Assembly: GCA_014871385.1 (NCBI GenBank)
Contig: CM026426.1
Location: 59,682,084 to 59,746,083, forward strand
Origin: Ceratodon purpureus
Lineage: Eukaryota; Streptophyta; Bryopsida; Pseudoditrichales; Ditrichaceae
DNA length: 64,000 bases
Direction of reading: 5' to 3'
Below, one piece after another: positions 1-64,000 of this stretch (within the stretch, counting starts at the first letter, position 1; each line of letters starts with the position of its first letter). The position numbers and the translations under genes are program-made. Under the pieces are notes generated by a model. The model was not told where the DNA came from. It saw nothing but the letters and a program-made list of their open reading frames with translations, and did not search any database.

Positions 1-323
1 GAACTTTACTTGAATAAATGACAACCAAGATTAAGATTATTACTATTGATATGCCTCCTAGGCATAGTGAGCTTTCGGGACAGAAGTGGAATTGTTACAT
101 CAATAAAAATGTAAAATTATTGAATAGTACAGTCTTTTCCTGCATGACTAATGTATATTAATAAAATAAAAAATGCATTGATGTTGAACCAGGCAATGAA
201 ACATTTTAAAGCATTTTAATAAATCAGAAAATTGCATTTCTAAATAATTTATATATGAATAAAATATCTTTCTCTAAAAATTGAATTCCTAGGGATTATC
301 AAAACTAAGCCTCTAAGTCTAAA

Positions 324-2945
324 CTATATAACTAAGTGATTTCGCAATGTGTTGTCCTCTGTCTCATAAGCTAGAGATCTTCCATTTCCTTGTGATGGAT
401 TCTTGATACACAAAAATTTGTGTTTAATGCATCTGATCGGTCGAATACAGGAATCATCAAATGGGACGAAGATATTTTTTTTTATCACATTCATATATGT
501 GATTGGGTCCACCACATCTGTCTCATGAAAGCAGACATGTTGGTAATAATCTGCCGAGAAGTAGGTTTCGATGTGCATGTTATGGTCATGGTTGAAGATT
601 TCTCTTATTCTCGCTTTGTACGGAGTACCACCAGCTTCGTCGTTTTCTACCACCACATCATCGCCTACTGCGTAGTGATATTTTTTCACTAGACAAGCCT
701 TGTGTATAAGTATGTAAGGGGAGTGTGTAGTATCTATTCCGTCCAAACGATGCGTTAAGTAAGACCAAATCATATCCGAAGCTTGTTCGTATTTGTTGTT
801 CATGGGACTAATGACTATTCCCTTTGATGTTGCAATAGCAGAACAAAATGAATCAGATGCTTGATCCAATAGCTTCAGCAAATGTCTTGCTTTTTTTGTA
901 GATGATGTTTTCAGACAGCAGTTCATATGCCACCGTGGACACTGCACGATGTGAGTATGTCTGATCCCTTGTGGATACATAAGAGCACCATGAACTTCGT
1001 CGAGAGCTCGTTCCCTTGTATCCAGCCCGTCAACTTCCTTTGCAATACAGAGTTGAACTTTATGAAATAACTTCCTTGCGGTATACTTAGCAAATGTCGC
1101 TTCCACATTTTTTTGATTAGTCTTGATGTTGTTGTATCTCTTAACCTCCCTCTCGTACGGAAAACACCAGTACACGTCGGAATGGCCGAATCGTACTATG
1201 TCTTCCAAAATGTGGGCAGCGCCGGCCACGTGCTCTAATGGTCTTCCATTTGGCCCGTCCAGTTCTTCTGAAAGAACACGCCACTTCTGTAACAGCTGAC
1301 GAACAACATCCAAGTCTTCTAGACTCCAACCTTTGTTCCGAGTCCAGTTGAAGAAGAAATGAGCTATATCAACAAGCAAACGCCCAATCATGCTACGCCT
1401 CTTTGAAAATTGATATTTGTTCAACGCCAATTTGTGCAGAATAAAAGGTAACATCTACATCACAAAAAGCTGACATTCTTCCGCAGTGTAGGTTTTGTGA
1501 TCATTAATGGGATCATCGGGCCACTGACCCTGCTTTAATTCGGAAGTACGGGCTTTGGTAATGGAGGCGCAAGTGGCATCTACAAGTTCTAGTAAGATTT
1601 TTGATTTCGGATGTTCACGGATATCTTCGAAGAACTTTATGATGTAATTCTTAAACATGTTAAGATTGAATATGTGCATAACATCGTAGACTAAGTCCCG
1701 TGAAATGTCAAATCTGTATAAGTGATATAGTCGCCATAAGTGTGAATCCCCAGAGACTCCAGATTCCATGCTGTATTCCTCTTTGGCCGCCTTGTCATTC
1801 TGCAGCCTTTTCAAATAATTTACACTGTAACTTAATTCCTTAGCAGTGCGCCTCATGGGGGGGTGGGTAATTTGATTTTCATTATCGCCATAAACGTACC
1901 GACCATCAACCAACTCTGAATGCATCTTACATCTTCGACAAGCCGATTTTCCAGAGGATTTCAGATTTGAAATCTTGCACTGAGCTGGATGATCCCCGGT
2001 CAGCAACATCAATACTGCCCTTACATTCGGGGTCTCGGAACGAGGCAAGAGGTTGCTGATCCTGCACGTAGGATAGTTGTATCTACACTCCATTCCGTCC
2101 ACGAACAAGGTCTCCAACTCTTCTATGAAAGGCCTTGTGAAAGCCATAATGTTTTTCCTCATACGTTCAGCAACGTAGGGTTGATTCCCACTTAGGGGGA
2201 TAAACAACACTGGCAGTAGCGATAAACTTGATGACCTGCCTGCGTTGAGTACATTGGCCTCCATAACCCAACAACCGCGTTGTTTTTTCCCCGACACTTC
2301 AAACCCGTCCCAATGCCCTGCAAGAGCTAAATTTCGGGGGTCGCCCATAACCACCTTTTTGGGTGCCACTATCTGCCTCCGACATTGTTTACACATGAAT
2401 TTGTAACTCTGTGATAGTGCGTCCCAATGTTGTGGAGTGCGTAGGGATTTGCATTTCATCGGAAATGCACAGTATGCCCTACGACACTTTGTGTTTGGAC
2501 AGATAACGGGGAGTTCCCACTCAACCTCCGGGTTCCAAAAGTCTTGGATTTCTCTAATTTTTTCACCATGCCAGACTTCTATGATAGTTGGTGGAGCCTC
2601 ATGCACATTCAACCACTCCAAATGCGCCCTCTTCATGGTCAACAGTTCATGACACAAAGTCCTGGAAGCCATTGAACTTGATAGTTGGTCCCCAATGCTG
2701 AGATAGTCGAATGATATCATTTCGAATCTCGAGTGGTTGCAATGTCGACATGTTTTCATACACACGGGACACGTGCGCATATCATTCGGTGGATTGCAGG
2801 TACATGCTACATATTGGCTGCCATCATAACCATCTTCCTCGGCTGGTGGCAAAATGAAGGGTTCGTGAGAGTATTTTCTCGTACCGAGGCACATCCTCCA
2901 CCTCTTGGGTTGCACGAGTCCCCACGTCTTATATAATCGAAGCAA
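324..2945 (-). pseudogene. CACTA transposase (Transposase_21 / TnpD-like), one in-frame amber stop
   Basis: This is the main transposase exon of element 1. Two ORFs of 496 and 376 residues lie in one frame and are split only by TAG at 1455-1457, followed at once by an ATG. Joined, they give about 872 residues. The N-terminal third has several CxxC pairs (zinc-ribbon-like). The middle carries the RNase H-like transposase core: GHWDGF, LMLLTGDHPA, then VYDVMHIFNLN, which corresponds to the DVMH block of TnpD proteins. After the stop comes a DUF4218-like segment (HILEDIVRFG, FPYEREVKRYN) and then a BAH-like segment (YAVGDDVVVEN, YKARIREIF). In this family such proteins cut and join element ends in the nucleus. 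Termination-reinitiation at ATG-TAG-ATG cannot be excluded, but simple pseudogenisation is likelier. Confidence 0.8.
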
Positions 2946-3468
2946 TGTTTGGAAGGATGAAGGGATGGAAGCAGGCCCCGTCCCAATCCTCAGGCATTGC
3001 CCTAATCAACGGGGCCAGCCTATCTTCAAGGGAAATTCCTGGATGATCATCTGCTGTGCCCGATAAGCCTTCAAAAATATGACGTAGAGTCGAACCTTGA
3101 CACTCCACTGGAACGCCTCTCTTGTCCCACTCCGCTTGGATTTTTATGACCAAATTTTTCATCTTCTTGAGTAAATACTCCCTCCGATCCTCCATCTCAT
3201 CAACGGGCACAAACTCGGGTTCGAGCTCGGGTTCAGGGGCTTCATCATGTGGAGGTGTCTCAGCTTGTTCAAAAATTTGAGGTTGGTCATCCAATTGTGG
3301 CCCAGCTCGAGCATCCCTCTCTCTTTGTAATTCAATGTCTCTTCTATGATGCGTTTGCCGAGTCCGTTGATCCACCATTCTGAATCCACGCCATCCACTA
3401 TTAGCAACACATCTGGAACACCTACACTTCACCTCCCTATTGCGACGTGGACGGATAGGTCGCGCCAT
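2929..3468 (-). CDS. N-terminal exon of CACTA element 1 protein
   Basis: This ORF of about 180 residues starts at ATG 3466-3468. An in-frame upstream start at 3537 adds a hydrophobic stretch and is less likely. It opens with a basic segment and the cysteine cluster VKCRCSRCV, continues through an acidic, proline/glutamate-rich linker (PEPELEPEF), and ends in a helical, charged region. The same C-x-C-x-x-C opening is seen at the start of the other two CACTA proteins here (30.4 and 57.5 kb) and recalls the CPC..C signature of the plant Transpos_assoc domain. It overlaps the start of the transposase ORF by 17 bases in another frame, so a splice or a frameshift must join them if they form one protein. 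I could not fix the junction. Confidence 0.55.
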   Translation of the reverse strand: MARPIRPRRNREVKCRCSRCVANSGWRGFRMVDQRTRQTHHRRDIELQRERDARAGPQLDDQPQIFEQAETPPHDEAPEPELEPEFVPVDEMEDRREYLLKKMKNLVIKIQAEWDKRGVPVECQGSTLRHIFEGLSGTADDHPGISLEDRLAPLIRAMPEDWDGACFHPFILPNIASII

Positions 3469-3537
3469 TAAGAAGAGAAATGATTTGCTAAAATGAAATA
3501 TGTATGTAGGATGAAAATTTGGGAATCTCTCGCTCAA

Positions 3538-3925
3538 TGATCAATAGGGCTCTCCACCTTAACAAAAAACTTCCACCAATATTTAATTAAAAAAAGAAAA
3601 CCCACTCACACATATTTGGAAATATATGGAAATATATTTTCCACTTATAAAATATATGGAAATATGAACTTCCACTCCTTCATTTATAACAAATTTAAAA
3701 TTAAAAGTAGAAAGTTGAAATTAAAATAACAAATTTAAAAGTAAAAGCAGAGAAAGTAAAATTGAAAGTAGAGAAGGTGAAATTAAAAGTACCGGAGGAC
3801 ACACATTAAATAACAATGCTTACAAGATTGCAAAAAATGTGTCTTCATGATGAAACGGACATGCACAGAGCAACGCTGCAATATAAACTCTGAATCTCAA
3901 GGAAGTGAAAATGTAAAAAGCAACT
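3538..3925. other. A-rich 5' region of CACTA element 1
   Basis: This is non-coding sequence between the first exon and the subterminal array. It contains degenerate direct repeats of ATATATGGAAATAT (about 3620-3665) and then an A-rich run of loosely repeated AAATTAAAAGTAGA units (about 3690-3795). It presumably holds the promoter of the minus-strand transposase, but I do not see a convincing TATA box or defined repeat boundary. Confidence 0.5.
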
Positions 3926-4061
3926 TTAGCCGGGGCTAACAGACATGAGATTAGCCCCCCTTTGTATATTCAACATTAGCCGGGGCTAACGCGCAAAAAC
4001 TTTAGCCGGGGCTAAAGTATTGTGGATTAGCCCCCCCAGGCAGTTTAGCCCAGGGGGCTAA
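3926..4061. repeat. Phased subterminal palindromic array of CACTA element 1
   Basis: Six sites begin with TTAGCC at 3926, 3951, 3976, 4002, 4027 and 4045. Those at 3926, 3976 and 4002 are the palindrome TTAGCCGGGGCTAA. The one at 4045 is the longer variant TTAGCCCAGGGGGCTAA. Those at 3951 and 4027 are half-sites, TTAGCCCCCC. Start-to-start spacing is 25, 25, 26, 25 and 18 bases. Subterminal repeats of this type are the TnpA binding sites in En/Spm elements (established for maize Spm), so a similar role is the natural inference here. Confidence 0.75.
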
Positions 4062-4068
4062 CGCGACG

Positions 4069-4087
4069 AAAACTTCCTGTGATAGTG
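4069..4087 (-). repeat. Terminal inverted repeat end of CACTA element 1
   Basis: Read on the minus strand, the terminus is CACTATCACAGGAAGTTTT. It starts with the CACTA signature that names the superfamily. It sits 8 bases outside the last subterminal site and is followed outwards by CTG, the expected 3-bp duplication. Only one end is in the window, so the inverted copy cannot be checked. Confidence 0.7.
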
Positions 4088-4999
4088 CTGTGGTTGGCTA
4101 CATGAAATCCTTTACTAGCAACGGTTCCTTGATTAGTCGTTCTTCGATCAGCTCCATGAGTCTAGATGTTTACCGAGGCCATCAGTAGTCACTTAAAGTG
4201 CAGTCAAATTCTTAATAGCACTGCTAGAAATTCTGGCTGCGAATCAACTGGCCCTGAAGAGAAACCTGTCGATAGATTTTCTTGAATCGGACAAGTTGAT
4301 TCGCGAGTCAAGAAGAGCTTTCATTTGGTTAATATTATCATCCGGATGGCCTGCCACGCAAACCCTGCCGACGTGGAGGATTGTCGTCGTGGAGCAATGC
4401 CGACGTAGAGGCTTGCCTTCGTGGCGGAATGCCTCCGTGGCAAATTGCCAGCTAGGCGGTTCACTTATTGGGGTGCGGTTGATAACATGGGGGACATTGC
4501 ACCGAGTTGCGTGGTAAGTTGAGAACCAACAGATATTTCTCAGTTATAGTCGCAGGTTGAGAACTGGGACGACACCGCACCGTTTTGCATGGCAGGTTGA
4601 GAACCGGGAGGACACCGCATGGGTTCTTGCAAGTAATGTAGTCGCTTTTCTGGGCGGTGGAGATTCGGTCAACTGCAACATCTGGGACATTTATGCGTCG
4701 CGTTAATCACCCCCCTACAAACTTCTATTTGAGGGCGCCGCCGCTGCCCGTGCCTTGCTGCCCGATGACGGGCCCCGCTTCTCCAAAAAGGGCCCGGGAT
4801 GACAGGCTGGGTCGAGGAGGGTTGACCCGGAGAACCTGCTGGCTGTCAGGCCGGGTCTCTTTTTGAACCCGATATTGAAATGATGGGTCCTGGATTCAAG
4901 GTGGATGATTTTATTTGGCAGGTGCTATGGATGATTTTCTTTTTGCACTACCCAGCAATAGAGAATAATCTAAGTGGATCCTTTTAACCCTCTACAGTG
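4088..4999. other. Intergenic DNA with degenerate direct repeats and a GC-rich block
   Basis: No ORF here looks coding. Between about 4495 and 4625 a unit containing GGTTGAGAACCGGGAGGACAC recurs two to three times in diverged form. A GC-rich block at about 4726-4870 contains clustered GGGCCCGG and GACCCGG words. These may be remnants of older insertions. I recognise no family. Confidence 0.4.
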
Positions 5000-5381
5000 C
5001 GACTGTACCTGTAGTGTCACTGTAGCTGTAGTGTCAAGGGTCTAGTCAGTAGGAATGCTCTGTGCGCCTAGATTTGTGACAACCAGGTCCGTTTTTGGAT
5101 ACTACGTAACACTTTGTACTTCAAATGGTATTGGATATGTAGTGTAAGGAAAAATATATAATGCCGAGAATTTCGGATCTTGGAATTTTGAATTCTCGCA
5201 CTACATCTCCCTTAAAAAGGGATATATTGGTGCTGATGGACCACAAGTTCGACCGTCTTCTATATTTCACAAATCTTGAGATTTGTTTGAAGTGTAGAGT
5301 TTTTTCGTGGGTGACTGTTGTAGTTTGTATAGGAGTGGTTGTTAGTTTTCTTGAGTTATCTAGTTGAAATACAAGGGTGAT

Positions 5382-7090
5382 ATGGCAGGTGAGGGGTCTT
5401 CAACGATTGAGTTTAGCCGTACTTGTTCTAGCGAGGATGATACACTGTGTGATTACAACTCTATTCCGGAGAATAGAGAGTGCATGGAATCTGCTCTAGA
5501 GCTACACCAATTACAGAGGGTAGAAGGTCTAGCAGGCTTCTCCGATTACAACGAAGTGAACGTCCTAGTGAGCGCTTTACCAGATCATATGCTGAACTGT
5601 GTTGAGGTCAAGGACGAGATTGAGTGTCCTGTGGTCCTTGCTGTAAGGGAACAGAGTCCTCACGAAACCCTCTCATTTGAAGAAGTTACTAGGACAAGAG
5701 ATTGTCACCTAGTCTCAGTGGTTTTGCCAACCGGAGTTGATCAACACTCCGCATTGATGATGGAGAGAGCGTTATCGAATGTTTCAATCAGTAGAGATAT
5801 GTTTGTCCAAGCGAAGGACCTCTGCAACATAGCAAACAATCGTGCACATGAGTCTTGGATGAAGCAGAAGGAGACTGCTAGCATTAGGCTCTGGAAGGAT
5901 AAGAACATTGGAGACGTTTTCTTTTATCAAGAACTTAGTCTGCTGGATATCAATAAGAAAGAACAAGACGACGCTCCCTTCACACTTGGAGTTCAAACAT
6001 CCTGGCAGAAGGCTATGCTTGTAAGATTTGGCCATGGAAGTGCTATTTCGGTGGACGCCACGTTCGGTACAAGTCACACCCGGGTGAGTGAAGTCTCCCA
6101 TAACCTGAGCTGTAGTAATTTTGTAGGTGTAGTGCAATAGGTTTAGGGATTTTTATTTTGGCATGTCCCAACACCTTGATCCAAAACCAACTCATGTGAG
6201 TATACTTTGATGCAGTATCCATTGTACACCGTTTTGGTGTTTGACGAATGGCGGAATGTTATTCCGGTTGCTTATATCATTGTCTCTAGATCGAGCAAGA
6301 TTGCTTTGAAATCCGTGCTACAGGCACTAAAGGACAAAGCCATATCTGTCAAGCCTGATTGGGAGCCATCTTCGATAATTGTGGACAATGCTTGAGCTGG
6401 ATTGAATGTCATAGGGTAAGCTTATACATTGACTTTATTTTCTTTTGAATTTAGTTTAGGATAATTATTAATGATCACGTGTAGTGCACCTTTCTCACAA
6501 CTACAATGCACTACAGGGAGTTGTGGCCGACGTCAAGGATCCTAATCTGTTTCAGGCATGTAGAGAAGGCATGGGCCAAAAATGCGGCAAATACAATACG
6601 TCGGATCGAAGACAGGACCGATATCCTGAAGGGTGTTGAAGACGTTCTGCACGGTGTAGGGTATGTTGTAGGAACTGATCCAGTGGCATGGGCTAACGAG
6701 GAGCTTGACAAGATTAAGGACGCACGGACTTCGGGAGCTAAGTTCATGGAATATATTGATAAGTACTGGAGAAAGGACATTGGGAAGTGGAGTGCTGCAA
6801 ATCAGGACTACCCTCATGCTGGCCAAAACATGCATGCTAGTATTCATTCATTCCAAGCTAGTTTGAAAAGGATTTTGATGTTGAGGAAGCAAAACGTCGC
6901 AGGACAGCGGTTGGATTGGTTAGCTGATGATCTCAAGAACAAGGTCACGGGACAGCACTCGTATGCTAGAGCCCTAAAGGAGTATGGTTTATATCGTAAT
7001 ATCAAGCAAGAGTTTATGAATGCTAATCCTCAAGAAGGGGCTTATTTCGATGGGGATTTAGTTTCTCTACTGAAAAAATCCGTATTGTAG
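5382..7090 (+). pseudogene. MULE transposase copy 1 (deleted, catalytic Glu lost)
   Basis: The exons I infer are 5382-6083, 6216-6415 and 6517-7090, matching the junctions of copy 2. The protein opens MAGEGSSTIEFSRTC, aligned with MATDGSSVVEISSTC of copy 2, then jumps to the transposase core. The first Asp survives (SVDATFGTSH) and so does the second (IIVDNA). TGA at 6393-6395 follows directly, where copy 2 has Gln. The third catalytic residue, Glu in GIESFHA of copy 2, is His here (CAT at 6845-6847, SIHSFQA). The C-terminus diverges after about 7020 and ends at 7090, so the SWIM zinc finger is absent. This copy cannot encode an active DDE transposase. Start choice follows the alignment with copy 2. 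Confidence 0.75.
6127..6136 (+). promoter_or_regulatory. TGTAGTGCA family motif in intron 1 of MULE copy 1
   Basis: This is one of ten exact TGTAGTGCA sites in the MULE region. The others are at 6480, 6507 (reverse), 7582, 9344, 9396, 10296, 10684 (reverse), 12057 and 12252. Near-exact sites with the TGTAGTGC or GTAGTGCA core are at 5199, 7680, 7738 and 12072. In this region all ten exact sites are in introns or flanks, none inside an exon. Confidence 0.7.
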
Positions 7091-7925
7091 AAAATCTGTG
7101 TAGCACATGTAGTACATGGATTTAGTGAACACTACATAACAATGGCAGATGAACACAATGATATTGAATTCTGACATGTTGTAATAAAAAAAAGCATTTG
7201 AGAACTATATATGGTGTGTACTTCCAGTCCCCTCCTTTCCAAAAAACGGGACAATATGATAACAAAGCTCTTGATTTTCTACACGTATGACCACCCCTTG
7301 CGTTGCTTACAGCAACAGAAGTGAGTGCATGCTGACCCATCTGAACATGTCTTCAATGTCGGTGAACCCTCCAACACACCAGCTATCAACACCTAGCCTT
7401 ACTTAAAGACTCATGTACCTTTCGACCTCCACATGAACTCTGTGTTTGCCACAAGTACATCAAACTCAAAATATACATAGTGTGACAATACAGATGTGAT
7501 GTTCTACGTACTGTTATAAATGCGAACTAAGGCCATCCTTACCTTTGTGCATTTTAACCCCACTTCTTACTACCAAAACCATGTAGTGCAAAGAAATGAA
7601 CTGCGAACTACAAGATCAAGACCTACGGACTGTTATGATGTACTATACAACAACTTGTCCTACACTCCATTGTGGATGAGTAGTGCAATTACACATCCGT
7701 CTTCCTGAAATTATGGATCTGGAAATTTTGAAATTGGCACTACAGCTTCCTTGTAGTGGAGGATAAATTGTTGGCTTCGGCCACTTATTCTATGGTCCTC
7801 CATATTTGTTATATGTTGAGGTTTGTATGCACGGTAGAGATTTGTTGGTATCGAGTGTTATAGTTCCTAGAGAACAGGTTGCTAGTTTCTTTGTTCCTTG
7901 ATATGGTAGAGAATTTGGAGTGACC
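7091..7925 (+). promoter_or_regulatory. Junction and 5' region of MULE copy 2
   Basis: This is a non-coding stretch between the two MULE copies. From about 7710 it resembles the 5' flank of copy 1: a block reading approximately GGATCTGGAAATTTTGAA, followed by GCACTACA at 7738. Motif sites lie at 7582 (exact), 7680 and 7738. The promoter and 5' leader of copy 2 must be here, but I cannot fix a TATA box or element end. Confidence 0.5.
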
Positions 7926-10900
7926 ATGGCGACAGATGGGTCCTCTGTGGTTGAGATTAGCAGTACCTGCACTGCTGAGGGTGACACACGTTCTGGTTCC
8001 CCTTATGAGAGAAACAAGGATTGCTTCATATCTTCTGTGATGCGTCGCCAGGTTCCTGATATCATTGATCTCACAAGTCCTTCCGACTATGAGAGGAAGA
8101 GTGCGCTTGGTAGAATTGCATCGAGTACGCATGACGGGAGGTCATTGCTAGCCCACAAGGTGAACTATGTCGATCTTGAGGATGACAATTGGTGTGATTT
8201 GCTCCTGGGTCGAAGGTCGCCGAGTCCTCAGAAAAGAACGTCTCATGTTGATATAAGCAGTGAGAGTCATCCACCTCGAGTAGTTCTGCCACCTCGTTTC
8301 GGTCATCACTCCCCTGAGGACGTGCCACACGGTTGTAGTATGACAAGCGCCTCCGAGGCATCACTACATGGCGCCATGTATCATCTTGAGCAACATCGTA
8401 CAAGTGACTCAGTCCGAACTACGAGCTCTCTTGCTTCCACGGGGTCGGAGGATGGGAGTGTGGACTTAGCTGCAGATATGTCGTCGTGTTCTACAGAACT
8501 GTCCCTAGCAGGTTCAGCTATGTCTACGTCTCTGTCCATGAGATCTCAGCGTCCTGCAAAGCCAAGTCCAAAACCACAATATGTTGATCTTGTCTCTAGC
8601 TATTGTACATCAAGTTCATCTGTCTCTGAAAAAGAGAATTTAGAGGATTCCAGAGGTAGTCAGTACGAAGTTTCCTCGACTTCAAATCCTTCCTTCAATC
8701 TGACAGGGCATGTTGTTGACGAGGGTTTAGATTCAAATTGTAAGGACAGCCACAAGCAATTTACAAACGTGAGTAGCGATAGGAATGTCAAGTTTGCTGC
8801 GGGGAACACTGTCCCTAAGGGAAAGGCTAACAGCGGTAGAGATGATAAACCAACAACCAAAGTGCCGTTGAAGAAGGAAAATCCGAAGGACAGCAAGCCC
8901 ATGCGGCATATCTTGTCAGAGGATTGGGAGGAGGATGACCCACCATACCAAGGGCCAGAGCGAGAGGAAGAGCTAGTTAGAAGGCTTCGAGAGATGAAGC
9001 AAACTCCTCCACCTGGTCCATTCTGTAGGGAGGATCTCACTTGGGAACCTATTTGAACCCAAAGCGGAGGCCGTTATTACATACACGAGGTCGCAGTCAT
9101 CCCTTGGAAGAGACTTTCAGACTTCAGGGAGGGCGAGGGACAGGACAAATTGTATCCTTGTTGCTTCAACAAGGAGACAGTCTACAAGAATAAGCCTGGG
9201 AGCTTGGTACTACCAAGGGCTAACAGTGCTGCCAAAGTTATTAAGTAAGTTCCTTCTCGTCCTTAATGTGCTCATTTGTTATTTTCTATTGTAGTGTATC
9301 ATTATGTATACTATGTAGACAATACAGGATTTAGGGTACCAGGTGTAGTGCATTTATTGTATACATTCAACTCAGGATACGCTATGTCCTTTCCATGTAG
9401 TGCATATAGATTTATCGGTATGGTATTTGATTGAACTTGAGCAGGTTCAGCTGTAATTTTGGACCTGAAGACAATTCACATATCTACATTAAGGACCTGA
9501 AGGGTCTTCTTCAAGCAGAACAGCAAAGGAGGAAGAGAAGGGTCACTACTGCAGTAGAGAAGAAGCGCAAAGGGAAGAAGGTTATCCCGGATTTCAATGT
9601 AATGTGTACTGATAGAAGTACAGGGCAGAAGAAGCCACGCATAGGTCAAAAGGCTGCTGGCATGTCCAGGAAGCGAGGATGCCAACGGCATTTCCTGGCA
9701 AAGCAGAACTACATGGACACTACGTTGTGCCAGTTAGTGTACAAGGTTACTGAGCACATAAATGTGCATGGTGAATTGTGCCACGGTGTGACGGTGGCTG
9801 GATTCAAGCACTCCATGGGGACTTCATTGTCGGAGAATATGAAGAACAAGCTTGGCAGTATGTTAGACATGGGATTGACTTCTACACAGGTTATGATCCA
9901 ACACAAGGCATGGGTGATGGAGATGGCACTGACAAACGCCCCAGTGAGCAGAGATATGTTTGTCCAGGCGCACGACGTCCGGAACATAGCAAACAAGCGT
10001 GCACAAGAGACTTGGATGAAGCACAAGAAGGAAACCGTTAGTATCAGGCTTTGGAAGGACGAGAACATCAAGGAGGTATTCTTCTACCAAGAACACGGTC
10101 TATTGGATGTAAACAAGAAGGAACAGGAGGATTCCCCATTCACACTCGGATTTCAGACAGTTTGGCAGAGGACTATGCTTGTGAAATTTGGCCATCAAAG
10201 TGCTATTTCCATTGATGCCACGTTTGGTACAAGTCACTCCCGGGTAAGCATTGTTTGACATTACTTGAGTACTGAAAAATGTTAGTTGATATGCATGTAG
10301 TGCAAGTAGGCTCAGTGAGTACTCAATGTGACTTAGACCTAAACCGTGGTCTGATAACAAGCTTTGTGAGCGTTTTGACTCGATGCAGTATCCATTGTAT
10401 ACCGTTATGGTGTTTGACGAGTGGCGGAATGGAATACCAGTTGCTTATTTCATTATTTCGAGTTCCACCGAAAACGCATTGAAACCAGTGCTACAGGCGC
10501 TGAAGGAAACAGCTTTAGCTGTCAAACCTGATTGGGAGCCCTCGTCAGTGATTGTAGACAATGCTCAAGCCGAGTTGAACGTCCTAGAGTAAGTGGAATT
10601 AAATTTCTTTTCAATTCAATTAGCATAAGAGGATTTGTACTTATTCAAGCATCAATTGTACTTTATGACTCTTACAGCCATGTTGCACTACAGGGAGTTA
10701 TGGCGGAGGTCCAAGATCCTACTCTGTTTCTGGCATGTTAAGAAGGCATGGGCAGAAAATGCGAAGAGCAAGATAAGTCGAATAGAGGATAGGGCGACTA
10801 TGTTGAAGGATGTTGGTGATGTATTATATGGCAAGGGGTATGTTGTCGGAACAGATCCTGTGGCATGGGCTAACAAAGAGCTCGACAAGATAAAGGAGAA

Positions 10901-12310
10901 ACGCCCTTGGGGTGCCAAGTTCATGAAGTACATCGACAAGCACTGGAGAAAGAAGATTGGGATGTGGTGTGCAGGAAACCGGAATGTCCCTCACGCTGGA
11001 CAGAACACAAATGCCGGAATTGAGTCTTTTCATGCTAATCTGAAGAGAATTCTCTTGTTGGAGAAGCAAAGATTTGCTGGGCGCCGGTTGGATTGGTTAG
11101 CAGATGATCTGAAGAATAAGGTCACGGGACACTACTGGTATGCGAGAGCCTTGAAAGAGTTCGGATTCATTTGCAATTTCTCACAGGAGTTTCTCATTGC
11201 CAATGCAATCCTCCTTGCATATGGGATCCCCGACTCGTATGTTTACTTGAATCCAGAGGGGGAGGATATTGCGCTGGTAGTTTCCGTTGCTAATTATCCC
11301 AAAGTTTGGACAGTATACGGAACCGACACTGAGTGGGCACAATGTGACTGTTTTATTGGTCAACAGAACACTATGTGCAAGCATGTTATGAAGGTTTTTC
11401 TTATGAAGCATCCTGATATTGATGAAGGACTGATTCTTAGGGAAGCCGGGACAAGGTGTGGGATAGAGAGGACGATTCCGATGGTGGACGCGTTTGGATC
11501 GAAAAGGGACGACTTTGAGGGTGCCGAGGAGGACTTCTCTGGCCTCCCTAAGGATGAAAAGTACAAGGATGCATGTGTGCCAGATAGAGGCTGCACAGGG
11601 AAGCCTGAGAACAACGCAGGACTTGGAACGGAGTCCAATCCGATTGTTCTACGGGATGTATCTCATCCACAGGAGTACAACTCTAAAGATATTATGGAGA
11701 AATGCTTTGGTACTGAAGAAAATCCCATTGACCTTAACCCCGTTCCCCTGCCACGGAATCAAAGAACTAAAGAAGACAGCCCCGTGGAGTTGATAAAGGA
11801 TCTCCTTGGCACAGCAGGTAAGCACACTGAGATTGGCCACCACCTGGTTGCTGATTTGAAGAAGATACGTGGGAAGTACAGGAAGATGATAGCACGTGGA
11901 ATTGCATGCAACGAGCTGAAGGACACTACCCCGAAATTTCCCTTGCGGGAAGGTGATTGGTCATTGAAAAGGAAACTAGGTAGACTAGAAGTACCTAGGG
12001 CCGGTAAGCGTTGCAAAAGTTAGAAGGTAGACCTCAATGACTATAAGCTAGACTCATGTAGTGCAATACAATGTAGTGCGAATGATATATTATACTATAT
12101 AAAACTACATGGACTTCACTATGACCGAGACATTCAGTCGAGTGAAGCACTATTCTGGTCTTCCATGCTCAGACGGTCACATGTTTAATTTCAATAAATT
12201 AGTTATGTAATCCATGTTCTCAAAATAAGATTGTGACGGTAATGTATTACGTGTAGTGCATATATAAGTGTATTTGGCGAAGAAACCATGACATGTAGTG
12301 GTGCTTTTTA
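7500..12310 (+). mobile_element. Mutator-like element copy 2, nearly complete
   Basis: This element carries one multi-exon transposase gene and ten of the window's TGTAGTGCA-type sites in its introns and flanks. The 3' non-coding tail (12024-12310) has exact sites at 12057 and 12252 and near matches at 12072 and 12294; beyond 12301 the motif stops. No long terminal inverted repeats could be paired by eye, so it may be a non-TIR MULE, as VANDAL elements are. Limits are set by motif density and by similarity to copy 1. Confidence 0.65.
7926..12023 (+). pseudogene. MULE transposase copy 2 with SWIM zinc finger, one in-frame stop
   Basis: Exons are 7926-9244, 9445-10243, 10389-10588 and 10694-12023. 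All introns are GT-AG and the sum is exactly 1216 codons. A single TGA at 9054-9056 (codon 377) interrupts exon 1; the frame continues open beyond it to the donor at 9245. Residues 1-430 are Ser-rich and probably disordered. A basic Cys/His segment resembling the FAR1/MuDR zinc-binding region follows (KRGCQRHFLAKQ ... HGELCHG). The DDE core has Asp ~697 (SIDATFGTSH), Asp ~763 (VIVDNAQAE) and Glu ~883 (GIESFHA). A SWIM finger lies at ~990-1005 (CDCFIGQQNTMCKH, C-x-C-x8-C-x-H). Such proteins cut and insert MULE ends in the nucleus. The stop makes it a recent pseudogene, unless it is bypassed. Confidence 0.8.
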
Positions 12311-13882
12311 ATTAGGCGATGGGTAACGCTGGCGCACGATCACGATGAATTTGAATTCTGTCGCAGTCCACATAGGAACTACATATTTAAGTTATATATA
12401 TATATATATTTATCTGTACTTAGTCATCTATTGGAAAGACGCTTTCTGTAATATGTCCTTTTCTAGCGGCTCTATGGTTGGACTTTTGACGTACAAGACC
12501 TACTTCCTTGACTACGAGATGTTCTCTGCTTGAATCCATTGATGCTCCTCTGTTGACCTCGGCAGTAATCCGGCACGACATTCCGTCCACAGCACCTGAG
12601 ACCATCGCCTTCCTAACTGCGTTCACTACCGGAAGTGAGTGACCTTATTGACAAAAAAAATGTAACATGGTGTTAAAACGGACATGGTTCTGTTGGTTTT
12701 CTGTAAGGAATCATCGCAGTGAAAAAAATTGACAAAACCATCAAAACGTTTCTGTCAGAATTGACAGTTACTGTTAAACTTAGTTCATGGGTTGCGTGGA
12801 TGGAATTTTCTACGATGGATGTCATCCTATCAGAGTTATCTCACGTGACTGATTTGTGGGCTGTACTTCTCTTTGTCGTTGTCCCTGTTCTGTTTATGGA
12901 TTTGGTAAAGCTACGAAGATTATTTAAATTAAATTTAACATATAAGTGAAATCATTCTCTGTGTTGTACATTTTGTTCTCGTTAGACGGGATGGGTTCAA
13001 GGTTGAAAGATTCTTCTGTCGCTCTCACAAGTGCACACTGTGTTTGGAAACTTCACATGTAACACAGACAACACGTATCAAAGGCTACGAGAACACTGTT
13101 CTAAGTACATGTGCACAGGCATTATCTGTGCTAAAACATTCAACATTCCGTGTTCATATTCCACACATACCCTGAACACTTCCTTCTGAATCTCACCTAC
13201 CAAATCCATGTAATGCAGCTAAACGACTCATACATATAAAACTTATAACACTCACATGAATCAGAATTCAGAAAAAAAAAAAAAAATCATTTTTGCAGTT
13301 CTAGCACTTCAGAAAGTATATCCGATTACAAAACGACATGGGTATACACAGTTACATTCTGTGCACCTCTGAGAACTTATGTCTCTAGTTTTACGCCATG
13401 AACTGTTTCACGCTACATTAACTACCGTCGCATCCTCATTTGAAAAACCTGGCACTGCATTCCTCTACAACAGGATATTTCACTTCCACTTGCAAATTCG
13501 AGCACCAAAACTCCCAGTTTACCTGTGGATATCTCGTACGGTTGTGGACCATTGCGCAAAAACCGTGTAAGTTCATTCTTCCATTCTTTCAGAGACGTTT
13601 ACCTGTAATGCGCAGACAACAAACATTTCCGATATCAACAAGACAGAGATAGAGAAGATCGATAATTATCTTCTTCGTTAAAGGAATTTATAATGAAATA
13701 GAACTGCCATTATCCAATTTCTAGTTCATCGCAAGACAGTTTAGACATAGACTCTCTTGCTCCATTTCATGAAGGTTGGCTTCTTACTCAATTAACGATT
13801 GCTGACCAAAAACAATTAAAAATTGTATGAAACACAAAAGAGAAGCATTACGGAGGGGGGACTTACCGTTCACGCTGCATTT
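12311..13882. other. Intergenic DNA, no gene recognised
   Basis: Beyond the MULE tail the sequence is AT-rich, with a short (TA)n run at about 12393-12410 and an A15-like homopolymer at about 13271-13286. Several ORFs of 60-75 codons occur on both strands, but none resembles a known family and none has a paralogue in the window. I see no RNA gene. Confidence 0.45.
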
Positions 13883-14941
13883 TCACTCCCGGGGTTTGGC
13901 AGTGGATCGCTGTTTTGATTTGCACACAGAGCGTCTTCCTGCTCTGTCGTACCGCGCTCGACATGCGGAACCCTGAGTGCTCACTGACGTCCTCGCCTCA
14001 TCTTCGCTTTCAAGGTACTCCTTGAAGGTCATCCTCGCACTTACGAACGAAACTGCAACTGCCGATGTTGAATTGGGTTCCTCCTCAGAGCCACTGGAGT
14101 CGGGGAGGACCAAGACGTGGTGAGGGCCGCGCACTCTTGCCTTCCATGAGCGAATTCCTGCAGCGGACGCTAAGTGTCTTGGAGCCTCCGCAACTTGATT
14201 GCCAGTCTGTTCACCAACACAACCACGACTGCGAAAGGCAACGCCAGCTGCAGAGGGACCACCGGTACGGAGATCACCTGGGCATGCGCGAGAAATGTTA
14301 CCACCGGTACGAAGATCATCTCGATATGCACGAACGCGGCCAAATGGATGTGCACGCACAGGAGGAGTGAGAGGAGGCGTGTAAATCCATGAGGTCACAG
14401 AGTTTTTTACGCTCGACGACTCCACGTTCGGAAACTTCCTATTCGAGCCCATGGATGGCGGGATCGCGACACTCTGCTTCAAATTCCGCCTCGGATGGAG
14501 TGCCCTGAATGCGGCACACACCTCATTGCCATGTGTTCTCCACGTACGAATACCGTTCTGGTTGCGCGGGGGATGCATGATCCCAGTGCAGTTTGCTACG
14601 GCTTGGAAAGCCAGCAATGCCTTCGGGGTCCATCTACCCGCCCAACGCGGCCCCACCAGAGCACGAACAAAGGAAAAGTCCGGGCACTTGAGCTTCGTCA
14701 TTTTCTGGAAATTGTCAACTGATTCCAGCCAGATGACCAAGTCACGGAGGAGACGTGGAGCATCTTCGAGGTGCTGGTAATGACCTCCACGTCTCCGAGC
14801 CGCGTCCTTCCAAATCTCCAAATGGGATTCCTCAAAGTCCAGATTCACCAAGCACTTGAGCGGGGGCTTCAGCTGCCCGTCATCGCCGTTCAACTCCCAC
14901 ACCTTTCGCTTCCCCTTCGAGACAGCGGTGTGCACATTCAT
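13883..14941 (-). CDS. Hypothetical protein, Arg/Ser-rich, unrecognised
   Basis: This 352-residue minus-strand ORF is long for this composition and lies in the same orientation as the two related ORFs at 16.7-18.7 kb. The N-terminal ~130 residues look folded and helical (LEIWKDAARRRGGHYQHL, LLRDLVIWLESV, WTPKALLAFQAV). The rest is basic and low in complexity. An internal duplication gives DDLRTGG twice. Near the C-terminus SSGSEEEPNSTS precedes MTFKEYLESE, which weakly recalls YTFEEYMSSL of the 17-kb ORF. No known domain is apparent. It could be a lineage-specific gene or part of an unidentified transposon, and it may have further exons. Confidence 0.4.
   Translation of the reverse strand: MNVHTAVSKGKRKVWELNGDDGQLKPPLKCLVNLDFEESHLEIWKDAARRRGGHYQHLEDAPRLLRDLVIWLESVDNFQKMTKLKCPDFSFVRALVGPRWAGRWTPKALLAFQAVANCTGIMHPPRNQNGIRTWRTHGNEVCAAFRALHPRRNLKQSVAIPPSMGSNRKFPNVESSSVKNSVTSWIYTPPLTPPVRAHPFGRVRAYRDDLRTGGNISRACPGDLRTGGPSAAGVAFRSRGCVGEQTGNQVAEAPRHLASAAGIRSWKARVRGPHHVLVLPDSSGSEEEPNSTSAVAVSFVSARMTFKEYLESEDEARTSVSTQGSACRARYDRAGRRSVCKSKQRSTAKPRE
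14258..14341 (+). repeat. 42-bp imperfect tandem duplication
   Basis: Two adjacent units starting at 14258 and 14300 share ACCACCGGTACG-AGATCA-CT and the following ATGC-CGA, with roughly ten substitutions. The unit length is a multiple of three, so the duplication keeps the reading frame of the overlapping minus-strand ORF. Confidence 0.75.
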
Positions 14942-16742
14942 CGTCCACTAAGTTTGTTTCCGTCTTCCAATCCCCTGAAACGATCTAAACCCCCGGGAAC
15001 TCAGCGCAATCAGGATCCGCAATATGCTCCAAAGACGATCAGCAAAGTGCTCTCTGCGCGAACATTGAGCGCATGCACTGATCCCTTTCCAGAAAATACT
15101 GAATTGTCCTAGGCTTCGAAGATAATACAACAACGTTCAACTTTTAGAGTAAGTATTCACCTATGTCATCTTGGAGAAGAAACCAGCCTCCACGCCCACG
15201 TCACTTGATTTGCTATCCAGTTGCCAAGCGAAATGATGTTCACGCATCATGTCCATCTCCAACCCTGAATCATAGAAAATCCCACTCATCACATATCATT
15301 AACTTCGTGTCCTACCACTAAGCAGTAATTTCACCACTGATCATGTCTGCTGATCATGATAATTTACGAGAAGTATCAAATCAGAGTAGCATACTGATGG
15401 CTTAGATTTTGTAGCTTCATAATTAAGGAAGGAGGAGCGTAGCTGTAACTCAACCTGTCGCTGTCTTCATAACCCCTTGGACATCGTCCATGTACCGACG
15501 GTTCCTGAGTATGTTCTCTCCTTGCCCGGGTGTCGATAGCGACCCTGACGTCAGGCTGGTAGCTCACCCTGCCCGTACATCAATAGTACGGGTATGTCCT
15601 TGTTCATAACCTGACGATACCCTAAAAAGACAACCGGGTATTACAACGAGTATATAATGAGGGTAAAAATGAATCATAATGAAACGCACGTACATAAGAC
15701 GATGAGGAAATCCCTTTCAAAGAATGGAAGCAATGGCTTTCAATTACAGATAACAGTTTGCTTAAAAAATCACTCCTATGTAAACCAACGCTACCTCAGG
15801 TCCTTACAAATGACAACGCTACCTCAGGTCCTTACAAATGACAGGCACAAAAGAGGACGGAGACTGGTACGATTCTGTGCATGTTAAACAATTTTTTTAT
15901 AAAAAATGGAATGTGCTTAAATAAATGGGAAGTTAGAAAATGCCTGTTGGAACGAATACACTGCGACCTCGTGTACCAAGTTCAAATGTACCCGCCCACA
16001 GACAACAAGAATCACATTGCATAGCGTCACCAGAACAAAGTATTATACGTAGCTTCAACAAGTACACATCTAGACTCGGACAATTAACATTGACGGCAAA
16101 CAATGTTATCAAAAGGAAGAAGAACAGAGGTAAACTTAGGAGTACAGGAATTCAGACATGCGGAGAGAGTGATTAGCCCGACATCGTTATAGCACAAAGT
16201 AGATCCTTTCAACCTGGCAAGCACCCACAAAATACCCTGGAGCCATACACCTGAACTATGTATGGAGCACACTATCAAATAGACCTTTTCAAGCTAGTAA
16301 ATGAACAACGTCTATGGAGAAAGACAGAGTGTCCTCGAGGAACTGACGTTGACAACAATTTCACAACATGGGAGATACCTACACCGTCATATCATAACCC
16401 AGGATTGCAGCCTCAAACAAACCCTATTGTGTTCCATATATCGTATGTGTCGACTGTCTAGTTATCATCAAAAAATTAAATGTTTAAGTTCTCGAAACGT
16501 AAGGTTTGTTTCTTCCTAGTGACCACTGAAGTCCACAAATGCCCATCCGGTAAAAACTATAGCAAATAAGAGTTTTATGCCCCTGCACCCCACGACCACG
16601 CAGCAACAACTTTCAAAGTGAACCTCGTAGCAGAACCCTGGAATTCTACGTACACAGCCACGGTAACTTCACCCACATCGCTAGGGAATTCAGAAGTCAC
16701 ATGCTGTTGCAAGCAAGTCTTTGATCACTGTCGCAGGTAAAA
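14942..16742. other. Intergenic DNA with a 28-bp tandem duplication
   Basis: No recognisable gene is present. The most regular feature is an exact 28-bp tandem duplication (15787-15842). A stretch at 16222-16262 matches 17408-17450, the 5' flank of the next ORF on the minus strand (shared words CACCCACAAAA and CCATACACCTGAACTAT), which suggests a local segmental duplication. Confidence 0.5.
15787..15842 (+). repeat. Exact 28-bp tandem duplication
   Basis: Two consecutive identical copies of a 28-base unit containing GCTACCTCAGGTCCTTACA occupy 15787-15814 and 15815-15842. Perfect identity suggests a recent slippage or repair event. Confidence 0.85.
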
Positions 16743-17369
16743 CTACGCATTGCCAGGTGGCGAGAACATGACAACATCCGAGACAGTAGACCCTGAGCGC
16801 ACAGAGTCGGAATCGTCATCAAGCAAAGGGGCACTCCAAACTTCACTTTCGGTAGAGCAAGTCTGCGAAGAACCCTTGTCCCCATCCGACTTCATGCTCG
16901 AACCACCAGAGGCCTCCGCGTCCAGGTCCATTAACACGACTTCTTCCAACGCATTATCTGCCACGGCGTCTGCTACAAAAGTGCGATCTTCGTCCTTCCC
17001 GGCCAAGACCTTCTCCGATTCCACAGCGTTAGTTGTTGGGACATTCACAAGACAGGAACGAAGCTCATCTACCGGAGAATCATCTGAGTCACTGAATGAG
17101 ATAGGATACGCAGCGCAGCTTCCACGCCGGCTCAGAGGCGAATGGAGGCTGGACATATACTCTTCAAACGTGTAATTCGCGGCCATCCCCAGCAAACAGA
17201 CTTCACGGTGACAATCCTCCGACCAGTTATAATGTTCAGAGTCCAAAAGAAGCTGGCTGAGGGAGGGCAGATCGGGTAGCCAACTCTTCGGATCCAGAGC
17301 ACCTTGCGCACCCCGGCGGATAAACACTTGACCAATCCATGTAAACAAAACTCCTCTCTCAACATCCAT
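16743..17369 (-). CDS. Lineage-specific acidic protein, family A member 1
   Basis: This 208-residue ORF is intact on the minus strand. The N-terminal ~85 residues look like a folded module: VLFTWIGQVFIRR, WLPDLPSLSQLLLDSEH, SEDCHREVCLLGMAANYTF. The C-terminal ~120 residues are acidic and Ser/Asp-rich. The same module recurs with the same spacing in the next ORF at 18.0-18.7 kb (WLPDVPALGNLL, EDCYDEVLLLGSAAGYHF). Two copies with conserved order argue that the module is real and was duplicated locally. I do not recognise the family. The long acidic tail is typical of nuclear or chromatin-associated proteins, but that is only a suggestion. Confidence 0.55.
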   Translation of the reverse strand: MDVERGVLFTWIGQVFIRRGAQGALDPKSWLPDLPSLSQLLLDSEHYNWSEDCHREVCLLGMAANYTFEEYMSSLHSPLSRRGSCAAYPISFSDSDDSPVDELRSCLVNVPTTNAVESEKVLAGKDEDRTFVADAVADNALEEVVLMDLDAEASGGSSMKSDGDKGSSQTCSTESEVWSAPLLDDDSDSVRSGSTVSDVVMFSPPGNA

Positions 17370-17956
17370 CGCTCCTCGAAACGATCAAAACGAACCAGAA
17401 CTTATCAAACACCCACAAAACATCCCGGAACCATACACCTGAACTATATATACACACACTGTCGTTCAAGATTGCGGCTGCCATTAATGGCTGGAGAACA
17501 GAGGAACTAATGGGCAAACCATCGAAATCACCATCAATACCCAACAGCAAACACTGTACCTTAACCTCGACTTAAAGGGAAAGGCTGCGCACAGTGAGGA
17601 AAAAACTTGTGGTGAATACTACATAAGACCCGTGAGCAGAAACCCTTAATCAGAAGACCTGTCGTCATCCCGGAGACAATTTGATTCTGTAACAAACTAC
17701 CAACAACGAGAACCACGTTCGTTTCTATCCCCCGACATAGCCCATCCTTTACAACATAGGAACTAATATCAGCCTCTCTGGTGCGATGTACCCCAAACCA
17801 GATATGTTTCTACTGAATAGCATACTGCGCTATACGACCCAAACAAATATAACCGGATATAATACTCTGAGTATCGAACTTGACAACAAAAAAGCGGAAA
17901 AAAAAAAAAAAAAAAACAGAGTCAAAACGTTCGACATCATCAACACTCAGAAGACA
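17370..17956. other. Spacer between the two family-A ORFs
   Basis: This is the 5' flank of family A member 1 on the minus strand, with the duplicated block at 17408-17450 noted above. A poly-A tract of about 18 bases ends near 17917. No gene is seen. Confidence 0.4.
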
Positions 17957-18724
17957 CTAAGGAACCTGATTCTTGTAATAGTTGGAGTGCACTCGTAGGT
18001 CATCTGCAGAGGAACCAATGCTCCCCCCCGCAAACACCCCAATGGACCCCTTACTGTCACCATCCGAGGTTTCCTCATCACCAGCGGCGTGAGTGACAGC
18101 CGCATCAAACGCATGGTTCGAATTAGGGCGACTCGAATCAGCGACACCTGCTGAGAAGCGTGGAGAACCTTCTCTTGGAGCCCCGTCAGCCAAATTCGCA
18201 GAGCATGGATTAAGGTCAGAACCTCCACCTCCCATTGAAGTTAGCGAATGGGTACTCTGTCGAACAATACCAGGCTCGGTCTCAGAAACTTCTGCATGAC
18301 AACCTGCTGGGTATCCCGCTGAATCACGGACATGCAATTGCCGGCCAACTCCATCACCATGACCTGAACCACCAGGAGTTGTTTCACTTTCAGAAAATGA
18401 ACTCCTGGAATCAGTGGATTTCGAGTCAGAGCCCTTAGACGTAGTATCCACCGTCACAGGGTTAGCGAAGCAACTCCCAAAAGAAGTAGTCGGCAACTCG
18501 AGGTGCTCCAGAAATGTCGAGAAGTGATAACCAGCGGCACTCCCCAGCAGCAACACTTCATCATAACAGTCCTCGGTTTATGGGAAATCGGAAGACGTAC
18601 GCAGCAAATTCCCGAGGGCAGGAACATCAGGTAACCATTCTTTACGCTCCCATTTGTTCCTTGCATTGCGATTGAAAAAAATAATTGACATCCATGCCAA
18701 CAACGCTCCCTTCTGCTGATCCAT
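17957..18724 (-). pseudogene. Lineage-specific acidic protein, family A member 2, one in-frame stop
   Basis: By alignment with member 1 the start is ATG at 18722-18724 (MDQQKGALLAWMSIIFF against MDVERGVLFTWIGQVFI). The frame is open to 17957 except for TAA at 18578-18580, between the WLPDVPALGNLL and EDCYDEVLLLG blocks. The tail after the module is Ser/Gly/Asp-rich and differs from that of member 1, as expected for fast-evolving disordered sequence. With 255 codons it is somewhat longer than member 1. Function is unknown. Confidence 0.55.
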
Positions 18725-21404
<2,680 letters not shown>

Positions 21405-22461
21405 TTACATGTCCATAGGGTCTACTCCAAACTGTGCTGCACCGAAGAGAGCAATCGGCGAGGATGGAGGCGTCGCCATTGGCACTCTTGCAGATTCATC
21501 AGTATCCTCCTTCCTCATGATGAAATCGTCTTCGAGGAGACGGTCTTCACGAATGAGGGAATCTTCGACCCACTTGTGTGATACCACAAACGGGCCTCCT
21601 TCTTTCACAAGCAGACTGTCTTCCGAACTTAAGCCCAAACTGTGTACGCAGAGTGATTGTTAGCTCCTTCAACCTTACATGCCACTTAATGGTACTTATT
21701 CGAGACTGTACTGAGAAATCACTTCTTCATACTCCATAAACTGGAATTCCCCTGTATGACCAAAAAACATAAATGAAAATAAAAAAACCAATGAAGAAGA
21801 TCCTGACGTCCATCTAAATGGATAATATAATTACCTTCGGCATATGGCGAATACACTTAGCGGAATGTCATCTTGAATCACGCAGATGACATGAGTAACA
21901 CCTTCGTTCAGTGCATGAGAGATCCTCCCACCGTACATCTCTATTTCTAGAGCCAATCTGTCCGATAAAAGAGACGCAATAAGTCGAGCGTCCCTGTTCC
22001 TCTAAAAATTGACAGTGAGCAGTCGATCAAAGTCCATGTAAATTTTCACTTGATATACTGAACACTGTCTATGACGGTACCCAAATAAATGACGATAGAT
22101 TGACAGTAATTAACATGTGCAATGAGCTCACTTGAATTCAAAAAAAAATAAAAAAGGGACAACACAACTAGGCATGCTTCGTCGCTTACTTTATATAATC
22201 CAGCGGGGCAAAATACCCAACGACACCCCTGTACTTTCTCCACTTCTTCTGCTCATGAAACCATTTATCCATCATCCTATCGACTTCCCTCCTGGTTAGC
22301 GGTTTTGTTTTCTGCATGGTCTCCTCCCAGAATCTTGATTCGAAGAGGCTTGACAGTTCATCAACTGTCCACTCTGTATCGTCGGTCATCTTCGCATCAA
22401 GACGCTCCATGGTCCAATCCCCCGACATTCTGCTTGTGCTCTGTATACAATTAACAACCAC
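21405..22461 (-). CDS. DNA ligase IV-like BRCT segment, copy 1
   Basis: Three exons can be joined in frame. The first is 22190-22461, ending FAPLDYIK at donor GTAAGC. The second is 21835-21999 (RLIASLLSDRLALEIEMYGG ... GVTHVICV). The third ends at 21405 (FVVSHKWVEDSLIREDRLLE). In order these resemble the linker between the BRCT domains, and then the second BRCT domain, of plant DNA ligase IV; the last block matches its conserved VVSSHWLEESLQREEKL pattern. In ligase IV this region binds XRCC4 during non-homologous end joining. No ligase catalytic domain lies nearby, so this is a partial gene or a captured fragment. Exon limits are my reading and the first exon may start further upstream. Confidence 0.5.
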
Positions 22462-23060
22462 AATCTATCTGTGCAACAATCCTGTATTATCCTCCTCCTA
22501 TCGGAGCAAAAGAAAACAATATCAGCACTGCGTTATTAAACCAACTAAGTTAGCCATGACTGGTACACGCAAAATCCCAGCTTCGTTAAGTAGTTGATTC
22601 TATGCACATGCATAAAAGGACTTTAGTGCATGTGGAAGCATGGTTGCCGCTCAGCGTAGTCTGACATAGAATAGAAACCTCAGCTGAACATGCCTGCATG
22701 AGCAGTGAACTGAACGTTCACCGCAGTCAAGTACCTATACTACACGTCATAAACATCTCAGTTCCCGCTCAGACCCCCTCTCAAACAAAACCCCTCCATC
22801 ATACAGACGCATGTTCCGAATCTTCCCATGAGGTTGCGACACTTAAGTGCCTGTACTTACTGCATGTCAAAAACCTCTTTGCTTCTACGTAAATTCGCAG
22901 CCTCATGTCTTGAAAACACAATCCAAGACGACTTCTAAACAGCAAACAAAAAAAAAAAGGAAAAAAAACGTAGTGTCTATTCTAGTTCGTAAAGGTCCAG
23001 ACTCACACTCTACACTACCTCAGTGACCTCGCAGAGTGGAATACCCTACATACAGTGGTC

Positions 23061-23360
23061 TTAGAATCGGACCCTGCTCCAAAACGCCTTGAAGTTCACT
23101 TCATCCTTATCATAATCGTAGAGTCTTGGATTGTGATACAACCGGCTGCCTTCTAAACTGAACAAGTAATTCATGTGTGCGTTGCTGATCAGCCTAGGGA
23201 AATTGCGCGAGAACTGGCGAGCCCAACTGCAAGTTTGGGAGAGAATCCAGAACACTATGAGCTCATCATCGTCCTCATTTTCAACCGCGCCGTGGTTTTC
23301 CTGGATCCATTCCATAAGGATCACCGTGCAAAGATTAGGCATGCGAACTAAAGAAGCCAT
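23061..23360 (-). CDS. Possible upstream exon of BRCT copy 1
   Basis: This 99-codon ORF ends VNFKAFWSRVRF. The upstream exon of copy 2 (25262-25420) ends in the similar GFDKQWSAFWQSNV. Both lie 5' of the first BRCT-linker exon of their copy, so they may be equivalent exons. The ORF runs to a stop rather than to an obvious donor, and I recognise no domain in it. Confidence 0.3.
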   Translation of the reverse strand: MASLVRMPNLCTVILMEWIQENHGAVENEDDDELIVFWILSQTCSWARQFSRNFPRLISNAHMNYLFSLEGSRLYHNPRLYDYDKDEVNFKAFWSRVRF

Positions 23361-23830
23361 TGTAAACAGCGTCTTCCTAACTAGCCAGTAAAGGGAAACC
23401 TAAATAACTAGTACGCACATCAAATCTGGGTTCGAATGGGATAAACTTGATTGATTTGTTGCCTTCTTATGCTTATGCAGTAGCCGTCTAATCCTTCCTC
23501 TCTCAATGATGCGTCGGACACTGAAGTCAGAAAAGGAAACATCCTATACGTACAACCAACTTTTTCCCTCCCGATCTACCAGCATACCTCATAAAGTGGA
23601 CTGAAAACGAGGAGGTATACTATAGGAACCTCATACCTTTTTTAATACTACACAGACTACAGCTTGATTATCAATAATTGGCATCCATTGTGCCGAATGA
23701 CAGACCCTGTCACACACCAACTAAATAGAAAATACAGAACTTTATTGTTATAGTTCACTATTACAAACTGTGAATTGAAGGCCGATGTCACGCACAACAG
23801 GTGACTCAGGTACCTTTAAATTCAAACGGC

Positions 23831-24690
23831 TCATGCGCTACCCCTGGGAATCTCGTATTGGTCTACAGGAACCTCTTTCTCAAGACGAACGCAGTCGACT
23901 ATCCAATTATGAGTGACGACCTTCAATCCATCTCGTAACAGAATTTCATCTTCCTCCACGAAGTCCATGCTGAATACAATCCCTTTTAAATCAATATTAT
24001 ATAAAGCTCCGGAAAAAATTTAAAAAACGCAAAAAACAAATGCAGAACAGTAAACAAACACAGCAACGACTCAAAAGTTGACTAATAAAACAAGTATGTA
24101 CCTGCTCATGATCTCCGCAAAAATGCCTCCATTACAAGCCCCTGCTACATAACACACACAATGGGTAACTTCCTCGTCTAGAGTATTTTTCACGGTCCCA
24201 CCGAACATCTCAACAGCTCCCTTGAGTATGTCGATGGTTTTCTCAATAGCTGAAACATGCACTTCAGCGATCATTGACCTACAAATGAGAAACAAATAAT
24301 CCTTAGTAGTTGAACAGCGAGGTCCTTTGCAGCACAAACAAATCAAATTATTTATGAAAGCGACAACGGCGTGTACCTTGAGAAGCTCATTGGTGGAAAA
24401 ATAAAGGCACAAGTTCTTCTAAAAAAACCCCAATTCGCAGGAGTGTTAAATTTACTCTCAATAAGAGCCCACAGAAACTTGTCGTCATCTTTCTCTCTGT
24501 CAAGACCTGCGATCAAATCGGAGTCCAACAGACTACGGACCTCGCCATCCGTCCAATCTATGTCTTCCGCCAACCTCTTCACAACCATGTCGAATGTCCA
24601 ACGACTACGACTGCCGTTTGATACCATAACCGACGAAGTTACCTCATATACCATCTGTCCTTGCCGGGACTTAAATTGCAATCGAATCAA
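23831..24690 (-). CDS. DNA ligase IV-like BRCT segment, copy 2
   Basis: Exons are about 24640 down to 24377, then 24102-24278, then 23831-23969, ending in TGA. All junctions are GT-AG and in phase. Exon 1 has DIDWTDGEVRSLLDSDL and NWGFFRRTCAFIFPP, resembling the ligase IV inter-BRCT linker. Exons 2 and 3 form one BRCT domain: MFGGTVKNTLDEEVTHCVCY, then LKVVTHNWIVDCVRLEKEVP, with the conserved GG, TH and W positions. It is a tandem paralogue of copy 1 with the same exon layout but strongly diverged sequence. No catalytic ligase domain is in the window. It may be the end of a larger gene or a duplicated fragment. Confidence 0.55.
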
Positions 24691-25261
24691 AAAACCCGAG
24701 CACTTCCTATGACTGCGACCCTCTCCCTTACAAACGAAATCTACTGTAGCTAGTCTCGCACCAACTCCCCACTTATTTCACGCTCACAGTAGAGTGCCTC
24801 TAAAAGAAGGACATGTAGGAGTCCACAGCAACTATGTAAGCTACAAGATATCTCCGAAGTTGCTCTAGAATGAACTGCTAGTTACAGAATAGAAAAAGCT
24901 ACCACGTCATTCACAATGAGTCCTATCTTCACTCTACATCCATCCTCGACAAACTCTGCATGTAATTCTGTATGCAACACGAGCTTCAAATGATCAATGT
25001 CCGACATGCAAATAGAGGATGCTTTTTCACAGTGGTGCATAAATTACTAGTACCCATCAGTGGATCATAATAATATAAATAAAATCAAACAAAAAAATAA
25101 ATTAAAATTTGAAAATAAAAATTTAAAAAAATAATTAAATAAGAAAGTGATAAGTTACAGAAGTTCATACGCAAAAGATAAAAGTATTATGTATTCAATA
25201 AAATAAAATAAATAAGATAGAAAAAAATAACACGTATGTTGTAGACTGCTTCGAACGTACC
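24691..25261. other. AT-rich spacer or intron upstream of BRCT copy 2
   Basis: No coding signal is visible on either strand. The part from about 25060 to 25230 is a low-complexity A/T tract (AAATAAATT-like words). It probably is an intron if the exon at 25262-25420 belongs to copy 2. Confidence 0.4.
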
Positions 25262-25420
25262 TTGCGAATACGCGTTTGGCACTTTGTTCAGTGGGATCTT
25301 AACGTTGCTTTGCCAAAATGCACTCCACTGTTTGTCGAAACCTGAATTCTGTAGATGACTGAACACATAGTACAGTGAACTGTCATCAAGCTCATTGATA
25401 AAGAATACGGTGATGATTTA
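25262..25420 (-). CDS. Possible upstream exon of BRCT copy 2
   Basis: The minus strand reads FINELDDSSLYYVFSHLQN, then GFDKQWSAFWQSNVKIP and VPNAYSQ, before a good donor (GTACGT) at about 25262. It resembles the ORF at 23061-23360 in its last part. I do not recognise a domain and the 5' limit is not clear. Confidence 0.35.
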
Positions 25421-25780
25421 CCGATCTGGCCCTTCACAAAATATAATTAAACAACTCTTTAAAACAACGCCGTTTCATCGCCCCATTAAAGACACAAAGG
25501 AATTGATAAAACAAACCAGGGATACTAAAAAAAACATTATGGGAAAACATCATTTCCAGCAGCACTTTCAATTGACATTGAGCATAATATGTCTTCCATG
25601 CACTAAGCAAAGAGGTCTGTTCGAGAAAGTAAAGGAATCTCACCTTCCAACCATCATGAGAATCCCTGGCTGTCGAAAATTAAGATCACAAAGGCTCCAG
25701 CGAACAAAGACCTATCGCAGCCCCACTAGGCACAGAAACCTGATAGGACATTTTAAGCACCACTTATGTACCAAGTTAAA

Positions 25781-28700
25781 TTACTCTTCAAACTCGTCTG
25801 TAGAGTTTCCAAGAGCATCGTCGGCACTAATCTCTTCGAGGACTTGTTCTGCGAAGAGGACTTCATTTGGCATCACATTTCTTCCAGTCGGCAACTCCAC
25901 CGGGTCTTCTTCCGGTAAGAATCTCTCTGGAACTATTGCATCGTAATCATTGTCACTTCCTAATTGGAATATACCTGCTGCAGTGTTTGCATCGTTGTCG
26001 ATGGATACTCTTTTTGATCTCGCTTCCTTTCGCAGGACAACCTTCCACCTACTGTCTTCTGCGGCATCAGCATAAAAAACCTGCTCACATTGAATCGGGA
26101 ATGCAAACGATTCTGGACCTAATCCACTGAGTGTGTCAAAATTAGCCAAAGTAAATCCCCACTGATCGGACTTGATCGTGGCATGGGGTCCACGATAGTT
26201 TGCCTTTATCCAGCTTCCCACGAATAAGACCGCCTTATGCCCTCTGTCTTCCAGCGGCTCACTTCCCCGTGCACTAGGTGACTCACTCTCATAGTGACCA
26301 GGGTAGTGTAATTCCACTATCTCTTTCAGTTCCCCCACATACTCCAAATCTGCAACTACAGGGCTCTTATCTCGAAGTCCGTTGATACAAGGTCTCCTAA
26401 ATGTCGCACAAATGCCACTGTCGTAGGTTGGTAGGGACTCCTCTGCGCTGGCCACTCTGAAATGATTTCCTTGAGAATACATGCTTCTGTACCTACTGGC
26501 CATGCTCAATGGAAGTCTTGATGATTCCACAACTAATGGATCCAATCGAATTCCAGATTCTTCTAAGTGGTCGACATCTTCTCGTAGCCAATCGCTGAAT
26601 CTTGGGAGGTCAGCTAACTCCGTTGGTAATGTAGACCGCCGTTTCTTGTTTTTCCTCCTGCGGTGCTGACGTCGCCATAGTTTCTGATCACTGGTCCTCT
26701 TCTCCACAGCAGCTTGGTATCGTCTACACAATTGTCCAGCACTGTCAGTTCACAATGCACATCAATACATTTGAGAATAAAGCCAATAACCGAAATTGTC
26801 TAAACCCCAATGCCATTTAACCCCGGCAAAATAAATATTTTTCTATCTGTACATTATTCGGAGACCAGAGTAGCGAAAACAAGAAGTACTTAATAAATAA
26901 AAGGTCTTGTATATAGTATTCCTCTAATTTTTAAATCACTCTGAAAATGGTGTCGACTGAGATCTTTCTCTAACACTGTCAGTACACTATAGAGACACAG
27001 CGTCATCAAAGTACTACTGAACTTGTCTTCATTATTACAGAAGTCTCTATTTATGAATGTCAAAATAAATCATAGGTGCGACTTATAATTGCGAGAACAA
27101 AAAAATAAAGAACAAGTAAAGATAAAGTAGTTTGATTTGCCGTCAACACCACTAACTGTGCATGAGTCTGGAACACGATGTAACACAGGCATTGTACACC
27201 ACATTCTATGACAACCCTGTTGACAGGTCCTAGACGAAGCGCACCATATAAATCCAAATTTATACGCACTACAAGAGTTTAATAAGCAAACTCTACACTG
27301 ATATACTATGTACCAGTTCAGCAACGCGTCCAAGGAATACTGGAATCAATAAACAGGCCAGTCTATCCACATTAATAATTGCTCGCATTTCTGCGACCAG
27401 CTCTGGATTAGTCTAGCCATCTACTGTTTGTTCTATAGTATGTCAACCACGCAAACACACGCTCGAATATATGATGGAAAAAATCATAGCAAAATTTCCA
27501 AGATGCATGAATAATTGAACACAGATAGCAAAAGTCACATGAAGAACCAGTACACTCACCGCCGCCAAGGCTCGAGGTGTGTGGCGTTGTCCAGAACGAA
27601 ACTATGCATCCAGTGCCGTTCATTTTCACTCAATGGTCTTTCTTTCGGTTCACCCTCAAGTACGTCTTCCAACATGGATTTGTCTTCACTGTTATCCCAG
27701 ACTCGCCTCGATGTCCCCTTGTACTCAGACATGTATTCTGTTAGAAATCCAGATGCTTCTTCAATGGAATACGCTTTCGCCATGCTTCCCTCAGGTTTTG
27801 CTCTATTTCTGACGCTTCCCTTCAGTCCTTTCAGCCACCGCTCAAACGGGTACATCCAACGAGTGTGCACAGGCCCACACAAAAAAAGGTCCTGTACAAG
27901 ATGACGCGGTTGGTGGAAAGTAATGTTGAAAAACGCAGGAGGGAATTCTTTCTCCATGGTACACTGGATTTCCGTAACATCCCTTATCATCTGCTCCTCC
28001 ATGTCTGCATCAACAGATTTGGCGCATATCTTTTGAAATAACCGGCTGATGCGCATGATCAGCCCGACGACCTTTGCATCACCAACTCCTCGCAAACAAA
28101 GCGGTAACACCTGTTGGAGCAGCACATGTAGGTCATGGGATTTTAATCCTCTCAGTTTTCCCTGACTGAGCTTCGAGTGGAGGTTACTGCAGTAACGACT
28201 TGGCATCTTCAAGCGGCGTAGTGTTTCCAAAACTGCGTGCCTGTGCGGAGTTGACAACACGTACGGTGCGTCTGGCATGTATAATCTTCCTGAGTCCCCA
28301 GTTCGCCTCAACCAAAGGTTTCTCCGTATACGCCGGTTTTCTAAATCCATCCTTACAGCAGGAGTGTCAATCTCTCCAAATAGCATTCAGAGAAGACTGT
28401 CTGCGAGATTTTTCTCGCAATGCATAACATCCAACACATATCGTACAGGCATTTCCTGTCACATATCCACAAAATAGTAAGTTTCCACAGAACACCTTAC
28501 GTGAGTTCAGTTTACAGTGAAAACATTTAAATTATCATATTCAGAGCATTACAGTAAGGAGCATTGGAAAGCTGAGATTGTTATGAGGGATGAGAGTTTA
28601 CGATGTTCCAGGTTCTGCGAAATGCATGCAATATTTTGCAATTAAAAATCTGACACAATCAATTCTACGTACCTCCCAGTACGGTAGCCGATATAGAATA

Positions 28701-30466
28701 CTCAGTCGTTTAACTCCATGCCGTTTGACAGGGTCATTTTCTGTGTTAGGCCTTCCTCCTTCGTCCAACCATTTCTGACGCTCCTCTGCATACTCACGTA
28801 CCTCTGTTCCAGTCATGCGACGACACTCACCTCGATCCTCTACTTCATTGTTAAATGCTTTTTGTGCTCTCCTCCACGGATGGTTTGCTTCTAAATTCCT
28901 CCTCGCTCCTAGGTACACTACTTTATTTATTGCTGGCCGACAGCTTTCTCCGCAGGTTTGCTCTCCACAATGTAAGCACCCTGAGTAGCCTTTTGTAACC
29001 TGTCCCGAAATCAAACCAAGAGCTGGATAGTCTCCTACTATCCACATTAATATTGCTCTCAGATAGAAACTCCTAGGTTCATTGGGTATGGTAAAGTCGA
29101 CCGCTTTGACACCATTCCACAGCTGAAGCAGGTCGTCAATGACGGGTTCTAAAAACACATCTATCGTATTTGATGTCGGCGACTTTGGGCCTGGTATGAG
29201 TAGAACTAAGGATACAAAGAATTTCCTAGTAACTAACCAAGGTGGTAGATTATAAGCTATTAACAGAACAGGCCATGTTGAATAAGTTGTTGACTGCATG
29301 TTGAACGGATTAATACCGTCCAAGCATAAAGCAAGTCGAAGAAATCTGGGATCGGCTGCATATTCACTCCACCTAGACGATATCCACCTCCAAATAGGAC
29401 TATCAACCACTGAACGCATGACACTAGTCTCCGATTGATACTCCATATGGTGTTGAAGTAGTTTCGCAATTTCAGGACATCTAAATAGCCTTTGAAATCG
29501 TTTAATTATCGAAAAATACCTGACAACCATCGCAGGTGTAGTACTTGACCCAGCCATAAACTTGCTCTTCCCGCAGCCAGGATGTGTACACTTGTCCAAG
29601 TGTCTGTTCTGCTTCCAAAACAGGATATGTCCATCAGGACAACAGGGAATGTCTTCATGTTTCAGCCCCAATCTCATCAAGAGGGAGCGGCATTCATATG
29701 ACGTTTTAGGTAATCTATTGTGTCTAGGTAGGATATCGCTCCAAAGAAAACGCAGCAACTCGTCAAGAAAACTGTAAGATACCCCATATAAATTGCACAT
29801 TGTTAGCATCACAATGACGAATTTCAATCTGTTAGTTCTACATCCTCTGAAAAGATGCTTTCTTGATTCTGCAAACAATTCCTCCATTTCTTCCGTGGTT
29901 TTGCATCCGTTGTTTTCGTCAGGCTCGATGACATCATCCTGTTCTTGCTGCTCTAGGTGTATGTCGTCTCCCCTTGCAAATGCCTCTTCAACCATGCGCT
30001 GGTGATCAAAGCCGTCATCATCTGAATCGTCGTCAGTTAGTTCAAATTCAACCTCTTCCAGGTCTTCCCGAAGCCTTCGTGGTAACCTCTGGAAGTGTAA
30101 AAACGACATATTCATTTAACAACTTACACCTTGATTTAAAAACAGTCGGAAAGCGCATTGTATTCTTACATTTTATTTTATCTATTCCACAGTAGAGAAT
30201 AATTTTTGTTCATGATGTAACTTGACAAGTAACAAGTATGTACAACAATACATAACAATTTGTTAGGCGATTGGAAGACGAACCAGTAAAGACTGTGTTA
30301 AATGAGGGTCTCTTTTATTTTCTCGGTGGTGTTGAGCTACAACTCTTACTGAATGCACTTGAGCACCTCGGCAATCTAAACAGGCGCAAGGGTATTCGCT
30401 AAGCCTCATGCTCTTCGCAATAGATCTTTCCTTGTGATAGGCCCGGTGAAGCTGGGAAGCCGACAT
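25781..30466 (-). pseudogene. CACTA transposase 2 (Transposase_21 + DUF4218 + DUF4216), one in-frame stop
   Basis: Exons are 30466 to about 30263 (Cys motif CACLDCRG), 28673-30088, 27560-28455 and 25781-26723. The last three sum to exactly 1085 codons. The transposase core has LCLDGINPFN, then YSTWPVLLIAYNLPP, VGDYPALGL and, across the intron, LDVMHCEKNL, which are the standard plant Transposase_21 blocks. TGA at 28387-28389 follows LADSLL and directly precedes an ATG. DUF4218 follows (LKSHDLHVLLQQVLP, LCGPVHTRWMYPFERWLKGL). The last exon has DUF4216 (SWIKANYRG, WGFTLANFD, EQVFYADAAEDSRWKVVL) and an acidic tail. Such proteins carry the strand-cutting activity of En/Spm elements. Apart from the one stop the gene looks complete. 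Confidence 0.85.
26724..27559 (-). other. Intron 3 of CACTA transposase 2
   Basis: The intron has donor GTGAGTG at 27559 and an acceptor ending TGTAG before 26723. Flanking codons join as EPWRR-RYQAAVEK, matching the usual spacing between DUF4218 and the next conserved block. The intron contains one isolated near match to the family motif (27267) and nothing else recognisable. Confidence 0.6.
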
Positions 30467-32652
30467 GTTGATCTATTCACTCACTGCAAGATTGAACACA
30501 GGGTCTGGTTATTCTAACTTTATGTACATGGAAATCCTTTCTTCTCAACGACACATATGGAGTGGATCGTACCTTTACTTTGGTATGGTGAACGTCTGCT
30601 GACATATGGAATGAGACAGCATAGCGCTAGTCCACTGCGAGGCAGTTGAGCCAAATTCATGAGTGGCCGGGCAATTTATTCCATGATTTCTGCCACAAAT
30701 GAAATACACGCATATATAAGTATGAAAGTTCTAATGACTGTGAAATTTTCAAGACTACCGCAATTACGAATGCACTCTTCAGCGAAAACAAGTTACACGA
30801 GCAAGGTTAAATGGGAAGGGACATCTGGGTTATGGTGATCAATCAACGCATATGCAACGTAGAGCACTTAAATCAACAAGAGAAGGGAAACCTAAGCAGA
30901 GTGAAATGAGGAAGCGTGTGGACATAATTACAATGACCTCGACATCCTAAGTCTAGTATAAAAATGTTCACAACCTGGGAGAGTAAAGAATGGCGACACA
31001 GTGCGCATGAACCATTATGCACATTTTAAACTCTACAAGCGAATGGAATAGTCAGAACAACACCTCATCACAAGATATGTTCCCGGATCACAATAGGCTT
31101 GATGGTTTTTCCAAGGTGAACTTTGTTTAGGATGAAGATGACTGCGAGTGCCAAACCCTACATGTCCAGGATGTTCCATAATACGCAACATCATTGAAAG
31201 TAGAAACATAGCTATTACGACAAAACCCTAATGTAATGGACAGGATAGTCTCGTGAAGCAGAATGAACAGTGGAACGTCCACAATCACAGGATTAACACG
31301 AAATCAAAAGGGACTCTGTGTGTGAGATCTCACAATGGCTGTTTGAGTCGATGTAGCGATCCACAAATCTTGCACCTCTGCCAACAAGAGTGCAAGAGTA
31401 CGAGATTAAGCAGCGAAAGAAAAGAAACTGAGAAAGCTGGGAATACCGTGTCATCACAAGGTTATGACCTCTACGGCCGCTGTCTTCTGGTCAAGGGATA
31501 AACATAACCACTCTGTGTTTATTTCTGCGTTCAAATCTCAGGGCTTCAAAACAAAACACTCCTACTTGAAGGCAGCTGTAAACGATCCAGCTCTATGTAC
31601 GTTCAGACCAACGTACTGCAAACACAGACCTGTCTTTTGTAATTCCTCCAGCAAGTGACGCATGACATGCCCTCACGGGGTCGATTTCATCGTGAAAGGT
31701 CGACGAAATTCTGAAGATGAAATCCATTGTCATCAAGTTCCGTGTCATTAAACGAATGAAACTTTAGAATAAGAAGTTTTGGTTTAGGTTTCTGTGCCTT
31801 CAGACGCGATTACACGCACACTTAGTTTGGCTTGCAGCAACTTTTTTCTCGTGATATACTCCCTGTGAACTACGAGTCCCTTTGAAAGTCTCACTTCGCT
31901 CTCGGTAGAATCGAAGGAAGGGGAGATAATTAGAATTTTTTTAACAACTTGCTCGTTTGCAAGGGAAAGTAGCACGCATTTGCTACAGGCGCATGCAGCA
32001 CGCATACTTGGTGAGTTAGCTGCGTAGCGTTGTGTCTTCTTCTGATTCCGCTGAGTCCTATTTTCTTCGTCTCGTAGTTCACTACTGCGTTCAGAGTCTA
32101 ACTTTTTATGATCATTTTGTGTCCCCTATCCTGACATTTCAGTTTCCCGCGACGGCAATTCAACGTCGTCGCAAGCGTGAAGGAAAAATTGCTTCGGAGG
32201 TTAGCGGGAGTACACGACGGAAGCACAGGTTTCTGTAGCTCAGTATATATTCCAATTCTTGTTTGGTAGAGTGCGTTTTTGCATGTTTATTCTTCGTCTC
32301 TAATTGTTACGACGAACAGTACACTTAGTAAGATTGTTGGGTGTAGCGAGGTGTTGTTGTATGTACAGCGTCGTTTACTTCCCTCCCGCATCTGATGTGT
32401 AAGAGTCTTCGTATGCCTCGAACTGTTAATTTTTTTATGTTCACAGATTAAGTCAAACCTTTTGGCTACTGTTGTGGACAGACAGGGGTTTCATGCAGCT
32501 CTGGAAACCTCCACATTTACATGTTAGTTGAAGATAAGCACTCACAAAACCTGGGTTTTTGTCACAAACGGGCCGGCCACTGTATTTGCAAACCTGTCAT
32601 TCTCATTTGTGATTTTCAGAAGACGACATAGACTTTGTTTGTGGTTTGAAGA
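30467..32652. promoter_or_regulatory. Shared central region between the divergent TnpD and TnpA genes
   Basis: This 2.2-kb interval separates the two divergent starts and must hold both promoters. ORFs of 64-82 codons occur at 31.25-31.66 kb and one of 68 codons at 32.03-32.24 kb, without recognisable domains; one could be a non-coding or short 5' exon of the TnpA-like gene. An AAACCCTAA telo-box-like word occurs near 31.21 kb. Confidence 0.4.
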
Positions 32653-35600
32653 ATGGGTGGTCCACAAAGAGATGAAAAATTGACGTTTTGGAGATGGTCT
32701 AACCAGAGGAAGAAGGCAACAGGGAACGGTGAGGAACTGAGATCGGAGTCAGGGACCAAAATTTCGACCTACACATCCAACAAAAGAGGAAAAGAACCTG
32801 GACATATGCACAAGAGCAGCGGAGTCCAGCAAACGAAGATGAAATCCGCTTCTAAAAATGGAAGCCATGGCTCTCGAGTACGACGAGAGGATGATGAAGA
32901 TGTCTTGATCGCAACTAAAACTTTGTCAGGTACGTCTTGCAGAGCAATGACACTTGGAGATATCACTTGCAGTTTGTCGTGATGTCTGCCTATCTGTGCA
33001 CACTTGTACTGAAACTGGGTCAAATAATGAACAGTATTCCGTTTGATATGACCTACTACATTAAATACAAGTACATTTACTTATGAAATTCGTGGATGGC
33101 ATGCCCCTTTGTCGCAACTTCCATTTTCAGAGAAGCTTAACAAACGTAACTTGTTTGCCTACCTGAAAATCGTTGTTAAGAAACGCAGGATTGAGGTGAT
33201 CCGATTACGTGTAATTTTGAATTTTGTAATGGTCTTCAATTTTGTTAGACCATGCAGTTTCGGTTATGTTGTGGTATGTCTTTCATATGTGGATGTCCAT
33301 TTATGAAAGTGTCTTCAAAAATTGCTTTTAACCAGTGAACGTTTTCAGATAAATGTGATGGGAATGAACATGAGATCAACGGTCTGCGAGGAATGGATGC
33401 TTCAACTTCGAAAAGAACGACAAGTGTGGAGAAAAAACATTGGGCGTCAAATGATTCCAGAATTTGTAATTCTGAGAAGAGGAGCTACAGTGTGAGATCG
33501 AGCGACGACGGTCGTGGAGAAAGAAAATAAAAAATAAGGGGATCTCCAGAATGTGTAAGTCAATCATATCCTCAAACGGCTGCAATGCGTGATCAGTTCT
33601 TTTCAATAAAATCCTTGCGTGCGTCAATGAGTCTTAAATAATGCAGTCTACGTACGTCTGCTGATTCGGTGATTGCTTTGTCATCGAGTTTAACTACTTT
33701 CAGCGGTATGTGCTAATCGCCTGTAACCATATGTTCACCAGTTCTGTTTTGAACCTGTAGCAAAGTGCACAATGAGTCCATTATAAATTACTTGTGAAGC
33801 ATTTCGTATATAACTAGTGGATGCTTTTTCTGAAGCTTTGAGTAATTATACATTGACTATTACATAATCTTTGAGTTTGTAATTTATAACGCACAATCAA
33901 TTACGAGGTGTGTGGCATCACTGCACAGGACAATGGTACCGAGTCAGAAGGCAAGCGGATTAAGAAAGTATCCAAGACACACCACATGCGAAGTTCTGAA
34001 GGGCGTAGACCGAAGGAGTTACCTCGAGAACATCGAAGAAAGGAACGCAGTAAGGAGAGGAAACGCAGATGGAGTCCGAGCTCCGAGGACACCAGCCTGA
34101 GCTTTCATAGTTCTGAAGACGAAGAAAGAGGGAGAGACTGGTTGCGGAAGAGTATGGATAGAGGGGCAGGACCTAGCTCTAGAGGAACTAACAGTAACCG
34201 GAAGAGCGGATGGAAAAGGAACTCCAAGAGGGACGGAGCTGAACAGTATCTAAGCAGCTCCTCTGAGTCAGACGAAGGCCGAGAGCAGAATTCGAAATCA
34301 AGGAAGGAACCGCGGATTGCCTTCGACAAACGAAGACGCGGAGAACGACATAGTGAGCCGTTCAATGACTCATCATCGGATGAGGTTTCAAGTGATGGAG
34401 AAGCTGACGCTCTTGTGCACAGAGAATCAAAGCACGGGCATACACTACCGGAATCATATAGGAGACGAGAGAGTAGGAAGAAACAGGCTTCGATGAAGAA
34501 AGAGGCGAATCGACGTCAATCAGAAGGGAAGAAGCCCTTTTTCGTGGTTGTCGACAGCGATACAGGGGAGGTGTATGGGAATGGACTGAAGAACTGGAAG
34601 AAGGAGGTCAAAAAAATTAGCTACTCTCTGGATCCGTCGGTGGTAGACGTGAGGAGATTTCCGAAAGAGAAACTGAGAGAAGCAAGGGAGAAGCTGGCTG
34701 AAAAGTTTGAGTACAGCTCCAAGCTCAGTAAAGGATTCTTTCGGAGTGTGCTCGATAGGGCGCTAAGTCAGCGAAGAAACGCTGTCCTAGCTCTTATTGA
34801 GAGCGGAGTTCCATGCCCGCTATCGTTTGACGAGAGAATATGGAACACACTGCGGAAGTACAAAGACGACCCTGCGACACAGAAGATAAGGGAGGATACA
34901 CAACGGGCACGTGCGTCCAGAGGCTCAGGTGGGCGTACAGGACCTCTGGGTGAATCGGGTGTTAGAATGAAGTTATCTGAGATGTTGGGCCGATCCCCAG
35001 ACCCTGAAGAAATAGCTCTCGAGATGAAACGAGACAAGGGCTGTGGAGGGAGAAAGCGCAAGGCCCCTTCAATCCAACTCCTTGAGCCGCGTGAAGCCAG
35101 GTGTTGCCACTGTGCGCAGAATTTCAATTATTTCATTATTTATTTTCCTTTTGTAAATCGGATCCAATGTACAGTAGTATCAGTGAATGGGGGTCCAATG
35201 CAATGTGTCATGTGGAAGAGTGAATACTTAGATTCCAGTGTTTGGCCTCTAATTAAGTTTTGGATACGACCCTGGTGAAATCAGTGCGTCAAAGGAGAAC
35301 GAAGTTAGTGACGACAGAAATGCCAGGGACCGAACATCAGAGAAGCTCACAACTTCTGAGGCGCATTTGGCAAAGGATGTCATACTTCAGGATCCATTTG
35401 TACAATCCATTTGGAACGAGCTTCAATTGCTGAGAGCAAAGGACCGTCAAAGTCACGATTCTGACAATGAACAACGTCCAATTCAAGAGGTTGTGGAGAG
35501 CAACCCGGTACTCGACGTAGCAGTTGTGGAAGATGTGACGACAAAGGTATGAAGCTATGATCACCTGGGCAAGCACCAGGTGGCTGTTTGTTTCATGTTA

Positions 35601-36026
35601 TCTTCTTCGTTTGAAATCTTGTTACACGTCTTCCCTCGACCATGTCGTTGTTTACTGTTTACATCAAACTTCTTATTTTTCCGGATTTTGTACCTCTTGT
35701 TTTTATAGGATCGTTTTGGCTGAGCACGTCCTATATTCTATCTCTGTACAGAGATTCTAAGGGTTTATTGTTCACGCGGGGGACATCGGAACCGAATGGA
35801 TTAGCGTATGCGTCACGTAGAAAACAGTGAACGGCAAGTCCAGTGATGTACTAACCTAATGATAATGTTGTATCAGGGTATATATGAGAATGCTGGTACA
35901 GAACGACAGGCGGAAGCGGAGAGAGAACCCCCCGCTGCTGATTTGATACGCAACACTCGGTCGAGAGCCGCTCTCAAGCAAGTTGCACACGGTGCTGGCA
36001 CAGCAACACCAACTAAACGCACGTAG
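32653..36026 (+). CDS. TnpA-like CACTA accessory protein (Transposase_24-like), intact
   Basis: Exons are 32653-32929, 33349-33491, 33929-35100, 35285-35546 and 35877-36026. All are GT-AG and in phase, totalling 668 codons without an internal stop. The first ~340 residues are very hydrophilic and Ser/Arg/Lys/Glu-rich. The conserved part is at about 343-505: VDSDTGEVYGNGLKNW, YSLDPSVVDVRRFP, KFEYSSKLSKGFF, then GRTGPLGESG, LGRSPDPEE and EMKRDKGCGGRKRK. The same blocks occur in order in the 51.7-54.9 kb gene. The C-terminus is basic. The pattern fits the plant Ptta/En/Spm (Transposase_24) class, whose members bind subterminal repeats; that family name is my inference. It is the only long transposon gene here with no disabling lesion. 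Confidence 0.65.
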
Positions 36027-36948
36027 AATCCTCTTTCCTAGCTCTGCGAAATGGTAGTGACTAATATATTTGTACTAAGAAAATCGCAGATGAAACGTGA
36101 TTCAGTAGTGCCACTGGGAGCTCCGATTTGTAATTAGATTGAAGTAGACAACAACATTGCATATGGGAGCACACATATCTGCAACTCGAGAGATGTACAC
36201 GTATCCATATCATGTCTACTGTTCATACTGTCCGCGGCTGTGCAAATTTTTGGAAATGCTCAATTTGAGCTGATATGAAATAAAGGTGTGCGAATATTAT
36301 ACGACCCACAAAACACCCACATTATTTCTCTAATTCTAATTCACGAATTTGGCTACGCCAATAACGTTACATATTCAGTGCAGTACGCGCAAATGACGCC
36401 GCAAATCCTGTGTACATCGTGATCCAGTAGCGCTGAAACACGTAAGTGATGGTGAAATTAGAATCACTGGAATACCTAGTCCCGTAGCTCCACACGTTTA
36501 CATGTCACTCACGTGAATCATAAATTTCGGAGAGATAGGTGTGGGCAAAACCAGTCGTGGAGGAATTCAGCGTCTCCGAGCATAGTAAGTTCACAGCATT
36601 CAGAACACACATGTCGGTCCCAGGCACGAATCGACGCAGTATATCGATGGCGGTATCACGCTGAATCGTGAGGGTGAGAATTGTCGAAACGCACTGGAAG
36701 CAGTCCATCGAAGTCGACCATCTCAACTACAGCAGTGGACGAGATAACTCCATTTGGCATGTGCTCGGAGGCTCCGGGTATTGGGCCTAACTGGCGGGAG
36801 TTCGATTCCGGATGGCGGGAAAAATGACGTGGATTGTGACATGGAGACCTGACGTGGCAGTTGTTTTCTGTACAGAAAATACAACACTTTTGTGACTGAA
36901 ATTCTGTCAGTTGTCGACGGAATCAACAAATGGATCGACACGTCCTAA
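36027..36948. other. Intergenic DNA between CACTA 2 and the first Ulp1 gene
   Basis: I see no gene. A phrase resembling a tRNA T-arm (AGTTCGATTCC, about 36806) has no matching acceptor or anticodon arms. CACTA termini were searched for here by eye without success. Confidence 0.4.
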
Positions 36949-39900
36949 CTAACACAGTTTTGTAATACATCTGTTGGTTTTTGTGTTAAAAGGGACGTTG
37001 TCACTCTGGTAGTGGTTCTTTAACTTCTGTTTCATGTCCAACACATCCCGAATGTCAAATACATCGGACATCTGCATCAACATAATGCCATGATGTAAGT
37101 ATAAGTACACGGTGTGCCACATAAGATACCTTTATGTCACACAGAGATACCCAAGAATGCGGTAGCCACATACTCTAACAGTGCTACGATTGAATATAAA
37201 ATCCAAAGGGGATTGATGCCCAAACCTCTGTTGTCCAGTCGATGTCGTTTTCCTTTCCCAGAAACGCCATGTATGTGATAACAAAGCATATGACGTAGTA
37301 TCCACACGACCATCCATCGCTTTGTTTGGGGCAACGAACGTGAGTCCAGGCTTTTGCGTCGGTACAAGTATTCCATCTGGGCGATCCTTCCGACTCACCT
37401 ATTGCCATACACCACAACTTGCCTAAATAGTCATGTAGTTTACGACCTCCATGGAAGGTGTTGGAATCTATGGCACCTGAGTCGAACTTGAAGAATCCAG
37501 AGGTCGACAATATTGCTAAGCTCCAGTGAGTACTGTCAACAATGGGAACTATGACTGTCGTACCCTTCATCCGTCTAAATCCTGATTTCTTACTATAAAA
37601 CCTTTGTAGTGCGTCAATTGAGTCATCTTCTTTGATGAGCGTACAAAGGCTAGTTGCTATTAGAGAATTGCACAATAAAACCTCGTTAGGAAGGTATGAC
37701 TGAAACCAAATACAAAAGAAATCCATGAGAGGCGTAGTGAGCAGTCCCTCTTGGGAATCTAGGGCTTTCATGTCCGGAATAGGGCGTAAAATCGTACTGC
37801 CCGAATCAAAAAGGAACTCCAGATGTCCCCTTGTGGTGTCGCCATGCGCCAGTCTTATACGTTCCATCATAAGATGGTAGGCACTGCAATACAGAACGAA
37901 CAGCGTATCTAAGTGTACCAACAACATGTAGTGTAAAATAATAATATGTAGTGCAGAGTAATAAATGGATTTTAAAGAAAAAGTGCACAACTACGGGGCT
38001 CTACAGCCAGAGGAATATTACTTGGATCTTTAAGTGAACATGTATAGAGCAGTGACATATACTACCTACTGTTTACAGTAGGTGAATCCATGGGGGACAT
38101 GAACAGTGCTACTGCTGTGCTCCCAGGTGGGGTCTCCTCCTGGGAAGTTATTGATGTCTGCTCCTCACAGGCCTCATCGGATGAAACCAATTTCAATGAA
38201 CGAATAGGGGAGAGCATTGAACGCACACGACACGGACCTAACCTAAAATCAACATGTGTTGGAGTCTTCCTAAACCAACTTGATCCCGCCCGCATGATTG
38301 GCGGTGATGGGTTCCTTATGTGTAAGGAAAGAAGTTCTCTCTCCCTCAAGGCCCGGTCCTCATCTAGATGCGTCGTATTAGGTATGGTGGAAAGTGTACT
38401 TGCGGCTACCGTTGTAACCATTTCTAAGGACATAGAATGTTGTTGAACTACAGTCTTTCCACTTGGGTCCACAACTTCAAGCGGCATGACATTGGCTGTA
38501 AGGATGGTTTGAGCGGTAATTGTTTCGTTATGTCCAGGGTAACCCAGCTCTCTGAAAGTCCGTTGGAGCTCCTTCTCACGAAGCTCCATAAACTTTCGTA
38601 CAACGCCATTTACGGACTCTCTCAAATCCTCAGGGACTGGTCCTTGATTGTCCAACCCCAACATTGACCACCCGATGTCCACATCCTCGCGTATACATAA
38701 CGACCTTGACATCACCTGTGTTGCAAGAGCAATCACATTTAGTGGCTATTTATATATACGATGGAGAATTACAGCGTTAATGATTGCTATGCAAATGTTG
38801 AAATAATGACCTTACTGAGTGTTTTTACCTCGTCGCAATGAAGGCGCAAAGTTGTAGGATCAGGTGGTCCACGAACCCACCACATGGCCGCAAGCTCGGC
38901 AGAATTTCTTCCTGTTCTGTGTAGGTCCACTATTGCTCGGCGTGCAACACGGTTGAGAAACTGCTCTATCACATGCAGTACGTCGTCCTGGTTCCATCCT
39001 TCAAAGCCCATTAGTCCCAGCATGTCACCCCAGCATCGACGAGGTGGAGCGCAAATTCCTCCAAAAATGCATGGGAAATATGCCCAGCCAATGTCAACAA
39101 CATCTTGGGCACATGCGGAAAGGCATTTTGATTCTACCTCGTCCTTTGCTATAGCAAGTATGTTTTTTCTTGTCATGCCTGTAACTGGATGTGAAATCGG
39201 CGAGCGTCGTCCAAGTGAGATGCGACCATATAACTTGAGGGCACGAACAATATGGGGACACTCCAGTTCCAGCGTCATTGGCTCGAGCTTCACATCCGAC
39301 TGTAGTGCACTGAGTATACAGTCTAACTCTTCCTATGTATGAGACCAAGGACGTGGAGGCATTATTGGAGATCCTTCCTTGCATAAAATTCGGAACATGG
39401 GGGACCATCCCCAATCCCTGTCTTCCAAACGCATTTCTTGCTTGCAGTCGTATAATCGGAGTTGGCCTAGAATATGAGACTTCCGCAAATCCTGTAGTGC
39501 AATATCTGCATTGAGTCGTTTGGAGACGTACAAAATCTTGTCCTTCAGGTACTTCAGATAGTGCTCCAGCTTGGTAAGTTCGTTGGTTCTCCCGTCGTGA
39601 TTTACCAACTCAATATAGGGATTCCATGGCTTCACAGACATCATGACGAAATTCACTTGTTCTTTATGTAGTGCGTCACGATCCCCCAAAACCTGCAATA
39701 CAGAGAGCGTCGCAAATCAGGCATTTCCGCCTGCACTACACGAGTATGTTATGAATAAAGCTAAACAAAACCACAGCAAGTGGGGTCCTACACGCGGGTA
39801 CCTGTGATTCTTTCCATTGTACCCACGGTCCTATAGAAGCATGTATGCGTTCTCCAAGTTCATCTCGTGATTCTAAAATTCGAAGCTCCGCCATGCATTC

Positions 39901-41586
39901 TTCATGGTTGTGTAGGAGTCTGCGATCGATGATAGTGCTAGCCGGTGAATCCTGGATCAGGTGATACAGTCCGGGACTACTCTGTACCTGAGGAGGACGG
40001 CCAATATTAGGGTACGTGTTCTCCACTGTTAGTGAGGCTGCATACCGCTGGGCCTTTTCCAGTACTTCTTCTCGCGTATAGTCAACAGAAAACGTATAAG
40101 ACGATATGGGCGCATCTTCATGCACTACATTAAAGTGGACGGCTCCCATCTGCGACCCAATACGTGGGGAGGTATGAAACCGGGATGTATCCTCATGATC
40201 TGCTGAAGGCAGATTAGTTGTGTTGGGATTGTCTTGCATCCGTGAGAGCACCTCCTCCTCAGCTACTACGTCCTTCTTCCTCTTACGTGTGCCTGCTAGC
40301 GAATTACTCTTCTTCTTCATAGGACCTTTTGGATGTCCTCTGGAATGAGCAGGAGCAACTAGCGACCCTTTGCGATCTCGTTTGGAATACTTCACCCGGA
40401 AAACCGTATCCACTGTATCAGAATATTCTCCGAGGGTCTGCACTACAGTATGGCTATCCTTCGTGAACCTGTCATGCATTATCGTGGTCCTCTCCCTCTC
40501 AACCATCTCCTTTTGTGCGCATTCTTTCTTCTGGTAAAGCTTTGTCACATGTGGCTGTTGCGTAGTGCAAAGTCCCTCTTTCGGTACCTTCTCGTTGGGC
40601 AAGACTACATCCTTACTTGTCCCTCGACTGGTTTCCTTAAGAGACTCCCTAGTCTTTTTGGACTTTGGCTGCACTACACGAGGTACCTGTACCCTCGGGT
40701 TCCAGGGGCGGTGTCCCTCTTCCTCTGGGAACTTCAATCCTCTTTCCTGTAGGATACCTTTGAGCACGTGCTGTTCACTCTGAGTAAATGTTGGATACAT
40801 TTTCAACACTCCAGACCCAACTTCTCTCCACTTATCACACTGGTCCTTATAACGATGATACGAAAGTGTGTTCTTGTCGCTAAAGTCTTCATGACAGTAG
40901 TTGCACCAATAGAAATAGCGCTTCTCGTGCCCAGGGTTCTCGTAGTAGTGATAACGGCAGGTGTAGTGCGCCTCAACTACGAGATCCTTGTATTCCTGCT
41001 CAGTATATAGACATGCGCACGGCACTCTACCTTGCTTTAACTCTGCTCTATAGACCCTCTCACCTCCAACCTCATACCCCTGCAACGTAAAGCAAAGGCC
41101 TTCAGAGACCGTAACAACAACTTCTGGTACAATCACAAGTGCAGAATACAACGAAGTGCCTCATGATATTCTACTGACTATGACGTACCTCTTGCAAACC
41201 TTGCACTCCATTTAGCAATAGCGTCTTCCACGTTGCAACTCCAAGCCCGTCTATAATCCGCTTATCCTCGTTCACAATCAACTTATCATCCTCAGGGAAT
41301 TGAATTCTAGGACCTGTCACACCCACACCTAGAAAAGATATGGAGCCTGTACTCATGGCTGGGGGCAAATGTGGTCTACTGTCAGCTGTAGCTCCGCTAC
41401 AGCTCACACCCTGTTTGGGACGTCCCGGCACATGTTTTTTGAAGACAAGGTCTGTATCTGTAGATGCATCGTCGTCTTCTTCTACACTGTTTCGCAGCCC
41501 CAACAACGGTTCAATAGCTTCGTCAATACTAGTTTCTCCTACAACGACCTGTTGAGACCTTGCCCTCGTAACTCTGCGGTTGTTAT
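36949..41586 (-). pseudogene. Zinc-finger/Ulp1 accessory gene, copy 1 (one in-frame stop)
   Basis: Exons are 41189-41586, 39802-41079, 38829-39692, 38066-38715, 37226-37883 and 36949-37071, all GT-AG. The first starts mid-codon, so a 5' exon is missing (perhaps 42.0-42.3 kb). A C2HC finger lies at 40837-40908 (C-x2-C-x12-H-x5-C, WCNYCHEDFSDKNTLSYH). A basic linker and a helical middle (CAQDVVDIGWAYFPC, GFEGWNQDDVL) follow. The C-terminal Ulp1/C48 peptidase has His (37526-37528, STHWSLAI), Asp (37491-37493, FKFDSG) and Cys (37304-37306, SDGWSCGYYV). TAG at 39333-39335 interrupts WSHT/EELD where copy 2 has Glu. C48 enzymes cleave SUMO-like tags; transposon versions are known from Kaonashi-type MULEs. 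Exact TGTAGTGCA-type sites lie inside several exons. Confidence 0.75.
37226..37883 (-). other. Ulp1 (C48) peptidase exon of accessory gene copy 1
   Basis: The exon encodes the whole catalytic triad in the canonical order His-Asp-Cys, with Gln (PKQSDGWSC) a few residues before the Cys as in other C48 enzymes (oxyanion-hole Gln). The exon joins upstream in phase 2 (AG|TGC) and downstream to the short last exon (MSDVFDIRDVL). The fold should be catalytically competent if expressed. Confidence 0.75.
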
Positions 41587-42359
41587 CTATAAAACCCCAA
41601 AAAAAGAAAACAACAAACAAAAAACCCCGGAATCAGTAGAGTGTTGTTCTATAGAAAAACGAAATTGAAAAAAACCTGATAGAGTATGAGGACATCACTA
41701 CGACTCATAGAATTCTATCACGTGTTTCTGCAACTGTATTCCGGTCTCCACCTCACTATCTGTATGAGAATCCTCAGCATTCACCCCTGACCCTAATCCA
41801 ATAGCAGAAGGACTTCATATGCAAGTTATGGCTACAAATCTCAATACCCAACACTTATATCTACACTTATACTGTGTTTCTTCCCAAAACGGACACTGAA
41901 AATGCCTCACCAGAACAACCCACTTGCAAAAAAACAAGCTACACTCAAAACGAGATACAAATGCACACTCATCCCTAACCCCTGCTCTCTGAACTTGTAG
42001 GACTCACCTGATTCCATCTCGTCGTCTTACTCTCTACCAAGAACTCTGCCACAACCATCGCCGTGCCTCTCACCCTTCCCAATCGATGAAACGCCAGAAA
42101 TTACACCCATGATTGTAGGATCGCACCAAGATTCCGCAGGTTCCAACACCTCCCCCAACATGCCATCGTCCCTACAAAATGAAGTCGACCCACATCCTCC
42201 TTGCAAAAGTTTCGACTCATGTCTACAATGAGGAGACCACGTCCTTTATAGCTAAGAAGGCCTTGATACAGAACACGGGAGGAGCAGCACACGTGTGCCT
42301 GCGGACCATATGAAGTGGACTCTAGCCGAGACAGGCGGTGGCCGCGGCTCTAAAACTGA
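41587..42359 (-). other. 5' region of accessory gene copy 1
   Basis: A first exon is expected here because the exon at 41189-41586 begins mid-codon. A candidate on the minus strand reads MLGEVLEPAESWCDP at about 42.1 kb; another frame gives a 63-codon ORF (42101-42292). Neither can be chosen from the sequence alone. No TGTAGTGCA site is present. Confidence 0.35.
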
Positions 42360-44560
42360 ACGATCACCCTAAGCATTACCATGCTAGAAATTATTTATCC
42401 AGCATGGTGTAACTTCGAAGTGGATGGCTCTTTAAAAAATTAGAGAACTCAAAAATTAAATATTGTATAAACGTATTAAGATATTTACTAATTGAAAGAT
42501 TATTTAAGTAATTCATGTTTTTAACCATGTTATAATTTATTTTTCTTAATACAAATAAGACCTGTTGTAAGCAATACATTTCCTAATCCTTCTACCTATT
42601 TCTTCGCATCATTTAAAGTTTCCCCCTTACCTAGGAGAAATAACGCACTATCCTAATACTTTATTTTTAGTTATTGTAAATTTATAAGGCATATGCTAAT
42701 CCTTCATTGAATCTTGCCTTGTTCGACCACGTAATTTTAATTATGTTTCCTTGTCTTCTCCTCTATTAATTTGCATCTCTTCTATTTTTTTCTTAATTTA
42801 GTTTCTTACTCTAATTCAATGCTTCACATTGTTCTTATTTTTTTTACTTTCATTCCTTCTTTACTTCTTATGAAGATCACACATTGCATTTTTTTTTATT
42901 TTAAATATATTCACTTTGTTTATTCAGCCTTTTGTTTTTTGTGTCCTCCAAAAACCTTATCTTATATTTCATAATATTCCTTGATTTACATATATAATCT
43001 ATTTAATTAATCAATTTTCTATATATGTCTTTGTATTTTCCATGATATGCATCTCGGAAATTTATATTATTATTGCAATTATTTATATGTCTAAATCATA
43101 TAATTTTATATTTTACCATTTGATGTTTTTTATGATTATCTCTATTGCAAATGTTTTTTTTTTTTTTTTTTTTTTTTTTTGTTTTTTCTTCAATTTTTTT
43201 GCGATTTTCACTTTGCACATTGACCTTTTTTCCTTTATCTCTTAATTTAAATCGTTTAATTTCATATTTCAAATTTTTTTATTTTATTTTCCAAATCTCA
43301 CTACATCTACATTTTTTATTTTTATTCATCCTTGTTTCGTTATTCCTTACGTTCCAATCTCAGCTTACTTACTTATTACTTTTTTCCATTCGGTGATATT
43401 CTCACCTTGTGCATCCATCCTTCAATCTTCTTAATTACGTTCCACTTATCTATATACGGTGTATGTATTTGATGTTTTTATTATTTATTTAATATGTTAT
43501 CATCCTCATATTTTGAATTTTTGGGTTTTTATTTACTTCTCGTAATTTATTATTCTCTTTAATCCCTAAACCTTATTCATTATGGCATTAAACATTTTAT
43601 CTTTAAATAATATATATATTTTGTTTTAATCTTTAAATTGTGACCGACCAATTATTTTTATTTTTATTTTTAAATATTGTGTTTATTTTTTCTATTATCT
43701 AATTCTCTTCTTTTAGTTTACCTTAGTTTCTTTCGATCAATTTTTATCATGCCTAGCTTTCTTCATTTGTTTTATTTGTTTTTGAGCATGTATGTTTCTC
43801 CAGTTTAATAAGTTTTCTTTATTCATGTATATTGTATTTTTTTATTGCATTAACATAGAGTCTTTATATTTTAAATGTATTCACTAAAATTTCACATCTG
43901 AACATTATATTTTATTTTCTCTGTTTCAATTTTAATCTACTATCTACAAGCCTTTTATTTTTAAATAATAATTTTATTTGATTCATTTATTTTCCTTCTT
44001 CTATTATTATCGTTCATGATATTCATTGATTTACACATTTTATTTTATTTTTAATTTACTCCACAGTGGTTTAGAAACTATTTTCTTGTATTTCTTTCTT
44101 CTTCTTCTAATACGTTTGATATATTTCTCATTTCAATGTTTATTTTTTAATTCCATTTTTTTTTAATAAAAAAATCTTAATATTGTAATTCTGTATATCT
44201 AAAATCATTCACTTATTACTTCCTCTTACTCGATATTCATCCATTCAAAATCCACTGTCGTTTAATCCTTTTATAATTGACTTCCTTCTGCAATACACAT
44301 CCTTCCCTTTTATATCCTCATGTATTTCCTTAACACCTTTTTCCCATTTCTTATTTGTTTTCCATAGTGGTTGTTTGTTTGCTTCAAAATGTGTTACGTC
44401 AGTATCCGTATAGTTTGTTTAATTATTTCACTTTTTTTTATTTCTGAAATTTGAATGTTCTCACTCAATATACTGGTTGCGGAAAAATAACTAAATAATT
44501 TAAAAGCCACAATCAAAATGTACAGTTAAAAAGTTACACAAAAATTTACCCCTCGAAATT
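42360..44560. repeat. T-skewed AT-rich block between the two accessory genes
   Basis: This is about 2.2 kb of very AT-rich sequence with a marked excess of T over A on the plus strand, including a run of about 30 T at 43153-43181. Open frames in it (for example 42771-42974 and 43145-43396) encode only Phe/Leu/Ile-rich strings and are compositional artefacts. There is no tandem periodicity that I can see. Its edges are fairly abrupt against the mixed composition on either side. Confidence 0.7.
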
Positions 44561-44662
44561 TACATCTGACCCTTGAAAATGGCGGCATTTCAAAATTTCT
44601 TGCATCTATACACTACATAAATTATCACTCCTACGATGATTGTACACTTCATCAACAACCTC

Positions 44663-47600
44663 CTAAAATCCAACAGATACACTACATCTGCGTCGACCTG
44701 CCTTTCCGCTACTCAATGCAAAGACTATAGCTTCCTTCAATCCCTTCCGTAGTACAAAAATCTCGTTGTGCTCGAAACAGTCCGACATCTGCAAACATAA
44801 TCGAAACATTAATATTATGTTGTATATCAAACGAAGAGACCCTAATCCAGAGTTGTGCTCTTCGTAAACTGACAAATATCCAAAGCACTAAACTCAGCAC
44901 AGCACAATACTCGATATACACTACATGACTACATTCACTACAACACTACAATCATTCAAGTAGTCCATAGAGCAGGTTACTTACATCACCCTCCCAATCC
45001 CTCTCGTTGGCGGTGGTTTGCTTCAAGTACGAACTCAACATCACAATATAGCACCCTACATAGAATCCACATGTCCAATCGTCTGGTTGCTGTGGACATT
45101 TGACATGGACCCATGACTGAATAGAGGACGCCCGCTTCCACTGAGGAGTACCCGGTCCATGTCCATTGGCCATGCACCACAACTTTGCCATTGCCACGTG
45201 GAGACATTGTGGCCCATGAAAGTTTGGATTTGTGTGATAACCTGAATCAAACTTGTAGAAGCCCTCGTCTGATATCACCGCCAAACTCCAGTGCCTGCAA
45301 TCAAATACTGGTATGAACAGTATCTTGTCCTGAAAATTAGCAATGTAAGGGTTGTCCTCATAAAATCCACGTAGTGCGTGTTGTGAGACAGATCGATTTG
45401 TAAGGATTCTTAGTGACACTGCAAAATCGGTCTTGCAGATAAGTACGCCAGGAGGTGTATCACCCTCAACCCACTTAGCAAACCAATCCATCAATGGAGG
45501 ACTCAATCCCATCCCAGATAGATCCAGTATCTCCATGTCTCCATCCTCGGTCAGCCTGATCTTCTCATCGCCAAAACAGAAGTCAAAGTATCGTCCTCTC
45601 ACACGGCCATCTTCTAGAGAGATTTGGTCCATTGGGAGATTGAGTAAGCTGCAATAATAGAAACCCTTTATTTATACAATGCGCATGTTCAGATCCAGAA
45701 AAATGCCACAGGGAGCAAGTAGCTACTTGACCTATACCGCACTACAGATTTCCTTAGCACTACTTCTTTGGACCAAACGACAATTGAAGCAGTAAACACT
45801 ATGCTACTCCTCATGAAGTAGCAGACATAGGAATTGTAGGGCTACACTACCTACTAGGTGTGTGGACCTCTTCGGTAGCAGGTCCATGCACTACATCAGC
45901 AGCACTTGCAGCCTCCTTGTTCGCAGGTTCCTCCTCTCTTCTGAGAACATTTTGGCTTGCCAATGCTGCCCCTTGAATGTCTCCTTCAACCATTGCAGAG
46001 GCAACGTCTCCAAATGAACCCTCGTCTCCATGATCAAAGTCCAGTACCCGCATGGGTGTATGACATGTACCTGAGCCTTGACCAAGCATAACTTGAAGGT
46101 GATACGGAGTCTTGCGGTGCCATTGTGTACAACCATCCTCCATAACCACCGGCCTTGGCATCTTTATGTGCTCGCAAAGGAGACGTCTCTCCCTGTCCTC
46201 TGTACCAACATCTGGAGAGATCTCAATTTGAGACCAATCTAACTGTTGTGTAAACTGAGAGCCCACAATCTGGGACATCTGAGGAATCTCCAGATGATCC
46301 AAGTTTACAGGACTGCTCATCGACCTTGGCTCCGAAGCTCCTCCATCAGAATATCCAAGAAGCTTGAATGTTATGTCTTGTTCCTTGCAGTGCAACTCCG
46401 TAAGTACGTCGACGACCTTCTCTACACATGGTCTTAGATTCTCCGGCGGTGGCCCTTGATTCTCCAACCCAAGCATAGACCAACCCAAGTCGACGTTTTC
46501 TCCCAAGATAAACACCCTAGAAAACACCTGAAACCTCCCACCCAATACAATATTCAAGTAAGCCTCACATTCACCCTAAACTGGGCTGCACTACAACTCT
46601 CTCATACTAAGGTAGATGTGCATTCTAGGCATTTAAAGCACTTACAAGACTCAATGCAAGAGCACGTCCAAAAAAAAAAACGCCAAATTCGAATGTAGCT
46701 CACCTCCTCACACTGCAGTCGTAGTGCACAGACATCCTCTGGTGGAGGGGTGTACCACATTGCAGCCACATCGGATCGATGCTCATCAATCCGATACAGA
46801 TCTACAAGGGCACGACGAGCTATCTTTCGAAGAAAAAGTTCGACCTTCTCCAGCACAGGATCCTGGCTCCACCCTTCGAAACCCATCAATGCAACCATGT
46901 CGGAGCATGACATAGACCTTGGTTCTGTAGTTTTCCTGAATGTGCATGGAAAATAAGCAAATCCAATGTCAACCACGTCTTGGGCACATATGGACAATCG
47001 CCGTGACTCCACTACATTTTCAGCAATCTCCAGGAGCTTTGGCCTGGTTACACCCTTCACTGGGTGTGCTAGTGGTACACCGCGTCCCTCTATCATTCTA
47101 GTGTATAGTTTTAACGCACGCACTACATGTGGGCATTCGGACTCAAGACTAGACCTGTTAGTCCCTACCTCCTCCCCTAAAACCCGCATGATCTCCTGTA
47201 GCTCTTCCTCAGTATGCTTCCAAGGTCGTTGTGGTCCGGTACTTGGGAGGTCCCTGATAAGGGCCTGATAGATAGGCGACCACGACCAAAGCCTCTCCTC
47301 TACTGCATAGGCTTCCTCCTTTGTCTCCAATTCCTTCAACGCTTTTTGTATGTGCGAGTCTCGTGCTTCTTGTAATGCACCATCTACATATACCTGGTAC
47401 TCCCGAAGCTGCTGAGTGTACTCCAGATACAACTTAAGCTTCTTTAGTTCGTTGTCTCTGCCCATCTTGTCTTCCATCGCACGATATGGGTTCCAACAGC
47501 TTGTAGCACAGTGTACAAAAGACTGCATTTGCTCTTCATTGGGAAAGGTGGCCATGTCATCCTTCAGAGCACGGGGAACGGTCTCAGTGCAAATACATAA

Positions 47601-49564
47601 GTCAACCATCACAAATTGTGCTACACTACATCAACTCAGTATAGTTGTGCACTACATTAACTTACTGTAGCTTCATTAGTTAGGAAGTTAGCGATTTACT
47701 TACCACTCTTGCTAGGCGCCATTGTACCCAGTGACCTAGCGCTGAGATTATCTTCTCTGATAGTTTCCCATTACGTTCCATGCTGGTAAGGTGCTCCATG
47801 CATTGGATAGGCTGCATCAACAAGTCCTTCTCCACTACACTGATAGGTCCTTCACTGAGTAGGTAGTATAGGCCCGGCATAGGCACAGACTCTGGGGCAT
47901 CACGAAGATCCCTAACATCATTGATAGTAAGGAGGTCTGCTTCACGCTGAGCCTCTCGAAGTACCTCATCGCGTCTCTTACTTGATATGTGCGATACTGG
48001 TGAGCAAGAGGTGGTGGGTAAATGGAGACCGTTATCTGCCATGGCCTCTTGAACCTCGCCTTGGTCCTATGTCATTACAACGTTATCCTCCATGTCTTCC
48101 TCACCTTCATCATAGATCAGATTTCTAGGTTTCACACGGAAATGTTGATGGTCGTCCCCTGTTCCTTCAGAATGTGCAACATTCAGTATGCACTGTGCCA
48201 CTGCTTCTCTAGGACTATCAAACTCTTTGTCTGACTCCCCTAAGTCGATAGCGTTCCCTGAAATCCCCGCACTACCTGAATCCACCCTTGTCTTCTTCCT
48301 ACTCCTGGTTTCACGTACCGACTGCAGCCGCCTCATACTCTTTCTCCTTGTCTCGAGCCCGTCTCTTTCGCTACCATCCCTTGTACTCTGCGACCCTGTC
48401 CTCGACCTTCTCCTCTTATTCCCGCTACCTCCTCCCACATCGGTTGTAGTGTCCGCCGAGGATTTGTGAGCAAAGTTTGGAAGGTCGGGAGAACTTACCA
48501 CAGTATTCTTCATCCTTCTTGGACGCATCGAAGGTGCATGTAGTGCATCGGATCTGCGGCTTTTGGTGTGGCTCTTGTCCCCTCTGCTACCTATAACCCC
48601 TGTTCCCCTTTCACCCCCTCTACTCCTCGAAGTTGACCCTAAACCATCTCCATGTGCTCCAGTTGGATTTGCCGCCCCCTCTTGTCGTGGAGCCCAAGGC
48701 TGGGACCCTGACTTAGCTGGGAACTTGAGCCCGCACTCAGCTAGTATGGTCTCAGCAGCCTTGGTATCGCTAGGTTTGAATGTTGGATACATCTTCAAAA
48801 TCCCTCCCTTACCATTCTTCATCCTCCTCCATTCTATGCACTGATTTCTGTGGCGGTGATAGGACAGTGCATTCTTGTCGGAGAAGTCTTCATTGCAGTA
48901 TAGACACCAGTACCATCTTCTTCTATCCTTCCCCTCGATAACATGGTAGACGTGATATCTGCAGTTGTAATGGGCTTCTACTACCAGGTCTTTGTACTCC
49001 TGCTCCGTAAACAGACATACACATGGCTCACGGCCGTGAGTGAGAGTGCACCGATACAGATTCTCACCTTTCACCTTTGCCCCATGTACTAAACCCACTG
49101 GCCCATTCAACACTATGTCCCACCACTTTTCAAATCCTAACTCTGCAATAAGCCTGAAATCCTTGTTCACCCTAATGCTACCAAGCTCTCTGCCCTCTTC
49201 ATACTCAGGACCAGTTATTCCAATACCATACCCCTCGATTTGTGTATCAGAAATTGTTCCCACTTTGTGCCTCTCCGTGCTGCCCTGTCCATCGCTGATC
49301 ATTTCTTCGTCCCCCCCACCCTCCATTGTCCCTCTGACCTCGTACCTGTAGAACTATTCCCTTCAAATCTTGCTCCCAGTTACTACTACCCTGCTCCCTG
49401 CGCCAGATTGTTCCTACTAAGTGTCCCCAGCTTGTATCACTTCCACAGATCCATTCCACAATGTATTCCCGATTAGCTATCTTCTTCAAATTATCAACCT
49501 TGACAGCATACCTGATATCCGAAATTCTTTGAGATGCTCCAGTACCAACCCCAACATCTTCCAT
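44663..49564 (-). pseudogene. Zinc-finger/Ulp1 accessory gene, copy 2 (one in-frame stop)
   Basis: This is a tandem paralogue of the 36.9-41.6 kb gene in the same orientation. Exons run 49564-49346 (probable), about 49320 to 47704, about 47590 to 46704, 46527-45851, 45648-44985 and 44788-44663. Lengths of the last three differ from copy 1 by multiples of three. The C2HC finger is at 48838-48909 (WCLYCNEDFSDKNALSYH). The Ulp1 triad is His 45291-45293, Asp 45246-45248 and Cys 45069-45071 (DDWTCGFYVGC). TAG at 48067-48069 splits VVMT/DQGEV; the frame is open on both sides. The intron that copy 1 has at 41080-41188 is absent here (NGPVGLVHGAKVKGEN is continuous). Substrate and partners are unknown; a role with the TGTAGTGCA family is inferred from the shared motif. 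Confidence 0.75.
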
Positions 49565-49671
49565 CCCCTACCATGATCGCAACACAACTCTGTCGCCACT
49601 TCTTCGGGTTGACATCCAGCATTAATCAGACATCTACGAACTCTGGAATTCGCAATCCTTACATTTCGCAC
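49486..49671 (-). CDS. Possible alternative first exon of accessory gene copy 2
   Basis: A 61-codon frame (RVRRCLINAGCQPEEVATELC ...) overlaps the start of the 49346-49564 exon in another frame. It may be the true first exon, spliced at a GTATGC donor near 49515 (after EFRIS), or it may be chance. The matching part of copy 1 is too diverged to decide. Confidence 0.3.
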   Translation of the reverse strand: MRNVRIANSRVRRCLINAGCQPEEVATELCCDHGRGWKMLGLVLEHLKEFRISGMLSRLII

Positions 49672-51747
49672 GTCTGCCAGAAAAAGCTTTCTAAATGTAA
49701 GTGCATATTAAAAAACAAAACAAGACAATTTAGCAAAACATTCCGTTTCTTCAGCACCTGATGTTCCCCCCAACAAACCCTAAATCGATTTTTAGCCATT
49801 CTCCTTGCACAGAACATGCAACCCTAAACCAGAAAATCCGTGGATACTAAAAGCAATAAAAAGAAATAGCGTGCCAGGGCTCTTTTGTGCTCATATCAGG
49901 AAACCCCGATCCATTTCGAGCTAGCTAGAAAACAAAAAACTGAAATCAAGCTGTCACTTAGCAATTTCTAGCTTACCTCTTGCATGTCTCTACCTTCAAT
50001 TCGCAATCCACTCCAGGTACTCATGCCCTACCCATTCTTCATTCAGCTGTCATACACCGAAACAAACGTCCCTTAGAGAATGCTTACTAACCCCAGAAAT
50101 AGGAAACCCTAATCCTACATGAACAAGGTGAAGGCCATGCAATAAATGGTAAACAAATGGCAAGAAAGGCAGCAAAATGAAATTAGGAATTGGCGAGGAA
50201 ACGAACCCATGCTGATATGGCGATTGATCACCCCCCATCCATGCTGCTACGTCTCCTTCATTCCATGGTGCCGCTTGATCACCCCCCATCTCCAAACTAG
50301 AACCCGAAACCCCACGCCCCACTACCTGAGTGCAGACAGGATCTTTGTTGCCGTTGGTGCACAGTAGTCGCACCACAGTCGACGACGCAGTACAGAGAGA
50401 GATGCCTTCCCCGAACGCAAGACAGCTCCAAATGCAAGACATAGGTTTGATGAATGTAGGACGTAACCCTAAACTGAGATCCGCCGTCATCCCTAAACCT
50501 AAACCGGGTTTCAATGGACGGGGACGGGTCTGCCACCCAGGACCCGGTCTGGGCGGTGGGACCGGGACGGGTGAGCCACTGGCGCGGGCCCGGGCTGACC
50601 CCATGACCCGGCAGGGATGGCCCCGCCGCCTTTTCACGGGCTGCCCCTAATTCCCTGACAGGTCCAATTTTTGGGGTTCGTAGGGGGGTTGTTAACGTGA
50701 CGCGACATTTATTGCGTCCGTGGATCGTATTTAACTTTTGTAGATGCACGACACGTGTACGTCAGCACTCCAGATGATTGTCGAGATCCTGGCCGTGGGA
50801 TGGGGATACATGTGTAATTCGGGGATTCGAAGATGAACTGAGAAGTCCGAGCAAAGATTCGGCAGGATTAGGGTTGTAATGGGCGTCTGCAAATGGATAC
50901 GTGGCTGGAATCATGTTATGAATTCCTAGGTAGGATTACATACCATAATTGTGTTCGGTTTAGAAGTTAGGGTTTAGGGTTTGATCAGATGATGTCACCT
51001 TTGCATAGGAATTGGTGGAAAAAAATGTCTGAATGAGGGTGTACTGACTACATATGCATCATTACCGATAGACCAATGGAATTCAAAATAGACTGTGTTG
51101 CACACAGTGAAATTCTCAGAATCTATAGAATTGGATTCACTTCAGAGATCGGAATACAAAGTGAGTACATCGGAAGCAGTTACTTGGTCTATTTTACAAT
51201 TGGAGATTGATTCCCCGGGAATTAAAAAAAAACACTGTCTACCAAACAAGTGGTGACTGTACTGTCACACATGATGAAGTCTGGAGCATGTGCAGACGGG
51301 GTACCATCATTCTCTGTTACTACGTGTACTACATTCGACCTATGAACCCACAGGGCAATATTATAGAGTCCAGAGTCGAACGCGGTTTATCTATGACGTT
51401 GTCAACTTATCAACTGTAGCTGAGATCGCACATCATGAAAGTGAGAGCTGGGCCCAAATAGCAGATGGAAAATCAATCCGCGACGTCCTGTAGACATTAC
51501 GGTAATAAAATATATTCAGAGTTAGAATAAAATGAAGTCGAATTTACGATCTGAATGACAATGATCAGATTATGTTGCGTGCACATGTAAAGCCGCACTA
51601 AAATCAGATGTTGAATCCGAAGATGACTTGCCATTGCGTGTACATAGGCAAATTCGAGAAATTCCGCACTGCTTCAATCATACTATGGTCAAGGATCATA
51701 AAACAATCTGCAGCTATCACGGCGTTTTGTAAGTATCGATACCTACC
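49672..51747. promoter_or_regulatory. Upstream region of accessory gene copy 2 with a telo-box cluster and GC-rich block
   Basis: The interval lacks a credible gene. It contains telo-box words at 49775 (AAACCCTAAA), 49820, 50104, 50465, 50491, 50868 and 50968 (TTAGGGTTTAGGGTTT). A GC-rich block at about 50500-50650 is full of GGACCCGG/CCCGGGC words and produces spurious Pro/Arg/Gly ORFs on both strands. Telo-boxes near transcription starts are a known plant promoter feature; a short interstitial telomeric patch is the alternative. Confidence 0.5.
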
Positions 51748-54700
51748 TCAATACTGACGCACTTTCTTCTTCGATGGGCGACTGCTCTTCCGTACCTTTG
51801 GAGCTGGTTCCGCAATTGTATCCTTGACTACTGCACAGGCTGTAATAGGTACCTCTCCCGCGCATACTCTCTCCTATCAAGGGGCACACAATGAGCGAGT
51901 GAGTAATTGACCTTTTTCACAACGAATCTTAAAAAGACTTAACAAGTCCATAAATGAAAGGAAAGCTAAGTACGTGGCGTGCAAGAAGTTTACAGAGCTA
52001 TTCCTCCGTATTGTGATCATGCGAATGATGACTAGAGAAACGAGACAAGGAGTACTTTAAGGAAAGGATACATAGCATCGAGAGTGAGACAAAATTACCT
52101 CTTCACGAGCTCCATCACTTGTAGGACGAATCGGTGGGACCTTTGGCATCTTTGGAGGATCTGCCAAGGCATTTACCTCCTCGGGGCATCCGTTAGCGGG
52201 AGCTGATACATTCTGGTGACGCATAATCTGTAATTGTGATATGGGAGTCTTGATCAGGTTGACTCCATCTGGAGTCTCTCCTATGGAACTCTGACTAATC
52301 TCCGAGATGTGTTTGAGAATGATATCCTCGATGGGGCCGCAAGGCAATTTTGATGACTTCTGCGGAGTTACTGTGGGGAGGTCGAAAAATCCAAGGGGGT
52401 GGGGGTATTGGAAGACACATTTTTTGCTTCTGGTTCCGGACGCGATGACACTCCTCGAAGGTCAAGAACTGTATGGACTACATCCGTACGTTGATTGTGT
52501 GGAGTTTGCTGACTTTCATCTTCTTCAACAGATATAGGATTTAGAAGAACGCGGCTGGGTGCTTTTTGGCTCCGTCCTCCGAAACCTTTGTCACGATGCA
52601 TTTCATCCTATACCTCTTCTGCTGTTGGAGAACGTTGAAGCTGGCGACGCAGCCGCTTGGTGATCCCGACTTCACCCAAAGGGCCTGTCCTGCCCTTGCT
52701 TTGGCGACACGCGATGGCGTACCTCATTTGCTCTGATTTCAGCCAAAACTTTTTCTGAACCTTCAAGCTTAACCAGTTTGAGCCGGATCTCTTCATCAAC
52801 CCACATGGTACGCTCGTGCTCTACTTGTATCATTTGTATGAGCTCATGCCAATACGACGACAGCGCGTTCCCTATGCAAGTACAAAGCCAAGTAGGATTC
52901 ACTGGCTAACTGTACTCAAAGTTTTCTTCGAGTCTTCTTAGCAGAACTTCCATTAAGTGAAATGGCTGCTCCGTGATGTCGACATAAGAGGGATCGAGAT
53001 TTCTCACGACCTTGGCCAGGGCATCGTTCCATACGGTGATGCCTAAGCCGTATGGTTTCCCCTCAGCGTTCACGTGATGAGGATTTCTGCCTCTCTGTTC
53101 TCTATGCGCTGCATCTTCTTCTCTCTCTGCCTCCCGCTCTCGCCTTCCTTGTCTTTGTGCACTATCTAAATTAAGGGGCAGCCCTGAGAGGAGTCTCGCC
53201 GTCCGGTTCCTTGCCATAGTTAACTCTCCCTGTAATTGCCTTGCAGATTGTTCCCGAAGTGCGGGAGTATCGTCTTCTACCTGCGCCAATCATGCCCTGA
53301 CTGGGGTAATGAAGTGCCTGTGGGAGTATACAGCGATGTGGACCTCCTCCGCCATCCCTGTTCTATGCCATCGCCCGGTGTATAATTCCGAGTACTGCGA
53401 TTGCTAAGTCTGCTACTAGAGTCCTCTTGTTCTCAAATGGACTGCCTCCTCTGTCTATACTTCGACAAGGACCGTCTATGAATTGGGGACGAATGTTGAT
53501 GACTGTCCCGAGTCGAATGTCGAACGCGTTCTGGAGAATATGAGGACGTCGATTCGCTACAGCTTCTATGCCTTTGACAATGTCAAGCCTGTCATAACAG
53601 TACCACGTCAATCCGGATCAAGAGCAGAGGAGGTCATAGAACTGCAAAGGAAAAAATCAAATTCACGATAGAGCAGTTTTAAGAGATGGTAGAAGGTGAA
53701 CACCAATTTATGTGGATTCCTGCGATATGGGGATGGGCTGTGGGAAATGCGTCGCATCCGACGATTGCTGGAGTCCTGTCATTACTGATGTCAGTCCTCC
53801 TGGGAAGACATGACGTCGTACCTATCGGGTACGTACTGCCGACTGTTGACTGTTGGTTTCCCTCCACTAGAGACATAAGGCGGGTCATGAATTCCGGTAG
53901 ACTGTGTGGGTGGTATGTCTTCACCTTCTTCCGCTTGGGAAGCAGCCCGAGCGTCACGGCTCCCATTAAAAGATTCAAATGCTGCTTGAGTTTTACCCGC
54001 ACCTGTGGAAGGATCTTGAATCAGAGATGCCGTAATTGAAGGGACTACATGAGAACACACACGGATCCATGGCGCACATGCATAAAATAAGGACTCTATA
54101 TCACCAAGAAACAAATACGTGAATATGCGTCTGAGGCATTTATATTCGCAGTCAGGGTTGTTCATGGGACATAAGGACCGGACCGTCCGTCCGGTCCGCT
54201 TGTCCGTCCATTAAGGGTCATGTCCGGTCCATAAGAGAATATTCGAGCATATTCGAGCATATTCGAGCATTTTTGAGAAAAAATTAGGAATATTTATAGA
54301 ATATGTCCGATTTTCACCCTGGACCGACCGGTCCGTCCGTCCGTCTGTCCCTCCGTGTCCGGAAATTTTGCCCATGTCCGTCCGTTATGACAACCCTGTT
54401 CGCAGTAGAACATGTGGCAGATATCATGTACATGAAGAAATAGGGTGGATGGAACTTACTGTTTAGGTTTTCTTCCGCGAGAGAACAATGCTGAGACATT
54501 AGCATGTACTCTCAAAATTTTGCGGTACAAAGTTTGAAAAAACAGTACTGATGGGGAAAGTTTGCGGACATCAAAGTAAACATGTAAGTTAAAAATCAGG
54601 ATTAGATGGTGTACCTTGACTCAGTCACTTTTGGTTGGTTAATGGAGGATGGTCAGAAGCAGTCGAAACGGGGGTGACTGTTGCATTTTTCCTCCGTACA

Positions 54701-54948
54701 GAAGTCATGTACTCCTCCAGGACCTCGTCGGAGGCGTCACAAGGCGGCGGCCGTATCTGTGCATCTTGCGTTCTGGTAAGTGCTGCCTCGGAAGAGTGGC
54801 CCGTCCGTTTCGTATCCGCAACGACGTCCCCGAGGTCCTCTGACCGGGATCCCATCGGGATGCTGCACCACTTATCGCTCTTGGAAGCCTTCTTTTGACA
54901 AGAGGCCCACGTTTGCGGCGTCCGTCGAGACTTCCGACCCGACGCCAT
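51748..54948 (-). pseudogene. TnpA-like CACTA accessory gene 2 (stop and frameshift)
   Basis: This is a paralogue of the 32.7-36.0 kb gene on the opposite strand. The likely start is at 54948 (MASGRKSRRTPQTW). The conserved blocks appear in order: GKPYGLGITVWND, RNLDPSYVDITEQP and LEENFEYS at 52906-53080; GRTGPLGEVG, LQRSPTAEE and EMHRDKGFGGRSQK at 52570-52700; a basic last exon ending at 51748 (VRKSSRPSKKKVRQY). TAG at 52608-52610 breaks the block (EEV/DEM). The frame changes near 52740, where two overlapping frames carry SEQMRYA and ANEVRHR. It is therefore disabled. Its partner is the CACTA relic at 57.4-59.3 kb. Confidence 0.6.
54170..54400. repeat. GTCC-rich element around a 10-bp triplication
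   Basis: Clusters of GTCC/GGACC words (54178-54235 and 54318-54385) flank a central AT-rich part holding ATATTCGAGC three times in tandem (about 54239-54268). The flanks partly mirror each other (GGACCGTCCGTCCGG and CCGGTCCGTCCGTCCG), so this may be a small inverted-repeat element inserted in or near an intron of the TnpA-like gene. Confidence 0.55.
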
Positions 54949-56013
54949 GATCTCTAAGTTACAATCTCTCGAAAGTTACGTGTGCCTTCCACAAAAAATC
55001 CAACGCACTACTCTAAGGCTATAGTTGCAACATAATAAAGTTCAAAAGAGAAGTCAGCGGACAAACCTAAGGACGCTAACCAATCATCTTGTTAGCGGAA
55101 TCACAGTTGCAATGTTCAATCATGAGCTCGGACAATGCTGTGCAAATATGAGAACGGAATAGGAAGAGTAGGATAAGTTCAGTTACGCTGAGTCGGAGGA
55201 GAGCGCCGGGATCAGCGCAGGTAGAAAGACCTAGCGGCCACCACCGCGTCCGCTCCCATGCACAATCTGGAAAGAGCCGAGTCAGCATGCAAAAACGTGT
55301 GCCTCCAAACAATTCAGAGCTTGTGCAGTTTGGAGCGAGCCACGGCGTGAGGGGGATTATGTGATCGCAGAAGAGAGGTAGGGGAAGCAAAATCTGAATG
55401 AGAAGGATGTAGTATAGTAGATGACCAGTGAAGTGAGGGTGGGCGGGGTGATTGCCAAGAGCCTCGAAGAGAGATGATGAGTTTGCACGCCAAGGCCTAC
55501 TCTGCCGAGACCCCATTCTAATCTATAACTAACCTACTACAGCAATGACTACTCTTCTCAACAATCATGATGCGTCTTAGTTGTTCAATTTAGGCTTGAG
55601 AGAACTTGTAGAGGAGGTCGTAGGTTCTGGGATTGTCCAATCATTGGATGGACTTTGGTACTAATACCTAGCTACGCCATCTTCCCTCCCTCTTCTTTGC
55701 CAAAAGTCCCTCCAATAGGTTTGCACAACCTCGACTTTATAGAACACGAGCAAATTAAGTACGATCTGTGAACAGTCCTATGCGGCCCCCTCCCAACATC
55801 CTGGGTTATAGCATCCCTCTCCTGCTTAGTATCAAAAGCGCCCTCAACGGATTAACCTGCGAACGTTGTGCAACGGCTCCAGGCTGTCCACATAAGAGGG
55901 ACTCTTATTAAGATTCCGTCCTTCTTCTCCAGCCTTCTCGTCCTCCATACAGTAGCGTCGCGACGTCATGTAGCTCTTACCGCCATTCTTATATCGAAAA
56001 GAGATAGCAGACA
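54949..56013. other. Intergenic DNA, one unrecognised ORF
   Basis: A 146-codon minus-strand ORF (55076-55516) has hydrophobic stretches (HLLYYILLIQILLPLPLF) but no paralogue or known signature; I do not call it a gene. The remainder shows no structure that I can name. Confidence 0.35.
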
Positions 56014-56544
56014 ATGAGAAGTCTAAATACTTTGGTGGAGTTAGCCAAAGACGTTAGTGAGATACAGGAAGTAGGTTTGAAGAGACCGATGGAAGACAAG
56101 AAGGAGCGACGAGGAAAAAGCAAGTGGATCCGCAACTCTTCATGGGATTTGGAACGGGAGATTGACAGCCTCCTGTGGGAGTTTTCACGGTGGTGGCGTG
56201 CACGTTGCTGGTTCAGTTCTGCCAGCATTTTTCTCGCATGCCTAATCCATTCCATGTAAGTGTCAATTATGACTGTGAGCTTCCTTCTAGGGTTTCGTCT
56301 TCTGTTCAGAATCTCATTAGATTTCCACCATGTAAATGTATCTGCTGTTCCACTTATGGACCTGCATGGCTTGGGCAGAAACCTTGATTCCCAGGAAATC
56401 GCGAAGATTACGCTTGGCCGGCTGTGCAATCAAGCGGAGGCCGTAGGGGCAACAAAGGCGGACGTTTTAGAAGATCACGTGACGCACGTTGTCACGTACC
56501 ACCGAAAGGATCAGCCGCTTCGTAGAGATTGGGTGATTCGAAGA
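56014..56544 (+). pseudogene. DNA ligase IV-like BRCT segment, copy 3 (relic)
   Basis: On the plus strand, exon 1 (up to 56256, donor GTAAGT) reads SSWDLEREIDSLLWEF then RWWRARCWFSSASIFL, the counterpart of the inter-BRCT linker exon of the 22- and 24-kb copies. The following segment (about 56320-56544) reads EIAKITLGRLCNQAEAVGAT and DHVTHVVTYHRKDQ, the first half of a BRCT domain with the conserved TH. The second half (the VVTHNW-like block) was not found. It lies about 0.8 kb upstream of a CACTA relic on the same strand. Confidence 0.4.
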
Positions 56545-57304
56545 TGAGATCCTTCACCCTAATGAATTTGCGGGTCCATAGAGTAGTTAAGGTCTTATCA
56601 TCGGCAATTGTGTTATTTTTTTCGGTAAAGGGGCCGTTCTGTAGAGGAGCTTGTGAATTCAGGACTTCAATTATAACTTGGGAACTTGCTTTTTGCAGTG
56701 TCGGCGGAGAGAAGGAGCAAGACATAATAAACTACAGCGGATACTGGAATCCACAGTCTCGATTCATCGCAGTCGTGTATTAAGATTGGATTGAGGAGTC
56801 GCTAGTTGCCGGGTATGTTCTACCGGTGGATAGGTTTCTTGTTTAGCCTCTCGGATCTTACTCTGCATAGGGTGGAGTAAGGAAGGACCATGTGCCTCAT
56901 CTTCATGGAAAACCTTCGAAGATGGGCAAGTGAAACCAAGGTTGAATGGAGAATGAACTCTCAGCAGATCGTCGCCTACAGCAAAATTGGGTGCACATGC
57001 AGACTTTTCCGCGAGTACCTGAAAGACTGAGCAGTGACAGACTTGAAGTTCGACTATGAATTAGAGTACTTGATTATGAGCTGGCCGTGAAGTCTGACCT
57101 ACTGCTAGGTAAGTAAATTTCTAAATACATTGCCGAAATCTGTGTGCGTTATCTATACACAGTAGGTCATCTAGGAACAGGAGCATGCAAAGACATATAC
57201 TAAATCATTGTGAGAACAATGTGTGCCACACTCAACATCGCAACGTTTACATGTGGGAAATGTCGTTCTGACATTTCGCATGTCAATGCAGGGGCTTCGA
57301 AATC
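56545..57304. other. Spacer before CACTA relic 3
   Basis: Short ORFs only. A possible exon after an acceptor near 56700 reads VGGEKEQDIINYSGYW, with no recognisable domain. Nothing else is supported. Confidence 0.35.
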
Positions 57305-59263
57305 TTGGTATCACACAGACTTCATTCTACGGGAGCAAGGATTTCTCGTTGCGAGACAATAGGGCTAAGTTCAGTATTGGAAAGTAAGCGCAGGATGAGG
57401 CACAGGCGTTTATGTGCAGCTTTTCATATAGAGAGAAGTATAGCCACACGTATGGGTATATCGGAGTACCCATGCAGGTGTAGGAGATGCCGCGGCGGGA
57501 GAGTGCAAATGGCTGAGACAATAACTTGACACCATAGGCGCTTTGGAAGGGATGCCTATTTGCCCCACCCGCTTTTGGTGAGCAAGTGATTTCACCCAAA
57601 ATATTTTCGGAATTCGCAACTGTTCACATTTTGCATTTCGTAGATCTTTAGCCAAATACTTCTCAACCAATTCTGAGTGAGTGGCCTCTTCATTAAATAA
57701 TTTACTGAACAACATGCAAGGACTCTAGTCACATTAATCGCATCATTAGACACATTAGAATTTTGTATGCCATTCCGGGTCATGGTATATTTATTGGTGT
57801 GGCTTCATATTCCAGACTGTCCAAGGGCGGCCTCTTCAGGGTTCTGCTATGGTTCCGGGGGAGGACTATCGTTGCAAGAATTTAGAGGATTCTTCTTCTG
57901 AGGACGCAGGGGACGATGTCCCTCATCCAGACGTTAGAGCTAGGGATATGGCGTACGATGCCTATGGGCGGGCCCATGCGTTGCGTTGCGAGGCATCCGT
58001 CGACGTTGTAGACATACTTAGACCAATTCAGGATGAGGAAAGACTTGATGAGGAAGATGACGTGGACTTCGAAAACATCCTGAGAATGTTCGGAGCCAAT
58101 CTTTCAACGCTCGACGGAGAGCAGAATGCAATGTGGCATCGTCTTGATGACATTGGCCACTGTCTTCAGAATATCTGATACATTTTTGACTGCCCTCCTC
58201 ACTTACTTAGCCGGGACGATGCTCTCCAAGAACAATGTACTGTCGAGGACCTCCTACGAGCTTAAGCGGATGATTCGGAGACTTGGACTTGATGACTAGC
58301 AAATCCATTCATGTCCGAATGGTCATATTCTATTAGAAGGTGAGGATAACGCCAAGATCGGAGTTTCCTACCTGTTCACACCCCAGATATATCCTTGGGT
58401 CTTCGCAGGTACCGAGAAACGAGGTACTTCCCCTTTATCCCTAAGCTGAAGTAGCTATTTAAGTGTCCAAAGATTGCGGAACTCTTAAAACACTTCGAAG
58501 ACAATGCTAGGGATTCTCCAAAGAAGATGTCAATCAATGATTCACCACAGTGGAAGCACGTATCCAGGTTGTAACCGGAGTTTCGGGACTTGCCTAAGAT
58601 TGGGCCTTGTGGCAGACGGCGTGTGCCCTCATGGCAATCAGAACTCAAGACATTCGACTTGGATCATTCTGACGGTCATCTATAACTTTCTTGCCTGTCT
58701 GTCGACAATTTTTTTTTCTTCAACTTATCCGTGCTAATCCCTGGACCAAAGGCGCCCACTTCTGATACAGTGGATGTCTACCTAAAGCCCCTCGTGCGTG
58801 AACTACTTGAGTTGTAGGATGGGGTACCGGCTATCAACATGAGCAAGGCGGTCGGGAAAAGGCGGTTCACGTTACGTGCCGTGCTATTATGGACTATTCT
58901 CGATTTCCCTGCGCTAGGTTTGATTGCTGGTTTGGTTGTTAAGGGATACATGGCATGCCATGTATGTGGCACAGGCACGTGCGCAGAGCACTCTCCAGCG
59001 TTTAAAAAAACGATATACTTAGGGAACCGGAGGTTTGTACGCGAAGGTCACCGTTTCCGTCGCGCTAGGGCAGCCTTCGATAACCGACAAGAGCACCGGA
59101 TGTTCCCTCCACGTCGGACAGGCAGTGAGGTGCTAGAGCAGGGCAGGAGTTGAGCCGCGTGGATTTGAAATGGTGGTTTCGAAGACTCCGCCGAAGATGC
59201 TGTCAAGGACCATGGCGTGAAGAGGGTCATTGTTTTGTTCGCTCTTCCTTACTAGAAGGTCAG
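57305..59263 (+). pseudogene. CACTA transposase relic 3 (Transposase_21)
   Basis: This is a plus-strand relative of CACTA transposase 2 with many stops and frame changes. The first exon (57.39-57.53 kb) has RSIATRMGISEYPCRCRRCRGG, aligned with RSIAKSMRLSEYPCACLDCRGA of element 2. An acidic second exon lies at 57849-58178. The core survives in fragments: CPKIAELLKHFEDNA near 58470, APTSDTVDVYLKPLVRELL near 58760, ILDFPALGLIAGLVVKGYMAC at 58900-58960 and a final KRVIVLFALPY followed by TAG near 59254, where element 2 has Trp. DUF4218 and DUF4216 are not found downstream. It is non-functional and older than element 2. Confidence 0.75.
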
Positions 59264-60400
59264 TGGCTCCGGTTCCCACTCGTTCAATTCTTGCCTTGAT
59301 TTGTTAACATCACTCCCAGCTACTGTTTTGCACATCTGTACTGCCTCTGGAGAACTCACTCTAATCTCGCACAGTTGTAGATTCTAAGAACGAGCATAGA
59401 AATTTTAGACTTAAAAATGTCATAACTATGTAGGTCATCCGCATATTCCTGGTTTGTGATGCTTGCATTGTCCATGGTACGTACGTGATGATGATAGTTA
59501 TGCTCGTCCATATTCCTAAATGGATTTTGCTGCTCTCACGGGCTGCTGATTACCGGTAACATGATTTCAGATGTTACGTTGTACCGTATGTGATAGGCCA
59601 GTTCGACGAAAATTAAATTAAAATTGAAATCGCTGAAAAACCCGGAAATTTCTATTTTTAGCAAAAACGATTTTTGTACTAAAAAAACATAGAATTGGCG
59701 TAGAAATTGAATGGTCGAATTGAAAATCCCAAAAAAATAATAATTATTCGACAGCAAGGTGTCGAACTGGTCTATCACGTACGGTATTTGTCACGTATTT
59801 AATTTGAGCAGGGGTATTATGATTTCATTTTTTTGAAAGAGTCAATGTCATGTCCACCCTCTCTCAAATTTAGTACTCAGTCGTTAGGAATCAGAGTTCA
59901 TTTAACTCAAAATTTTCATTTTCTTCTTGTTTCCGGGTGTCGATGGACGGTATTCTCTGTACACTTCCTGTGAATCCACCGGTCACTTGTCGTTGACTCC
60001 CCCTGTCTTTGGTAATTTCTATTGACTCTCTACCGGGTTTCTTCACTACAATTGTCAGCGCAAGACTAATTCACATGAAATTTTGTCTTCGCATAGGTTG
60101 ACCACGACATCTGTTTGGTTTTTTTTATTTTTTAAATTGTAGCTCGGTCTTTGTCATCTTACCTTTTGTGGTGCATGCTCTGGTCCTTTAGAGTGTTTAT
60201 GAGCCGCTATGCAGGCTAGGTCACCACAGTTTGGTATAAACGGCCATCATGATGACTGTAAAGGCTCAAAGTCAATTACGGACAACGGGTATAATCGAGT
60301 AGGATTAGTATATAACCCCGGAGGGTTATGAGCAGGAGTTCTTTTGCAATTGTGTGTTAGAGGGAAAGAACGAGTGGTGAGGTATATTCCTATCCACTAG
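59264..60400. other. Intergenic DNA
   Basis: AT-rich and non-coding. At 59.60-59.73 kb it has A/T-rich words without clear repetition. At about 60.30-60.38 kb there is a TATATAACCCC word followed by AAAGAACGAGTGG, which could be the promoter region of an old LTR, but no second LTR was found. Confidence 0.35.
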
Positions 60401-62200
60401 TAGTTAGATTGCTTGGGATCCACGTACTTGCATAAATGGGCGACAAGCTCGCATAGAAGAGCAAGGAGATCCGCTGCTACCATGCCAAGCAGCAAGCGAT
60501 CCTAAACTGGATCCGGATCCAAATCTTAGTAGGTCAACCGGGAGATGTGGTGAATAAGGCACAATTGTTTGACAACGCCTGCAAGACGAATTATCACATC
60601 TCAGCTGCAAAGGTAATTCCAATCACCAACGCAAGCCGATCCAAGCCAATTACTTGGGTCCAATCACCGGAATGGGTGTTGTTCCAAACCCCGACCGGAA
60701 CACCAAAGGAAGTAATTCAAAGCTGGAGGCGCAAACGCACACCTCTAACCAAAATCGAGTGGAGGACTGTTCCCTCACCGCCGGATTGTATGCGGGTAAT
60801 TTCTCCATCCCCTACTTCTCAAAGTCCCCACCTCACTCCGACATCGGATCACCTCGGAGGAGTGGACAAAACAAGAGAGATGCGTGTCCTCAAGTCCTAT
60901 CCAACTCTGAGGACAAATATGAGTACACCTAATTTGGAACGGAAGATTAGACTTCGACACTAGAGGGAGGACCTAAGATCCTAACTCGAGCTTAGGAGCA
61001 GCAAAAGGCTAGACCATCTAGGAAGGCCACCGGATTGAAAAAGGCATCAAGGAAGACTAAAGGCAAGGAGAAGAAGAAGAAGAAACCAAAGACTAGGTAG
61101 GTAGGGTCAGAAATAGGTTCCGGTTTTCTACGAGTAGAAAGAGGATCTGAGATCCAAAAAATTTGCAGGGATAAGGATCTTGGGATTTTGAGTAAAAATT
61201 AGGTTTTTGAGGTGAACTTTGCAAGGGCTAGTTTGATAACTATGTCTAGCTCAGAGGAAAACCAACCTTCAACTAGGGCTACTACAACACAGACTTTTTC
61301 CAAAGTTGCCGCTCAGTCACCTGCAACGGAGACAATATTCAACCTGGCCAGTGCATAGGTTGATGAAGAAGTCGAGCATCGAGACAATGGTGACGATGCT
61401 GAAAAGGATGTTGATGAGGAAGAGGACGACGAGGACGAGGAGGACAATGACCACAATAAAGTTCAGGTCGTGAATCTAGACGAGGAGGATTATGCTGATC
61501 CATGGGTCGAGGATAACTCCAGTGATTCTTGTATATTCAATTGAGGGCGTAGAAGAGACCACAAAGGTGATTCTCCCACGCGAGAAATCTTGAGAAGTTG
61601 GGACAAGTTCCTTGTATGGAACCGGGGACGCCTCAAAGCTTCAAATGCCATTGAAGAGGCAGCTGGAGCTCAGTCCTCGTGGACGAGTAGCTGACATGCC
61701 AACCAATAGGGCGTCATGTGCAATGCTAACCTCATCAATGGGAGCTAAGGTTGTCACCACACCTCGGAGCACGGCGCTCAACAAAGAAGGGAAGCCCCTC
61801 TTTGCAATTAATGGACTGGGTGAGGTCTTCATTGACGTGAGCGACTCCGATGATCCCGATGAGAAGGTTCACTTGGTCGGCACACCTGCCTCGGACCTTG
61901 ACACCTTGCCGACAAAGGTCGTAAAGCACAAAAAGGTCCAAGTCGTGTGCGAAGTGGCAGATCCACCAGAGAATGCAGCTGGAAAAGGCCCTTCTCCATC
62001 CAAAGTAGGGGTGAAGACCGAGCAACGCTATCACAAGATGCAGAGGCTCAAAGCTGCGAGGGCAAAGAAGGAGAAGATAGTGGAACGAAAGCTCTAGGAA
62101 CAAGATATTGTGATGCAATATCTTACACAAAACAATCTCTAGCTGCCGTAGGAGATTGCTTAAATCATCCTGAAGTCAACGCAGCCAAAGCAAGATAGCA
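60401..62200 (+). pseudogene. Degenerate retroelement-like coding region (uncertain)
   Basis: Several plus-strand frames in succession read as hydrophilic protein but are broken by stops. They include a frame at 60547-60963 (GDVVNKAQLFDNACKTNYHI ...), a frame from ATG 61242 (MSSSEENQPSTR) running into a strongly acidic Asp/Glu tract at 61379-61480, and an ORF at 61612-62097 (KEGKPLFAINGLGEVF, then a Lys-rich end). The layout (leader, acidic and basic low-complexity protein, no catalytic domain) could be the start of an LTR-retrotransposon gag region. No protease, reverse transcriptase or integrase motif is visible, so this remains a guess. Confidence 0.3.
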
Positions 62201-63416
62201 TGACTTTTGAGACTACAGCTGAGGAGTCCATCCATGAGCAAACTTTCGAGTCTATTGCGTCCTCTGATCCCTAGGTCTAGGCTCTAGTCCCTTCCATCTC
62301 TCTTGTCCAGTCTGCATAGGATTTATATGGACTAGGGGATAACTCTCAACATGGTGCCTCCTTTGATCCTCCCATCCTGGATGTTGTCCCAGCTGAAGCA
62401 GCCCAAGATTATCCACAACCCTCGGATAACTCCGATCGTGCTGCCTCCTCCTCTCCTCGCTTCCAGAATCCCAGCCATGATGCCTCCCTTGTCAAGGCTG
62501 GTCTAAATCAATTCTGACCTGGGGATGATTTTGTAACTCGTTTATTAGACCCTCGGGTTCAAGTACGCTAGACCAATGTACTTTTTGAGTCACAGTACAA
62601 TAGTCAAGAGTACATTACTTTGTACTTGGTATCACCTGAGCGTAGAAGTTTTTTTTCTGGTTTTTGGTTTGCGTTGCTTAGTTCTGCATATGTGAAGTCT
62701 CTTGTGCGTCATCAAGTTACTTAAAAAACAAAGTTAACTGCAAAAAAAAAGTACTATTGTAGGGTACTGTAGAAAAGTCACACTGTATTCAGATTTAAGA
62801 AAAGTACAAATTTTGTAAACATTAAAGGTTCAAATTTTGTTTTCTTTCTTTGTAGAGGAGATAAGAAGAGCCAGTCTTTTGGGATTTGTCGTCAATTTTA
62901 CAAGTACGTCACTTTAATCTTAGAAGTAAATACTGGTTTCGGTTGCAACGGCTTACGAAGTAGAAAATGTTAATTTTTTGTCATCGGGTCTGGGATTCTT
63001 GACAGCTGGGCATATTTCTAGAATGGCCTTCTCTCAAATTATGGTAAAAATCATTTTTCCGTCACTTGGCCCTCGACGCCTTCCTGTGTGCTAATTGTAC
63101 ATGATGTACTTAGAAGTATATATTGTACTCGTAATGTGTAATAACTACTGCCTTGTTTTTGATGCCAGATCCTATTCTGACGTCGGCCGCCGTGTCATGA
63201 AGACGCCGCCACCTTGTGATTTTGTCCACGTCATCGTCTCTCTCGTTCATTTCCCCTCATCCCGCCTGCAGTACACTGTTGCTTGTTTGATTCACTTTGC
63301 TGTTCCTTGTGTATGCTGCGTGCAAGGGTTTCGGTTGAATGTTGTAGTTTACACTGTGTGTTGCGAGACAAATCGATTTCATGAGTTTTTAGCTGCTTCC
63401 TCTTCCCTTTTGAATA
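62201..63416. other. Intergenic DNA
   Basis: Up to about 62.5 kb the plus strand shows further broken Ser/Pro/Asp-rich frames, probably the tail of the region before. After that the sequence is T/A-rich. A 132-codon ORF (63095-63493) has no recognisable features. Confidence 0.35.
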
Positions 63417-63764
63417 ATGTCAAGGTCCACGGCACACCAAACTGTTTTAGTTCAGAGACTGATTACTTCTTACTTTACAAAGGAGGTGATTAGTGAGTTC
63501 GAATCTTGTTGTTACCATTCACTTAGTGAGATATCTGAGTCTGGATATGTTGAAGAAACCCCAGTGTCTAAACAAGGGAATTGGGATTTCTACCTTGGCA
63601 AGTGCAACAATGTAGATGAGTCCCCTAGGCGTTCTCTATTCATGAGTCCAGTTTCGTATTTGTATTCCAGCGGCAGCTTTGAGCGATCACCATCTGTTTC
63701 GGTGGGAAGGTTTTCAGTTGGATCTCCTACAGCTTCTTGCGGATCAGTTGCGATTAAGAAGTAG
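63417..63764 (+). CDS. Hypothetical Ser-rich ORF, unrecognised
   Basis: This 115-codon plus-strand ORF reads SLSEISESGYVEETP ... SPVSYLYSSGSFERSPSVSVGRFSVGSPTASCGS. The even Ser/Gly/Pro-rich character with spaced aromatic residues is protein-like rather than random, but I recognise no family. It may be an exon of a gene continuing beyond the window. Confidence 0.3.
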   Translation: MSRSTAHQTVLVQRLITSYFTKEVISEFESCCYHSLSEISESGYVEETPVSKQGNWDFYLGKCNNVDESPRRSLFMSPVSYLYSSGSFERSPSVSVGRFSVGSPTASCGSVAIKK

Positions 63765-64000
63765 GGTGGAAAAGGCTGAAGGGTGAGTTTACGTCTTAGA
63801 CTCATGACACTGTGATTCTGTTTTTTTTCTCATGCAGTACTATTGAATCGTGTTAGCTTCTCAACTCCTCCACTATGTACTCCGCTTCAGTGTCCATATC
63901 TCATGCGTGGCTTGGTTTTTGACGTGTGGTTTTCTACTAGAATAAGATCAATGGGTAACAGTGCTAAGAGACAGCGGTAACGACATGGTATTAGTCGACT

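Follow-up and report, generated by a model that had tools for sequence, protein, structure and literature searches.

MULEs create TSDs of 8–11 bp, usually 9, and their TIRs are long in many elements and short or absent in some. Maize MuDR, for example, carries convergent mudrA and mudrB genes, a 9-bp TSD and long TIRs; to our knowledge, it has no Ulp1 and no dense internal word.

The closest described systems are found in Arabidopsis, where VANDAL21/VANC21 and VANDAL6/VANC6 have dense family words, YAGTATTAY and AGTTGTCC/AC (PMC5735166, PMC10398659). Within the literature compared here, VANDAL/VANC is the worked-out case of a transposon relieving its own silencing by means of a short DNA word. 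The VANC21 sites are described as mainly non-coding, and VANC targets as tandem repeats of varying number (PMC5735166), and it has been proposed that anti-silencing may be more widespread among transposons (PMC10398659). The KAONASHI (KI) MULEs possess a VANC-type gene whose Ulp1 domain is oriented opposite to the transposase (PMC13317346, PMC2528002). The capture of Ulp1 by non-TIR MULEs has been dated to the monocot–eudicot separation (PMC13317346), in which case the moss example described below would be older or independent.

A single giant MULE interrupted by a CACTA insertion

The window (the whole 64-kb stretch of Ceratodon purpureus DNA that was analysed) had been read in an earlier note as containing two separate gene sets. 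The TIRs, the TSD and a complete copy on C7 show instead that the two intervals are the ends of a single MULE, with a CACTA transposon nested between them. The features are as follows.

4695..50703, + strand: the giant MULE insertion in full, 46,009 bp with the nested CACTA counted (TIR pair, TSD, complete C7 copy)
4695..4725, + strand: left TIR, GCGTCGCGTTAATCACCCCCCTACAAACTTC
5010..12300, no strand assigned: left-half cores, 21 TGTAGTG, 10 being exact TGTAGTGCA (motif counts)
5364..7090, + strand: MULE-type gene copy 1, shorter than copy 2; open frames 5364–6140 and 6485–7090
7228..7560, - strand: Ulp1-like remnant facing MULE copy 1 in convergent orientation (tblastn, 34% amino acid identity over 113 residues, E 8e-7)
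7926..12023, + strand: MULE-type gene copy 2; open frames 7902–9056, 9431–10258 and 10629–12023; weak SWIM match
12624..37014, - strand: nested CACTA, 24,391 bp, ends CACTACCGG...CTGGTAGTG, 3-bp TSD GTT (ends, TSD, tnp2)
37184..39716, - strand: Ulp1 gene copy 1; open pieces 39716–39333, 39332–38787, 38745–38062 and 37990–37184; Peptidase_C48 below cut-off
37605..48547, no strand assigned: right-half cores, 27 TGTAGTG, 11 being exact TGTAGTGCA (motif counts)
39736..41632, - strand: zinc-finger gene copy 1; open frames 41632–41171 and 41160–39736; C2HC-type finger
44952..47630, - strand: Ulp1 gene copy 2; open frames 47630–46602, 46575–45847 and 45671–44952; Peptidase_C48 above cut-off, E 2.5e-6
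47680..49353, - strand: zinc-finger gene copy 2; one stop breaks the frame in the window copy
50673..50703, - strand: right TIR, GCGTCACGTTAACAACCCCCCTACGAACCCC

The TIRs are imperfect and about 31 bp long, and the insertion is flanked by a perfect 9-bp TSD, GACATTTAT, at 4686–4694 and 50704–50712. The complete C7 copy measures 21,434 bp, has its own TSD and is 98.7–99.1% identical to the window element; a perfect 9-bp TSD was found at both insertions (2/2) with both ends read. Genome-wide, the TIR pattern occurs at 28 places, versus 0 for a reversed control, and pairing these ends by adjacency yields 9 convergent pairs. An exon of the Ulp1 gene is found at no fewer than 119 genomic places. 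Among the literature matches listed on moss MULEs, Ulp1 and anti-silencing, from a collection with few subscription journals, there was no report of this element, and scans of viral and GTDB contigs confirmed no relatives.

The element encodes two tandem MULE-type genes and two zinc-finger/Ulp1 gene pairs converging on them, with the Ulp1 domain in reverse orientation relative to the transposase. The two MULE copies share 68–71% of amino acids over their matching parts. Pfam scans gave no PF10551 match in the window frames themselves; the domain was seen in homologue P0018, which is 42% identical to the window MULE protein, at E 8e-5 and 23.4 of 27.6 bits, below the curated cut-off. An Ulp1-like remnant also occurs in the C7 copy, where the second zinc-finger gene is open over 557 codons, stop to stop. 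Pfam scans of element open frames of at least 120 amino acids and their homologues, at E up to 0.1 or 1, found no DUF1985, the VANC domain, and the accessory proteins may be related to it at the level of the fold. AlphaFold models of zinc-finger homologue P0001 (mean pLDDT 36) and of the N-terminal exon of the Ulp1 gene (mean pLDDT 50) were too poor to use.

The nested element has the CACTA...TAGTG ends, the 3-bp TSD and the tnp2 transposase of a CACTA transposon, together with a DUF4218 domain and a DUF4216 match below cut-off. The first bases of CACTA termini are CACTACA, and the word described below was considered as a set of CACTA ends. This was rejected, as the sites are scattered and the actual nested CACTA has only 2 TGTAGTG cores in 24.4 kb.

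The TGTAGTG word and its tie to the family

Exact TGTAGTGCA occurs 21 times on the two strands of the 64-kb window, versus 0.43 expected and a maximum of 3 across 100 dinucleotide shuffles. This is the number given in the earlier note, and the positions listed there agree except for two that were off by one (45887/46587, not 45888/46588). Confinement to two intervals was likewise borne out, with 10 exact sites at 5–12.7 kb, 11 at 36.9–49.6 kb and 0 elsewhere, as was the clustering of near matches: 29 copies of TGTAGTGC fall within the intervals and 2 outside, and 24 and 1 of GTAGTGCA. One-mismatch variants of TGTAGTGCA in all forms number 32 inside and 15 outside. The core of the word is the 7-mer TGTAGTG, often followed by CA, and 48 such cores (21+27) lie in the two intervals versus 3 in the remaining ~43.6 kb of the window. 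The complete C7 copy contains 49 in 21.4 kb, versus 2.1–2.4 when scaled from control DNA of the same genome (20 coordinate-picked stretches totalling 181,690 readable bp, with 19 cores and 2 exact 9-mers in all). The word is also sharply defined, since the 21 one-mismatch 7-mers of TGTAGTG reach only 0 to ~3 times expectation. Literature matches to the bare 9-mer appeared, among the matches listed, to be unrelated sequence matches.

The word is located in introns, exons and intergenic DNA; by the exon map of the C7 copy, 26/49 cores lie in 8,282 non-coding bp and 23/49 in 13,152 coding bp. The densest stretches are the one upstream of MULE gene 1 and those separating the exons of MULE gene 2. 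Four cores sit near the left end at 5010–5199, a closely spaced run occurs at 44919–44944, and the rightmost ~2.1 kb of the element is free of cores. At two places, a 25-bp unit containing the word varies in repeat number. Orientation in the C7 copy is balanced overall (24 vs 25) and arranged in runs, with 14 switches versus 24.5 expected, a value as low in 21 of 10,000 shuffles.

Pairs of the form TGTAGTGCA-N(0-60)-TGTAGTGCA are present in 9/9 TIR-bounded elements, which make up 0.069% of the genome yet contain 13 of the 73 places where such pairs occur (38 for the reversed control). Of the 73, 28 are close neither to a TIR nor to a match of the Ulp1 gene, and at least 10 of these 28 (C4, C5, C6:9.99 Mb) have strings that, by eye, are nearly identical to those of TIR-bearing loci. 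The looser pair TGTAGTG-N(0-30)-TGTAGTG shows no whole-genome enrichment and is rarer, at 607, than its reversed control at 1,374. Among the two-copy loci listed for a related family, 0/10 have a TGTAGTGCA pair within 25 kb.

Judging from sequence comparisons, selection seems to maintain the word. In the diverged relative L031, 8/10 sites are kept in one gene set, against a general 7-mer retention of 0.201 (P 8e-5), and 5/14 in the other, against 0.091 (P 0.006); in the closer copy E2, 7/10 are kept against an expected fraction of 0.44 (P 0.09), which is suggestive only. Coding sites of the window element number 20, versus a mean of 3.28 and a maximum of 10 in 2,000 synonymous shuffles, and 12 of the 20 run antisense to the gene. 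At conserved residues, the codons are identical in 19/23 cases inside sites versus 784/1277 outside (P 0.027).

The related family has the same layout and apparently carries a shifted word, on the basis of one 10-kb locus (L032). At this locus, TGTNCTGC occurs 19 times versus 1.3–1.7 expected; it occurs 5 times in the C7 copy, versus 2.7–3.5 expected. In a top-word test that excluded low-complexity words, words with fewer than 5 copies and, from the set of 20 coordinate-picked stretches, 3 that were mostly N or AT-rich, the score of this locus was equalled or beaten in 5/23 control windows. The scores of the C7 halves (32.3 and 33.3) and of L031 (47.2) each exceed 20/23 control windows. Pairs of TGTACTGCA occur at 12 places genome-wide (control 0), none of them at loci of the L032 family. 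The zinc finger itself is nearly identical between the two families, so any change of specificity would have to lie elsewhere, and the word shift could still track the transposase.

The L032 locus stands apart in having a top word that closely neighbours the one used by the sister family.

Candidate readers of the word

We consider it somewhat better than an even chance (about 0.55) that a protein encoded by the 21.4-kb MULE itself recognises TGTAGTG(CA) as a site specific to its family, the likeliest candidate being the zinc-finger protein together with its Ulp1 partner, acting in a VANC-like, family-limited anti-silencing system. The sequence itself shows a single element with its genes, the specificity of the motif, more site retention than expected, the tie of the word to elements of the family and, at one related locus, an apparently shifted word; protein binding, the identity of the reader and anti-silencing are what we infer here. 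With many sites spread across the element, such a reader could tell copies of its family apart from other DNA in the genome, and by analogy with VANC its binding would lift silencing on family members only. Each related family would evolve its own word.

The word might instead be bound by the MULE transposase, the array serving transposition or self-regulation and the zinc-finger/Ulp1 genes being otherwise employed. En/Spm-type elements use repeated subterminal sites, the moss sites are found through most of the element, its left end included, and a SWIM-type finger is weakly matched in the transposase. However, sites would then be expected near both ends, and the dense interior and empty right end make this account unlikely. 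A host factor, such as a transcription or silencing factor that the element exploits or is targeted by, is more doubtful again. Such a factor would suit the density peaks around the MULE genes and the above-expectation retention of sites, but control DNA has the word at chance level and the related family of the same genome appears to use a different one, which is a better fit for an element-encoded reader.

We give little credence to action in RNA, for instance through UGUAGUG bound in element transcripts. Although PUF-type sites begin with UGUA and local orientation is uniform, the even balance of orientations in the C7 copy and the antisense majority among coding-frame sites speak against it. 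It is similarly improbable that the word is functionless and spread as a shared repeat through descent or local duplication. Some sites do lie within short tandem repeats or close runs, but the flanks of the 21 sites have no common sequence, and 0 sites coincide among the 11 and 10 cores of the paralogous zinc-finger/Ulp1 sets, which are 50% identical and whose alignment is partly uncertain. Descent from a shared repeat, the competing account named in the earlier note, therefore does not fit, and the retention in L031 and the exonic excess over synonymous shuffles also render such spread unlikely.

A broader version of the element-encoded reader, to which we would assign a little less than even odds, is that giant moss MULE families each have their own word and a zinc-finger/Ulp1 reader without a recognised VANC domain. 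This anti-silencing system would have arisen independently of Arabidopsis VANC or long before it, with word and reader diverging between families in one genome. If so, it would suggest that plant MULEs have repeatedly adopted an internal address word with a self-encoded reader. Different words in families of the same layout within one genome would open reader–target coevolution to direct testing, and the readers themselves would be candidate tools for editing the epigenome at chosen targets.

Comparison with known systems

The moss element resembles maize MuDR in its convergent transposase and accessory genes and its 9-bp TSD, and differs in its short TIRs, its Ulp1 and its dense internal word. 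With the KAONASHI elements, as described in the sources compared, it shares a Ulp1 domain opposite in orientation to the MULE transposase; unlike theirs, the moss Ulp1 adjoins a separate zinc-finger gene, and both genes are duplicated.

The earlier note had drawn an analogy with VANDAL/VANC, and it is partly borne out, more so than the evidence given there would have suggested: the word is family-tied, sharply defined, kept above expectation by a diverged relative and, it appears, altered in a related family. The VANC domain was not found in the Pfam scans. Measured against the published accounts compared here, the moss element differs in its length of 21.4 kb, its duplicated genes, its short TIRs and its moss host. 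Its word falls in exons as well, at about half of the sites (23/49 in the C7 copy), and its accessory proteins, known here from sequence alone, lack DUF1985 in Pfam scans. Like VANDAL/VANC, it is a MULE with accessory genes and a dense short family-tied word, with same-orientation runs and number-variable tandem repeats (PMC5735166, PMC10398659). Likewise, family copies are marked by the density of sites rather than by single sites, and a related family may have a different word, judging here from one locus, which would parallel the difference between the VANC21 and VANC6 words.

A split element and its word

All 21 sites of TGTAGTGCA that an earlier note had counted in the window were recovered, against 0.43 expected. 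The informative part of this 9-bp word is the core TGTAGTG, which occurs 48 times in the two intervals concerned (about 5-12.7 kb and 36.9-49.6 kb) versus three times in the remaining ~43.6 kb. Twenty control stretches of the same genome, chosen by coordinate, contained 19 cores in 181,690 readable bp, a density of ~1 per 10 kb that compares with ~23 for the intervals.

When the genome was searched for closely spaced 9-mer pairs, five bases apart, a single place was returned (L001, on contig C6), and its similarity to the window starts exactly at 4695. The following features delimit the element:

4695 and, inverted, 50703: paired similar ends of ~31 bp, both flanked by the identical nine bases GACATTTAT
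12624-37014: nested insertion of 24,391 bp, starting with CACTACCGG and ending with CTGGTAGTG, with the 3-bp target-site duplication (TSD) GTT

The pattern of the terminal inverted repeats (TIRs) was found at 28 ends in the genome and at none for the reversed control. By adjacency, these ends form ten lone ends and nine convergent pairs spanning 9.4-46 kb, three of which measure 21.4-21.7 kb. A pair on contig C7, read from end to end, bounds 21,434 bp with the TSD ATAAGCTGG at both sides. This copy is 98.7-99.1% identical to window segments 4695-12624, 37015-42800, 42888-49657 and 49743-50703; the window therefore carries the same element, broken by the insertion at 12624-37014. The insertion is a CACTA transposon, encoding tnp2 (E 9e-65) and DUF4218 together with a DUF4216 match under threshold. 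It holds two cores, which is chance level, and thus serves as a natural internal control. Confinement of the motif to both intervals, as the earlier note had it, stands, but the intervals are not separate gene sets: both belong to one MULE split by the CACTA element, as the intact C7 copy demonstrates.

An AAAT-type tetranucleotide repeat lies at 20828-21018 within the nested element. Adjoining the MULE insertion, 324-3005 is a portion of another tnp2-type (CACTA-like) element, where a frame at 1455-3005 on the minus strand matches Transposase_21 slightly under its cut-off. Elsewhere on C6 (53598501-53638500), a truncated copy aligning to window 4695-8132 ends past the start of MULE gene 2; it has seven cores in 2.8 kb, and the ~37 kb beyond has six.

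Two tandem MULE-type genes point rightward. The MULE domain was not matched in the window's own MULE-type frames; the homologue P0018 matches it under the curated cut-off. Convergent to these genes are two gene pairs, in each of which an Ulp1 gene comes after a zinc-finger gene. The Peptidase_C48 match of Ulp1 copy 2 lies above the cut-off and that of copy 1 below it; copy 2 also matches yeast Ulp1 (1euv, E 0.0015). A third, decayed Ulp1 piece, convergent to MULE copy 1, is also present in the C7 copy. The zinc finger C-x2-C-x12-H-x5-C and its surroundings are conserved across 11 aligned sequences (two from the window and nine homologues), and the second zinc-finger frame, with one stop in the window, is open in the C7 copy.

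Retention of the sites, apparently by selection

TGTAGTG is the most enriched 7-mer of the C7 copy (49 occurrences, where 224 kb of controls, comprising the 20 stretches, the window's CACTA element and the window flanks, predict ~2.1), and its 21 one-mismatch neighbours range from 0 to ~3 times expectation. By the exon map made here, non-coding sequence, with 26 sites in 8,282 bp, is more densely occupied than coding sequence, with 23 in 13,152 bp. Site orientation runs in blocks, with 14 switches versus 24.5 expected.

Coding frames of the window element contain 20 sites, compared with a mean of 3.28 and a maximum of 10 in 2,000 synonymous shuffles. Of the 11 and 10 sites in the two paralogous zinc-finger/Ulp1 sets, whose DNA is 50% identical, none is common to both; the MULE paralogs (71%) have three and two, with two in common. 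In L031, a diverged relative on contig C1 with 27 cores in 10 kb, 8 of 10 sites are retained in set 1 (general 7-mer retention 0.201, P 8e-5) and 5 of 14 in set 2 (0.091, P 0.006). E2, a closer truncated copy, retains 7 of 10 alignable sites (0.44 expected, P 0.09). Where the residue is conserved, the codon is identical in 19/23 cases within sites versus 784/1277 outside (P 0.027); amino-acid identity is 23/29 versus 1344/2071 (P 0.07).

Distribution across the genome

Pairs of the form TGTAGTGCA-N(0-60)-TGTAGTGCA occur at 73 places (43 loci under 30-kb clustering) versus 38 for the reversed control. Enrichment in MULE copies, a point raised in the earlier note, was found: all nine TIR-bounded elements contain a pair and, at 0.069% of the genome, they account for 13 of the 73 places. 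Eight of the ten lone ends have a pair within 25 kb, and a further 21 places lie within that distance of a lone end. Among the remaining 39, 11 have an Ulp1-gene place no more than 25 kb away; the other 28 had neither TIR nor Ulp1-gene place within 25 kb in the genome-wide search, and in at least ten of these the matched string is, by eye, almost that of TIR-bearing loci. The repeat number of a 25-bp unit containing the word differs between C6:15072274 and C6:54184285. The looser TGTAGTG pair was not enriched genome-wide (607 versus 1,374 for the control), indicating that the effect is the family's and not the genome's. A 20-bp tandem repeat with TGTAGTGTACAAC at C1:7945999-7946125 (six pairs listed) is possibly unrelated to the family.

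C6 carries 17 of the 28 TIR ends and 82 of the Ulp1-gene exon places among the 119 matches listed, while making up 30.5% of the genome (110.5 of 362.5 Mb; the window is at 59.68-59.75 Mb). A review (PMC8000587) describes a 360-Mb genome for Ceratodon purpureus, whose sex chromosomes, U and V, each exceed 100 Mb and amount to ~30% of the genome. C6 is probably a sex chromosome of this moss, in which case the MULE and Ulp1-gene families would be concentrated there.

The Ulp1-gene exon has at least 119 genome places. Among the matches listed, ten loci show a two-copy layout, with copies 7-8 kb apart at 37-48% identity, and none of the ten has a TGTAGTGCA pair within 25 kb. In 10 kb of one such locus, L032, TGTAGTG occurs seven times (1.1-1.3 expected) and the top one-wildcard 8-mer, low-complexity words excluded, is TGTNCTGC, with 19 occurrences versus 1.3-1.7 expected, a top-word score equalled or exceeded in 5 of 23 control windows. 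TGTNCTGC is near background in the C7 copy (5 versus 2.7-3.5). A genome search for TGTACTGCA pairs gave 12 places, none at L032-type loci; five overlapping pairs form an array of the sister-type word in ~160 bp at C2:8863294-8863455, and a related-family locus, C2:8.75-8.76 Mb, lies ~0.1 Mb away. Judged from the single locus L032, a sister family of equal layout has apparently swapped in a similar but different word.

A candidate reader and known systems

The sharpness of the word, its many scattered and retained sites, its tie to one family and the apparent change of word in the sister family all fit a protein of the element's own that would bind DNA sequence-specifically at the word. Among the element's proteins, the zinc-finger protein is the best candidate for this reader; its Ulp1 partner could act on SUMO or ubiquitin-like marks close to the bound DNA.

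The nearest known system is VANC of the Arabidopsis VANDAL elements, which binds dense short words in the VANDAL family it belongs to and reduces DNA methylation (PMC5735166, PMC10398659). The earlier note had proposed a comparable family-specific system with a different motif and protein. The tie of word to family holds; membership by the DUF1985 test does not, as Pfam scans of the element's open frames of at least 120 aa and of homologues found no DUF1985. The element nonetheless works in the manner of a VANDAL as regards layout and word. KAONASHI MULEs have Ulp1, in reverse orientation, as an addition (PMC2528002, PMC13317346).
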